Source: Cloeon dipterum (lineage: Eukaryota > Arthropoda > Insecta > Ephemeroptera > Baetidae). Taken from it: 64,000 nucleotides of DNA. A model generated the notes under the pieces. It saw nothing but the letters and a program-made list of their open reading frames with translations. It was not told where the DNA came from and did not search any database. Of the stretch, positions 1-64,000 are shown one piece after another; the stretch's first letter is position 1; each line of letters begins with the position of its first letter. The position numbers and the translations under genes are program-made. The stretch covers positions 11,770,501 to 11,834,500 of the forward strand of contig NC_088787.1 of the NCBI RefSeq assembly GCF_949628265.1. The letters are read 5' to 3'.

Positions 1-1600
1 CTCGCGGTTAATTGCACCGCGTAGCGGGTTGGTTTAATTTTTTATCGTTTCTGGTGGGTGCGGTGCGGTTGAGGGTTTATGCACTAAAAACCATGAAATA
101 TTTTGTGATGCCGCCAACAGATGAAATTTATAATATGAAGATTCGGGCTTTCGGTAATACGGTTGCGGGTTTTTGGAGCACACGTCACCGCGGGTGCGGG
201 TTAAAATTTAGAATTCTGTGGCTGGGTGCGGGTGAAAAAATTCCACCCGTGCAGAGATGGCTCTGGGAGCCTAGATAATCGCGGCAAATTAACGTTGCAT
301 TCTGTTATATATTGTATAATATGAGAATTTCCCCAGCAAACGGCCTATTTTGGGGGATTTTAGACGGTTTTAGACTGTTTCAAGTGGGTTTAGACGATTT
401 TCGGCAATTTAGACGGTTTTAGAAGATTTTAAGTGGGTGTCAATCGTCATCATTTTTCATGATTCGTGAAGATTTCATGTTTTTGGAAAGAAATAGAGCA
501 CAGAAAAAAATTGTCGATCGTCTAAGTTTCCCAACCCTAATAATTATTATGACACAGTATGATTTACGAAAACCAGTAATAATTAGGGTTTCCAAATGAA
601 GAACTATAAGCATTCTGTCCCATAAATCTAAAATTTTGAATTGGAATATACCTAAAATGGACATGAGTATGAAAAATCAAAAGACGAACTGAACCTACCC
701 AAATTAGCGAATGCCGCAATGCCAAATTTGCTGTTCAAAATTCCGAAAATTCCAAAGTGGAAGAAGGCAAAGCGCAGAATTCATGCAGTTGTCTATGAGC
801 GAGATTAGGTTCTTCTTTTACTGAAAACAAATTGTGGCTGCAGTCAATTTATATAGAATCGGATCCCCACTCCAATAAAGCGAAAACTAAAAAGCCATGT
901 CACTTTGCATACTGAACAAATTACGTGTTGATCCTTTTTTGTGCTAATCTCAGCACGGTCTTTTCGTCGCTGCATGCTTTTCTTTCCACAAGCAATTTCC
1001 TTGTTTCGCACCCAAATTCATTGCGATGACCTCATTTGTCAGTCTGTCTGTTTCACTGCCGCACTTTTAAGCGATGCGTATAGCTCTTGGTCCACTGTTT
1101 TTGCCACTCTGCGATGCCAAAGATTTAGCCAGAAATAGCCACACGATTTACATTCCCGATACTCCAATGTCAGGCGAGTAGAATTATGTTATGCGAGACT
1201 TTTGTATTTTGATCTCGACAGCGGCAGAGGCGATTAAAAAATGTGCCATTATTAATAATCATATATAAGCCAAAAATTGTATTTTTTAAAATCGCAATTT
1301 CTAAAATTTCTCATAATTTATTTAAATTAATGCATGTTCATGACTGAAAATTTATAATAGAGCAGGCGTAATACTTCTTGCTCTATAATATACCTCTTAA
1401 GAGTTTATAGTCCTATGTACAAATAGCCACAAAATTAACTTAATAATTTGTTTAGATTATATTGAAAAAACAGGAATATTCAAGAGCATGTTTTATGGGT
1501 TTTATGACACAGATATTATGAAAAACTATCTGGCAAATGTATATTTCTTTATTTGTTTGTGGTATTTTGGCACGAAGAGTATGAGGAAGAAAAAGGCTAA
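1..1600. other. Non-coding left flank with short repeats
   Basis: I see no supportable gene here. Bases 1-280 are unusually GC-rich for the window and repeat the words GCGGGT and GGGTGCGGGT, which looks like the edge of a repeat or a decayed element. Bases about 340-435 repeat a TTTAGACG(A/G)TTTT word four or five times with variation. The open frames in this stretch (for example 12-278 and 941-1138) have no recognisable domain and no splice-border support. Confidence 0.4.
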
Positions 1601-1660
1601 TTTGGTCCAACGCAATCACAGAGTGAGTCAGTAAGACTTTTGAGAGCTCTGCTTTGAGAT

Positions 1661-1673
1661 GGCGCGCGCAGCT
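1661..1673 (+). promoter_or_regulatory. GGCGCGCGCAGCT box, likely promoter region of gene A
   Basis: The 13-mer GGCGCGCGCAGCT occurs here and again at 31412, 44217 and 49022. The last two copies sit just upstream of a TATA/initiator pair for genes F and G, so this copy probably marks the original promoter of gene A. The upstream bases (TGAGTCAGTAAGA, TTTTGAGAG) also resemble the region before the gene E copy. I cannot see a convincing TATA box or initiator downstream, so the transcription start is not fixed. Confidence 0.4.
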
Positions 1674-1976
1674 TTACGCGCTCATATACCCCAGTGCGAA
1701 AAGTGCAAACTCCAACTCTTTGGTAATAAAATTGGTACTTCCCCCTCACCATTAGTTGCGATATGCGATGCGATACCTGCACCTGCGCTCGCTTTCATTC
1801 TCGTGTTTCTCATTGTGTCCTCCTTCTTTGACTGCACTTCATAGCGGATCAAATTTCAGGCAAAAAATCACGCAAGTCAAAATTGAAATTCTTTAATCTT
1901 ATTTAATTTATAATTAATTATAGCTGTATTTAATTTTAAAATTTACTGATTCCAGGTTCTTGATTGCGGGGGTATA

Positions 1977-2070
1977 TCGTTGCGGTAGCGGCTAATGACT
2001 GTAACTACTGTTGGTAGCGAGCGGCGATTGACTGGTAATTCAAATACCTCGGCGTTTTTTACCTTTAATT
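1977..2070 (+). repeat. Left terminal inverted repeat of transposon 1
   Basis: These 94 bases match the reverse complement of 6830-6923 at 93 positions. The single mismatch lies in the TAATTCAAAT/TAAATCAAAT word. The match stops abruptly at both inner edges, which fixes the repeat length. Confidence 0.92.
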
Positions 2071-3050
2071 ACATAAAAACCAATTTTTCAGGAGAGACTT
2101 AAAACGAGTTTATTAAATTGACGTTAAAATTTGGTAAAAACGATTTTGTTATTTAAAATCTGCATTATCGTATTGTTATTTTCACACATTCACATCATGA
2201 GTAATCTTCATATTTCTAATTTATTTTTGTTCCAGAATGTGACCCTAAATGTGATTTTAAAAGTTTTCGTTTGATTACCAAGTGATTTTGCTGCTTTAAG
2301 GCATTGATATCTGCAAATATTAAGTTCCACGCATGCAATTTAATAGTTATAATCAAAATTTGTCAGAATTTTTAATTTATACGGCAAAAGGACGGGCACA
2401 TGAAGGACAGTTTTTGCTATGTCGAGTGAGATCATCTATTGTTTGATTTTTAACTTACAAATTGACTTTATATTAGCTCAAAGTTATAGTTGGGAGAAGG
2501 AGAAACTTAACACCTAGTATGTGGCCCAGCAAAAAGTGCGCGATCCCAAATTTTTCGTAATTTTCAAATAATTCCAGTAATTTTATTTAGCTAATATTAG
2601 AAAATTGGCAAACGATTTTTTTCATTATAATAAACAACTAATAAATTAATGAGTATTTTTATCTAAATATTTATATCTTACTGCACATTGTTATTTAGTC
2701 ATGACTCGTTTAAAAAATTCATAAAATGATAGCATAGATTTGGTTACTATTTATTTTCACAATTTAGTAATATAATAATGAACAAAGATTTTTAACTGTC
2801 AAAATAATATATATATCATATAAGAATTCATATTATTTAATTTAATATCGTGAGAATAATGTTAAATTAATGTTTTACTATATTAGAGGTGAGGCAGTTT
2901 TCAGGCACAAACGAGTTTTTCAATCTGTCCATTTTATTAATACCTTTGTTATACACGAAGAAAAAATTGAGAAAACTGCAAATATTTCAAACTATTCTTT
3001 CAAAAAAAAAATGGTGCAGGACAATAATTATGATGTTTTGCATAATTATT

Positions 3051-6000
3051 TTACTGTTCCAAATATTTTTTGAATGAAGTTTGCTTTTGCAGTGGAATGT
3101 AAGGAAGAAACTCAGTCATGTGTTTCAGCTTTTCTGCAGACAGTCTGACAGGCTCTTTGTTAAGGGGGGTCAGTTCAAAATTGGAATTTATATTAATCTT
3201 GGCAGGGATTGGCTTGAAATCTTCTTTGACATGGAGCTTGAACAAAAGGCTGCCAGAGGGTTCGTACCTGAAAGCACGGACCTCACACACTTTCGTTCCC
3301 CCTGATCCACTGCTGGGTTTGATGGACTTGACAAATGACTGGGGGATGCTTGAGAAGAAATCAAAGGTCAGACGATGGATGTGCACCTTATCCCCGTCAT
3401 TCAAGGAAGACTTGAAGAATTCCTCGTAATCTTCAATTGTGTGGGCCTCTTCTTTGCTGGTCTGAAACAATCAGAAAAAATTGTCTCTATACTTTATTTG
3501 AACTTAAGATTTTGTCACAGCATCGTTGCGGTCATTATTACAGAATAGTGCATTCAAAGCATCTCACAGTTTAATAAATTACATATATCTATTTGACTCT
3601 GCTATGGCCAGCAGTCTTGGAATCTATTTTTATTTCTCTCTTTTGTCAAACAAACGACATCAAAGAAGAAACTACAAAAAATACATAATTTTAGCAAAAT
3701 ATTTCCTTATTAAATAACATCAGTCTTAGCGAAATATATATATTTAGAATGGCAAATAGGTATGTGCAATCCTAAGAGCTGTATTACCATAAAGCCACGT
3801 TTGCTGTATTAATGCGTAAAGGTAAAAGTTTTCCAACATCCTTGATGTAATACTGGTCTCATTGTAAGCAAAGTGGTTTTAAAACCATCATAGTAACAAC
3901 TCCCAAATGGCATGATCTGTACATTTAAAAGGAATTGCTAGAAGTTGCTTTTTCAGTTGCGTTGTAAAAATTTTGTTTGCATTAACAGCAGCTCTTTACT
4001 AACCATGTGAACTTAAGTAAAATTATTTCCCTTGCTCAGGTTGAGGACACTTCCTTACTTAGTACCATTTTCTTAATTGTCTTTATAGAATATAAAAAAA
4101 TATTTAGGATGGCTCACCTTTCTCTCAAATGCTGCATGGAAGGAGTCTACCTCAAGGTGGGTATGGCCACGCACCAGGTAATGATGGTCGATGAGCACGT
4201 TGTGTTTCATTGAGAAATGAAGAAGGGCATTTGACAGCTTTGAGTTCTTGTTTTGGCTTGCGCAGTTGTCCGAAAACATATGGATCTTAGTGATTTGAGG
4301 ACTTTCTTTAAGTTTCTTCTCAATGTAGTCAATCAAGCATGAAATGTACGTATCTGCTTTTCCACTGGAGTCAATTTCACTGAAAAGGTAGCAATCAACA
4401 TGCCTTGTGCACATGTCAAACATTGTGACATTGTGAAGCAACATTTTTAATCGAAAGAACGAAGCATCGTTTCTGAGTTTCGGAACTGGGAGGGCTTGCT
4501 GCACATCGAAACAAAATACAAGAGTCTTTCCTTCTTGGTCCTCCTTAGCTTTGTGTTTGATCTCGTCTTTTTCTTTCTTTGCTTCTAGGGTTTCTGCAAA
4601 GTGCTGTTCTGCAGTTTCAAGTTTGTCATGATCTGGAAATTATAATGTTTTTGGATTTGAACTTTGTACTTTTCACAATAATTATTACTATTTTAATTTT
4701 TTTAACAAAAATTTAGGTTTCTTACCTTGTTCAGAGAGTTCTTCTGGTTTACGGCTTTTCAACAGCCTCACTTCGGAGCACAGGTCGCAAAGGTCTTTGT
4801 GCCACTGATGTAAGCCAATGCTCATCTCTTGTAGCACTTCAAGGAAGATTGGCCAGGAGAGCGGCGAATCTACTTGAGACTGGTACCATCTGTTTGCGAA
4901 AAAAAATTAATTAGGTTGGCTATTGCAATGTTTAGTATAATATCAATACTTATGCATTCCTCTCAGCGAAGTCCAGTTTCTTTCCACATACACCCGCTTA
5001 TCTTGCTGTCTGCAATAATGCGATGGTATTTTGGGCAGTTTCTCAAGCAATTCCTTCAACTGAGTTTTTCTAGCATCGCCGTTGTCACTTCGCTTCCTCT
5101 TTTTAGGACCAGGAGTCTTTTGAATTTTGTGTGAGTTGACGCCAGAGCCAGAGAGTTGCCCATCAATCACTATTAGAAAATAATAAATTTATCGAAATAA
5201 TTCTTTTACATATAGAGCAATTTGAAAAAGGTACCTTCTTTTGTGTCATCTTTTTCTCTCACTCTCTTCCTGTCAACCAACCATTGATACAATGTACCAG
5301 GGTGGAGGCCAAATGTTGCGGCAAACATGCTTTGGCACACTCTTACTTTTAATCCATCGATGTCCGGGAGAAAATACCTAATGGTATTTTCTCTGCTCCT
5401 ATTCGAGTTTGGCACTTTCCTCATTGTAGGAGCCTTTTCAACAAAGGACTTGACCATGATCTTCTTCGCTTCCCAAGAAGACAGGTTCCAAAATGTTGTA
5501 AATGCTGAATTTCTAGCTTCCTCAGTCAGCTTCCCACATTTTAGGGCCTTCTCTGTCTCCTGATTTTTTTAAAATTTCACATAATTTAATTTTTTGTGGT
5601 ATTTCAATAGTTAACTTGTTCAATTAAAAAATTGCGTAATTATTATGTTTAATAGTGTCACCTTTAACTACTTTTTATGCATAAAAATTAGTTGGTGGTA
5701 GTCTTTGAGGGAGTTTTAGGCACTGTCCCTAATATGTGGATTACAAACTAAAGCGTTCTAATAATATAATATAATATTACGGCATGTTGTGTATAATATT
5801 ATTATTGTTGGTATTGTTGTTTCTTACCTCTGGCTCTTGCAGATTATGGTGTTCACAAGGAGGCGGTAACATTTTTCTGCCTGTCTTTTGCACGATTGTC
5901 TGCTCGCCAATAATTCCAACCTTCTCTGTGCCACAGTACGACTGTCCATTTAATCTTAGCTTACAGTTGATGAACCTGAATTTTGACTGCTTCTTTTTGG

Positions 6001-6485
6001 TTTTGATTTCGTCCTGCCTTTCTTGAACTGCTGCTGTGTCCTCAATACCAGAAAGCAATGAAAGTGGTTGTGGTTCTTGTTCTTCTGTGTGAACGTTAAT
6101 TTCAATGACTTCTTGCACTAAAAATAAAAAATGCAATAATATGCAAAATTGTTATAATTTTTCAACATATTGAAAATTAGAATACGCGAGACGTACTAAA
6201 ACTCTTTTCATAATCTTTTAAAGGAATAACAACTAACTATAAATATAAACAAATCAATAAGTTGAATAAATATGTATGTAACACCCTTTTCTTACCTTCC
6301 ACTTCCTGAGCAACAATAAGATCTTCTGATTCCTCTTGATCTATAGCGTTTGCTATACTTAATATGTCGTCACCTTCCAAAATATGACTATCATCATAGC
6401 AGATTCCCGTTTCACCAGACTCTTCTTGGGCTTGGGAGGCACTCCTTAAGTCTAAGAGCAGCCTTGCCACTTCTTCTTCGTCCAT
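3051..6485 (-). CDS. Transposase of transposon 1 (DDE/RNase H-like, HTH-containing), 7 exons
   Basis: Exons on the minus strand are 6485-6296, 6117-5828, 5559-5235, 5169-4950, 4889-4726, 4632-4118 and 3461-3051. Phases close to a 704-residue protein with no internal stop. An acidic N-terminus precedes a cysteine/histidine patch (CKLRLNGQSYC, PPPCEHH), then a helix-turn-helix-like stretch (CQSMFAATFGLHPGTLYQW), a conserved LPKIPSHYC motif, a KDLCDLC knuckle, and a catalytic-type core. Candidate acidic residues of the core are FCFDVQ, MFSDNCASQN and RGHTHLEVDSFHAAFER. The same blocks in the same order occur in the transposase of the second element. The layout resembles proteins carrying the DUF7869-type domain, known to me only as uncharacterised insect proteins. 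ATG at 6485 is chosen because it opens the conserved frame; an in-frame GTG lies just upstream. Confidence 0.8.
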
Positions 6486-6829
6486 AGTGAACGGGTTTTC
6501 TATCACCCGTAAACTATCTAATTGCTACAATTTATTGTCAGATATCTGACAATAATAATTGATGATTTATCACGTTTCACGACACGCGGCGTACTATTAA
6601 TGATTAATAAAAACAATGATCGATGATCACGCCTAGAAATTCAGGCGGGAAGAAGTAGTAATATTGTGTTGTGGACAATTCGAACAAATATTGCCATTGC
6701 ATAAATAATTCACTAGATGGCATAAAAATCACACTTCTAACCAACAAAATGATGTAAAATTTTGTCCTGGTGTAGAAAATTGTAAACAAAGACAAAAGAC
6801 GCGTGAAACCGTGTTTGGTAGCGAAGTGC

Positions 6830-6923
6830 AATTAAAGGTAAAAAACGCCGAGGTATTTGATTTACCAGTCAATCGCCGCTCGCTACCAACAGTAGTTACA
6901 GTCATTAGCCGCTACCGCAACGA
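6830..6923 (-). repeat. Right terminal inverted repeat of transposon 1
   Basis: This is the inverted partner of 1977-2070. It ends in ...CCGCAACGA and is followed by the TATA duplication at 6924-6927. Gene A's start codon lies only 40 bases beyond that duplication. Confidence 0.92.
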
Positions 6924-6966
6924 TATATGAACTGTACTAACCGTGGGTGAAAAAGTTTCACTTGAA

Positions 6967-9900
6967 ATGGTAAGCTGCGAACCCGTTATCCATATTATTC
7001 GTGAAAAAAATCACTTCTAAATGTGGGGAAGTCTCTATTTTGTAGTTTTTTGTTACATGATATAATTTAAAGATAATGTTTATTTGCTATCGGTCTGCTA
7101 TAAATATGAGAGGTGCACTCCCTGATTAAATTGCATTACTATCTTTAAACAATTGAAGTAGGAATGCACCGATTTTGCTGTGCGCAAAAGCACCGCTAAA
7201 GGATTTTGTCCCTATTTTGTAGATCTGCTATATTATACATCTATATGTGAGTGGTACTTCCCCTGATTTAATTTTACATCGCACATTAACTGATTGAGCG
7301 TATCTATGTGTTGTTTTAAGAAGTGCGTCGTCGAGAATATTTTATATAAAACCTCAGGGACACAATTTTCTTCCTTTTTTTCTCAACCGTGTTGCATTTG
7401 ATTTAATTTTGGACTAAAATTTTTAAGGACAGTTTATAATTGCATGACTTTTGGAGAAAGGCGTGTGACTCACAATTGTTATGTTTAAAGCAAGGGAAAA
7501 ATGTGAATACATATATTATGTAGTAACCTGCAGAGGGATGAATAGGGCCGACAGTCGACTGATATATAATTCCAACGCGGGAATAAGAGCTGGATAGAAA
7601 ACATTATTTTTTAGTGCACTCATGTGTTATTCACATTATTGCGCTAATGCGATTTGTCACGCGAGGCAACAGGTTTGGCACGCCATATTTAGGTTTAAAG
7701 AGTTAGGGGGTAGTCAAAATCTCGTTAGCGTTTGAATCAATAAGGCTGAATTTAGTTCGCCGCAGGCAGGACTCAATTTTTTCGCCAAAGAGACCCGACG
7801 AGTTAAATGTTTATTATCTGTGTTTCAACAGGTCTAAAAGCTGCAATAGAACCTTTACTTTCGCATGATGTGAAAACTATGCAATAATATATGTTTACGG
7901 CTTGAACGTTTCATCAAAAAAAAATAAATCGTACGAAAATTTCCTAAGCCAAGAGTTCTTAGCCGATTTTTTATAAGCGTCTTTTAGACGATTTTGGCAC
8001 TCATTGTGTGTTGAGTATGGTTTAATATTGCTCATTTAATTCTGCCGCAGCGATGAATGCTCAGAAAAAATGCGATCGAGAAATTTCACAGTGATGAATT
8101 TATTATTACACTTTTAAATTTTGATAATATTTGGGTTACACAAATAAATCTTCATTCAGAGGGCTGCCGAAAAAGTACAATTTTTTACGTTTAGATTGAG
8201 AAAGGTTAAAGTAAAAAATATTTTTATTTTATTAATTTGATAGGACGTGGGCTCGTAATGAATGCGTATAACATACTTTTTTGTTAGATTGTTTCTAACA
8301 ATAGGGTTTAAATCAATTTCAGGATGACTTGTACATCTACCCGACCTATGAAGAAGTAGTGCTGGGCGAAAGGTTAACGTTGTCCCCGAATATCATTAAA
8401 GGTAGCTACCCGAGCGTGGACAAATACCTGAAAACGCACTTCTGGCTGCTGAGGGAGGACTTCGTGTCGCCCCTGAGAAAGGGCATCGACGATTATCGGG
8501 ACCATTTAGAACGCAGGGATACAACTGAGTTTGAGTCGTACGACGTGAAAATCCACAAGAGAGTGACGTTCAGGAAGAATCCCAAAAATGAACCATTGAC
8601 CGCTGTGCTTTGCTTCGACCCCGACAAGCGCCTTCGTCGCAAGAAACTGGACTTGAACAATATTTTCATGTTCGAGTCGCTGCTGTGCTTCACCAGCGAC
8701 TCATTCAACACTCTCTTGTTCGCCACCGTCAGCTGCAGGGACAAGGAGTTCCTTAACAAGTACGAAATCGTCGTCAAATTCTGCGAAGATTATGATGAGG
8801 AACTTGATGATCTTTACTGTGAGAATTTCCTCATGGTCGAGAGTGAAGCCTTTTTTGCGCCTTACAAGCACGTGAGTGAGATTGTTGGCCCTTTTATTTA
8901 TTTTCAGGTCTTTGTACCTTCCTTTAAAAATTTCATGTTGCAAATTACAGTTGATTTTGACAACACTTTTCGCTTTTGAGAACTAAAAAGCTATTTCATA
9001 ATGTTAAGTCCGCCTGTTTCACATAAATTTTAATCATTCAAATAATAATTAATATATTTATCTACTTGCCATAATCTCTGTTAGATGTATAGAATTTTAT
9101 ATCATCATAGCATGATTTCGATAAATCATTAAAATTTAAAATCTTTGAGCTGGATTTAATTATAACTATCATTTTTTAGGTGCTCACTGCCTTGAAGTAC
9201 ATGACAAACAATGACTTTCCATTCAAGAAGTACTTCATTCAGGCCTCACAGGAAGATTACTATCCTGGTTATATAAACCAATTCACGTCAATTGAAGTTC
9301 AAGGCGTTCACCAAAAATATCGGTTTGACGTGAAAAATTTTAAATATTGGCCAAGTGCCTCTGAGCTTGGTGTGAATGCATCCCAACTCGTCGCCCTGAA
9401 GACCGCCCTGACCAGAGAGCTGGCCGTTATCCAAGGACCACCTGGGACTGGGAAGACGTTCATGGCTCTGAAAATTACCGAAATCCTTGTGAAAAACAAA
9501 TTTGCCATGAGAAGGAAGACACCTATTCTGGTTGTCTGCATGACCAACCACGCGTTGGACCAGTTCTTGGTTGGAATGCTGAAATTCACGAAGAAGCTTG
9601 TCAGAATTGGAGGTCAGTCTAAGCGCGATGAGTTGGACGATTTCAACTTCAACAAGATGAGGGGCTCGAGGTATCAACGTCTGCAGAGGCTCGCTCAGCA
9701 GGACGTAATTGGATTGACAACCACCGGTGCGGCTAAAATGAGAAGTGATCTTGACAACCTCGGATGCCAAGTCGGTGAGTAAAAATTAAATCACTTTAAC
9801 AAAAATCTAAACTTTAATTTAATTGAAAAATGTTTACCACTGTTCGTGACTCGCATCAGGAAAGGTTATGCACGACTTTGATATATTTCTAAAAACTGAA

Positions 9901-12385
9901 ACGTCGGATCTAAGAGTTTCCTAAAAAGCACTAAAATTCCATCTTTTTTCTTATTTAAACTAATTTCTAAATGCTAATAACTGCTCCTGTTATAGTCACA
10001 CAAATAATCTAGAAAGGAATGAAATATACATATTCATAATCATAATATTTTTACAAATTTTCAGATTCTTATATCAATAAATGTGTTTGTTTTTCCAGTA
10101 ATCATCGAAGAGGCTGCTGAAGTTCTTGAAGCTCACGTGGTTGCTTGTCTCTCAAGTAAACTGGAGCATTTGATTTTGATTGGTGAGACACAATTCATTC
10201 AAACACTCATACAACTATTCAATACTTACAAAATCTATTCAAATATTAAAGGTGACCACAAACAGCTGCGTCCGAAAGTCTCTGTCTACGAGTTGGAGAA
10301 ACTGAACCTGCACGTGTCCCTCTTTGAAAGGATGGTGATCAACAGGGACAAATGCTGCACTCTGCAAGTGCAACACCGAATGGCGCCGGAAATTTCGCAG
10401 CTTATCGTGCCGCTGATCTACAGAAACTTGCAAAACCACCAGAGCGTTTACAACAAACCCCTGCTTCAAAGTCTAATTAAGAGAGTGTCATTTGTCTCAC
10501 ACAACAGCATGGAGGGAGAGGTTAGAATTAAAGCTTAATTCGTGAGTTTTAAATTCATTCGAATTTTCAGATGAAGAAAAATCCAAGCAAACGCAACAAA
10601 TGCGAAGCCAAATTTTTGATCGCCCTTAGCAAGCATCTGCTAAGCCAGAGGGGCTACACCCCTGATGAATTTACAATTTTAACAACCTACAAAGGACAGC
10701 TGGCTTTGATCAAAGAAGTGAGTTACCAATTAGCCTTTACTTTTAGTTGGTTTTTCCATTTTTTTTTTCAGTTGATCAAAAACGATACGTCGGAATTTGC
10801 TGAAAACTTGGCTAACGTCAGGGTGGCTGTGGTGGACGACTTTCAAGGCGAGGAAAGCAACATTATCCTCCTGTCCCTCGTCAGGAGCAACGCAAATGGA
10901 AATATCGGATTCCTAAAAACGGAGAACAGAGTGTGCGTGGCTTTGTCCCGAGCCAAAAACGGCCTCGTTATGGTTGGAAACATGGACTGTCTCTCGTCCA
11001 AGAGTCCCCTCTGGCATTCTATAAAGCGTACACTCCAGAGCCAGGATGCCCTTTCCAATTCTTTGACTCTGAGGTTTGCATTTGTCTATCTCTCATTTTA
11101 AGTTATTTGAATTTGACAGCATCAAAGATTTTTTTAATGAATAAGTTGACTATTTAAACAGGGTTTATGCTCTATTTTAGTATAGTTTTTGGAGCTAATT
11201 TTGAGGTTCATTTTCTACCCAAAAATCCCCTCGTTTATAATGTTTTCCCACTTATTTCATTTTTTAGTAATTTTTATAGTTTTATGTAAAATTCAATTCA
11301 AGCATTTTAGATTGATTTTCATCCGTATTTCCTAAATTCTCAAACTTAGAAATCTTGGAAATGTCAATTCCGTTTTGACTTTAATATATTTTTAGGTGTG
11401 AGGCTCATCCACATCAAACGTTTCATGTGGAAACACCTGAGGATTTTGGACGGTTGGCCCCAAACGGCGGCTGCAATCAACCTTGCGGAAAAGTGCTCGA
11501 TTGCGGCCACCGCTGCAAGGCCATGTGCCACTTGGACACCGCGTGTCCCAAGATTGTTTGCCATCAGCCTTGTCTTCGGCTCTGTAACGCAAGACTACAT
11601 CGCTGCCCTTTGAAGTGTTACGTCAAATGCGGCTCAAGCTGCATGGTCAAGGTCAGCAAATACCTGAAGTGCAGAGTGCACACCATTGAGGTTGAGTGCA
11701 AGACAGACGTCCGGACTGTGAAATGCACAAATCCATGCATAAAACTGAATAAAGGATGTCGTTTTGACCACAAATGTCCAAAGCTGTGCCACGAAGAATG
11801 CAACTTTTGTTTGGAGAGGGTAAGTTTTAGTAAATTTTTGTTAAATAGAGTTCTAAGCTCTGTGTTCTTGGGCAAAGAAAGATCAATTTTAAAATCTCTT
11901 TTAAATTAAAAGAATTGCAAAATATTTATTCTAAATAATGAAATATTTGGTATGTTTAGAGCACAGTCAAGCTTGCGTGTGGACACTTGGCCACGATTAT
12001 CTGCGGCAAGCCAAACCCTCTTTGCCAAGAGACGTGCACCAAGAAGAAATTGGGGTGCCAGAGCAACCATCTCTGCATGAAGGCTTGTTACGAAATATGC
12101 GCCATGTGCGAGGAACAAGTGAGAGTTTGAATAATTAATTTTGATCTTATGGACTAATTGAAATTTTTAAAGGTGATTGTCGCGAGAACCTGTGGTCACA
12201 ACCTTGTCAAGAAATGCTACGAACGTGTTCCAGATGGTTCCTACTGCAATGAAATGTGTTCAAAGAAACTGGACTGCGGGCATGTGTGTCAAAAGTACTG
12301 CTACAGAAGTTGTAGGCCCTGCAGACCGTGCATGCTCTCTTCAATAGTCACCGTCTTCGCATTTTGGAGATGGAGATATTATTAA
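6967..12385 (+). CDS. ZNFX1: Gene A: ZNFX1-like NFX1-type zinc-finger SF1 helicase with intact motifs
   Basis: Exons are 6967-6969 (ATG only), 8323-8871, 9180-9774, 10099-10182, 10252-10520, 10571-10717, 10772-11073, 11396-11819, 11960-12118 and 12173-12385, giving 914 residues. ATG at 6967 followed by GTAAGC matches the start-codon exons of C, E, F and G. The protein opens at the YPTYEEVV block that precedes the helicase core in ZNFX1. Motifs follow: GPPGTGKT (about residue 270), IIEEAAEVLE, GDHKQLRP, QHRMAPE, VDDFQGEESN and VALSRAKNGLVMVGN, all canonical for UPF1-like SF1 helicases. Three exons of CGH-type NFX1 zinc-finger repeats end the protein. The long N-terminal part of full ZNFX1 is absent. 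By family, it should bind RNA and hydrolyse ATP, probably in antiviral or small-RNA defence. Transposon 1 splits its 5'UTR, so expression may be altered. Confidence 0.85.
6970..8322 (+). other. First coding intron of gene A
   Basis: This 1.35-kb AT-rich stretch lies between the ATG exon (donor GTAAGC) and the acceptor ATTTCAG at 8322. It contains an imperfect duplication: CTATTTTGTAG followed by a CCCTGATT(T)AAATT word occurs near 7030-7130 and again near 7210-7280. I see no gene in it. Confidence 0.5.
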
Positions 12386-12495
12386 AATTTCTACAAGAAA
12401 TTTAAACAACAATTAGTTTATATAATTATTATACGACTTATTTTTTTCTTCAAATTTCTACCAGCTAAATGTTGCATGATGTAGATTAAAAAGGA

Positions 12496-12501
12496 AATAA
12501 A
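12496..12501 (+). terminator. Poly(A) signal of gene A
   Basis: AATAAA lies 111 bases after the stop codon of gene A. The poly(A) signal of the convergent gene B lies only 41 bases further on, on the other strand. Confidence 0.55.
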
Positions 12502-12541
12502 AATATCACTCTTTATACACTATACACATCTAAAATTTCCG

Positions 12542-12547
12542 TTTATT
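12542..12547 (-). terminator. Poly(A) signal of gene B
   Basis: TTTATT on the plus strand reads AATAAA on the minus strand, 30 bases after gene B's stop. Cleavage 10-30 bases beyond would fall at or inside the end of gene A's transcript. Confidence 0.5.
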
Positions 12548-12576
12548 TTGATTCAAAGATTGCACATCCATATGTG

Positions 12577-15500
12577 TTACTTCCAAATGAGTATTGCGAT
12601 CATAATCACACCACTGACAAACAAGCCGGCGGCGCTGGCATCCAAAATATACATATTTTTATCGCAATGCCAGCAAAAGGTGGCACCTGGTTCATGACAC
12701 TCGCCACTGCAACGCCTACAAGAGGTGGCGCAAGGCTCGTGGCACTTCTTGCTGCAACTGTGTCCGCACTGCATCGGCAGGCCGCACTCTTCCTCGCAAT
12801 CTGAGTCAGGGCTCCAGTCACTGCAGACGATTTCTTTGCTGTGCCTGCCGCAGGAAAAAGTGACCACGCGCACCTCTGGGCAAGGTAAGCAAGGCAAGTT
12901 GCAGAGGAGTCTGCAGCGGTGGAGACAGGACTTGCACGTCCGGAGGCACGGCTCCCAACACTTTTCTTGGTGGAAATCGGCTTTTTCGTCTGGGTGAAAT
13001 TCGACATTACATATGTGACCGCAGTTTTTTGTTTTTCCGCAGCGTTTGTTTTCTTCAACCGATGCCGGCTGCTCGACAGTCTGATGCCCTGATCTGAGAG
13101 GCCCTTTGCACGTGTCCTCACTGCAAATCCGGTCTAACTTGTACCGCTCTTTTAATGAAACTAAATGTGTCTGCATTGGATACGCGGAGCACCTGAAATT
13201 TAATTATTTTTATTAAACAGGATGAGTAAACAATTTTTTTCTTGTGCCAAATATCTCACCAACGAAAAATCATAATAAATGGAAGAGGTTTAATTGTGCA
13301 TCAATAATAAAATGAGGTGAAATACCAAGTTTCAAAATTTACGGTGTTTTGAACAGGGGACAACACATGTGGAAAATGTATAAAAATTTGGCATATATAC
13401 AATTCGAAAATCTAAAATAGCCAAAATGCGAAATATACCCATACACATGGAACTAACTAGAATAAAAAAATTATGACTTATTAGTATTTTTTTAGATAAT
13501 CGCGAGGTAAAAATAAAAAACCTATTTGATCGGGTTGTAGAAATTTTCCACACTTTGATGGAAAAAAATCACATACTGTTAGAAAATTATTTTTACGAGT
13601 TGAAAATAGCCGTGGAGAATATGAGAAATGTTTTAGTTTCAATAATTTTTGGATTTGCTTTATCCTTGTTGATTTTTTTCACAAGGAACCAGAAAAATGC
13701 AATAAAAAACTGGATTATTTAAAAAAAATTGTTCAGGAAATAGACACATTAACTATTAAAGATCTAATTATTGAGTGAAGTTTCACACCCACCTGAGTTC
13801 CAAGGAATGACTCAAAGCGCCTTGTTCGATGAGAACCTTTTTCATTGAATTCCAGGTGCTGCTTTTGGTGGAGAGGGTTTTCATATTTCCCACAATAACC
13901 AGGGCATCCTTCGCTTTGGACAAGGCCACGCCGATCCTCTTTTCATCGTCCAGAAGTCCCAAGAACCCAAGAGGGTTGCTTCTTACGAGAGAAAGAATGA
14001 TGATTTTGTTCTCCCCGCCTTGATAATTGTCAACTGTTGCAGTTTCGATAGCCCTGAAGCTCTCAAACTCTGGCAAAAGGTCTTTCTTTAAAAGCTGCAA
14101 TTATGTACTTTTAAATAAAGCAAATTTGATAATCAAACAAAATTATTTACCTGAAAGATCATATAGGTCTGTGCCGAGTAGATGGTCAAGATAGTGATGT
14201 CCTCGGGAGGAATTCCTTGCGATACCAGGTACTTGCAAAGGTCAACTACGAAAAGGGCCTCTTTTTCATTTCTGTTGCTCCCACTCCAATGATTTGTAAG
14301 GGCCTGAGAGGATTCGTCAAATTCAGGAAGATCATCCTCTTCGATTTGATGGTCAACAAAAGACACTCGCTTTGTTAAAATTTTCAGCGGTGGCAGGTCC
14401 AGCACACTCGCGTCGTGCTCCATCTCAGGGTAAATTAGGGGTGAAATCAGCTTTGTCATCTCAGGCGCCATCCTGTGCTGCACCTGGAGCTGCTTCTGGT
14501 TGCTTCTCTTCACGAGCACCCTCTCAAAAAATGAGACATGCAGTTTATAAGCTGCTAAATCGGAGAACTCCAGTTTTGGAGTAAGCTGCTTGTGTCCACC
14601 TTTGAACGGAAAATTTAAATTTTAAAATATTAAATGATTTGATAAGGGCAGGTTTACCTATCATGATTAGGTGCTTGCATTTTTCGGTCAAACAGGCCAC
14701 CAACGTGGCCTCAAGAAGTTCTGGAGCGTCTTCAACAATTACTGAAACAAATTTAAGAAATGCGAACTAATTAATTTAACATTATATAGGATAGCCAAAA
14801 TGGATTTTCACTAAATCAGAATATTTTACTGTTTCTTGAACCTCCTGATGAGCACACTCGGGTTTGATTTCATAACAACGGCACCATTTTATAATAGGCT
14901 CCTAAGATTGGCATTATGAAAACTCAAAAATTTCGGAAAACGTACAAATTTTTCTAAAAAATGGTCAAATTTTGAAAAATCAAACATTTTTTAATTAACT
15001 TTTGATAACACTAAATCGATTGATGTTTAATATTTAATATTTTCTGGGAGTTTTCCACTTTTGGCAGAAGTGAACTTTTATAATTGGAAAATCGCGTTGA
15101 AAAAAACGGCTTGCGGGAAAGAATTAATAATTTTTCAGGAATTGTTACCGATACACACCAAGCATCTCAGAAAAAAAAAATTGAAAATTAGTAGTATAAC
15201 GGGAAAAAGTTGTTTCAAACCTATTTACATTGAATTTTTCAAGAAAACTGGTGCGTGCTGCGAAGAGGCAAAGATTCGGTACAATTAATAAATGAAAAAT
15301 TGACTCATTAAGTGTCACTTTCTTAACCTGAGAATTTAAAACTATATAATCAATTAAGCTTAAATTTAGATTTTGAAAAAATATATATAGCAGCATTTGC
15401 CTGGCATTTTTAAATCAAGTAACATCAACTCACCAATTTCACAGGAAACTTTGTCTTTGTACCTGCAATGCCATTCACACACCTTGGCCGCAGTCATCCC

Positions 15501-17202
15501 GATCACGTCCTGGTGGGCCATACGCTCATGAAAAGTTCCATCCTTCTTCTTGTAATTGTGTGAGTTCAGCTCAGCGAATTTCGATTTACTGCTGCCAACC
15601 CTGACCAACTTGTTCGTGAATTTCAGCAGTCCAAGGAGAAAGCGATCAAGCGAATGGTTTGTGAAGCTCAAGACCAAAATTGGCTTTGTCAGGTTCAGGG
15701 CAGCCCTGTTTTCGATCAGAATTTGCGCCAACTTCTGACCGACGTAGGTTTTTCCAGTTCCAGGCGGCCCCGTGATCAAGGCTAACTTCCTCGTCAGGGC
15801 GGATTGCAGGGTTGCCAGCTGTGACGTGTCGAGTCCGAGTTCAGAGGCCGCGGGCCAGGTGCTTGGGTCTGTGACGTACACTGACGTAAAATCTTTGTTT
15901 ACTCCCTTCACTGTTATCAATTTGTCGTCGAGTTGTGCCAAATACCGAGGGAGATCGCAGCGTATTGTTACATGGACGAAATTTTTATGAAAGGGTATCG
16001 TGTGTATGGTACTGCGTTGAAGAACTTGGAGTACCTGAAAGGATTATTTATCTAAGCATGATGAATTTTTTGTTGAAACAAGAACGGTCTTACGAATTTA
16101 TGTCTATCAAAGTTGCTTTCGCTGACGATCATGATATAATCTTTTTCATAGATATTCTCATCCTTGTAATGTGACGTGCAGAAATTGACGAACACTTCCG
16201 ATTGTTTTAAATATGACTCGCTTGAAAAGCTCACCGTGGAGAAAAGCAGGGTTTCAAAAGAGTTGCACGTGAAGCAAATGAGAGTGCCGGGACACAATCT
16301 TTTTCTGTAGTAATCCTCGCGGCTCATTCCCATTTTGCTAGGCAGGTTACGATTGATGAATCGCACTTTGACGCCTTTATCTCTTTCTTCGCCATCAGAC
16401 GGCTTTATGAATCTAGCGACCATGTACGAAGGTGATTTCAGGTATTCGTTGTGTATTAATGGTTTCACTAGTTTCCGCAGTGAACCCACTGTCTCTTCTC
16501 GCATCAGCCAAAAGTGAGTTTCAAGGTATTGTTCAAAATTCTTGTAGGGCTCGCAAAGGAATTTAGCTTTTAACGGTGCTTTTTCGTCTTCAACAACCTC
16601 ACTGTGCGTTGGGTAAATGCAACACTTTCTAAATTTCTTACTGAGCCGCTGCTGGTAAAAGAGTCATGACAATTGTTAGAAGGAATATAATTATGAGCTT
16701 TAGAACTTACCATGCTCCTCAATGGAGTGGCTTTCTGTGGTTTATTTTTCTCAGTTTCACGCTCTGAAAAAAGAAGGAAAAATTATGAATATCTTGTGTC
16801 CACGCTGAATTAAATACACCCCGTTAAAAACGCATTTGAAGAAAACCGGGGCATTCCCTTGTTTTAATTTACGTTTAAATGTTTTGGCTAACAACTGCAG
16901 TCCGATATCAGGGAATTATAATAATAACAGAACAGTAAAATTTTATACTGTTGTATTTTTACTGAATAATTTCATTGATTTTACTAATCCATGAAATTAG
17001 GGCCGAAACTATATAAAATGTATAAATATATGTTCAAAGAGGAATATCTGGTTTTTTGTCTATTACAAAAACGGAATCCAAGAGAGCATATATTTTAAAT
17101 ACTTGAAACACTTTCACAAAATGACCTGTCCGTCAAAAAGGAATTTGGCAGTAGGAATAAGGCACAAAAATGTTAAGAAACGTAAAACATGTCACCTTTC
17201 AT
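12577..17202 (-). CDS. ZNFX1: Gene B: ZNFX1-like protein with altered helicase motifs and a C-terminal membrane anchor
   Basis: Exons on the minus strand are 17202-17196 (tentative first exon), 16763-16711, 16651-16094, 16034-15434, 14741-14658, 14599-14151, 14094-13793 and 13192-12577, giving 889 residues. The P-loop GPPGTGKT is intact (about residue 295). Motif II is VEDAPELLEA instead of EEAAE, motif III is GGHKQLTP instead of GDHKQLRP, and motif VI is SKAKDALVIVGN with lysine in place of the conserved arginine. Motifs IV (QHRMAPE) and V (VDNYQGGEN) are kept, so B is intermediate between A/D and C/E/F/G. NFX1-type cysteine repeats follow. The last 25 residues form a hydrophobic helix (AAGLFVSGVIMIAILIW) ending in lysine, typical of a tail-anchored membrane protein. 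The exon 16763-16711 ends in ATG at the site where its paralogues start, so an N-terminal extension of 19 residues is gained if the tentative first exon is right. Confidence 0.8.
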
Positions 17203-18338
17203 GGTTGGAAATGTCTTACGCAATCCTAGCGATGAACTAACAGCTGAGGTGCAGCAGCTTTTCAATTTAAACTCCCGAAGCGCTGCGCCTCGATTTTTGT
17301 TTCCAGCCGCAACACGAGATCTCCTCCCGTCCCGATCGATATCCGTTCGTTATATCTGCTGAAATTAATTCACAAATTTAGCGACGTCTGAAGGAGCTTG
17401 CGGCCACTGCGACTTACCTGGGCTTGATTTTGGTCGCGCTCTCTGGTTATGATTCACTCATTGCGTGGGTCACGTTCAAGAGACAAGCAATTAATGGTGG
17501 GGGAATATATCACGCAGGGCTGACAGCTGCTACCAAGAAAACTACCCCCTTCCAATCAAAACCGCCCACCTGTGGATGGCCAATGAACGGACGAAGGTTG
17601 TGGTGGGAAAAATACCACAGAAAAGAATTTCTGAGTCCCACGACGGATTGGAATTTTTTCAATTTATTTTATCTTTAATTGTTTGTTTATTCTCACATTA
17701 GGTCAAAATACATTCTTGTTATAAAAAAAATTTCCGTCACAAATTTTATAAAACAAATGTGAGAAAAGGCAGCATACCTGGTGAACAAAAATTTCGGTTC
17801 CCTTTTACACAATAGTAAATATTTTAAGGCAAAATAACTTGAAAACTCACATAACCATGATTGAAAATTATAAAACTGCTCTATTCAACTAAGTAAGTAT
17901 GATAGGTCATCAATTTAAAATACAATACAAGCTATCGCACGCACATTTATTAAAAATATTCTAATGGTCAGCTTTTTTTGAAGCATACTTTGTTCTATGA
18001 AGCATTATGACACATCATGCACGCACGTTTCTTTGTTAGTATTTATTTTAAAATATATTTTCTGCATATTTCCGCATCAATAAAAATAACAAATGAATAC
18101 AAAAAAATTTAAAAATATTTTACTGGCTAGGGAGAATAATTAATAAAATCAATCAAAATAATGCATGAATTGATTTCAAAGTAATAAAATATTACTTCTT
18201 GTCTTAATAGCAAGACAAAGCGCAGTGATTTTACGTCCATCCATTAGAATATACAAGCTAGCTAAAGAATAAGATAAAATATAAAATGCTATTTTAGCGG
18301 AGAGTGCTTCAACGCTTCTTTTCTTAAACATAGATAAA
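17203..18338. other. Intergenic region between B and C
   Basis: A more GC-rich stretch at about 17220-17640 probably holds the promoter of gene B, but I find no clear TATA/TCAGT pair. The rest is AT-rich, and I see no gene. The open frame at 17424-17678 has no recognisable domain. Confidence 0.4.
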
Positions 18339-21300
18339 TCAACACTGGCTGATCCTCTTTTGTCGTGTGCAACCACAGAATAAAACGGCTAACCTGCATC
18401 GCAAGCACCTTGTGTTACAATCGTTTTGGTGACAATTTTTCGTACATAAGTGTCCGCACCACATGGGCCTGTTGCAAACAGCCTTGCAAACGCCGCTGGC
18501 GGATTTCCAGTCTTTGCAGAGCACATCTTTGCTGTGCCTGCCGCAGGAATTGGTCAAGGTGCGTATTTCAAAGCAGTCAGGGTGGCATTGCCTGTAGCAC
18601 GGTAGTTTGCAGCGATGAAGACCAGCCTTGCACATTCGGAGGCACGGCTCAATACATCTTTCCCATATTTCATGCGATGAATTGTGAGCCTCGACAGGAG
18701 GGCAAACTACTTTGCATTTATGGCCGCAGCTGTTCACACCATAGCAGCGCTCTGCATACGAAAAAGTGATTCCAGAAACGCGACTTCCACTTGATTGGTT
18801 GGAGGGAGTCGCAATGTCGTTAAAAGAAACTCTCTTCACAGGCGTGGGAATTACCGGAAAAAAGTTTATCTCTGGTAAAGGAGGTGGTAAAGGTTTCTCA
18901 AGCAATTCCTGAGCTACCACTTGTGGCTGTGGTTGCTTCACAATTGGCTGGCGAGTTGATGCAGCCACTAGCGGAGCCGGGGGTGGCGGCTGTATGCGAT
19001 TCTTCAAGTTTTTCCCATTTTGATTAGTGTGCGAATTCATGCTGAAACTATTGGTGGCAGGCTCATTGCATATTTCACATGTTTCATGCGATGAATTGTG
19101 AGCCTTGCCAGGAGGGCAAACTACGCTGCATTTATGGCCGTAGCTCTTCACAACCTTGCAGCGCGCAGCATACGAATTAGTGCTTCCAGAAACGCTACTT
19201 CCACTTGAGGCATAACATTTTGATTGGTTGGAGGGAATTGTATCACCGTTGAATCTTATCTTCACAGGCATGGAAATTACCGGAAACTTTGGCATGTTAG
19301 TTTTGATCATCAGCGGAAATTGTTCTGAACTTTTGATTTTCTGAGAGGATAGCGTTGAATATCCGCTTGCATTAGAATCCTTTACAGAATTCTTAGCAGA
19401 AGAATCACTGCCGACCAACATCGGCGTTTGCTCCGTTAAAGATTTTTGAGGATACTCGCCGGGCTTTTGATGAGGGTTGTGCTTAACAGGAGAACAAGAG
19501 GGTGCAGTCAATGCTGGTGCCTGATGCGGTTTTTCGCAGCTATTTTTACTGCAAATCCACTCCGATTTGATGAGTTCTTCGTCAAAAGCAACTGCATGAG
19601 TCTTCGTAGGGTAGGTCGTGCACCTGAAGTTAGATATGGGGAATGTGTTATAAAACGTTCTCTTGCCAATTAAATTACAAGTTATTTTTCTGTCTTAGAT
19701 TTAAAAATGAAAAAAATCTAAAATTAAGTTTCATCTAACCTGAACTCCAGAAATCCATTCAGGGCATTTTGTTCCTTCAGGGACGACTCGATCGACTTCC
19801 AAGTAGGACAGCTTTTGGTGAGGGTTTGTATGTTCCCAACAATGATGAGAGCATTTTGGGCTTTACTTAAAGCCACGCCGATTCTGTTCTCCTTTTCCAG
19901 AAATCCCAAAGCTCCCCCGGAGTTGCTTCTCACAAGAGACAAAATTATGAATTTATTTTCGCCGCCTTGGAAATTGTCCACCGTTGTGACTTCGACGGTC
20001 ACCAATAACCCTTTGACCTTTGATTTTTCTTCCTTTATAAGCTATTAAAATATGCAATTATAATTTAACAATACGAGTTTTAAAACAAATAGTTCAAATG
20101 TACCTTTTTAATCAGGTCCAACTGATACGCGTAAGTGGTCAAAATAGTTATATCGAGCGGTGCCACTTTTTGCAAGAGCAAGTATTTACAGAGAGCCACC
20201 ACAAAAGATGCCTCCTGGTCATTCTTCTTGCTGTTTCCAGTCTTCCACTGTTTTTTCATAATTTGCTCTGGAGTGCGCACTTCAATTTCCTCCGGACTCT
20301 CAGGAAAATTGTGGGTGACGAAAGAAACTCGCTTTGTAAGCAATTTTAGCGCGGGCAAGCTCGTCGCACTTGCACCATGCTCCATCTTGGGGTAAATCAA
20401 TGGCGAAATTAGTTTTGTCATCTCAGGTGGCATCCTGTACTGAAATCGAAGCGGTTTCTGGCTCTCCCTGTTGTCCAACATCCTCTTGAAAAATGAGACG
20501 TTTAATTTAAATGATGCTAAATCAGGATTTTCTAGTTTTAGTTCAAGCTGCTTTAGCCCTCCTTTTAAAATAAGTATTTAATTTAATTAGTTCTTGTTCG
20601 CATATTTTTTACACGCAAATATACCAATCATTATTAAATGTTGATAATTATTTGGCAAGCATGCAAACATCTGAGCATCAAACACCACAGCGGCATCCTC
20701 GACAATCACTGAAATGTTAAAAAAACGATCAAAAAATAAGAAGCTTAAAACTATTTTCATTTATCATACAGATCCTAATAATTGACCTGGCAATCAATAA
20801 AATAATTTAGCTTTTTTAGATTAAAATTCATTAAAAAGGGTTTAGATGGCCGAGGGAAAAATATGAAATTATTTAAGTGTTCGTCTAAGTTTAATAGGAT
20901 TTCAATTAAATCCGTATTTTAAGAAGTAAAGTGATAGAGTTGCGGCAGTCATGAAAAGATTTATTAGATTTGAAAGCCCTATTTTCATTGGAATATATTC
21001 CTTTTGAGCTTAAGTTTTAAATGACAAAATTTAACTAACCCACTTCGCAGCCAAGCGAATTGAGCTTTGGACGCCAATCTGATGCCCTGGACGCTGTCAT
21101 TCCAATTACGTCCTGGTATGCGAGACGATAGTACCATGATCCTTTCAGTTTGTTGTAGTTGTAGAGGTTCAGCTGCGAAAACTTGGACTGCTGGCCGATC
21201 CGCACAATATTGTCAGTAAAGTTCAATAATCCGAGAAGAAAGCGATCAAGCGAGTGATTTGTGCTGCTGATGACCAGAATAGGCCTTTTCAGGTTCAGAG

Positions 21301-22801
21301 CTGCCTTGTTTCCGATCAAGATTTGCGCCACTGTGAGGCCAACGTAGGTTTTTCCCGTTCCAGGTGGCCCAAGGATGAATGCCAGTTCCCTCGTCAGGGC
21401 GGCTTGTAGGCTGAACAGCTGCGACTCGTCCAGTCCGATTTCAGCGGCCGTAGGCCACGAATTCGGTTCCAAAAGCCGCACTGAATTAAAATCTTGATCT
21501 ACTCCTTTGATGGAAATGGTTTTGATGCCGTTCCTCATGTATTTAGGGAGTGCATCGCTTTTAGACACTTTAATGAAATATTGAGGAAAAGGGAAGTCGT
21601 TGTCGTCGGCAAGTTGAAGGGTTTTAAGAACCTGAAGGAAACAATATCTGATCAGTTTAGCTTACATTAATACGCAGTATTATGGATTCACTTTTTTGTT
21701 TGAATTGTGGGGGTTTTAAAATTACTTCTGCAGATTAATTGTATCTTTTCACGACAAAAAAGGCCTATCAATTAACTTAAATTTAATTTGATAAATACCT
21801 GCTCATATGCTCCAAAGAAGGTTTCACTCTCAATCATCATATATTCATTTTTGTAAATATCTTCCTTGCATTCAGAGGTCAACTTGACAAATACCACAGA
21901 CTCCTTGAAATAATTCTCTTGTCTGTGGCTAATTGTGGCAAAGATCAATGTTTTGAAGAGGTTGCAAGTAAAGCAAACTAGGGAGCCAAATTTTAAGATT
22001 TGCGATGATTTCTCCTTGACGGTCTCTCCATTAGAAATTCTACTGTCAGTGAAGCGAAGCTTTACACCTAGCTTTTTTACACTTGTGTCGACGGGTCTCA
22101 AGAATTTTGCCGTCATGTAGGAAGGCGAATCTTCGTCATTTCTTTTGATTTTAAGCTGGCTCACCACTTTCCGTAGCGGACCAACTACCTCCTCTCGCAT
22201 AAGCCAAAAGTGGGTTTCCAGATATTGTTGGACATTCTTGAAAGGTTTATCTACAATATTCTCTGATAAGGGTGCTACAACATTTCCAACAACTTCAGCG
22301 TATGTCGGATAAACGCTGCAAGCTCTGAAATCCTTGCTGGGCTCCTAAAAAATCAATAAATTTCTTGCAAAATATGAGCTGCGATAAATATCCTAGCAAA
22401 TTTTTGAATATCTATATCATGCAGTTGTATGTATTGCAGTTATGTGCCCGCTATATCCTTCAGTCATGCAGAGAGTGAGTCAAATTGATTTAGAAACTCT
22501 ACTCCAGTAAAAATAAGTTTAAAATATTGTATTAAAAATTATTTACATATAATTATTAAGTAAAAGTATTTTTACTTTATATGAAATAGCTAAATCAAAA
22601 AGTATAATAAAATTTTAATATATATTATTCATTTTATTCTAGTTGTCCACATTTGGCTCATTGGCCTTTTCTGAACATATCATAGAGTGAGTACTTTCCA
22701 TGGCACATTTATTATTAATCAGAAACAAAAATTTGAAATTTTTAGTCTGATCACTAATCATTAACCTTAAAAAGTCAATTAGCATACTTAAAACTCACCA
22801 T
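18339..22801 (-). CDS. ZNFX1: Gene C: ZNFX1-like protein with altered helicase motifs and duplicated zinc-finger block
   Basis: Exons on the minus strand are 22801-22799 (ATG only), 22344-21799, 21631-21040, 20708-20625, 20561-20104, 20041-19740 and 19623-18339, giving 1089 residues, the longest of the cluster. The P-loop GPPGTGKT is intact. Motif II is VEDAAVVFDA, motif III GGLKQLELK, motif IV QYRMPPE, motif V VDNFQGGEN and motif VI SKAQNALIIVGN, so the motif III aspartate and motif VI arginine are lost. The last exon holds a proline-rich linker (PPPPAPLVAA) between two copies of a PSNQS...SYA.RC...GHKC..VCPP block. In the first copy a key cysteine of CGHKC has become tyrosine (YGHKC), so it is degenerate. 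A full run of NFX1-type repeats follows the second copy. By family it would be a cytoplasmic RNA-binding defence protein; catalytic activity is doubtful. Confidence 0.83.
18640..19290 (-). repeat. Intragenic duplication in the last exon of gene C
   Basis: Roughly 18640-18866 and 19055-19290 are diverged direct copies. They share the 17-mer CATGCGATGAATTGTGA (18671 and 19084), the GGAATTACCGGAAA/GAAATTACCGGAAA word and the encoded PSNQS and AHNSSHE peptides. The duplication added about 135 codons together with the proline-rich linker. Confidence 0.65.
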
Positions 22802-22886
22802 ATTTTGAAATTCAGGTCTCGTCAGGGCGTCTCAAGTTCCTCTTACATTTCCTTAATGTGACATCTTTTCTTTTTTAGCTCTTTAA
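22799..22886 (-). other. 5'UTR/start-codon exon of gene C
   Basis: The exon is bounded by an acceptor TCTGTTGCAG and a donor ATG|GTGAGT. Only the final ATG is coding. Upstream in the exon are two very short upstream reading frames, ATG-TCA-CAT-TAA and ATG-TAA, which could dampen translation. Confidence 0.5.
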
Positions 22887-24322
22887 CTGCAACAGACGAA
22901 AATTATTTGAAGATTAATACCAATTTAATTTTTTTAAGACAACAAAATATTGAAAATGAACTAAAATCTATTGTGAAATTCTAATTAACGCATTGCTCAT
23001 CGAACTCAAATTTAAATTAAAGGTCAAATTAATACAAAAAACTTATGGGCGCGGCACAAGAAGCACACTAACAATAATATACCGAGAGATTTACTCTTTC
23101 CAAATTCCCAACTGATTAAGTATAACAAGCGAAATAATTTATCAGTCTCATATTTGCCAGGAGAAATGGCCGCACAAGGATAAGAAAATACATGAACGTC
23201 AATCACTTGAACTAATTTGATAAGATAGTAATATTTTTAATAATTAAATCTTAATCTGTGCTGTTGTCCTGCAATCACAAATATGCGAATTTAGAGGACT
23301 AATTGATTTTGGTTTTTTTACCAACTGCGATTATGAACAAATAAATTAGAACTTTATGAAAGTTAAAACATCTGCAGGCATTTTTATACAGTATCTGAAT
23401 TTTTATCAATTTAAGATATACTTAAATCGCTTATTCTGGCGAAATTTAATTAATTTGGTCAAAAAATGTGCAAGTGAATTCAAGTCACTAAAAGATGCCA
23501 ATGACACAGCACTAAAACATTTTAAAAACATGCGAAACATGAAGTTGATTATAAATTGGGAGATTGTACGCAGGGCACAAAAATAAACTAAAAAATGGAA
23601 TTCAACTTACTTAATGCGTGCAGCAGCCGCCTGGAGTGAATGCATGGTTGTTGTGTGTGTGTCTGAAGTAATGACACGAGCACGCACAACATTGATAAGA
23701 TATTATTTGTAGATGCAGACTGCAAAACGTGATTAAAAAGATGGAACAATACAATCACAAAGAGCACTAAACACTAAATAAAAATAGCTGAACAGAGAGT
23801 TGTGAAGAGACTGCAACACTTAAAATTGTCTTATCAGTAGCTTGGTGCATGAAGGAAACTATAAATCAATTTTTAATGCCAATCACCAAAAAATTGATAT
23901 TGAATTTCATTGAAATAAAAATCGCATGTTACTGTGGTTCTCAATATCAACTTTAAAACTATATTTTGGTAGAAAATTCATCATTTACAAGTAAGGTAGA
24001 GTTGCATATCAAATAGTAAATCAGATTGAATGTTCACAAATTCAAAACATTATCTCCGATCATGCAAAAAAATAAAAAACTAGCTTTTGGCTGCTCATCA
24101 TCAAAGTTTGTGAAAAACCTAATCTTAAGCACAAATTAGATATAAACTGACATATCATTATACTAACAAGGAATTAATATGATTGTCACATACAAATTAT
24201 TAGAAATTTTACTTCACATTAGTGTATATTTTCGGAATAAACGAAATTTAGCTTTCCAAATTTGGATTCTGCGATTAATAACGCCATCAAAGGACTAAGA
24301 CTAAAAATTTTGTTACTCGAGC
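22887..24322. other. Intergenic region between C and D
   Basis: This AT-rich stretch should contain the promoter and first 5'UTR exon of gene C on the minus strand. A candidate splice donor (CATT|AAGTAAGTTG context) lies near 23605-23625 but is not firm. I see no other gene. Confidence 0.35.
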
Positions 24323-27300
24323 TCAATCAGTGCGATTGAGCGTCAAATCATTACAATTTTCAACAATCAAATCAAGCTGGCAAGCCTGGCACGGGGAACA
24401 GCTTTCGAAGCACTTCTTCTGACACTCATGTCCGCAATCCAGCTCTTTAAGACAACGTTCATTGCATTCGTCCTCAACATCTTCATGGCATTGCTTGAGG
24501 AGGATGTGGCCACAGTTTTGCTTGACACCCACCTTTTAAATAAAAAATTGACATGCAATCAACCAAATTAATCAACTTAATAGAAGAGAGAAAATCAGGT
24601 CAATTTAGCAAAAAAATAAAAATGAATTGCTAGTAAAAAAATCATTTTAAAATATTTTTACCAAAAGATAAATGAGCTTAAAAGGAAATTTCTGGGATGT
24701 GTCCAAATTGAACTTACTTTGACTTCACACAGGCCGCATTCCTCTGAACACAGCTTTGGACAAATGTGATCCTTGCGGCACTTCTTGCTCAGCTTAGTGC
24801 ATGGCTTTTGGCAAACCATATCAGGCAGCTCATCATCATTTTCCACTTCAATAGTGTGTACTCTGCACGGGAGCAAGATTTCGCACTTCTTGCCGCTAAC
24901 GATGTGGCAGTTCAAGGTACAGGGATGCATTTCCTCTTCACCATAACGCAGGATGCAAGGTTCAGGGCACTCATCTTCTGGGCAAACGATATGGCAAATG
25001 TCCTGGCAAGGGTGGCCGCAACCAGGCGTCTTCACGCATGGCTGGTCGCAGCCCCCGTGTGGAGCCAGCGTATAGAAATCTTCTGCATCTTGCACTTTGA
25101 ATGTATGGCTGGGGTGAGACTCGCACCTAAAGAAAATAATTTCTTAAGTAAAACTAAAGTGATGTGTGTTCATTTATATTAGAATTTAATAAACTAAACT
25201 GATTTAAGCAGGGTTTTTAACACATAAATTTTATATAAATAAATTCTTGATTTCCTTTTTTTTCTACCAGCGTCATTGTATTTTTAAGACCATCGCCTTG
25301 TGGTGTACAAGCACTTCAATCTAAAAATCCTGTATATAAGAAAGAGATGGCGACTTTATGGGCACAAATGATATCGGTTTTAAAAGAACATTTGAATTGA
25401 TATGGGAGAAGGTATTGGTAAAGTGGAAAAACGGATTATAAAGAAACTAAAATTTAACTTGAAATATTTTTATCACCTCAGGGTCAGTGAGTCCGAAATG
25501 GCATCCTGGTTTTCAAGCGTGTGCCTGATGGAATCCCAGAGGTGACTTCTGGATGACAGACAGTCCATGTTTCCGACCATGACAAGTCCATTCTTGGCTC
25601 GGGACAGTGCGACGCACACCCTGTTTTCCTTGGCTAAATATCCAATGTTTCCACTCTCGTTGCTTCTTACAAGAGACAGAAGGATGATATTGCTTTCCTC
25701 GCCCTGGTAGTCGTCTACCACAGCTACTCTAACCTTCTTTAATGCTTTAGCCACCTCTGATTTGTCCGATTTATCCATGCGAATCAACTGGAAAGCGAAA
25801 GTGAAATTAAGTATTAAGTTAATAATAAATTGCGGTTTTACTTGTCTGATCAAATCAACTTGTCCATTGTAGGTTGTTAAAATTGTGATATCCTCTGAAG
25901 TGTAGCCGATTTGATACAGGAGGTGCTTGCAGAGCGCGACCAAAAACTCTGCTTCGAATTGGTTGCGCTTACTGGTGCTCAATTTCACCTGTTGGAAATA
26001 AAAGTATAAAATGCAACCAATTCGCTACTACAGATAAACAAAAAGGATAATATATTGATAATAATTACCTTTGACTCCAGATTTTCATGGGTGACAAAGG
26101 AGACTCTCTTCAGCAGACTTTTCAGCTGAGGCTTGTGGTGGACGCTTTCATGGTTTTGCAAATTCTCATAGATCAGCGGTACGATGAGCTGAGAAATTTC
26201 CGGTGCCATACGATGCTGGACCTGAAGGGTGCAACATTTTTCCCTGTTGATCACCATTCTTTCAAACAGGGAAATGTGCAGATTGAGTTTCTCCATATCA
26301 TACTCGGCAACTTTGGGACGCAGCTGTTTGTGGTCACCTAAACAGGCATCAAGTATTTCAAAGCTTATTTACTTTCTTAATTACGGTCTCACGTACCAAT
26401 CAAAATCAAATGCTGCAGTTTTTCTGAGAGACAGGCAATAATGTGAGCTTCCAGGACTTCTGCCGCTTCTTCTACAATCACTGCAATTGAAGGGAGATGT
26501 TAGGTATAAGCTATTTGAATGAAGAGCTGTATTGAATATAATTTAAAGCAGAGGAAATAAATAACAATTTTACAAGAGAAGAAACATGTATACTGTATAC
26601 ATGAGCTATTATTTTAGAGGTGAAAATGATAACACCTACCCACTTGGCAACCAATGCCATCTAATTCTGATTTCATTCTAGCAGCACCAGTCGTTGTCAT
26701 TCCAATGACATCCTGGTTGGCGAGACTAACACCAAGCTTATTACTGGAGTTGTATTTATCCAGCTCCCTGCACTTGGACTGGCCCCCGACTCTAACAAGT
26801 TTATCAGTAAATTTCAGCATTCCAACTAAAAACTGGTCCAGAGCGTGATTGGTCATGCAGACTACAAGGATTGGAGTCCGCCTTTTTAAGGCAATTTTGT
26901 TTGAGAGAAGGATTTCGGCAATCTTGAGGGCCATGAACGTTTTCCCTGTTCCAGGTGGCCCCTGAATGACGGCCAATTCGGCCGTTAGGGCGGTCTTCAA
27001 AGCAACAAGCTGAGACGCATTCAGGCCTAGCTCTGCGGCGGTGGGCCAGCTATCCAAGTTGGTCACGTTGAATATAAATTGTTGGTCCACACCGCTAACC
27101 TCAATAGGCATGCTGTAGCAGTTCAGATACTGGGGTGGGTGATCTTCTTTGATCACATCAACAAAGTACTTCTTGAATGGAACCTTTTTGGGATCCGTGG
27201 AATTCAAAGCAGAGAGCACCTACAAACATTAGGTTAAATTGATTACCACTGCTAGGCAACAAATTGAAGACAAAGCTCTATAATTATAAAGTCCTATAGA

Positions 27301-28038
27301 TTGTTTTCTGACATAATATATGATTAATGATTGGTGAAATTAAAGGTTTTAATAAAAGTTAAACTAACAATCATTCACTAAAGGCAATAAAATTAATAGA
27401 GCTTAATTTTTTTTAATCAAGATAAGCAATAACATTTGCAATAATTGATGATGAAATATTACATCAATTTAAGACACATAACGAAACGCATTACTCACAT
27501 GCAAGTAAGGTGCGAAGAAAGCTTCGCACTCAACCATTGTGAATGTTTCATCAAGGGGCACGTCAGGCTCATTCCAAAAACGCAAACTAATGCGAGTCTC
27601 GCAAGAGCGAAATTCTCTAAAGACGATAGTGGCTAACTTGAGAGAGCGGAATGAGTCATTGGAGAAGCAAAGCAGTGAACCAGGCAAGAACATTTTGAAC
27701 CGGTCCTTCTCAGAATAATTCCTTTGGTCCGGGACACACGCCATAGGGATGCAACTTCTTTTTCCCATGCGTTTCTCTCCAATCATCACTCTCGGGTGAA
27801 TTTTAACTTGCGATGATTCAAAGGTAGAGTCATGTGTGCGATGGCTACGTAACCATTCTCGATATTCTTCGATCCCTTTTCTCAGGGGCGAGACAAAGTC
27901 TTCCCTCATGAGCCAGAAGAGAGTTTTCAGATACTGGTCCTGGCTCTCGTAGCTCCCATTGATGATATTTGGGGATATCTTCTCTTTCTTTCCCTGCACA
28001 ACCTCCTCGAAGGTTGGGTACACCGAGCCTAAGCGATC
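24323..28038 (-). CDS. ZNFX1: Gene D: ZNFX1-like NFX1-type zinc-finger SF1 helicase with intact motifs
   Basis: Exons on the minus strand are 28038-27499, 27219-26640, 26480-26397, 26337-26069, 25988-25842, 25787-25477, 25126-24718 and 24532-24323, giving 849 residues plus a missing start. The exon borders coincide with those of gene A, its closest relative here. Motifs are canonical: GPPGTGKT, VEEAAEVLEAH, GDHKQLRP, QHRMAPE, VDDYQGEESN and VALSRAKNGLVMVGN. NFX1-type finger repeats follow (CGHPCQDICH, CGHECQKKC). Gene A's 53-residue zinc-finger exon (11960-12118) has no counterpart, because only a 185-base intron lies at that place. The start codon was not found with confidence. An ATG|GTAAAG at 29658-29656 is a candidate for the start-codon exon seen in the paralogues. 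Expected role: ATP-dependent RNA helicase or sensor in antiviral or small-RNA defence. Confidence 0.83.
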
Positions 28039-29161
28039 CTGAAAATGAAAAGGTTAGTTGAGTTTATAGGATTTCAGCATTTTTGAAGATAAGTAATAAT
28101 TAAATCTTTTTAAAGTTTATATTAGCCATTAAATTTGGTAACAAAATCAGTTAGAACAAAATTGTCTTCCTTGTGTATTTTCTGATATATTTGTGGCGTT
28201 CGAGTCGATTAATTTCACCTAGAGAAAAGTTAAAATAGGATGATGAAATTAAGAAACAACTGTTGCTTTTATAGATTTGGTGGATCCCATCTCAGCTTTT
28301 AATAATTGAAATTTTTACTGAGCATAAGTGTTGCAAGATTTATTCATATTGAAATTTTATAATTATTTGATAATACCGATAATTCTATATTTTTTAATAA
28401 TAGCTTTATACTCTATAAATAAGTATTGCGTGATTTCTTTTGTTTTGGATTTTGCCATGTCACCCCTTGGCCTGACCTGAACTACCTTAGCGGCAGCAAA
28501 CCCGCTGCGCACCGTGATGTACTGCTTCCTGTAGGTCGAATGCATGTTTCAATTTGGCTTTTAAAATCGCGTGCCACGATAGATTCCAACTTTTGCTGTA
28601 TGTAAGGTATATTTTTACAGCGAGCTGTTGACGTCCAGCAATTGTGTGCGAGGTCCTCTAGTATGACCTGTGACAAATAAGCAAAAATTCATACATATTT
28701 CCCTGAAAAACATCATTTAACAAAATAGTGAACATTTCTCTCGACTCCTACACACAGCAAAATATATTTATTATAAATTAAATTCCGCTGTACACAACCA
28801 CCACAACTGTGCATTGATATAGCATGACGTGTCGTATTATAATACATGACACATAATAAATGAGTTGTGCATTTTGGTTTGGTAAAGCACCAAACTCTTG
28901 GCATTAGACATAAAGCCGGTGAGGTACCAAAATCTCGCGCCCACGCACCAGGTTTTATGATGCATAACATTGCAATGGCATGTCTGATAATTATTATATA
29001 CTTACACATACATATATGTCTATAGATGATAATAATTCATAATTCTAAGGCATCGAATTTTGTCAAGCAAAAAAATATACGTATGTGTATGTATCATACG
29101 TGTATTGGAATGACTATAAAATGCGTAATGATAAGAAAATGTCAATGAAATGACAAAAAAC
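28039..29161. other. Upstream region of gene D, no gene seen
   Basis: AT-rich sequence that should hold the 5' intron or leader of gene D. Open frames such as 28363-28676 and 28713-29009 on the minus strand have no recognisable domain. The word GTGTC.TATTATAATA..GACAC near 28830-28855 is a near-palindrome. Confidence 0.35.
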
Positions 29162-29289
29162 GTCCTGGTCCCGGTAAAATTCAACAAACACCCAAGTTTT
29201 CACTCTCGAATTGATTGTTAACCTTTTCTTGCAACAAGGAAATTCGCGTTTGGTTGTTGAAAGTTGCGCAATTTTACCGGGACCAGGAC
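29162..29289. mobile_element. 128-bp MITE-like inverted-repeat element
   Basis: The first and last 20 bases (starting GTCCTGGTCCCGG) are perfect reverse complements. The similarity continues inward imperfectly (TTCAACAAAC against GTTTGGTTGTTGAA), so the whole element can fold into one hairpin. It has no coding capacity. The flanks are A-rich, so the target-site duplication cannot be defined. Confidence 0.65.
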
Positions 29290-31410
29290 AAAAATTTATG
29301 CATTTATGTGAAATATATTTATACATACTCACGCAGGGACGGACCAGGGATGGACAGTACAGCAGGTTGTGCAGTTTCAGTATAGAGAAACTGTGAAGGG
29401 AGCCCTCAGACTCAGAGCCCTGGTCGCAGGTCGGTGGCTGTGTGTTGCGCCAAGTTGCGCCGCTGCTTGCTGCTCTTGTTCTCTTCGAGTGTCGAGTTGA
29501 GTCACTAAAGCAGGAACAGAGCGCGATGCGCGATTGTGTAGTGAAAAATTACAGTTTTCGCCGACAAGACCGACAAGTTACAGCTTTCGCCACCCCTACT
29601 TTTATCATTATAAGAACTGGCGAGATGTGTAACCCTGTAGAAACTGTAACTTTACCATAGCATTCAAACTCTTAGCCAGCGAATGCCGATTTGCCGAATG
29701 ATTGAGGCGGATGCTTAGGTAGGCTATATTATGTTATGCTGCGTTATGCAGATGAAAATTTTGCGACTTACAATTATTGTATGACCACGACGGAGAACAG
29801 AGCTTCGAAAAGCTAGGAAACAGGAAAAGGTAGATAATATATTATATAATATATATGTATACAAAAATCTCATAATGTAATACGACAATAAATAATCGTT
29901 CACTCACACTTATTCCGTTCTTCCCGTTTTCCTCCATAAGATTAACAAGGCGGAGCATGGCCTCTCCTTTGGTGCGCCCTTTTCCTTATCGGCCGACACC
30001 GAGAAGCGTGTGTGTGTCGTGTGAACTTGAGTTGTGATTTGTCCTTTTTCCTGATTTTCTAAACCCTGACTCTACCCTTACCAATCTAATATAAACCTAC
30101 CTACTGTTACAATATTACTATCCTCGCCCCCATGAACAATTTTCGGCATTTTTTAGACATAAAGAGAATCTGAATATTTATCTGTTTATTTGAGGCCCAA
30201 TTTTTTTTTTCTGCAAAACGGCCAAAGGTTTTCAAATAAATTCACAAAGAAACCCCGTGGTCCTTGTGCTCCTAAAATTTTGCTTCAAACTTGTATAATG
30301 TATAAACTTTAGTGTTGGTGACATGAATAATTTCTGAACCGCCAAAATTTTTCTATCTAGCAATTTATTGCTTTTAAGTTACGGAGTGGAGAAAGGTTTT
30401 TGGAAATCCAATTTTAGTTCAATCACGATGGTGTTTTGTTTCATAGTTTCTATTTGACAAGACAAATTAATTGAATGGTAGGTATTTGAAATTCTATAAA
30501 AAAAAAACACTTATATTTTTAAATTATTGAGGTTTGAGGTCACTTTGGGACAGTGAAACGTCAAAAATATCAATAATTATAATTATGCTAGAGACATTCA
30601 AAATATATTCCGAGCTGGTAAAAGTTGCTCTAATTTTTAAATCTCAATATTTTTCAACTTTTATACACCATATTGAATTTTAAATCTAGGAAAATAAAAA
30701 AAAATTTGAAATAAGAAATTTAAATATTTTGATTATTTTAACTATTAAAACATTTTAATCCGTTGGCAAGACACAAGCTTTTTACTGCGCAAACGAAATA
30801 ATATATCGTTAAAAATAAAAATAAAAAAGCCACAATTACATTTCGATTTACCAGCCCTTTGGCTCGCATTGAAGGCAATCTCATTGTCAGCGTGGTCAAA
30901 GCAATGGAAGATATTTGAGGCATTTGAGCAATTCGAAGATCTAATACAAGCAGCTATCCATTGTCAGAGATGGCAAAAAGGGGTTAGTTTAATAATTGTG
31001 ACTCAAAATACTCGATTCGCCTAACGGGCCGGGAGGCGCCGACTCGCCACTTGCTGGTTTTCGCACATTTCCAGCGGCTTTTAGGGACAATGAAAGACAC
31101 GGGGAGGCGAAAAGATGGCCACCAGCAATTTTTTAATGATTAGAAAAAATGGAAAAAATAACCAATTTTTCACAAATTGACATGTAAATCCCTATTAGAC
31201 CCCATAGCACAACTTAGTTGCTAGATATAAACTTTTCATAAGTAATTTTCTGTTAATTTCATGAAGGGACGTCTCACAAAATAATACTTTTAATTTTGGC
31301 AGGTATGCGGGGCCTCCTTGTCAGTTCAGAGTTAGTCAGTAATGTCAGTAAGATGAGTAAGATGAGGAAAACGTTTTTATATTATCACTCGTCATGCAAG
31401 GCCTTGAGAG
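29290..31410. other. Intergenic region between divergent genes D and E
   Basis: I see no supportable gene. A moderately GC-rich patch at about 29330-29600 could hold the promoter of gene D on the minus strand. A second GC-rich patch lies at about 31020-31100. The remainder is AT-rich. Confidence 0.35.
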
Positions 31411-31657
31411 CGGCGCGCGCAGCTTTATTCGCACACATATGTACATCATTGTGGGTGCGTAATGAGAGAGCCGCGCTAAAGCAACTGACTGGGAGCTGGG
31501 AGCAGTGGGAGCAGTGGGGTGGGAGCAGCCAGCTCTGCAGCTCACACGCTCACAGTCAGTTCGTCAGTTGAATGTCTATGTTATTGTCATTGGTGCTATA
31601 TCAGCACCGTCTGCATAACACCCGTCGTCTGCAGTCGCAAAAATATTTTTAACAGTG
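31411..31657 (+). promoter_or_regulatory. Promoter and 5'UTR exon 1 of gene E
   Basis: The GGCGCGCGCAGCT box is at 31412-31424. Initiator-like TCAGTT words lie at 31556-31561 and 31564-31569. The downstream leader (CAGCACCGTCTGCATAACA) aligns with the leaders of genes F and G and ends at a splice donor, CAGTG|GTAAGA, after 31657. Unlike F and G there is no TATA box. The box-to-initiator distance is also about 85 bases longer and is filled with GGGAGCAGTGGGAGCAG-like repeats. Confidence 0.55.
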
Positions 31658-32627
31658 GTAAGATGACGACAACCTTATTTTTATCGCAAGCACTAATTTT
31701 TTGCTAGAGATCTAACCGCAATTAAATTTAATTTAAAATTTGTACCGTTCTGTAAGTTCTGTTTCCCTTTTTTGGTCGATTGTATTTTCAAAAAACAATA
31801 GTACCGCTAAGCGCTAATGCATGTTTTCATGTTCATTGTTACGATTATTACTCTTCCAACCAAGGGAAAATCATGAAGCACATGGTGTGCTCGTGCTGTT
31901 GAGAGACTGAGTTTGGGGAAGCACCAAATTTTACTTCGCATTAAGTTACATACTTTTTATTAGTGCATGATTTAAACCCAGTTATGTTTATTTTTCGTAA
32001 AGAGTGGAAAAGTACTAGACCTACGGTATATCATGAACAATTAATTTTTACACAGGTTAAAGATACGGGCTACCCTGCAAAGAACAAGGAACTGAGGCTA
32101 ATTTGGATTTTACGGATTTTACCATGCGATATTTTGGCATCATTACAAAACAAAAATTACTTCAAAATCTGAATTGATTGAAATGATCATTCATATATCG
32201 ATAATTGTGAATGAGAAATATTAAAATTCATGATCGGAAAAGGTATCTGGCCTGATCCTGCGCATCTCGGTATTTTTCTTAGTACATTTTAGTTTTGATA
32301 ATTCTAATGAATGAAAACAGCAGAAGTGCATTTATCGCATTTATAATTTTTATGTCATAGTTATGGGGTGATAATGTATTAATTTATTTGTTTATTATCT
32401 GCAACCTGCAAATTTAAAACATGCGATTCACTATTCATATAAAGTATTTTAATTAATAGCTTAATAAATATTTAAATTAAAAATCTTAAGAAAGATACAT
32501 CGTCTCAACTGAATGACAGTAAGAATTAATTAATTTATAAAATAAAAAACTTAATTACAGAAATTTTGGAGCGAAACAATTACGAAATTAAATAAGAAGT
32601 GTCAATTCGTATGTAATTTATTTGTTT

Positions 32628-33249
32628 TATAGCGTATTGTTGATTTGATTGTTGTATTTGGTCTGTATTATTTCATTGTTGCCGTGTAAGAATTGCAAAG
32701 TGTCATTGTTGTTTTCTAATTGTTAACGCGAATATTCAAATTGTATCATTCTTCATTTGGCAGTTCAGTGTAACGGACGTTTAGTAATTCGCGGACCCAA
32801 GATTTTGGGGTAAGTGCCGTTAGTGATAAAATATTATTGTAATTGTAATTGATTGAATGTATTACAGTCCTGTTAATGATTAAACAAGTCTTGTGTTTAA
32901 AAGAAGAATTATTATGGTCACGTCGGGGTCACCAAATTTGGTCGCAAGGAAGAGTTGACCAAATAATAATTCTTCTTTTAAACACAGACTTGTTTAATCA
33001 CCAACAGGACTGTAATACATTCAATCAATTACAATTACAATAATATTTTATCACTAACAGCACTTACCCCAAAATCTTGGGTCCGCGAATTACTAAACGT
33101 CCGTTACACTGAACTGCCAAATGAAGAATGATACAATTTGAATATTCGCGTTAACAGTTAGAAAACAACAATGACACTTTGCAATTCTTACACGGCAACA
33201 ATGAAATAATACAGACCAAATACAACAATCAAATCAACAATACGCTATA
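32628..33249. repeat. 622-bp fold-back (long inverted repeat) in the 5' intron of gene E
   Basis: The left arm 32628-32919 and right arm 32957-33249 are reverse complements with only a few substitutions and indels. Both end in TATAGCGTATTG, and a 37-base spacer separates them. Such a structure is typical of a fold-back or MITE-type element. It lies inside the intron 31658-33388 of gene E, so transcription would give a stem of about 290 base pairs. No coding frame is present. Confidence 0.85.
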
Positions 33250-33388
33250 GTTTCATAACATAACTTACGAGTCTAATTTATTATTTTACTAAATTAACTT
33301 ATATGCTATCAAAAACGTAAGTTTCATCTGCCTTAAATAATTCCTGGAAATGTGTGGTTAGAAAATAAAATTTATTTTTATGTTCCAG

Positions 33389-33469
33389 CTGGCATGTGCA
33401 GCATATCAATGAAATAGATGCAGACCGCAGACTGACAGCTCTACCTCATCACATATAATTGAAACCATG
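33389..33469 (+). other. 5'UTR/start-codon exon of gene E
   Basis: The acceptor ATGTTCCAG precedes 33389, and the donor follows the ATG at 33467-33469 (ATG|GTAGGT). The leader contains a seven-codon upstream frame, ATG at 33394 to TAG at 33415-33417. Genes F and G have equivalent exons of 58 and 71 bases without upstream ATGs. Confidence 0.65.
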
Positions 33470-36400
33470 GTAGGTTAAAAAATTGTAATTCATATTTACT
33501 TCAAGCAATCTGATCTTGCTGGTCTCAGATAGCAATTTTTAATTTTCTTCGATATTTTATTACTATTCAGACAAGTGCGATTTTTTGAATCTATTAAAAT
33601 CATTTCTGTCATGTTTTTTACTTGAAATTTTTCAAGTCTGATAATATGCAACCTTTGGTGCATTTTGGAGGTCAATGACCTGAATAATAACTTAGAAATT
33701 AAGAAATTATTAAGCTGTAATGCTTTTGCAGGAGCCGAATTGGGACTTCCGAACTTGGAGCATTTACCCGACCTATGATGAAGTTGTCGGTGACGTTAAA
33801 GCACCTATAAAAGCGAACATCGTTGACGGACCATTTAAGAGCGTCGAACAATACTTGGAAACTCACTTCTGGCTGATGCGAGAGGAGGTCGTTGGTCCAT
33901 TGCGCCAAAAAGTGGACCAAATAAAACGCAACAGGGGAAACGTGGAATGTCCTCCCTACATGACTGCGCAATTCCTGCGGTCGAACGGTGGACATGAAAA
34001 ATCAAAGGGCTATAAACTCAAGTTCACTAATGTCCAAGCAAGTTCTGACAAAGACACTGCTGAGCTGCAATCGCAAAGCCTGATGCATGGCTCACTGGTT
34101 TGCTTCACGTGCAACTCATTTGAAACGCTTCTTTTCGCCACGATTAGCTACCAAGATAAAAATTTCATGGAAAAGTCGCAGGTTTTTGTGAAATTCCACT
34201 CAGAATTCAAGGAAGACATTTTTAGAAAAGAATATATTATGATTGAGAGCGAAACCTTCTTTTGGCCATATGCACAAGTGAGCAAATACAATTTATGAAA
34301 GAAAATCTATTCTATTAATGAAAGTGTTCTGCACTTTAAGGTTCTTCAAGTCATTCAACGCACCGAAGAAAACGACTTCCCCTTCCCTCAATATTTCATT
34401 GAAGTGTCAAAAAGCGATGCACTCCCTAAATACATGAGGAACAGCAGTACAACCATTTCCATCGAAGGAGTAGATCAAGATTTCACTTCAGTGCGGCTTT
34501 TGGAACCAAATTCGTGGCCTACAGCCGCTGAAATCGGACTGGACGAGTCGCAGCTGATTAGCCTACAGGCCGCCCTGACGAGGGAACTGACATTCATCCT
34601 GGGGCCACCTGGAACGGGAAAAACCTACGTTGGCCTCACAGTGGCGCAAATCTTGATCGAAAACAAGGCAGCTCTGAACCTGAAAAAGCCTATTCTGGTC
34701 GTCAGCGACACCAATCATTCGCTCGATCGCTTCCTTATTGAATTATTAAATTTAACCAACAATTTTGTGCGGATCGGCCAGCAGTCCAAGTTTCCAAAGC
34801 TGAACACCTACAACTACAATAAACTGGAAGGAACATGGTCTGAGCGCCTCGCATGCCAGGATGTAATTGGGATGACTGTTTCAAAAGCATCTGAGTGGCG
34901 ACCAAAGCTCACCGCGCTTGGCTGTGAAGTTGGTTAGTTTCTTTTCAATATTATTATTTATTGATTAAAAATTAAAAATCAACAAACGAGGAAGGCCAAA
35001 CATTCAAACATTGCCAAGCTTCACAAAGTTTAAATTGACCATCTAATTTTTTGATTTTTTAATATTTTGTCTATTTGCTTAAATTTAAAAAAAAATTCTT
35101 CACCCATTTTTTAGTCATCGTCGAAGATGCTTCTGTCATATTTGATGCTCAGCTGTTCGCATGCTTGCCCAAGAACTGCCAGCACCTCGTTATGATCGGT
35201 AATTATTTTTTGAATGGAAATAGTTTACAAATATGACAGAACCATAAATAATTCATTTAAATTTTAGGTGGAGAAAAGCTGCTGCAACCAAAATTGAAAA
35301 ATCCTGATTTAGCATCATTTCAATTAAACGTCTCATTTTTCAAGAGGATGATTGACAACAGAGAGAGCCAGAAACCGCTTCGATTTCAGTACAGGATGCC
35401 ACCTGAGATGACAAAGCTAATTTCGCCATTGATTTACCCTGAGATGAAGCACAACGCAAAAGTGCTGAGCTTACCTGTACTTGAATTACTCCCTAACCGA
35501 GTTTCTTTCGTCACTCACAATTATCCTGAGAGTGGGGAAGAAATTGAAGTGCGCACTCCAGAGCAAATTATGAAAAAACAGTGGAAGACTGGAAACAGCA
35601 AGAAGAATGACCAGGAGGCGTCTTTTGCGGTTGCTCTCTGCAAGTATTTGCTCTTGCAAAAAGTGGCACCGCTCGACGTAACTATTTTGACCACTTACTC
35701 GTGTCAGTCGGAACTGATTAAAAAGGTACAATAAAACTTTTTGTTTCAAAACTCAAGTAGTTAAATTATAAATGCACATTTTTTATAGCTTATAAAGGGA
35801 GAAAAGTCAAAGGTCGGAGGATTGGCAAGCGTCCATATCGCAACAGTAGACAATTTCCAAGGCGGCGAAAACAAATTCATCATTCTGTCTCTTGTGAGGA
35901 GCAACTCCTGTGGGGCTTTGGGATATCTAGAGGAGGAGCACAGAATCGGCGTGGCTTTAAGTAAAGCCCAAAACGCCCTCATCATCGTTGGAAACATGGC
36001 AACCCTAACCCTCTCGTCCAAAAGCAGCATTTGGCGGTCAATTAGACAAACGCTTGATGAACAAGATTGCTTTGGCAGTAGACTGGAACTTAGGTTGGAA
36101 TTCATCTTTTATATTTTATGTTCGTATACTCAAAAGTGGCCTTATGTGAAAATGATAATGACCTTACGAAAATATTTTCTTTATTTTAGATGCACGGCCA
36201 ACCCATCAGGGAAGCACCTGGTCTCTTTGGAGGAGCTGAACAAATTTGAACGGGTTTGCAGTGAGAATGGCTGCAGAGGTGGCTCACATCAAAATGCAAT
36301 ACAGTCACAGTACTTCTTCAAAAAGGAAGCTCCTAAATATACTGGCCTGCTTTCGTCTAAGGAGAGCGAAATTATACTTGAACGCCGTGCCATGTACAGT

Positions 36401-36973
36401 CCATTCAGTGTAAAGGATTTTTCAGCTCTAGGCTCCACCTTCCCAGAGGCTGCCTCAGGAAATGGCCAGGTTTCCAGAACAGTCAAGCAAACACCGCAAG
36501 ATGCGACTGCAAACCCGGTTCCCTCTGTTAAAAACAAAAATTTGTATGTTTTGACCAGAAAACGCTGCTTGGTGCTGAAAAGCTGCGGCCACAAATGCAG
36601 CTTTGTTTGCACTACTGGCGAGGCTCACAGTTCAATGCATGAAAGAAGGGATATATGCAATGAGCCGTGCCCTCGAAGGTGTAAGGCCGGTCTTCACCGG
36701 TGCAAACAGCTGTGCCACATGTATTGCGGGCCTTGCTTGGAAACACGCACTGTGACCAATACCTGCGGCAGGCACCACAAAGATGTGCTCTGCAAAGACT
36801 GGAAACCCGCCAGTGGCGTTTGCGAGGCTGTCTGCAACAGGACTATGCGTTGCGGACATAAATGTACAAAGACTTGTCACCTCAACAACTGTAGCAAGTC
36901 GTGCTGGAGGTGCATATTTACCCGCGTATTTCTCTTTGGTTGTGTTTCAAGAAGGAGAGCTAACAGAAGATGA
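33467..36973 (+). CDS. ZNFX1: Gene E: ZNFX1-like protein with altered helicase motifs
   Basis: Exons are 33467-33469, 33732-34277, 34341-34932, 35115-35198, 35268-35725, 35789-36093 and 36190-36973, giving 923 residues. After the YPTYDEVVG and HFWLMREEVVGPLR blocks come GPPGTGKT (about residue 271), VEDASVIFDA in motif II, GGEKLLQPK in motif III, QYRMPPE, VDNFQGGEN, and SKAQNALIIVGN in motif VI. Relative to A and D, the second motif II glutamate is aspartate, the motif III aspartate and glutamine are lost, and the motif VI arginine is lysine. The last exon has a serine-rich linker and then NFX1-type repeats (CGHKCSFVC, CGHKCTKTC). It ends with a hydrophobic stretch (IFTRVFLFGCV) and a basic tail. 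By family it is a defence-related RNA-binding protein; ATP hydrolysis is questionable. Confidence 0.85.
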
Positions 36974-38158
36974 TTCCTAAATTGTTCTGCAGTAGTTGTT
37001 ATTTGAATCAGATCTGCTTTTAGCTAAAGATAGGTCCTTATCATGGCTTGAATCCTGAATCAGTAGATCTATTTCAGTGTTAAGTTCTGTTATTATTGCA
37101 TATGCTCACTTTATTTAAGGTCACAGCTGCAAATGGTTATACATAAGGAAATCCATTGGATCTGTCGCAAATAATATTTTAATTTGTAATCGAGATTACA
37201 AAGGTGCTGATTGTAAAATTGCTTGTAATTTGAAATAAGTTATTATTGTGGAGAGGTGACAGCACGGTCAAAGTTGCGACGGATTAATTTAACGACAGTT
37301 AAAAATAAGACAATTTCTTCTGTGTGCCTGCCCTTTTGTCAGATCTGGACTAAGACAACAATATAAATAAAAAAATGTTAATTTGATGTATTCTGTTTTA
37401 ATTGCTACTTAAACCCACAACCAACCTAAAAATAAATTAGCTGACAGGTCAATTAGAACAAGCCATTGCTGAAATAGGCATGATGATCACCTGGCCAATA
37501 TTATTAAAAGATGTAGTTGTTAAATGTTAAGCGACGGGCTTACTTACAAGTGGATTGCGATTTAATGGCGGTTTACGCAACCTAGTGCGTGATACAGCAA
37601 ATTTAATAGAGTCCCTATTAAAGAGAATCGTAATAAATGAGCGATTGACGTAGTATCAAATGATAAGTTTAAGTACAATAATTTTAGCATGGATATTAAC
37701 GATATTAAGGACTTGTTAAAATACCATTATTCTTTTAGAATAATATATTTATGAGTTTTCCAAGGTGCAAAAAGGGGATGAATGAGAAAACGACTTCTGA
37801 AATTCTAGAACTTGATCAAAATCTTAAGCAGAGATATTTCACATGAATTTAGCAAAATATGAAAATAAATGCCAACAATCTACTATACAAGCTAAATGCA
37901 AACTTTTCAAACAATTTTAGCTACAAGCACTCTGAAAAGAATACGCAAATAATAAAGAACAATTCAAGAGGCGCGTATATGCGGCGGCGACCCGTTGCTG
38001 CCGCCGGCGTGCGTAGCGTACGCTTTGACATTCTCTTTTATTGTTCCCTGCGAGAGTGCGGTGTGATGCCACCCGCACTGAATGACTGTTTGGCGGCACA
38101 GCTTACCTTCCTCTTCAAGGCGTATGCGACAGCTATAGTATTAAGTTGACGTGATATA
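36974..38158. other. Intergenic region downstream of gene E
   Basis: An AATAAA at 37366-37371 is a plausible poly(A) signal for gene E. A GC-rich patch at 37970-38110 lies beside transposon 2. Its open frame (37859-38149) has no recognisable domain. I see nothing else. Confidence 0.4.
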
Positions 38159-38250
38159 TCGTTCGTGCCGCGGCGAATTGGCCCAACTATCATTGTTGCT
38201 GTTGTAGCGAATGGCCCAAAACATTTTTTACCAACAGTAAAATTGGCCCA
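38159..38250 (+). repeat. Left terminal inverted repeat of transposon 2
   Basis: These 92 bases equal the reverse complement of 42711-42802. They include a TTGGCCCA word near the outer end and another at the inner end. Confidence 0.92.
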
Positions 38251-38933
38251 TCTTCAGATAACTCTATTTTTCAGGAGGAACAAATAACTGATTTTCTCTA
38301 CTTGTATTGAAGGAATTTGTTCAAAAAGTGTTTTTTATGAATCCAAAACATAAATGAATCATAAAATTTGGTGCATGCATGCCATATAAGTTACCCATGT
38401 AATTTAAATAATTAACAACTAGGCTGTATTCAAAAGATTTGGATTAAAAAAATTGTCAAAATGCAATAAGGAAAGTTTCAACGTATCCTTAAGACCTGCC
38501 AAACTATGAGTCTTAAAAATGAAAAATCGCAGTGCCTATTGTAAAAAGGTTACACTGAAATTACATTTTGCTAATTTTACAAAAATTTAGATAAACCATA
38601 AAATTTGGGTGCATGTGAAAAATGTTATAAACCACTAAAAGTTTAATTTATTGATTTATAGAAGGCCCCAATTATTAATTTATTGGTACTTGTTCATGAA
38701 TTGCCATTATTAATTTAAATCTCACGTGTTCCCAATTATTAGATTTTCTATAAATATTAGCTATCTAGTTCTTACTTGATTACAGTCCTGAAAATAAAAG
38801 CATGATGCAAAAACTGTCAATTGACATTTTATTAAAATTTTGGAATTTGAGGGAAACTAGAAGAAAAATGTATTATATCTATATTTTTATTTAAACTGGT
38901 GTTTGTCTCGTACAGTAAACATTTAACAATACG

Positions 38934-41900
38934 TTAATCATGGGGCAAATTTGCATAGAAGCGCCAAAATCTCTGAGGCATGATCACCTTTTTGATGTCT
39001 TGAAGATGATTGTATTTGGCGCGCTTAATGGGAATTCTGTCTTGGTAAAGGTTTCCTAACTGCTGGTCATTGATCGTGAAAGCTTTCCGCTTTCTACGCA
39101 ACTCTTTCCACTCTTCGTTGAGGGTTTTTTTGTATAACACCTGTCCATTGGGTGCATATCGCAGGGCTCGGATGTCCGTTACAACACCATCTGAAGGTCT
39201 GATGGTTGTGAAGTGTTTGAGCTTGGTGAAATCCTTAAAGAAACAATACTTCAATCTATGTACCACAAAGGCGTCGTTTGGATTCTTCTTAGCCAAAACG
39301 ATGCCCTTGACCAAGTCACGTGGAACAAACAATGAATGTTGCCTTCGTAGGCGCCTCTCGATCATGCTGTGAGCAGAGTCCACGCTCATCTGTGTGTGCC
39401 CTGGCTCTAGATAGTAATGTTGAATCTCAATTTTGTTCAACACAGCCCATTCGAGGAGCATGTTTGAGAGCACAAAATTTCGATTTTGGGCGCTGCAACC
39501 ATCAGAGAAAATTACTACAAGTTCTAGTGATGGGTACTTCTCCTTCAACTTATTGAGGTATTCTTGCAAGATTGACGCAAACACGCTTGCCGTCAGGCCC
39601 CCATCCGTTTCCGACCAAAAGAAGCAGTCCACGCTTCCATCGACCAAATTTTTTGCCGTGTAGTTGTGATTGGCGAGTCTTGTCCTGTAGTAAAGGATGT
39701 TTGCGTTGTGCTTTGGCAGCGTCATGCAAGCCTCTAAATCTACCTGCACAACAATCAGCTTGCCTTGTCTCTCATCTGTCTTGGCCTCACTCAGGAGGCG
39801 CTTCAAATTTTCTCTGGCGGCACTCTTCCTTTCCAGATGTTCTTCAAACAGTTTGTCTTCTTCAATGGGTAGTTCCTTTCCCTGAGTCTTAGCAGCTTGA
39901 ACTAAAAAGACATATTATTGTAAAATTAATAAATTCTTCAAAAAATTAATACTGAAGAATACACAAATATCTGAGATTGCCTAATAAATTGACTGATTTG
40001 AAAATATAATAATAAATGTGCATTTCACCTCTTGACTTGTGCTTTTCACAGGTGTTGCAAAGATCCTTTTTGGGCCTCCACAATTTGACCTTCTTTCGGT
40101 CCATCTCTTCTGTAAATGCAGTACGACCAAACGGTGTAAAGCCATTCTCCTGGCAAAATTTGAGGTAGACCCTTAAAGTTAAAACAGAATTTACTTGCTA
40201 TTAATGTTTAAATGAATTTTATGTACTTATGCAACTGATATTTGGTATCAATCCAAGCATCCAAGGTGATGTAGCCATTCACACCATTGTCATTCAAATC
40301 CTCTGAGTTGCAGATATAAGTGTTTCCCTCGTGTGCGGCGCGGGCGTAGTGGCTTTCCATTCTTGGAAGCTTCTCAAAAAAGGAATCCAAGCCTTCCTTG
40401 TCCGGTTTCTTCCTTGACACAGCTTGTTGTGGCACTTGCACACTTGGCTTTTCATTGGTCAAGGTCCATCTCCTCACTGTTCTAACGGGCACCCCAACGC
40501 AGGATGAAAAAAGATCCTTGCAAATTCTCAAAGTTTTGTTTGTTTGTGGGTGGCGTAAATAATAAGCTCGCTCTTGACCCCGTTCAGACTTTGTGATGTG
40601 GATAGAAGACTTCACAAAAATTTGTTGAGCTTCTTTGGTAGGGTGATTTTGTCTGTGATCTGCATGGAACTGTGTGATGTAGAGGTCGTTGAACTCCGAA
40701 CATTTCATGATTTGTGGATGCTTCTGAAAGTTGCACATCTTGCCTGCAGAGATTTTCTTCACAATAGTTTGCTTCCTTCCATCTGGGGTTTTCGTTGTGG
40801 TTCCTTCATAGGCTTTTCCAGCATGCCTATTAGCTTTGTTGAGCGTCTTCTTAAAAGACTGCTTCCATGCACGTCTTTTTACTTCACAAAACGTGATTTT
40901 CTCACATTCTAAGTTATCTTGCGCACTGGTGTCCAGGCCAGCATCATTCTCCTCGCCAACAACTGGAATTTGAAAAATTGTATTTTAGTTTTTACCACAG
41001 GAAAATCACAACGTAAGAGAGATGAGTAAAAATTCATTTCTAAATCTAGTGCTAGCAACCGACAGTAAAAACGTCTTGCTGCCAACAAGATACATAAAAT
41101 TTCAAGGAATTTAATAATATTTGCAGCCATAATCTATAAAAATATTTTTGCAAACCTTGCTCGTGGAGTGCGTGGGCTTCGGTAAAAGCAACATTTTGAT
41201 TTTCAAACAGAGGGGTGCCTGGGCCAAGGTAATTTGAGAGCATGCTGCTGTCCTGGCCACCATCATTGTCGCTCCTTGAACTTGACTCGCTAACTTGCAC
41301 TGCAATTTGAAAAATTGTATTTTAGTTTTTACCACAGGAAAATCACAACGTAAGAGAGATGAGTAAAAATTCATTTCTAAATCTAGTGCTAGCAACCGAC
41401 AGTAAAAACGTCTTGCTGCCAACAAGATACATAAAATTTCAAGGAATTTAATAATATTTGCAGCCATAATCTATAAAAATATTTTTGCAAACCTTGCTCG
41501 TGGAGTGCGTGGGCTTCGGTAAAAGCAACATTTTGATTTTCAAACAGAGGGGTGCCTGGGCCAAGGTAATTTGAGAGCATGCTGCTGTCCTGGCCACCAT
41601 CATTGTCGCTCCTTGAACTTGACTCGCTAACTTGCACTGCAATTTGAAAAATTGTATTTTAGTTTTTACCACAGGAAAATCACAACGTAAGAGAGATGAG
41701 TAAAAATTCATTTCTAAATCTAGTGCTAGCAACCGACAGTAAAAACGTCTTGCTACCAAAAAGATACATTAAATTGCAAGGAATTTAATTATATTTGCAG
41801 CCATAATCTATAAAAATATTTGCACACAACTCTGTATTATATATTATAGCTGTGAAAACTAGGTAAATTCAATGTTCTAACACTGCGGTAATTAAGATAT

Positions 41901-42215
41901 TATTACAGTATTTATGTATTGTTATTATTATACCTGATAATGATTCCTTGGCACTAGAACTGATGCTGGCGGCCAGAAGGAGCAGTTCAAAGTTTCCGTT
42001 CAGTGCTACAAATTAAATATTTAAACATCCCATAATTATAGAATTCTGGCTTTCACAGTTAAATAATAAGTCATTTTAACAAAAAGTATGCATTGTCACA
42101 TAATATATTGTTAAGCGTGCTTACCGGTGTCCTCAGAGTCTCCAAACAATAACTGCATGGTATTTTCCGCGTATTGTTGTTCCTCTAGGGACACCGCCTC
42201 ATCTACGTTCGTCAT
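38934..42215 (-). CDS. Transposase of transposon 2 (DDE/RNase H-like, HTH-containing), 7 exons
   Basis: Exons on the minus strand are 42215-42125, 42005-41934, 41636-41493, 41299-41156, 40962-40227, 40171-40029 and 39901-38934, giving 765 residues. The third and fourth exons are identical 144-base copies of one exon (see the tandem repeat at 40967-41815). The shared plan with transposon 1 is a helix-turn-helix-like stretch (CKDLFSSCVGVPVRTVRRW), LPRMESHYARA, KDLCNTC, and a core with VVQVDLEAC, VIFSDGCSAQNRN and PGHTQMSVDSAHSMIERR. The last intron borders and phases match as well. The C-terminal block (IRPSDGVVTDIRALRYAPNG) corresponds to CEVRAFRYEPSG in transposon 1. This intact frame suggests recent activity. 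Superfamily is not settled. Confidence 0.82.
40967..41815 (-). repeat. 337-bp tandem repeat duplicating a transposase exon
   Basis: The array has two and a half units: about 40967-41303, 41304-41640, and the intron part of a third to about 41815. The two full units look identical, and the partial third has several substitutions. Each full unit contains a 144-base exon (41156-41299 and 41493-41636) flanked by usable splice sites. It encodes a 48-residue acidic/serine-rich segment (SESSSRSDNDGGQDSS). Because 144 is a multiple of three and both ends have the same phase, one or two copies can be spliced in without breaking the frame. Confidence 0.88.
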
Positions 42216-42710
42216 TTTTTCCTAGCTGCAATACAGGTACAATGACAAGTCAATTATTAGATAAAAAAGCTTAAAACGATCTAGCGTGTCATGATTTTTA
42301 CCTTTTGGATCCAGGACGACGCATTCTGGGATACACTTTTGATGCCTCCAGCTAGGCTTCTGCTGCAAAGGCGCCAAAATGATGTAGTTTTGGAAGGCGT
42401 GGGCGCGCTTTTCTGGTATTATCAAACCCATTCTAATCGATTTGTGTTTTAACCTGTTTAAAAACACATCGGTGTGGTGCACAGTCCTTAACTTCATGAC
42501 TTGGTAGACAAATAAACAATGAAGCGTGCGCATCTGGTGCGCATTGTTTGACGGAACAGTATCCTTACAGGGGGCAGAGCTGGCGCGTTATTTTCTTACT
42601 TTTGATTGGCCTACCGGGTCAACTTTAGACCAATTGTAATGTGTCAAATGATAGATAGGCGTGTCGGGAGCAATATTTTACAACAAAAAAATTTCTGTCG
42701 GAAACGAAGT

Positions 42711-42802
42711 TGGGCCAATTTTACTGTTGGTAAAAAATGTTTTGGGCCATTCGCTACAACAGCAACAATGATAGTTGGGCCAATTCGCCGCGGCACGAAC
42801 GA
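42711..42802 (-). repeat. Right terminal inverted repeat of transposon 2
   Basis: This is the inverted partner of 38159-38250. It ends ...GGCACGAACGA and is followed by TATT. Confidence 0.92.
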
Positions 42803-44215
42803 TATTATGAAATTGTAATAGTTTTTTCCTCACTTTAGATTTGTCTTTGGGAGGGTATTTCAATTGGAAAATTACTAGTATATATAGTATATTTCGTGAC
42901 GCCCTTACTCACGTGCTTTGCTTTTTTGACTAATCATTTATTAGTGAATTTTGTTTCATTTTGAGACTAAAAATGTTTGAAAATACGGACACGTAAAGCG
43001 TAAAACACGTTCAAAATTAAAGACTTCTTGTGGTCACTGTCATCAATTTTTTTTCGTGAGAGCAAAAATTGTAGTAAAAGGAAAATCAATTATTTCTAAA
43101 GAGATATTTAAAAGAAAATAATAACAACCCTTTGTGAATTCCTTAAAACCTTGAATAAATTGGAAAGGAGCCAAATGTAAAATATGAAAAGATTATTGTT
43201 AAAATTGAGAAATGAGACGACAAAATTAAATAACTTTACTATTGTAATTGTAGTTCTCCTTGCTTGGAAGTAATGGATAAAATTTGAAAAGATCTTTGAA
43301 AAAATTTATCTAACAATAAGTTGTTCCAAACATTATTATACAAATAAAAAAAATGAATGCGTCAAAGATTCAAACTTTATGTAGCATCTACGTTTCATGC
43401 GTAATTTAAACTTAATGAACAGGATAACAGTAAAGCAATAAAAATGGCTCCAATCAAAGGACAACAATATAAAAATAATTTGTCACGCTATTTCTGCGGA
43501 AGAGTCTTCATGATAAAGTAGTGTACTTTAATTGTTGTAATTTTAAGTCACATCTTTTCATAATTAAATTTAAAAATGCTGCTAGCTTGTTACCCTATAA
43601 TTTCATGATTATTGGTTCCGTTCTAAAATAAAAATAACAAATGTCTTAGACACGATGAGTTACACGTATTTCTCACTCTTGTGACATTATCTGCTGGTTC
43701 AATTATCCTCAAGTGAGGTGCGCATGTCGCGCGTTGGATCCTCTGATTCACACGGAAACGCTAAACGGCTGCGAGGAGTAATTGCAAGTACAACAATTCA
43801 GCGCGACCTCATCGGTGAGTCTTGTCTAAAAAAAGCTCTGTGGCGTCATTGATTCAGTTCGTTTCACTTGCCAAATTCTTTAAAAAAGCTTGCTGCTTTA
43901 AATTAATCATGCGCTTTTATCAATATAAAAAGCTCTTGAGTGTTATTAGTTATAATATGAATATTTAAAATGGCGAGCACATTCTACGATAACAAATTAA
44001 TAAAATTATTAAATTTAATGCTGCCGCAAAACATAATTTACTGTTTCACGTATTAAATATAAAGTTTTGAATTTAACAGTACTTTTTAATTTTATATTCT
44101 TTTACTGTGCTCTGGTTAGTGAGTGGTTTTTTTTAAAAAAATTGGTTCATTACAATATTCGTCGAAGTGAGTACGGATAAGACTAAGACTTTTCGTATTT
44201 AGAGAGAGCGTAATG
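42803..44215. other. Intergenic region between transposon 2 and gene F
   Basis: AT-rich, with no supportable gene. A short GC-rich patch at about 43720-43815 is unassigned. Confidence 0.4.
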
Positions 44216-44380
44216 CGGCGCGCGCAGCTGTATTCGCACACAAAGCACTGACTATAAGAGGGATTCACGCCAAAGTAAGTCTATCAGTTGAATGCTTTTC
44301 ATGTACTTACAGCACCATTTGCATAGCATCCGTTATCTGTCCTTGAGTCATTGCAGTTCACATCAGAGATCTCAATTGCG
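44216..44380 (+). promoter_or_regulatory. Promoter and 5'UTR exon 1 of gene F
   Basis: GGCGCGCGCAGCT is at 44217-44229, TATAAG at 44253-44258 and the initiator TCAGTT at 44284-44289. The distance from the first T of TATA to the initiator A (44286) is 33 bases, the standard spacing. The leader then runs to a donor TTGCG|GTAAGC after 44380. A second UTR exon, 44927-44984, ends in the start codon. Confidence 0.75.
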
Positions 44381-44981
44381 GTAAGCTGTCAAAATTATTT
44401 TCTTCATTCGCAAAAACTTATTTTTTCAAGATAATCCAAGCAGGATTTTTTTATTTTAATGAGTTAAGAGTGACAAGAATTGCTGGTTTTATTTTCTCAA
44501 TCAAATATACTAAGGAATATTTATTTAAACACTTCAACCTTAACGATAAAAAAAACTTCAGTGGTTTACTCGGGCTGCTGTACGTGATCTATTGTTAGAG
44601 CGGGGAAGCACTACTCTATTTTTCTCACACACGGTGTCTTACTGGGGGCTTTAAACCTAGACGATTATAATGTATTATTTTTCATTGGTGTGGGGATGTA
44701 CCAGAGACCTACGCCAGATTATCAAGATTTCTTTTATTAAATACAGACGCCAAAACTTTTGAGGAGCTGTTCTTAATCTGATTTTATCACGCGCGCTATC
44801 AATTGCATTCAACAAATAACAGTTACAACTATTGACGGTAATTTCCTTTTTTTAAACCCGTAAAATAAAAAATATGATTTTTTGATTGAATGTAATGATG
44901 GTTTCATTTTACCTTTAATGTTTCAGGAGACGCAGAAATCAAAGATAAAAACTGACGGACAAATTTTTACAAATTTAAATT

Positions 44982-47676
44982 ATGGTAAGTTTCTAACTTT
45001 TATTTTCAAACGTTGACGAAAATATTGAGGCGCATCGTCGCCCAGCCATTATTGAAGCTCGCTCTCAAGTCAAGATCAAATTTGTTTATTTTTTAATTTC
45101 AGCAGCCAAATGAGAACTTCAGAGCTTGCAGCATTTACCCGACGTACGCTGAAATTATCGGGAATGTTAGAGCACCGTTAAAAGAAAACGTCGTCGACGG
45201 ACCTTTTGAGAGTGTCGAACAATACTTGGAAACGCACTTTTGGCTGATGCGAGAGGAAGTCGTTGGTCCACTGCGGAAAAAAGTGAACCAAATAAAATAC
45301 AACAGAGGAAACGTGGAATGTCCTCCATACATGAAAGCTAAATTCCTGAGGCCGAAAGAAGAAAGAAAAAATGTAAAAGGAGTAAGGGTTTGCTTCACTG
45401 AAAATGGAGTTTCAAACAAAGACACCGACGAGGAAAAATCGAAAATTCTGAAACTTGGATCACTGGTCTGCTTCACGTGCAACTCTTTTAAAACGCTTCT
45501 CTTCGCCAAAATTAGCTACAGAGACGAAAAGCATATCAAGAAGTCGCAGGTGTTTGTTGAGTTCACCAAAAAACTCAAGGAAGACATTTTTAAAAAAGAA
45601 TATATAATGATTGAAAGCGAAACCTTCTTTTGGCCTTATGAACATGTAAGCAAAAAAATTATTGCGATAATATCTAATAAAATTAATTAATTGTAAATTA
45701 CTTTCAGGTGCTTAAAGCCCTTCAACGCACCGAAGACTGCGACTTTCCTTTTCCTCAATATTTCATTGGAGTGTCAAAAAGCGATGAACTTCCAAAATAC
45801 ATGAGGGACAGCAGCAAAACCATTTCCATCGAAGGAGTAGATCAAGATTTTAATTCAGTGCGGCTTTTGGAACCGAATTCGTGGCCTACGGCCGCTGAAA
45901 TCGGACTGGACGAGTCGCAGCTGATTAGCCTACAGGCCGCCCTGACGAGGGAACTGACATTCATCCTGGGGCCACCTGGAACGGGAAAAACCTACGTTGG
46001 CCTGACAGTGGCGCAAATCTTGATCGAAAACAAGGCAGCTCTGAACCTGAAAAAGCCTATTCTGGTCATCAGCAGCACCAATCACTCGCTCGATCGCTTC
46101 CTTATTGAATTATTAAATTTAACCGACAATTTTGTGCGGATCGGCCAGCAGTCCAAGTTTCCGCAGCTGAACCCTTACAACTACAGCAAACTGAAAGGAA
46201 CATGGTCTGAGCGCCTCGCATGCCAGGATGTAATTGGAATGACTGTTTCAAAAGCTTCCGAGTGGCGACCAAAGCTCAACGCGCTTGGCTGTGAAGTTGG
46301 TTAGTTTTTTTGTATATATTTGAAATAAAATAAAAAAGAGTAAGGCCAACTGTGAAATATAGCCAAGCTTTTTAAAGCGTAAATTAACCATCTCTTTTAT
46401 ATTTTAATATTTTGCTACTTTGCTTAAATTTAAATAAAATTCTCTACCCCATTTTTAGTCATCGTCGAAGATGCCTCTGTCTTATTTGATGCTCAGCTGT
46501 TCGCATGCTTGCCCAAGAACTGCCAGCACCTTGTTATGATCGGTAATAATTATTTTTTGAATGGAAATAGTTTACAAATATGACAGAATCCATTTAAATT
46601 TTAGGTGGAGAAAAGCTTCTGCAACCAAAATTGAAAAATCCTGATTTAGCATCGTTTAATTTAAACGTCTCATTTTTCAAGAGGATGTTGGACAACAGGG
46701 AGAGCCAGAAGCCGCTTTGATTTCAGTACAGGATGCCACCTGAGATGACAAAGTTAATTGCGCCATTGATTTACCCCAAGATGGAGCACGATGCGAGTGC
46801 GATGAGCTTGCCCGCGCTGAAATTGCTTACAAAGCGAGTTTCTTTCGTCACTCACAATCATCTAGAGAGTCCAGAGGAAATTGAGGAGCGCACTGCACCA
46901 GAGCAAAATATGAAAAAACAGTGGAAGACTGGAAAGAGCAAGAAGAATGACCAGGAGGCGTCTTTTACGGTTGCTCTCTGCAAGTATTTGCTCTTGCAAA
47001 AAGTGGCACCGCTCGACGTAACTATTTTGACCACTTACTCGTGTCAGTCGGAACTGATTAAAAAGGTACAACAATTTTTTGGAAACCCTTTTTCAGTTTT
47101 AATTATGAATGCGTATTTTTTATAGCTTATAAAGGAAGACAAATCAAAGGCCGCCGGGTTGGCGAGCGTCCAAATCGCAACAGTAGACAATTTCCAAGGC
47201 GGCGAAAATAAATTCATCATTTTGTCTCTTGTGAGGAGCAACTCCAGTGGATCTTTGGGATTTCTGGAGGAAGAGCACAGAATCGGTGTGGCTTTGAGCA
47301 AAGCTCAAAACGCCCTCATCATCGTTGGAAACATGGCAACCCTATCGTCCAGAAGCAGTATTTGGCGGTCAATTAGACAAATGCTCGATGACCAAGATTC
47401 CTTTGGCAGTAGACTGGAACTCAGGTTGGAATATTTTTTTTTTGTATTTTTAAAGTTCATGCTTTAATAGACCCATTTATGTAAAAATGATATGACCTGA
47501 TGAAAATATTTTCTTTTTTTAGATGCACGGCCTACCCAACGGGCAAGCACTTAGTCACTTTGGAGGAGCTGGACAAATTTGAGCGGATTTGCAGTGAGAG
47601 TAGCTGCACAAATCCACGTCAACCTGAACAGCCGAGTGTGCTTCATAATTCCCCCGCACCCACCGGGGACAAGTAA
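44982..47676 (+). pseudogene. ZNFX1: Gene F: ZNFX1-like pseudogene (nonsense codon, zinc fingers deleted)
   Basis: Exons equivalent to E and G are 44982-44984, 45103-45645, 45708-46299, 46459-46542, 46605-47065, 47126-47424 and 47523-47676. All phases close, but TGA at 46718-46720 interrupts codon 446. E and G have the arginine codon CGA there, just before QYRMPPE, so a single C-to-T change explains it. The last exon ends after the linker (SVLHNSPAPTGDK) and has no NFX1 repeats. Downstream bases (TAGCAAGAAGTACCACAGACC) resemble the last finger of G, which points to an internal deletion. The P-loop and the altered motifs II, III and VI (VEDASVLFDA, GGEKLLQPK, SKAQNALIIVGN) match E. A truncated protein of 445 residues with the P-loop could still be made. 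The promoter looks intact. Confidence 0.82.
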
Positions 47677-49020
47677 TGCAGAAGCACCTGTGTAGCAAGA
47701 AGTACCACAGACCTAATATACGACTTTATGTGGCCAGAATGGCTGGATTTGTACAGCTATATATTGTAGTCGAATCTTTTTTATTGTGATTATTTTTAAA
47801 TACTCTTTTTTGTTAGATTAAGCAGATAAAAATACATGGTTATACGTTCAAATCAAATGTTTAATTATCAAAGTTCCAATTGAGAGTACACTGAATTTAA
47901 AATAGCATATATAGCGAGATACAATTTTTAAGCAGAAAAGTAAGGGGTAGCATACGGCTGAAGTTATGAGGGTTAAATGCAATCACATTTATTATTAATA
48001 AGTACATTTATTATTTAACTATATATGCTTAATACACCTCCAACCTCCAACAGGGAAGATTTTCGTGGTAGTGTAAAGTAGGCTCTCGCGAGATTTTTTA
48101 ATTAAAGCTCTCCAACTAGGTAACGATTTCGGAAGAAAACACGGCGTTATGACTAGGTGCGTGGGTCAATTTTTGAATTCCCAGCCTAAAAATCCTCCCC
48201 AAGCTTCCCTTTCAGGCCTGAACTTTGATGACAGTAAAAATGAAAAATAAGATATAACAATTATTACATCTCCCGTTTTAATCACTACTAACACCCGCAT
48301 ATAATGTATAATTAAAAATTGTGCTGAAAGGCCGGTTACGAAAAGATGAAAAGAGTCAGAAACGCAATACTGCATGGGTGCGGAGGGGGAGGAACAGAAT
48401 AGAGATATTAGAGCTGCACCCGGCGCTCGCGTGTCAAATTATGTTTCGTCCAGCAAGCCAAACGAATAGCCCATTTGACCTGCGAAAGTGAAATATGTGA
48501 GGAAGAGAAAGAATACGAGTAGATTTTGTGGATAAAATTCATTTTGAGTCGAGTCACGCAGACCAGGCAGTTAAGGATCATTTTAGATTAACTCGCAAGT
48601 ACGATTCCGTTTAAGTCAATCAGTATATCAGCGTGAGAAAAATATATGCAAACTCTTAAAACTGAGTGAAAAAGGCAGTAAAACAGTGCAACCCAAAGTC
48701 AGTGAAAGCTAGCATAGCCCGTGAAAGATTTCATCGTCCCATTCAATTGATTTGTGCTTAAAATTGTGGGAAAAAAGAAGTCATTCCATGACTAAACAAT
48801 TAAGAAATAAGCAGCTTCACTTGTATTATTGTTTAATTTGTCAAGTTTTATTGGTAAAAATATAAAATAATCTACCTCAAATTTTATGTTCAAATACTTT
48901 ATTCATTTTTGGGTTTTGGAGGCAGGGAGGTTTCTGAAAAATTAGGTTCATTACAAAATTTGCAGTAAAGAGTACGTATGGCCAATGATTTTTTATATTT
49001 AATTTAGAGTAGGCGTCACA
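47677..49020. other. Intergenic region between F and G
   Basis: Bases 47677-47760 hold decayed remnants of the zinc-finger end of gene F. I see no gene in the rest. A segment near 48960-49000 resembles the region just before the promoter of gene F (GTTCATTACAA, GAGTACG words). Confidence 0.45.
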
Positions 49021-49168
49021 CGGCGCGCGCAGCTGTACTCGCTCTCGCTCAGACTATAAGATAGATCCACGCCAACACAGCTCAATCAGTTCCTTGCAAT
49101 TATTTGTACTTGCAGCACCCATCTGCGAAGCATCCGCGACTGTCCATCATTGTGTCGTTGCATTTCAC
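49021..49168 (+). promoter_or_regulatory. Promoter and 5'UTR exon 1 of gene G
   Basis: GGCGCGCGCAGCT is at 49022-49034, TATAAG at 49055-49060 and the initiator TCAGTT at 49086-49091. TATA-to-initiator spacing is 33 bases, exactly as in gene F. The leader (GCAGCACCCATCTGC, AAGCATCCGCGAC) aligns with that of F and ends at the donor TTCAC|GTAAGA after 49168. The second UTR exon is 50164-50234 and ends in ATG. Confidence 0.75.
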
Positions 49169-50231
49169 GTAAGAGTTTAATCTCAATTTTTCTTATTCAT
49201 TATATTACCCTATTATTTTTTGCAAGATAGTCAAAAAGCAGCTAATTTTAATTTAATCTGCAGACACTTTTGGGTTAAAACTGATCAGAATTGCTGGTAT
49301 TATTTCCACAGCAAAGTTTTGGACGGCAGATGTGTACGATTATTTTAGCACTTTAAACAAATCAAGAGAACTTGAAAACTTGAAAAGTGCGCGTCAGAGA
49401 CTGCTCTGTTTTTGTTCGAATGCGAGAGTGGGGAAACACCAGTTTTACCTCAAGGTCTTAGACTCTACTTACTACGTGCTTTAAACCTCCGCATAGACGA
49501 TTCTTTGGGTTATTTTTCATCAGAGTGGAAAAGTACCAGATTTACGCCTTATTATCTTAATGTCTTTTATTAGATAAAGAGACCCACTTATAAGGAACTG
49601 TTTTTAATTTAATTTTTATCGCGCGCTATCTATTACTTTCAACAAACCCTTGAAAATCAGATATGATTATTCAGACTATTGATGTTTCAGAAATTTTCAA
49701 GTGATGAAGGCGTCACTGTCTCGATCCGTATCTGTGCATTTATATTTTTAATGTTTTCCCAGCACAGCAGGATTGATGTTTATTGATGTTAAAGTGCGCT
49801 TATCTAATCGCATCAATGAGGTGAACGACTGATAGATTATAGCGAATTATATTCACGAATCAAATACAAACAATAATTATTATAGCTTTTTGGCAGCTCA
49901 ATATGGCTTTGTGTCTTCTTGCACACCGGCTCTTATTTGCTACTGCCATGGAGTGCACCAGCAAATTAAGCGCATTGTGTAAATATAAAATATTTAAAGA
50001 TAATAGGATTTCGAAAATATATTCATTTATTACTTATTAATTCCAATCTAAAACTTTTTAAATAACTGGATTTCCTTTTATTTACCCGTAGAATATAAAA
50101 TTTCCCTGTCTCGTTTTCTGTTGAATTGATTATAAAGTATTTTAAATATCCCTCGTGTTTCAGCTATCATAGCAGGCTAACATAGATATCAACGACATTA
50201 ACTGACTGACAGCAGATTTTCATAAAAAAAC

Positions 50232-53200
50232 ATGGCAAGTTTATTTTATTTACTTGAATTATTTGGTGTTTTTTCAAGGCCGAAGTATTACTTGAAGCTT
50301 ATACAAAATTCATTCTTTTTTGCTTAATTATAGGAGCCAAATCAGGACTTCGGAGCTTGTAGCATTTACCCGACGTACGCAGAAGTTGTCGGTGACGTTA
50401 AAGCACCATTAAAAGCAAACGTCGTTGACGGACCTTTCGAGAATGTCGAACAATTCTTGGAAACGCACTTTTGGCTGATGAGAGAGGAGGTCGTTGGTCC
50501 ACTGCGGAAAAAAGTGAACCAAATAAAACGCAACAGGGGAAACGTGGAATGTCCTCCCTACATGAAAGCCAAATTCCTCAGGCCGAATGCAAAAAATGAA
50601 AAATTAAAAGGAGTGAAGGTTTCCTTTACTGAAAACGGAGTATCGAACGAAGATTCCACAGGGGAAAAATCGCAAAGTCTAAAACATGGCTCACTAGTCT
50701 GCTTCACTTGCAACTCTTTTGAAACACTGCTTTTTGCCACAATCAGCAATAGAGACGAAAAGTACATCAAGAAGTCGCAGGTGTTTGTCGAGTTCACCAA
50801 AAAGTCCAAGGAAGACATTTTTAATAATGAATATATCATGATTGAAAGCGAAACCTTCTTTGGTCCATATGAACATGTAAGCAGAAAAATTATTGAGATA
50901 ATAAAATAAATATTCAATGAATTTAAATTACTTTCAGGTACTTAAAGCCCTTCAACATACCGAAAACTGCGACTTTCCTTTTCCTCAATATTTCATTGAA
51001 GTGTCAAAAAGCGATGCACTCCCTAAATACATGAGGAACAGCATCAAAACCATTTCCATCGAAGGAGTAGATCAAGATTTTAATTCAGTGCGGCTTTTGG
51101 AACCGAATTCGTGGCCTACGGCCGCTGAAATCGGACTGGACGAGTCGCAGCTGATTAGCCTACAGGCCGCCCTGACGAGGGAACTGGCATTCATCCTTGG
51201 GCCACCTGGAACGGGAAAAACCTACGTAGGCCTCACAGTGGCGCAAATCTTGATCGAAAACAAGGCAGCTCTGAACCTGAAAAAGCCTATTCTGGTCATC
51301 AGCAGCACCAATCACTCGCTCGATCGCTTCCTTATTGAATTATTAAATTTAACCGACAATTTTGTGCGGATCGGCCAGCAGTCCAAGTTTCCACAGCTGA
51401 ACCCCTACAATTACAATAAACTGGAAGGAACATGGTTTGAGCGCCTCGCATACCAGGACGTAATTGGGATGACTGCTACTAAAGCGTCCGAGTGGCGTCC
51501 AAAGCTCAACGCGCTTGGCTGTGAAGTCGGTTAGTAATCAATTTGTATAATTATAATAATTCACAAAAACATTTTGCGACATTAAAAAAAATTCGACATC
51601 CTCAAAATTTTGTCTTTGTGCCTAAATTAAAACATCTTTCAACCTTTTGCAGTTATTGTCGAAGATTCGACCGTCTTATTTGATGCTCAGCTAGTTGCAT
51701 GCTTGTCAAAGAACTGTCAGCACCTCATTATGATCGGTAATTATTTTGAAACACAAAAAGATTCAAAAATTAGTACATATATTTTTTTAAGGTGGAGAAA
51801 AGCAGCTGCAACCAAAACTGGAGGACCCTGATTTAGCATCATTAAATCTGAACGTTTCGTTTTTCAAGAGGATGTTGGACAACAGGGAGAGCCAGAAGCC
51901 GCTTCGATTTCAGTACAGGATGCCACCTGAGATGACAAAGCTAATTTCTCCATTGATTTATCCTGAAATGAAGCATGACTCGAGCATGTTGAGCTTGCAT
52001 GCGCCAGAATTACTCACCAAGCGAGTATCTTTCGTCACCCACAATTATCCTGAGAGTCCGGAGGAAATTGAAGTGCGCACACCAGAGCAAAATATAAAAC
52101 AGTGGAAGACGGGAAACAGCAAGAAGAATGACCAGGAGGCGTCTTTCGTGGTGGCTCTCTGCAAGTATTTGCTCTTACAGAAAGTGGCACCGCTCGACAT
52201 TACTATTTTGACTACTTACTCGTGTCAGTCGGCCACGATTAAAAAGGTAAAGTAAAGCTATTTTTTGGAAACCCTTTTCAGTTAAATTATGAACGCACAT
52301 TTTTTACAGCTTATAAAGGAAGAAAAGTCAAAGGCCGCAGGTTTGGCGACCGTCGAAGTCGCAACAGTGGACAATTTCCAAGGAGGCGAAAATAAATTCA
52401 TCATTCTGTCTCTTGTGAGGAGCAACTCCTGTGGGGCTTTGGGATTTCTGGATGAGGAGCACAGAATCGGCGTGGCTTTAAGTAAAGCCCAAAACACCCT
52501 TATTATCGTTGGAAACATGGCAACCCTATCGTCCAAAAGCAGCATTTGGCGGTCAATTAGACAAACGCTTGATGAACAAGATGCCCTTAACAGTTGGCTG
52601 GAAATCAGGTTGGAATTCATTTAGATTTTTTTATCACGGGCAATTTATCTAGAAATAATATGACCTTGATAAAACAATTACCTTTTTTATTTTAGATGCA
52701 CGACCTACCCAACGGGCAAGCACCTGGTCTTTTTGGAGGAGCTGGACAAATTTGAGCGGATTTGCAGTGAGAGTGGCTGCACAGATCCTCATCGACCTCC
52801 GCAACCTAGCGTGCTTCCTAATTTGCCTGCAGCCACTGTGGACAATTATTCATATGCAAGACGATTGATCAGCACGCACTGCGGAAAGCGTAAAAGCTGT
52901 GGGCACATCTGCAGAGTCGTTTGCCCTCCTGATGATGATCACACCTTGCATAGAGAAATATGTTTTGAGCAGTGCCTACGATTGTGCAGGGCTGGTCTTC
53001 ATCAGTGTCAACGTCAGTGCAACGTGCCATGCAATCCTTGCCTTAAAACACGACAGGTGACATTTTCCTGCAGAAGACACAGCAAAACAGTTGTCTGCAA
53101 AGACTGGAATCCTCAATCTCTTTGTGAGGCGCCTTGTAACAGGCGGATGCAATGCGGACACCAATGCAGCAAGAAGTGCCACGAACCATGTGACGCTGTG

Positions 53201-53245
53201 TGCCAAGCTTGGTTTATTTGTATAATCAGAAAATTGTTCACCTGA
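50232..53245 (+). CDS. ZNFX1: Gene G: ZNFX1-like protein with altered helicase motifs
   Basis: Exons are 50232-50234 (ATG), 50334-50876, 50938-51529, 51653-51736, 51792-52246, 52310-52608 and 52696-53245, giving 841 residues. The first intron begins GCAAGT rather than GTAAGT, so it is a GC-AG intron directly after the start codon. GPPGTGKT lies at about residues 270-277. Motif II is VEDSTVLFDA, motif III GGEKQLQPK, motif IV QYRMPPE, motif V VDNFQGGEN and motif VI SKAQNTLIIVGN, so the arginine finger is absent as in B, C, E and F. One run of NFX1-type repeats (CGHICRVVC, CGHQCSKKC) ends the protein, with a short hydrophobic tail (AWFICIIRKLF). It is the intact sister of pseudogene F. Confidence 0.85.
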
Positions 53246-54720
53246 ATATCGTTTTAAACGTCAGTAGAAAAAACTTTTTATGAAAAAATGTGTAGAAAAA
53301 ATGTGTATAATATTATGGCTATATAGGCGTTTTAATGTAAATGTTTAACATTAAATTTGTTGGTTTTATTTCTCTAATTTCCATTTCAGAAATTTTTAAT
53401 GATTCACCACAAGAGACATTGTTGCTTTTGCAAGAAGGCAGTGACAAATAAGAAGTGTTATTTCCAATCAGACTGGAAAGCTTGACAAAAGCATATCAAA
53501 AGTTTACCATATTTGCAAAATCCCTTTGTGTTCGAAGCTGACAGCATATAGTTACCATTCAAAGACACTCACGCTGCGATTCAAGACTCAATCTTGCCGC
53601 TGTTCATTCTTAGCTTAAATTGATTTCTCAGACTAAAGAAGCAGGAAACAAAAATTAGCTCAGGCAATAGCCGCAGATACATGAAAAACAATTTTTATGA
53701 AAGAAAAAACAATCTTTAAATTTGGTGGTGTTTCTAGGCTGGACTGATATTATTTGTTTTCAGTACACCGAAAGAAATAATATTAAGAGCTGACTAGCAG
53801 GGTTAAGTCTTTAATCGCAGTAGAAAAAGCGTCTTTAAAATGAAAGAATGTACTGCTATGGCGCAATCTATTGGGGGCTTTGAACGACTGAATTGCTGTC
53901 GATTGCCGAAATTGAAAAGGGTAGAAACTGTGTAACATATGTACATCATTTATTCGATTTTTAATGAAGAGGAAAAAAATGAAAATTGGGAAAAAACTAA
54001 CTATGGAGATGAACTCACGTGAAGATACACGTCAAGCGGATGCTGCGACAGCTGCGTGTTTGTTTTGTGTTTTGCTAAAATACAAAATATGATACTGGCA
54101 TTGTTACTGACTGCGGTTTTACCCCTTACCTTCTGGTTTTCTCCTGCACCTGCATGTGTGTGATGATATTGGGACAACATTAACATTGTTACATCAAACT
54201 CGCCGCTCCGCTTCGCATGTACTGGCATGTACCAACTTGTTAGCTTTCAGCTTCCACTATTACTCAACTCACCCCTCCCTCAACCCACATACCCACAATC
54301 AGCAATCAGAATTCGGTTGCGTTCAAGGTCAATGACCGAAGACCGAGTTAGGATGTAGGCAACAATATAAAGGGGAGTTTATTGTTATTGCGAAATAACG
54401 AAACATTATCTTATGTAGCAACCTACTGGTGTGAGAGTGCAAAATACATTTTTTAGGAATTGTGGTCTCGCAAAATATAATACATTTCTATGATTGGTCA
54501 TCAGTCAGTCGGATTATGAAATGGTTTGTTGAATCAAATATTTTATCTATTTTAAAATTGAATTATTATGTTAATTCATAATAATTACACAATATGTATA
54601 TATTATGAACGTATCTACATTTTCTCGCAATCCATATTGAATCGGATGAAATTTTTCCTATCGCTGCTGAATTATGTATGATATATCATAATGTATACAT
54701 TATGATTTTTTTCTCCGCAG
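53246..54720. other. Region between G and HFM1
   Basis: I see no gene. It should contain the 3'UTR of G and the promoter and first exon of HFM1. A TATAAAG word lies near 54366 but no TCAGT initiator sits at the right distance. Confidence 0.35.
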
Positions 54721-57700
54721 GAGAATTTTCGCGAATTCTTATCAAGCTTAGGAATCTTTGTTGAGGACGAGCTTGAAACCGATTACTCTGAAGATTACGA
54801 TCACCCCGATCCCCCTAAAAACTATCTCAGCTCTTTTGATTTTCAAGAGGAAGCACTCCGTCAACTACAGTCCAGTCCCCTGAATGAGCCTGATGACTTC
54901 GAAGACGATTCTGGGGGCGACGAGGGACTTTTATTCAATGGAACTGGTTTGGCGCTGTTCCAAAGCCAACCTCAGCAGCATCAAGAGGTCGAGCAAAACT
55001 TTTCTCAGGGTTCTGCTGGAAGCTTCTTTGATGTGCAACCAGAGTATGCAGTATTTAAAGGGAATTAACAAAAATTCTGAACTTCTTTTAATTTCAGTGA
55101 GCTTTTAGGCGTTGAAAATGAGAGAGTCAATAATGCCAGTCTACAAAGTGTTCCTAATTCGATGTATCCCGTTGACAATCTTTGCAGAATTAGCATTATT
55201 GGTATTTTTATTTTAATTTTATCAAATTGAGTTTTATTATTCAAATTTCCAGCTCCAAAGTACAGATCAATCTTCAAAAATATTCCATTCTTCAATGTGA
55301 TCCAATCTAAAGTTTTGGATCCTGTTCTGAATTCTGGTAATTAGATTATTCACCATTATTATTTAATAACTAAATATGTGGGAAATACAACAGATCGGCC
55401 TGTGGTGGTTGCTGCGCCAACTGGATCAGGAAAAACGGTCATTTTTGAGCTTGCCATTGTTTGGCTGCTCATGCAAATTGAAAGAGAAAGTCCAGGCTGG
55501 ACCGACTTTAAAATCATCTACAGTAAGTTAAGTCTTCACTGTCTTCGGTTATTTAATCATAAAATACGTCTCATGCTTTTTAAGTTGCTCCAGTGAAAGC
55601 ACTGTGCTCAGAACGCCTGGCTGATTGGAACGAGAAATTTGGGTCAGTCGGACTCTCTTGCAGTGAAGTTACAGGTGATATGGAGAACACGTATAATTCG
55701 GCCCTGCGCAAACACCAGATCATTCTGACCACTCCAGAAAAGTGGGACTCAATGACTCGACGTTGGAAGGACAACAGAGGCCTGGTCCAGCATGTCAGGC
55801 TTATTTTGATTGACGAGGCAAGTGACCTGAAGTGTAATATTAGTTACTATATTTTTTCAAAATAAGGGAATTTTCCTGATTATCTTATGAAAAAAATTAT
55901 CAAAAAAATCATGTCATTTAATTTTTTAAATAATGATTTCTGCTGAACTAGGTGCATTTGCTTAATGAGGAGCGCAGGGGTCCCATTCTGGAAGCTGTGG
56001 TCAGCAGGATGAAAACTGTCCAGCTGAGTCTTGAGCTTGAAGGCCACGTTCAGGGAGTGGGGCCAAAAGGCATCAGGTTCCTTGCCGTGTCTGCCACCAT
56101 TCCAAACATTGAAGACATTGCTCAGTGGCTTGGCTGCAGAAGCCCTCAGCTTCCTCTACACTTCAGGTGGGTAAATGAATATAAAATAATGCAGCGTCTC
56201 ATTGGATTTCCATGCAGCGTGTCAGAAGACGAGCGGCCAGTGAAGCTGAAAAAAATTGTGTACGGCTATGATAGCCGTCCAGGCTGGTCGTCGTTCAGAT
56301 TCGACATGCAGCTCAACTACAGACTGAAAGAAATTTTGCTCAAACACTCAGATGGGAAACCCAGTCTTGTAATAACTGGTCATATGCGTTTGCTAATGAA
56401 TTTAATTTAATATCTCGTTTTCTTAGATTTTCTGCAGCACAAGAAAGAGCGTGACGCAGTGTAGTGACATTCTGATCAAAGAACTAGTGTTCATGCCTTC
56501 TCCAAAGCAAAAGGAGGATATCAAATCTATGGTTGGAAAGTTGATGGACAAGAAAATCGGCGGTAGGATTGATTACTTTGACTCAGGAAGAGAGCCTGCA
56601 TATTTAAAAAATGTTGAAATTTAATATTTCAGAGGCATTGAACAGAGGTGTTGGAGCTCACCACGCAGGAATGCACAAAAACGATAGACAAATCGTGGAG
56701 AACCTCTTCAAAAATGGATCTCTTCCTGTTCTTGTGTCAACCTCAACCCTAGGTAAATATTTATTTTTGTCTACAAGGGGAAATGACAGTACTACTCATT
56801 GAGATTCAATTCTCCTTTGATTAGTTTAACACGGGTTGCTGATTGCACAATGCGTTTTGCTTTAAAACTATTTGTGAAATACCACCAATGGGGATTATAG
56901 CCGTTCTTCTTGTATATTGTTCTTTGTTAGGAATGTGGTAATTTTTGCACTACACAGAACTGCAAACAAGGAAACTCACGGTCAGTACACAAACAACGTC
57001 AAATATTTTGAAAAAACTAATGCATAAAATTTTAGGGAAAATACATATTCAGTTAATTATTTACAAAAATACTTCAATTGCTGGAAAACCTTGCAATCAA
57101 GAACCGATTATGTTTAAAAATGTGGGTCTTTGTAATTTTCCTTAACAGAAAGAAATCGGCTCCAAATTTGTTAAACTTTTAGATATTATATTTCAAATTT
57201 TAGCGATGGGGGTAAACCTGCCTGCGCACTTGGTGGTGATCAAGTCGACTGAGCAATACATTGGCGGCACCTACGCGGAGTACGGCGAGAATGCAGTTTT
57301 GCAGATGATGGGAAGGGCTGGCAGGCCGCAGTATGACACCTCCGCCACCGCAGTCATCATGACCAAGATGAGCCAGAAGGTATTTTTTTCTGTGTTACTT
57401 TTTTAATATAATTGCAATTTTGACAAAAGGCCAAGTACGAAAGACTTGTTGGGGGTAAGCAGGCCATTGAAAGCACCCTACACAGACACCTGGCTGAGCA
57501 CCTGAACGCTGAGGTTGTGCTGCAGACCATCACAAACCTCAACTTGGCCATGACATGGCTCAGGTCGACCTACTTGTACGTCAGGGCCTGCAAGAACCCC
57601 CGCGCGTACAACTTGCCCAATGACAACAGGGTGGAAACTCATTTGAATAGTGAGATATTCAATAGTAATTTGGGGTGTAAATAAAATATAATTAATATTC

Positions 57701-60342
57701 AATATCAGATTTGTGCATGAAGGAGATGACCGCATTGGCCAAGTGTGGTGTGGTGATCATGGATGGTTGCAACATTACTTCCACCGATGCAGGCAAAATC
57801 ATGGCAAAGTACTGCCTCAGTCTGCAGAGCATGAATAAGTTTTTCGAGGTGAAATTCATATCGGCCTTCAAATTAATCAATTAAAGCTTATGTGTTTTTC
57901 TAGAATGTAAAAAATGCAATGACTATGGATAATTTGCTGCACGTCGTTTCAAAGTGCTCTGAATTCGAAGAGTACCAGCTCAGAGTGATTGAAAAACGCA
58001 CCCTCAATGAACTGAATAAGAAGATCAGGTACAAGGTGGCTGGAAAGGTGCAGAGCATCCATTCAAAGGTGTTTGTGCTGATCCAAGCCAACCTGGATGG
58101 CCTACAGTGCCAAGACGTCGCCTTACAGCAGGAGTCTTTCAAGATCATGAAAGTGGCTCAGCGAGTGTCTAAATGTAAGGAGGGAAAGCAACTCACCATG
58201 TTTATAATATTCTTATTTTATTAACGATGAAACCTAATTTCTTGGAAACCAGCCAGTGTGGGGCAGTGTGCGTTAGAAAATAGTCACAAACAATCCCTCA
58301 CCTTCAATTGATTCAAATCTAAGAAATAAATCGCTTGTTTGCCTGATCTTTCGCGGTGTTACAAACAAAGAGATAATTATCCTTTCTGCCTTCATTTATT
58401 TTGATTTTGGCGTAATATAATAGATTGAAAATTTCCTCTTCAGGCCTGGACGAGTTCATCAGGAGTAAGTTCCCCGCGGACTTTTCCTCGGTGCTGAATG
58501 CCCTGCTGCTTTCAAAATCAATTGGGAAGTCAATGTGGCACGACTCAAACCTGGTGGCCAAGCAACTGAACGGTATTGGCCCGAAATATGCAGAAAACCT
58601 AGTCGCCGCGGGAAAATCCTCCTTCAGGTCTATCAAGGAGTCCAACCCGCGAGACCTGGAGAGGGTAAACTCAAGTGTAGTATTGTTTTGGCTTGCACTG
58701 GCTTATTTATCAGATCATGGGAATTGGAACTGCAAAGGGCAACGGCTTCGTCAGCCAGGCAACCTGCTTGCCCGACTACGAGCTGAAGCTGGATAGCTCG
58801 AAAGATGGACTGGAAACTGTTGATTTGAGAGTGTCTTGCGTGCTTGGTAACGCTGCTGATTTGCGCCAGGGGAAGACTGCTGGTGCCAGACACACGTCCC
58901 TCTTCATCTTGGCAGACAAGACCAACAACCAAGTCATTTACTCTGAGAAAATCTCGTAAATTGTTGTCTCATCTCTTTGTGTAATTAATTTCAAATATAT
59001 GCACACAGGGATTTGTATCTGATGAGGAACACATACACTTTTTCGACTAGCTATGTGTTGCCAGCAGCAGAGGACTGCATAACTGAAATTGTCGCCAGCA
59101 TTTGCAGTGAAACCTGGGGTATCTTGATCCTTTCCATGTAAATCGCTAATCAGTGAAGGTTTTGTACAGTTGGCATCGACAAGACTGAACTGATCAAAGT
59201 TGACTGCCCTAGAAAAATCTCTGAGCAGATGGAAACCAGGGTTGAGGGAAAAAGTAATAAAATAAAAAATACACTTAAACAAATTTTTATTTTAAAAAGT
59301 TTCAGATGCTCCCACACTTGCTGTCAAATCTAAATCACAACCAAAAAAGGTATCATGTGTTGCTCTTAAACTCGCGCAGGAATGAAATTATTTAAATTTC
59401 TATTTAGGCAAAAGCGCCGGCTGCAAAAACAAAAGGGGACGCTGCTGCCAAAAAGAAGCCATCTATTTGCACTCAGACTCTAGAAAAATACAAAATGCTG
59501 CTAAAGAAACCATCTAGAATAATCAGGCCGCAAATCCAGGTATTTATTAGAAGCACACCAGGTTGCATACCTCTCGCTATTTAAGTTAACCATCTCATTG
59601 GGTTATGCAACCTGCACGACTTGAATGCCGTTCATATTGCCTAAACCTGAATAAAAAACGCTTAATAGACGCCCATAAAGTCAGTTCAAGTTAATGTTCT
59701 GTTTTGTATAATTTTCAAGTTCCTCATTTTCACCAGTGAAATTTAAGTTCAGTTTTTTTTAAATTTCAGATTCAACCTCCTTGCGTGGCCTCTTGCGAGC
59801 CAGAAATCAGGCCTGAGATTGAGCCTATGCAATTAACTGCTCCCTTGGATGTGGAGATGACGCCTGCTCCAGAATGTGTTGAAAATAGCCCGCCAGCGTC
59901 GCTTCATTCCGGCTCCTCCAGTCCTTCGTACAGCCCTTTGTACTCTCCTTCCATCAGTGCGGCCTCCTCGCCGCAAGTTAAGAAAACATACATCCTTGAC
60001 TATCCCTTGCCAAAGCTGAACTTTCATCTTGAGTATGTGTGCATTCAAACATAAATTAAATCTAATTCAAGAAAATCTAGGTTTGAAAGTGACGATGATG
60101 AGTTTGAGAGCGGCCCCTTCAAAGGCGAATGTTTGCCTAAGTTGAGCGATAAGAGGCCAACGCATACTGTTGTCAACAAGTTTAAAAGGACCCTGAGCCC
60201 TGCTAGAGACGCAGATACCTTCATGGACACCGTGTTTGAAGCTCTTGGGTCTGCAGTCACGCCTATCATCAGTACCTACCTCAAGAGCAGTGCTTTTGAT
60301 GTCACTGAGAATTCCATCCATAAGAATTGCACTGGTAATTGA
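54721..60342 (+). CDS. HFM1: HFM1/MER3 meiotic DNA helicase (5' end missing)
   Basis: I trace 21 exons from 54721-55043 to 60081-60342 with closed phases, 1219 residues, lacking the start exon. The protein is a Ski2/Brr2-like SF2 helicase. It has a Q-motif-like FRSIF-type block (YRSIFKNIPFFNVIQSK), Walker A APTGSGKT, a DEVH box, SATIPN, GAHHAGM, MGVNLPAHLVVIKST and MGRAGRPQYD, and then a Sec63-type domain. Other exons are 55098-55201, 55253-55336, 55394-55522, 55585-55817, 55952-56166, 56218-56368, 56427-56562, 56633-56752, 57204-57379, 57430-57649, 57709-57848, 57904-58174, 58444-58664, 58714-58955, 59009-59118, 59170-59253, 59306-59349, 59408-59539 and 59770-60032. The DEVH box is split by a GC-AG intron between DE and VH. 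In other eukaryotes HFM1/MER3 unwinds recombination intermediates in meiotic nuclei and promotes crossovers. The C-terminal tail is divergent and serine-rich. Confidence 0.9.
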
Positions 60343-60626
60343 CATAATTAATCTTTGAAACGATTAGTTTTGAAGATTTATTTCAAGTTTCAACTTCGCG
60401 CTTCAAGAAGCCATGCGTTCTAGTCCGAGAATGTGATGTTTCCTTAGTTCAGATTCAAAACACAACCAAAGTGTGTGAACGTTGATTTTACTTTTGCTTT
60501 CAATTACACAAGGTCTTATGTTTAATTTAAATGGCGGTGCCAACAGTTGAACTATTGCAAATAAATATGATACAAATATGGAGAAATGAACTTTATGAGT
60601 ACAAACACATGCGTTGTTGATCGGAA
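60343..60626. other. Short gap between convergent HFM1 and the transporter gene
   Basis: This should hold the 3' ends of both transcripts. I see no gene. Confidence 0.4.
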
Positions 60627-62347
60627 TCAAGGTATCGTAGCAGCAACCTGCGTCAATTGCGCTTCAGCGCCCATTGCTGCCACACAGATGCACACTAAAC
60701 AGGCTCCAAGAGCGCCCATCCAGTCGGGAACTTCATCCCAAAATGCAATCTGAAACGTGAAAGTTAAATTGTCTTAATTTTAGGCAAAAACGAAAAAATG
60801 GGTGTTGGAGAAGAAAATTTCGTTTTAAAATAATAGCAAGAAATGTGTATTTGCAATTCCCTAACTTTCAATTAACGTCCCAGGGTTTTAGGGAAAAATC
60901 ATATCATTTGCATCAGTTCCAGTGGATTTCCCTTTGTTTAAACGGAGAAACATATTCAAAATCTGTAAACCAAGTTGATATTTTGAAACTGTTTTTTTAA
61001 TACAAATAGTGCAATAAATTGTTACTTGAAGCCAATAGGATTTCAAATTATAAATGAGTCTACTTTTTTATGAAACTCCCAGACTTATTTAATTAGATTT
61101 CAAAAATCATGCCTAATGTTTTAATTTGCTTGTCATGTTTGTAAAAAGGGGAAAACCTAAACTAAGACGTCACCAAAACCTTAAAAAAAATGGCAACACA
61201 AGCATGCAAATTAATCCTCTCATCGAACCGATCAGTTAAGGAATGAGAAATCATACCTGCAAAACGAAAGCGAGCACTATATCAAGTGATCTCGTGACTG
61301 CCACTTTGCCGGCGCCCTCCATGCTGAGAGCGCGCGCGAGGAGAACTTGACCCAGCAGTCCCGTGACTCCGACCAGGCTGGCGAGGCCCCAGTGCATGAG
61401 CGATGCGTGTCGCAATGGCCCTCCCGTCGTCCAGGGACCGTGGATTTGCGTGAGAATCGTGGCCACCACGAGGGACCAGGCGCTAAAGTGCAGCACGAGG
61501 ATCGAGTAGTGCACCTCCTTACACCGGCGCATCACAACAATGTTGATCGCGGTGAAGAGGGCACCCAAAATCGCCGCTGAGTATCCTAAGCCGTCGTAAT
61601 TCTCCACCTCGCCCTAGTTAAATTTAAAAAGTCTACATGGTTAGTTTTTAAAAGCCGTATTTTCAGGGCGTTTTGTGGGGGGAAATATCCTTAAAATCGA
61701 TTTTTATTTATATTTATGGACAGCAATTAATTTAATTTACTTAATTAAAATCAGTCTCATTGTAGTAAAAATCTTAATTTCAGCTGAAGCTACTGCTTGA
61801 ATGTGGCATTTCGGCTTAATGAAATAGAGACTAATGCGAGTTACCTGGTGGAAGATCAAAGGCGGCTTGGAAATGAGCACGACGCCGGTGACCAGTAGGA
61901 ACACGATCAGGGTGCGGAAAAAACCGCAAGGTTCTCTGAGGCATAAAAACGATAGCAGCAGCACAAACACCGGCGAGCTGAAAATGATGGAGGTTGCATC
62001 TCCCAGGGGAAGTCTCCGGAAAGAGAAGAACAGCAGCACCAGCGTCACTCCGCCGACGATGCCCTGGGTGCGGATCAGATTTTGTGCCGCAAAAAAGCCT
62101 TCAGACTCACCTGCAAAACGAGGAGGAGCCTCAGCCCTGGGGGTCCGAAGGGGTTGCGGCCTCTGTAGGCTACGATGGGCAGCATCGCGGCCACCTGGAT
62201 GGACGACCTCAGGACCAGGAGCTCCATCGGATCTATTGACTCAAGCCCCTTCACCAAAGCCGAGCACAGGGTGAAGAACACGCCTGAGAGAAACGCCAGC
62301 AGAATGGCGCACCAGTTCGTCTTTGTCGGTTTCGGCGGGCCTAAGTC
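60627..62347 (-). CDS. SLC35G1: EamA/DMT-family transporter, SLC35G1-like (5' end missing)
   Basis: Exons on the minus strand are 62347-62111, 62063-61845, 61613-61257 and 60749-60627, giving 311 residues with the first exon not found. The intron between the first two is only 47 bases. Ten hydrophobic segments can be counted, arranged as two five-helix EamA halves, for example LAFLSGVFFTLCSALVKG, SIIFSSPVFVLLLSFLCL, LIVFLLVTGVVLIS, AAILGALFTAINIVVMRR and GALGACLVCICVAAMGA. The motifs LRSSIQV, GDATSIIFSSPVFV, SKPPLIF and LARAL fit the SLC35G (TMEM20/acyl-malonyl-condensing-enzyme-like) branch of the drug/metabolite transporter superfamily. The substrate of this branch is not well defined. The gene is convergent with HFM1 and shows no link to the ZNFX1 cluster. 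Confidence 0.82.
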
Positions 62348-64000
62348 CTGTTTTTTTAAATAAAATATGAAAAAAATCTCTGTTAGATATATTCTAATCA
62401 ATGATTTTAAGAAATTGTATCCTAGTTTGCCTTCATTCTTCTGAATTGAATGGAAATATTGCGCAGTTTGTATTTAATAAGATAAAAAATTAGACACTTT
62501 TCAGCCAAAAAAATAAAATAAGGAAGATGATGGAGGACAAAATAACAAATTGCTTACAAAGAGTAGTAATGAGGCAAATTTATAAACTTTCTCTCCACTC
62601 GCGTGCGTGACCTAAAACTTTTCCTTCCATTTTCCTAACCACCCTATAATAAATTAAAAAAATCAATTCTATATATATGTCATATATGTGTAGTGCCACA
62701 AAATGGATTGCCTAGAGGAACCTTTGTATTGTTTGGCACAAAATATGATCCCATATTGGGGGTAAATCGGAAAAAAAGGTTTTTCACCTGTTTTTTGCTA
62801 AAAAAAAACGTGCATTATTTTTGCGCATCGCAAAAATTGGCGAACGCAGGATATCACGTCCGTAAAATAATACGGAAGGAAAAATATTTATATTTAAAAT
62901 GAACATGCAGAATCTGCGCGCAAAAATTGTATTGAATCTGATGGGAAAACGGGACGAAAATCCGTTTGTGATATATTACAAAATCTCGTACAACTCCATT
63001 CAGCTTTGTTAATGCAATTAATGTCATATTTAATTTATGCTGTCGAGTTGGGGTCGAGACATCACTACCAATGCATAATATAAATTTATGAATAACAGTT
63101 AATTGAATGAAGTCGACACTCTATAGTAACCCGATCTAATAATGAAAGGCGTGAAACAGAAGCTGAGAATGTGCATTTAAATAAAATCCTAATCGCATGA
63201 AGCGAAATTTAATCTTGCCGTAAAAGAAACGATTTTCAAACAGCCAAACCATGAAAGCGTATTATATTAAGTTCTTTTTCGCAAAAGGGCTGAAATGCTG
63301 TTCGACCAGTTGGACGAGAATTGCGTACGACCTCGCAGAGAACTGCAGTTGTTGTAGCAAAAGTAAATAATGAGAATGATATTTTTAATATAAATCTTCC
63401 TAAGATACGGCTATAGCCAGCAAATAAAATACATTCTTGTATTTACAATTGCAATCACAAGTTTTATAAGCATTTACCTTCATGCCGAACAACTCGGCCA
63501 AGACATATTTCATTTTCCATTCTGTTCTGCAACACTTTGACAGCTCAAGCTAGATCAACGCTCGCGCACGTGATTCTGGTCTCATTACCTGAATAACGAT
63601 ACGGTATTTTTTTTTGCAAGGACGACCTTTCTTCTATGGAGGATATCCCGTGACTTGAATCCTCCATTTTGAACTAAAGAGATGAATCTTTTTTATGGAA
63701 TATATATAGTTTTATTGAAAAAATAAATAATAATTTTTTCAAAATTATCGTGTTATAAATTTTGCTTGGGTGGAAAAGGATATAATTTTTGTAACTGTAG
63801 CTGATTTGTCTTATTAGGCTTTGTTAGGAGTTTTTCTGGAAAAAAATCAGCTCTGCAACAATCTGCAGTGGATTTTGCCTCTCTTACCGAGGAAAAACTT
63901 TTGCTTATATTTAATTTAAATGTGTGATGAATGTCACAAAAGTCTCCTTGCGATATTAAATCGCACAAAAATCTGAATATCAGAAGTCTATTTTCAACAA
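62348..64000. other. Right flank, no gene seen
   Basis: AT-rich sequence that probably holds the first exon(s) and promoter of the SLC35G-like gene on the minus strand, but I cannot define them. Open frames here (for example 62693-62902 and 63753-63968) have no recognisable domain. Confidence 0.35.

Follow-up and report, generated by a model that had tools for sequence, protein, structure and literature searches.

Stepwise erosion of ATPase-motif residues among tandem ZNFX1-like helicase paralogues of the mayfly Cloeon dipterum

Introduction

Can an SF1 helicase lose the residues of its motor and still be kept by selection? The question is raised by a 64 kb window of the Cloeon dipterum genome (the whole stretch of DNA analysed, 64,000 nucleotides), which holds seven ZNFX1-like genes, A–G. 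The canonical catalytic residues of an active SF1 RNA helicase in motifs II, III and VI are intact in A and D, and all three are changed in B, C, E, F and G (the lossy copies). Catalytically inactive helicase paralogues, or pseudo-ATPases, are known as a general concept; the lossy copies resemble them in that hydrolysis residues are changed, Walker A is kept and selection is present, but differ in that distinct genes of one SF1B family preserve the stages of the loss. No description of ZNFX1 paralogues in mayflies, or of a natural ATPase-degenerate ZNFX1, was found among the titles and abstract openings searched, in which subscription papers are thinly covered. The reading that we favour, and hold with modest confidence, is that the lossy copies are stepwise-eroded, hydrolysis-impaired ZNFX1 paralogues that are still used non-catalytically.

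Results and Discussion

Gene models and domains

The two canonical genes serve as controls. Gene A (8323..12385, forward strand) is an RZ-less ZNFX1-like helicase whose spliced model has a core identical to the public prediction P0003; it lies ahead of the interval 12577..53245 to which a preliminary description of this DNA had assigned it. Gene D (24362..28023, reverse strand) is contained in P0001. The lossy copies B (12577..16618; likely start codon near 16713) and C (18339..22314) are on the reverse strand, and E (33762..36973), F (45133..47616) and G (50364..53245; likely start codon 50232–50234) on the forward strand. Public predictions also match our spliced models for the core of C (P0121), for E (P0030), for the C-terminal half of B (P0125) and for F up to its stop (P0123, 445 aa). 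G has no 100% match among the public proteins listed, and its best counterpart lies inside a fused model, P0229, from a second C. dipterum assembly. All modelled introns are GT-AG, and B, C, E and G have long open frames. F is broken: an in-frame TGA at 46718–46720, where E and G read CGA, lies upstream of motifs V and VI, and the alignable tail stops early.

The genes resemble ZNFX1 (NFX1-type zinc finger-containing protein 1; ZNFX-1 in worms) in having the ZNFX1 domain (PF25396), an AAA_11/AAA_12 SF1B core and a Cys/His-rich tail. PF25396 was found by a whole-genome search in all seven window genes and at five other loci, at least 12 in total. Among the eight proteins scanned with Pfam, the SF1B core (PF13086/PF13087, the latter also searched genome-wide) was matched in A, C, D and E and, for B, in the C-terminal half, and no NFX1 zinc finger was matched; Cys/His-rich repeats are visible in A, B, C, D, E and G. 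Unlike ZNFX1, whose family is marked by an N-terminal ARM-type region, A, C, D, E and F have public models that begin at the ZNFX1 domain or within about 25 residues of it, the window genes have no RZ finger match, and the lossy copies are altered in motifs II, III and VI. The search for the RZ finger (PF20173) was made in six frames, which an intron-split finger could escape; its one genome match lies downstream of another locus, L009, on the same strand, and thus beside 1 of the at least 12 ZNFX1-domain loci found. On sequence and on fold alike, the ZNFX1 helicase core 9q9z comes out as the best PDB match; in the alignment, D differs from it by the absence of a stretch of about 280 residues before motif Ic. 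The fold of E is predicted with confidence (pLDDT 85.4, pTM 0.85; best PDB match 9q9z, TM 0.82).

Motif residues and their rarity

The second residue of motif II is Glu (GAG/GAA) in A (10110–10112) and D (26469–26467) and Asp (GAC/GAT) in B (14730–14728), C (20697–20695), E (35126–35128), F (46470–46472) and G (51664–51666). In motif III, the Asp (GAC) of A (10254–10256) and D (26335–26333) is replaced by Gly (GGA/GGG) in B (14597–14595), C (20559–20557), E (35270–35272), F (46607–46609) and G (51794–51796), and the motif VI Arg (CGA) of A (10949–10951) and D (25601–25599) by Lys (AAA) in B (13917–13915), C (19864–19862), E (35963–35965), F (47300–47302) and G (52484–52486). Every motif string quoted in the preliminary description (GPPGTGKT, EEAAE, GDHKQLRP, VALSRAK, GGHKQLTP and others) was found, and its division into canonical A and D and five genes that lose the motif III Asp and the motif VI Arg is borne out codon by codon in all seven. 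Its VED(A/S) string in motif II is also present, but in a different register: VIVEDxxx in the lossy copies corresponds to VI(I/V)EEAAE in A and D (VEDA aligns with VEEA), so that the first Glu is retained and the one change is from Glu to Asp at the second acidic position. As for the acidic and Gln residues of motif III, the change of Asp to Gly stands in 5/5, whereas the Gln is present in B, C and G and is replaced, by Leu, in E and F only. Motifs Ia and Ic are likewise changed in the lossy copies.

UPF1/Nam7 shares the SF1B core, and its QYRM is kept in E. UPF1 differs in motif II, which reads Asp-Glu, and in the arginine of motif VI, which is intact; its alignment with E runs from DEST to EDAS, from GDHCQL to GGEKLL and from ALTRAR to ALSKAQ. 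By motif, we take UPF1 residues E637, Q665 and R865 to correspond to the residues considered here. UPF1 E637A, Q665A and R865A are reported to be ATPase-defective (PMC6888360). We infer that the lossy copies would hydrolyse ATP poorly. The UPF1 data concern Ala mutants; Glu to Asp and Arg to Lys are conservative changes, with which hydrolysis may be slow or altered.

The family was represented by 327 proteins from three homology lists (the best 120 of 2755, of 145 and of 1241 matches), and statistics were computed on 252 of them, after removal of all 20 mayfly rows and of any row with a gap in motif I, II, III, V or VI. Among the matches listed, these 252 complete non-mayfly homologues keep the motif II Glu in 251, the motif III Asp in 251 and the motif VI Arg in 250; 248 keep all three, four lose one and none loses two. 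At the first position of motif II, 220 of them carry Glu and 32 Asp. Against this conservation, the changes at motifs II, III and VI in the lossy copies exceed chance, and an earlier alignment, with 228 proteins, agreed. The three replacements might nevertheless form a different working site, perhaps slower or with another RNA or nucleotide preference. In keeping with an ATPase that is still active, the conservative replacements in motifs II and VI are fixed over deep lineages, and the motif IV Arg, the motif V Gln/Gly and the motif I Lys are retained; however, neither Lys in motif VI, nor Asp at the second motif II position, nor any two of the three changes occurs in the 252 (0/252 among the matches listed), motif III is without its Asp, and E and F also lack the Gln. 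We consider such activity unlikely.

Order of loss

The changes are nested. Neocloeon triangulifer P0005 and P0006 have motif VI changed, with motifs II and III canonical; in L017, a sixth Cloeon gene with Asp in motif II, motifs VI and II are changed; and Asp to Gly in motif III is confined to the five lossy copies of the window. Trees support the lossy clade (100/99), the grouping of L017 with the five copies (90/88) and the five themselves (100/100), with B as the deepest branch among them. When all motif columns are masked, support is 99/98, 89/88 and 100/100, respectively, and B is again deepest. The clade is thus no artefact of shared motif letters, and five independent losses are ruled out. 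The trees point to one nested history, with changes at three successive nodes inherited by the five copies, in which the L017 node has moderate support and the dating of the first step rests on two Neocloeon proteins only. The preliminary description had spoken of a coordinated loss, which does not agree with successive nodes whose intermediates survive; its suggestion that B may be transitional accords with the position of B. Relatives with canonical motifs, which it had named as contrary evidence, exist in part, the Neocloeon proteins being canonical in motifs II and III and changed in VI. Replacement states are fixed, Lys (VI) and Gly (V) in 8/8 lossy rows, Asp (II) in 6/6 and Gly (III) in 5/5. 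Among the lossy rows, 27% of columns are invariant anyway.

These results suggest the following history. From mayfly ZNFX1-like members without the RZ ubiquitin-ligase finger, a first step before the Cloeon/Neocloeon split would have changed motif VI from Arg to Lys and motif V from Glu to Gly; a second, in the Cloeon line, motif II from Glu to Asp; and a third, in the gene that founded the array, motif III from Asp to Gly and motif Ia from Gln to Arg. The founder would then have multiplied by tandem duplication.

Selection

In a branch model, dN/dS is 0.107 for canonical and 0.274 for lossy branches (p=3e-18), values to be read with deep dS saturated and with gene conversion breaking the single-tree assumption of the fits. 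For the C/E/F/G group it is 0.307, a value of 1 being rejected (p=5e-42), and 0.286 without the Walker A tract. Taken singly, G has the lowest value (0.144), followed by C (0.295), F (0.296), B (0.401) and E (0.449), each below 1 (likelihood-ratio p 2e-12 to 0.006). A many-parameter "tips" branch model was set aside as unstable (pooled canonical 0.031, yet A 0.529). The lossy copies are thus relaxed but constrained. Plain pseudogenes are ruled out by dN/dS, with the exception of the broken F. The preliminary description had likewise held that the five are not in simple decay, and had proposed the dN/dS comparison, with values near 1 speaking against it. Its phrase "otherwise well conserved" was too strong: of 76 family-invariant columns (defined on those 220 of the 252 homologues whose first motif II residue is Glu), the lossy copies differ at 13–19 and the canonical Cloeon copies at 0–5, and the lossy branches are about 2.5–3 times less constrained.

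The same figures bear on the view that redundant tandem copies are fading by relaxed birth and death, the changed ATP site having no selected role. Besides the raised dN/dS, F has its stop codon and early tail end, and another public model, P0122, has a changed Walker A (GPPGSGKS) and is without motif Ia. Moreover, of the 144 positions that do not vary among seven canonical mayfly proteins, the lossy copies changed at 25/62 within motifs vs 33/82 outside; targeting of change to helicase motifs was not upheld, and since the changes are not concentrated in motifs, general relaxation accounts for them as well as targeted loss does. Switch-and-refix sites lean weakly to motifs (4/5, 6/7 and 10/16; p=0.11, 0.025 and 0.08). 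Fading alone sits poorly, however, with a dN/dS below 1 in every copy, with the open frames of B, C, E and G, and with a Lys-bearing clade that spans two genera, and we regard it as rather doubtful.

The ATP site and possible function

GPPGTGKT (Walker A) is present in 5/5 lossy window copies and in both Neocloeon members. This conservation, shared by B although it lies outside the homogenised C/E/F/G tract, could suggest, as the preliminary description proposed, an RNA clamp or decoy that binds ATP without hydrolysing it and, holding RNA tightly, blocks or titrates viral or host RNA. One report found poly(I:C) binding by the isolated P-loop NTPase domain of grouper ZNFX1 and cites MOV10 as antiviral without need of its ATPase (PMC12585102). 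However, silent sites of C/E/F/G also differ little in the region of the Q motif and Walker A: in a tract at 51025..51345 on G (forward strand), with limits picked after its divergence profile was seen, silent differences number 7/84 codons vs 139/562 elsewhere (Fisher p=4e-4). It is this low density that argues for homogenisation, probably by gene conversion; a Sawyer-type run test of the six pairs was unconvincing (five with p 0.086–0.55; EG p=0.048, uncorrected). Walker A identity in C/E/F/G is therefore confounded as evidence of ATP binding. Furthermore, Walker A differs in L017 (GAPGTGKT) and in P0122, and motifs Ia and Ic are changed as well. The even spread of changes inside and outside motifs (25/62 vs 33/82) also speaks against a selected clamp. 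UPF1 R865A is reported to be defective in ATP binding too, besides hydrolysis (PMC6888360), and helicase-null worm ZNFX-1 reportedly fails to co-precipitate target mRNAs (PMC11959080). An ATP-binding clamp is, on this evidence, unsupported and improbable.

In the preferred reading, the lossy copies are hydrolysis-impaired paralogues in non-catalytic use. The predicted fold and the dN/dS values would fit a catalytically dead pseudo-helicase, and because their ATPase residues are eroded yet they bear the mark of selection, the lossy copies are candidate natural "motorless" helicases. Each would have a folded SF1 core with poor ATP hydrolysis; conjecturally, this could partner the canonical A, D and L009, or compete with them, in a non-processive way, on RNA or in the assemblies of the canonical copies. 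It would be retained by weaker purifying selection, parts of C/E/F/G being kept alike by probable gene conversion and copies such as F dying. According to a review, recognition of long single-stranded RNA by vertebrate ZNFX1 depends on ATP, and the protein then serves as a ubiquitin ligase (PMC13270118). More speculatively, and with rather little confidence on our part, baetid mayflies may have dismantled ZNFX1 in order, with copies lacking the E3 finger first and hydrolysis residues then lost one by one, arriving at a tandem, gene-converting motorless set that regulates or competes with active copies in antiviral RNA defence.

Each stage of the loss is still represented by extant genes: Neocloeon shows the change in VI, L017 those in VI and II, and the lossy copies of the window those in VI, II and III, while the canonical sisters A and D lie within these same 64 kb. 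The role of ATP hydrolysis by ZNFX1 can thus be asked protein by protein, in a natural series for an SF1 helicase that loses its motor yet is retained. In the second Cloeon assembly, the counterparts keep the lossy state, with an identity of 93.4% for G and of 91.5% for the canonical D.

Results and discussion

Direct reading of codons shows that five of the seven ZNFX1-like genes of the window, B, C, E, F and G, carry Asp at the second residue of motif II, Gly in motif III and Lys in motif VI (5/5), versus Glu, Asp and Arg in the canonical genes A and D. The residues quoted for these lossy copies in the preliminary description are thus confirmed, but it compared motif II in the wrong register: VEDA pairs with VEEA, so the change is that of the second Glu alone, to Asp. 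The motif III Gln is replaced by Leu in E and F only. The window genes were aligned with 327 proteins from three homology searches (each the best 120 of 2755, 145 and 1241 matches). Among the matches listed, the complete non-mayfly rows retain the motif II Glu in 251/252, the motif III Asp in 251/252 and the motif VI Arg in 250/252; 248/252 have all three residues, 4/252 have lost one and 0/252 two. Glu occupies the first position of motif II in 220 of these 252 rows, and 76 columns are at least 95% invariant across that subset; canonical Cloeon genes depart from them 0–5 times, B 13, C 17, and E, F and G 19 times each; the distant lossy locus L017 departs 13 times, and the Neocloeon triangulifer proteins P0005 and P0006 9 and 12 times. 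Within the homologues examined, the changes in the lossy window genes are exceptional.

The window (C2:11770501–11834500; assembly of 190 Mb, 10 contigs) contains A (8323..12385, +), B (12577..16618, −), C (18339..22314, −), D (24362..28023, −), E (33762..36973, +), F (45133..47616, +) and G (50364..53245, +), modelled by spliced protein-to-DNA alignment with GT-AG at every modelled intron. D is 100% identical to a C. dipterum protein annotated as NFX1-type zinc finger-containing protein 1-like, and public predictions agree with the models of A, D, the core of C, E, half of B, and F as far as its stop, an in-frame TGA at 46718 (+; codon read; CGA in E and G) where the public model of F (P0123, 445 aa) terminates. 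In the spliced models, the number of introns after motif III is lower by one in all the lossy window genes than in A, D and L017. The likely start codon closes its own exon in G (50232–50234), F (44982–44984) and B (16713, minus strand), with GTAAGT (F, B) or GCAAGT (G) directly after it; the intron of G is possibly GC-AG, which may be why the matches listed include no exact public model of G.

A genome search with the ZNFX1 domain (PF25396) returned at least 12 loci, five of them beyond A–G: L009 (C1:12.486M), L011 (C2:11.735M), L017 (C2:23.646M), and L020 and L021 (both C3:23.25M). By spliced models, six are canonical (A, D, L009, L011, L020, L021) versus six lossy, the sixth being L017 (C2:23642800–23648800; P0008), some 12 Mb from the window, which reads GAPGTGKT (Walker A), EDAA (II), GDENQL (III) and SKAM (VI) and whose protein cluster represents nine member sequences. 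The genome search for the RZ finger (PF20173) found one match, at C1:12480326–12480490, downstream of L009 on the same strand, and none in the window. L009 is therefore the likely full ZNFX1; within the reach of this search, the window genes are RZ-less duplicates.

In the maximum-likelihood tree, B, C, E, F, G, L017, P0005 and P0006 form one clade (support 100/99), within which L017 joins the window copies (90/88) and these form their own group (100/100), B branching first; with all motif columns masked the same nodes receive 99/98, 89/88 and 100/100. Neocloeon already has the motif VI Lys and a motif V Gly (QGEE to QGGE), yet retains VEEAA and GDHKQL; the motif II Asp is present in L017 and the lossy window genes, and the motif III Gly and a motif Ia Arg in the latter. 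Thus, what had been described as five coordinated losses is, given the nested tree and these intermediates, a single stepwise loss. In a second C. dipterum assembly, both halves of P0229 read GGEKQL (nearest to G, 93.4%, and E, 88.0%), and the counterpart of C (P0122) reads GPPGSGKS, VIVDDAA and GGLKQL. By these sequences, the lossy state is shared by that assembly, and the motif III Leu of E is recent or derived from F.

The proposal that the lossy copies are otherwise well conserved is overstated. A GY94-type codon model (F3x4) fitted to 641 codons of 12 Cloeon genes gives canonical branches a dN/dS of 0.107 and lossy ones 0.274 (2ΔlnL 76.0, p = 3e-18), with the caveats that synonymous sites are saturated at depth and that gene conversion violates the one-tree assumption. 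A value near 1, named beforehand as evidence against selection, is rejected for the C/E/F/G group (0.307, p = 5e-42) and each copy: G 0.144, C 0.295, F 0.296 (an average that includes the period before its stop arose), B 0.401 and E 0.449 (p 2e-12 to 0.006). Without the Walker A tract dN/dS is 0.286, and 0.18–0.30 in three tested subdomains, 1 being rejected in each. Constraint is real, but relaxed rather than strong. Between the two assemblies, protein identity over unequal lengths is 91.5% for D, 93.4% for G, 88.0% for E, 83.6% for C and 75.9% for L011 (versus P0007).

The joint change of three near-invariant catalytic positions suggests that hydrolysis would be strongly reduced. A slow rather than dead ATPase is a live alternative, because Lys for Arg and Asp for Glu are both conservative exchanges that have stayed fixed in deep lineages (Lys in 8/8 rows, Asp in 6/6). 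The designed ATP-binding, hydrolysis-impaired clamp of the preliminary description is one possibility among several, the third amendment to that interpretation. Seven canonical mayfly proteins agree at 144 fixed positions, of which the lossy window genes have changed 25/62 in motifs and 33/82 elsewhere, so that changes are no denser in motifs; positions switched and then refixed lean only weakly to motifs (4/5, 6/7, 10/16; p = 0.11, 0.025, 0.08). Motifs Ia and Ic have changed as well. GPPGTGKT is retained by B and both Neocloeon proteins; however, the four P-loops of C, E, F and G are worth roughly one observation, since their Walker A stretch has likely been homogenised: pairwise dS there (columns 250–345) is 0.05–0.12, versus 0.10–1.24 for the same pairs in other segments (one estimate, 4.0, excluded as saturated); in the stretch itself, canonical A against D gives 1.72 and B against C, E and G 0.76–0.90. 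Silent polymorphic codons number 7/84 in it versus 139/562 elsewhere (p = 4e-4). A pairwise run-based test for gene conversion was unconvincing. Mutant data also weigh against the clamp. UPF1 K498A, D636A and E637A are reported to be strongly defective in ATPase (PMC6888360), with ATP binding defective among these in K498A only; Q665A has almost no ATPase, and R703A and R865A are defective in both. A review states that helicase-null worm ZNFX-1 does not co-precipitate target mRNAs (PMC11959080). Conversely, the P-loop NTPase domain of grouper ZNFX1 alone is reported to bind poly(I:C), and MOV10 is cited in the same paper as antiviral without dependence on ATPase (PMC12585102), both of which we count in favour of a non-catalytic role.

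A review (PMC13270118) describes ATP-dependent recognition of long ssRNA by ZNFX1, followed by ubiquitination of the protein itself or of RNA and by the formation of large assemblies. An RZ-less, hydrolysis-poor relative could sit on RNA or in the assembly without setting it off, and we conjecture that the lossy copies may be non-processive partners or competitors of A, D and L009. AlphaFold2 predictions of E (P0030; 32-row alignment; mean pLDDT 85.4, pTM 0.85) and canonical D (30 rows; 83.0, pTM 0.75; longer, including a Cys-rich tail) have the ZNFX1 helicase core 9q9z as top Foldseek match (TM 0.82 by query length and 0.84 by target length, respectively), followed by yeast and human Upf1; a predicted fold is no demonstration of activity.

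B (P0125; 12577–12640) may carry a C-terminal tail anchor: an 18-residue hydrophobic stretch with a mean Kyte–Doolittle value of 2.42 precedes its last two residues, and lower values are obtained for the C-terminal ends of A, C, D, L017, P0005 and P0004. In C, the last exon (18339–19623) contains a long insertion rich in Pro as well as a Cys/His piece that is partly duplicated, and E has a dissimilar insertion at nearly the same place (36190–36937). Two DUF7869 (PF25273) proteins, perhaps of mobile elements, adjoin the array (4076–4639, −) and lie within it (38937–39914, −), the second near an ORF at 40211–40984. AAA_12 matches of identical score occur at five scattered loci, L012–L016 (C1:5.71M, C1:37.78M, C2:34.35M, C3:6.68M, C5:31.81M), possibly members of one transposon family that encodes a UPF1-like helicase; L012 has an SF1-helicase-like ORF and one resembling, by eye, a tyrosine recombinase. 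On the right-hand side, the array is followed by a gene resembling, by eye, the meiotic helicase HFM1/MER3 (54706–58796, +; HHH_5 match sub-threshold only) and an EamA-type transporter (61251–62473, −).
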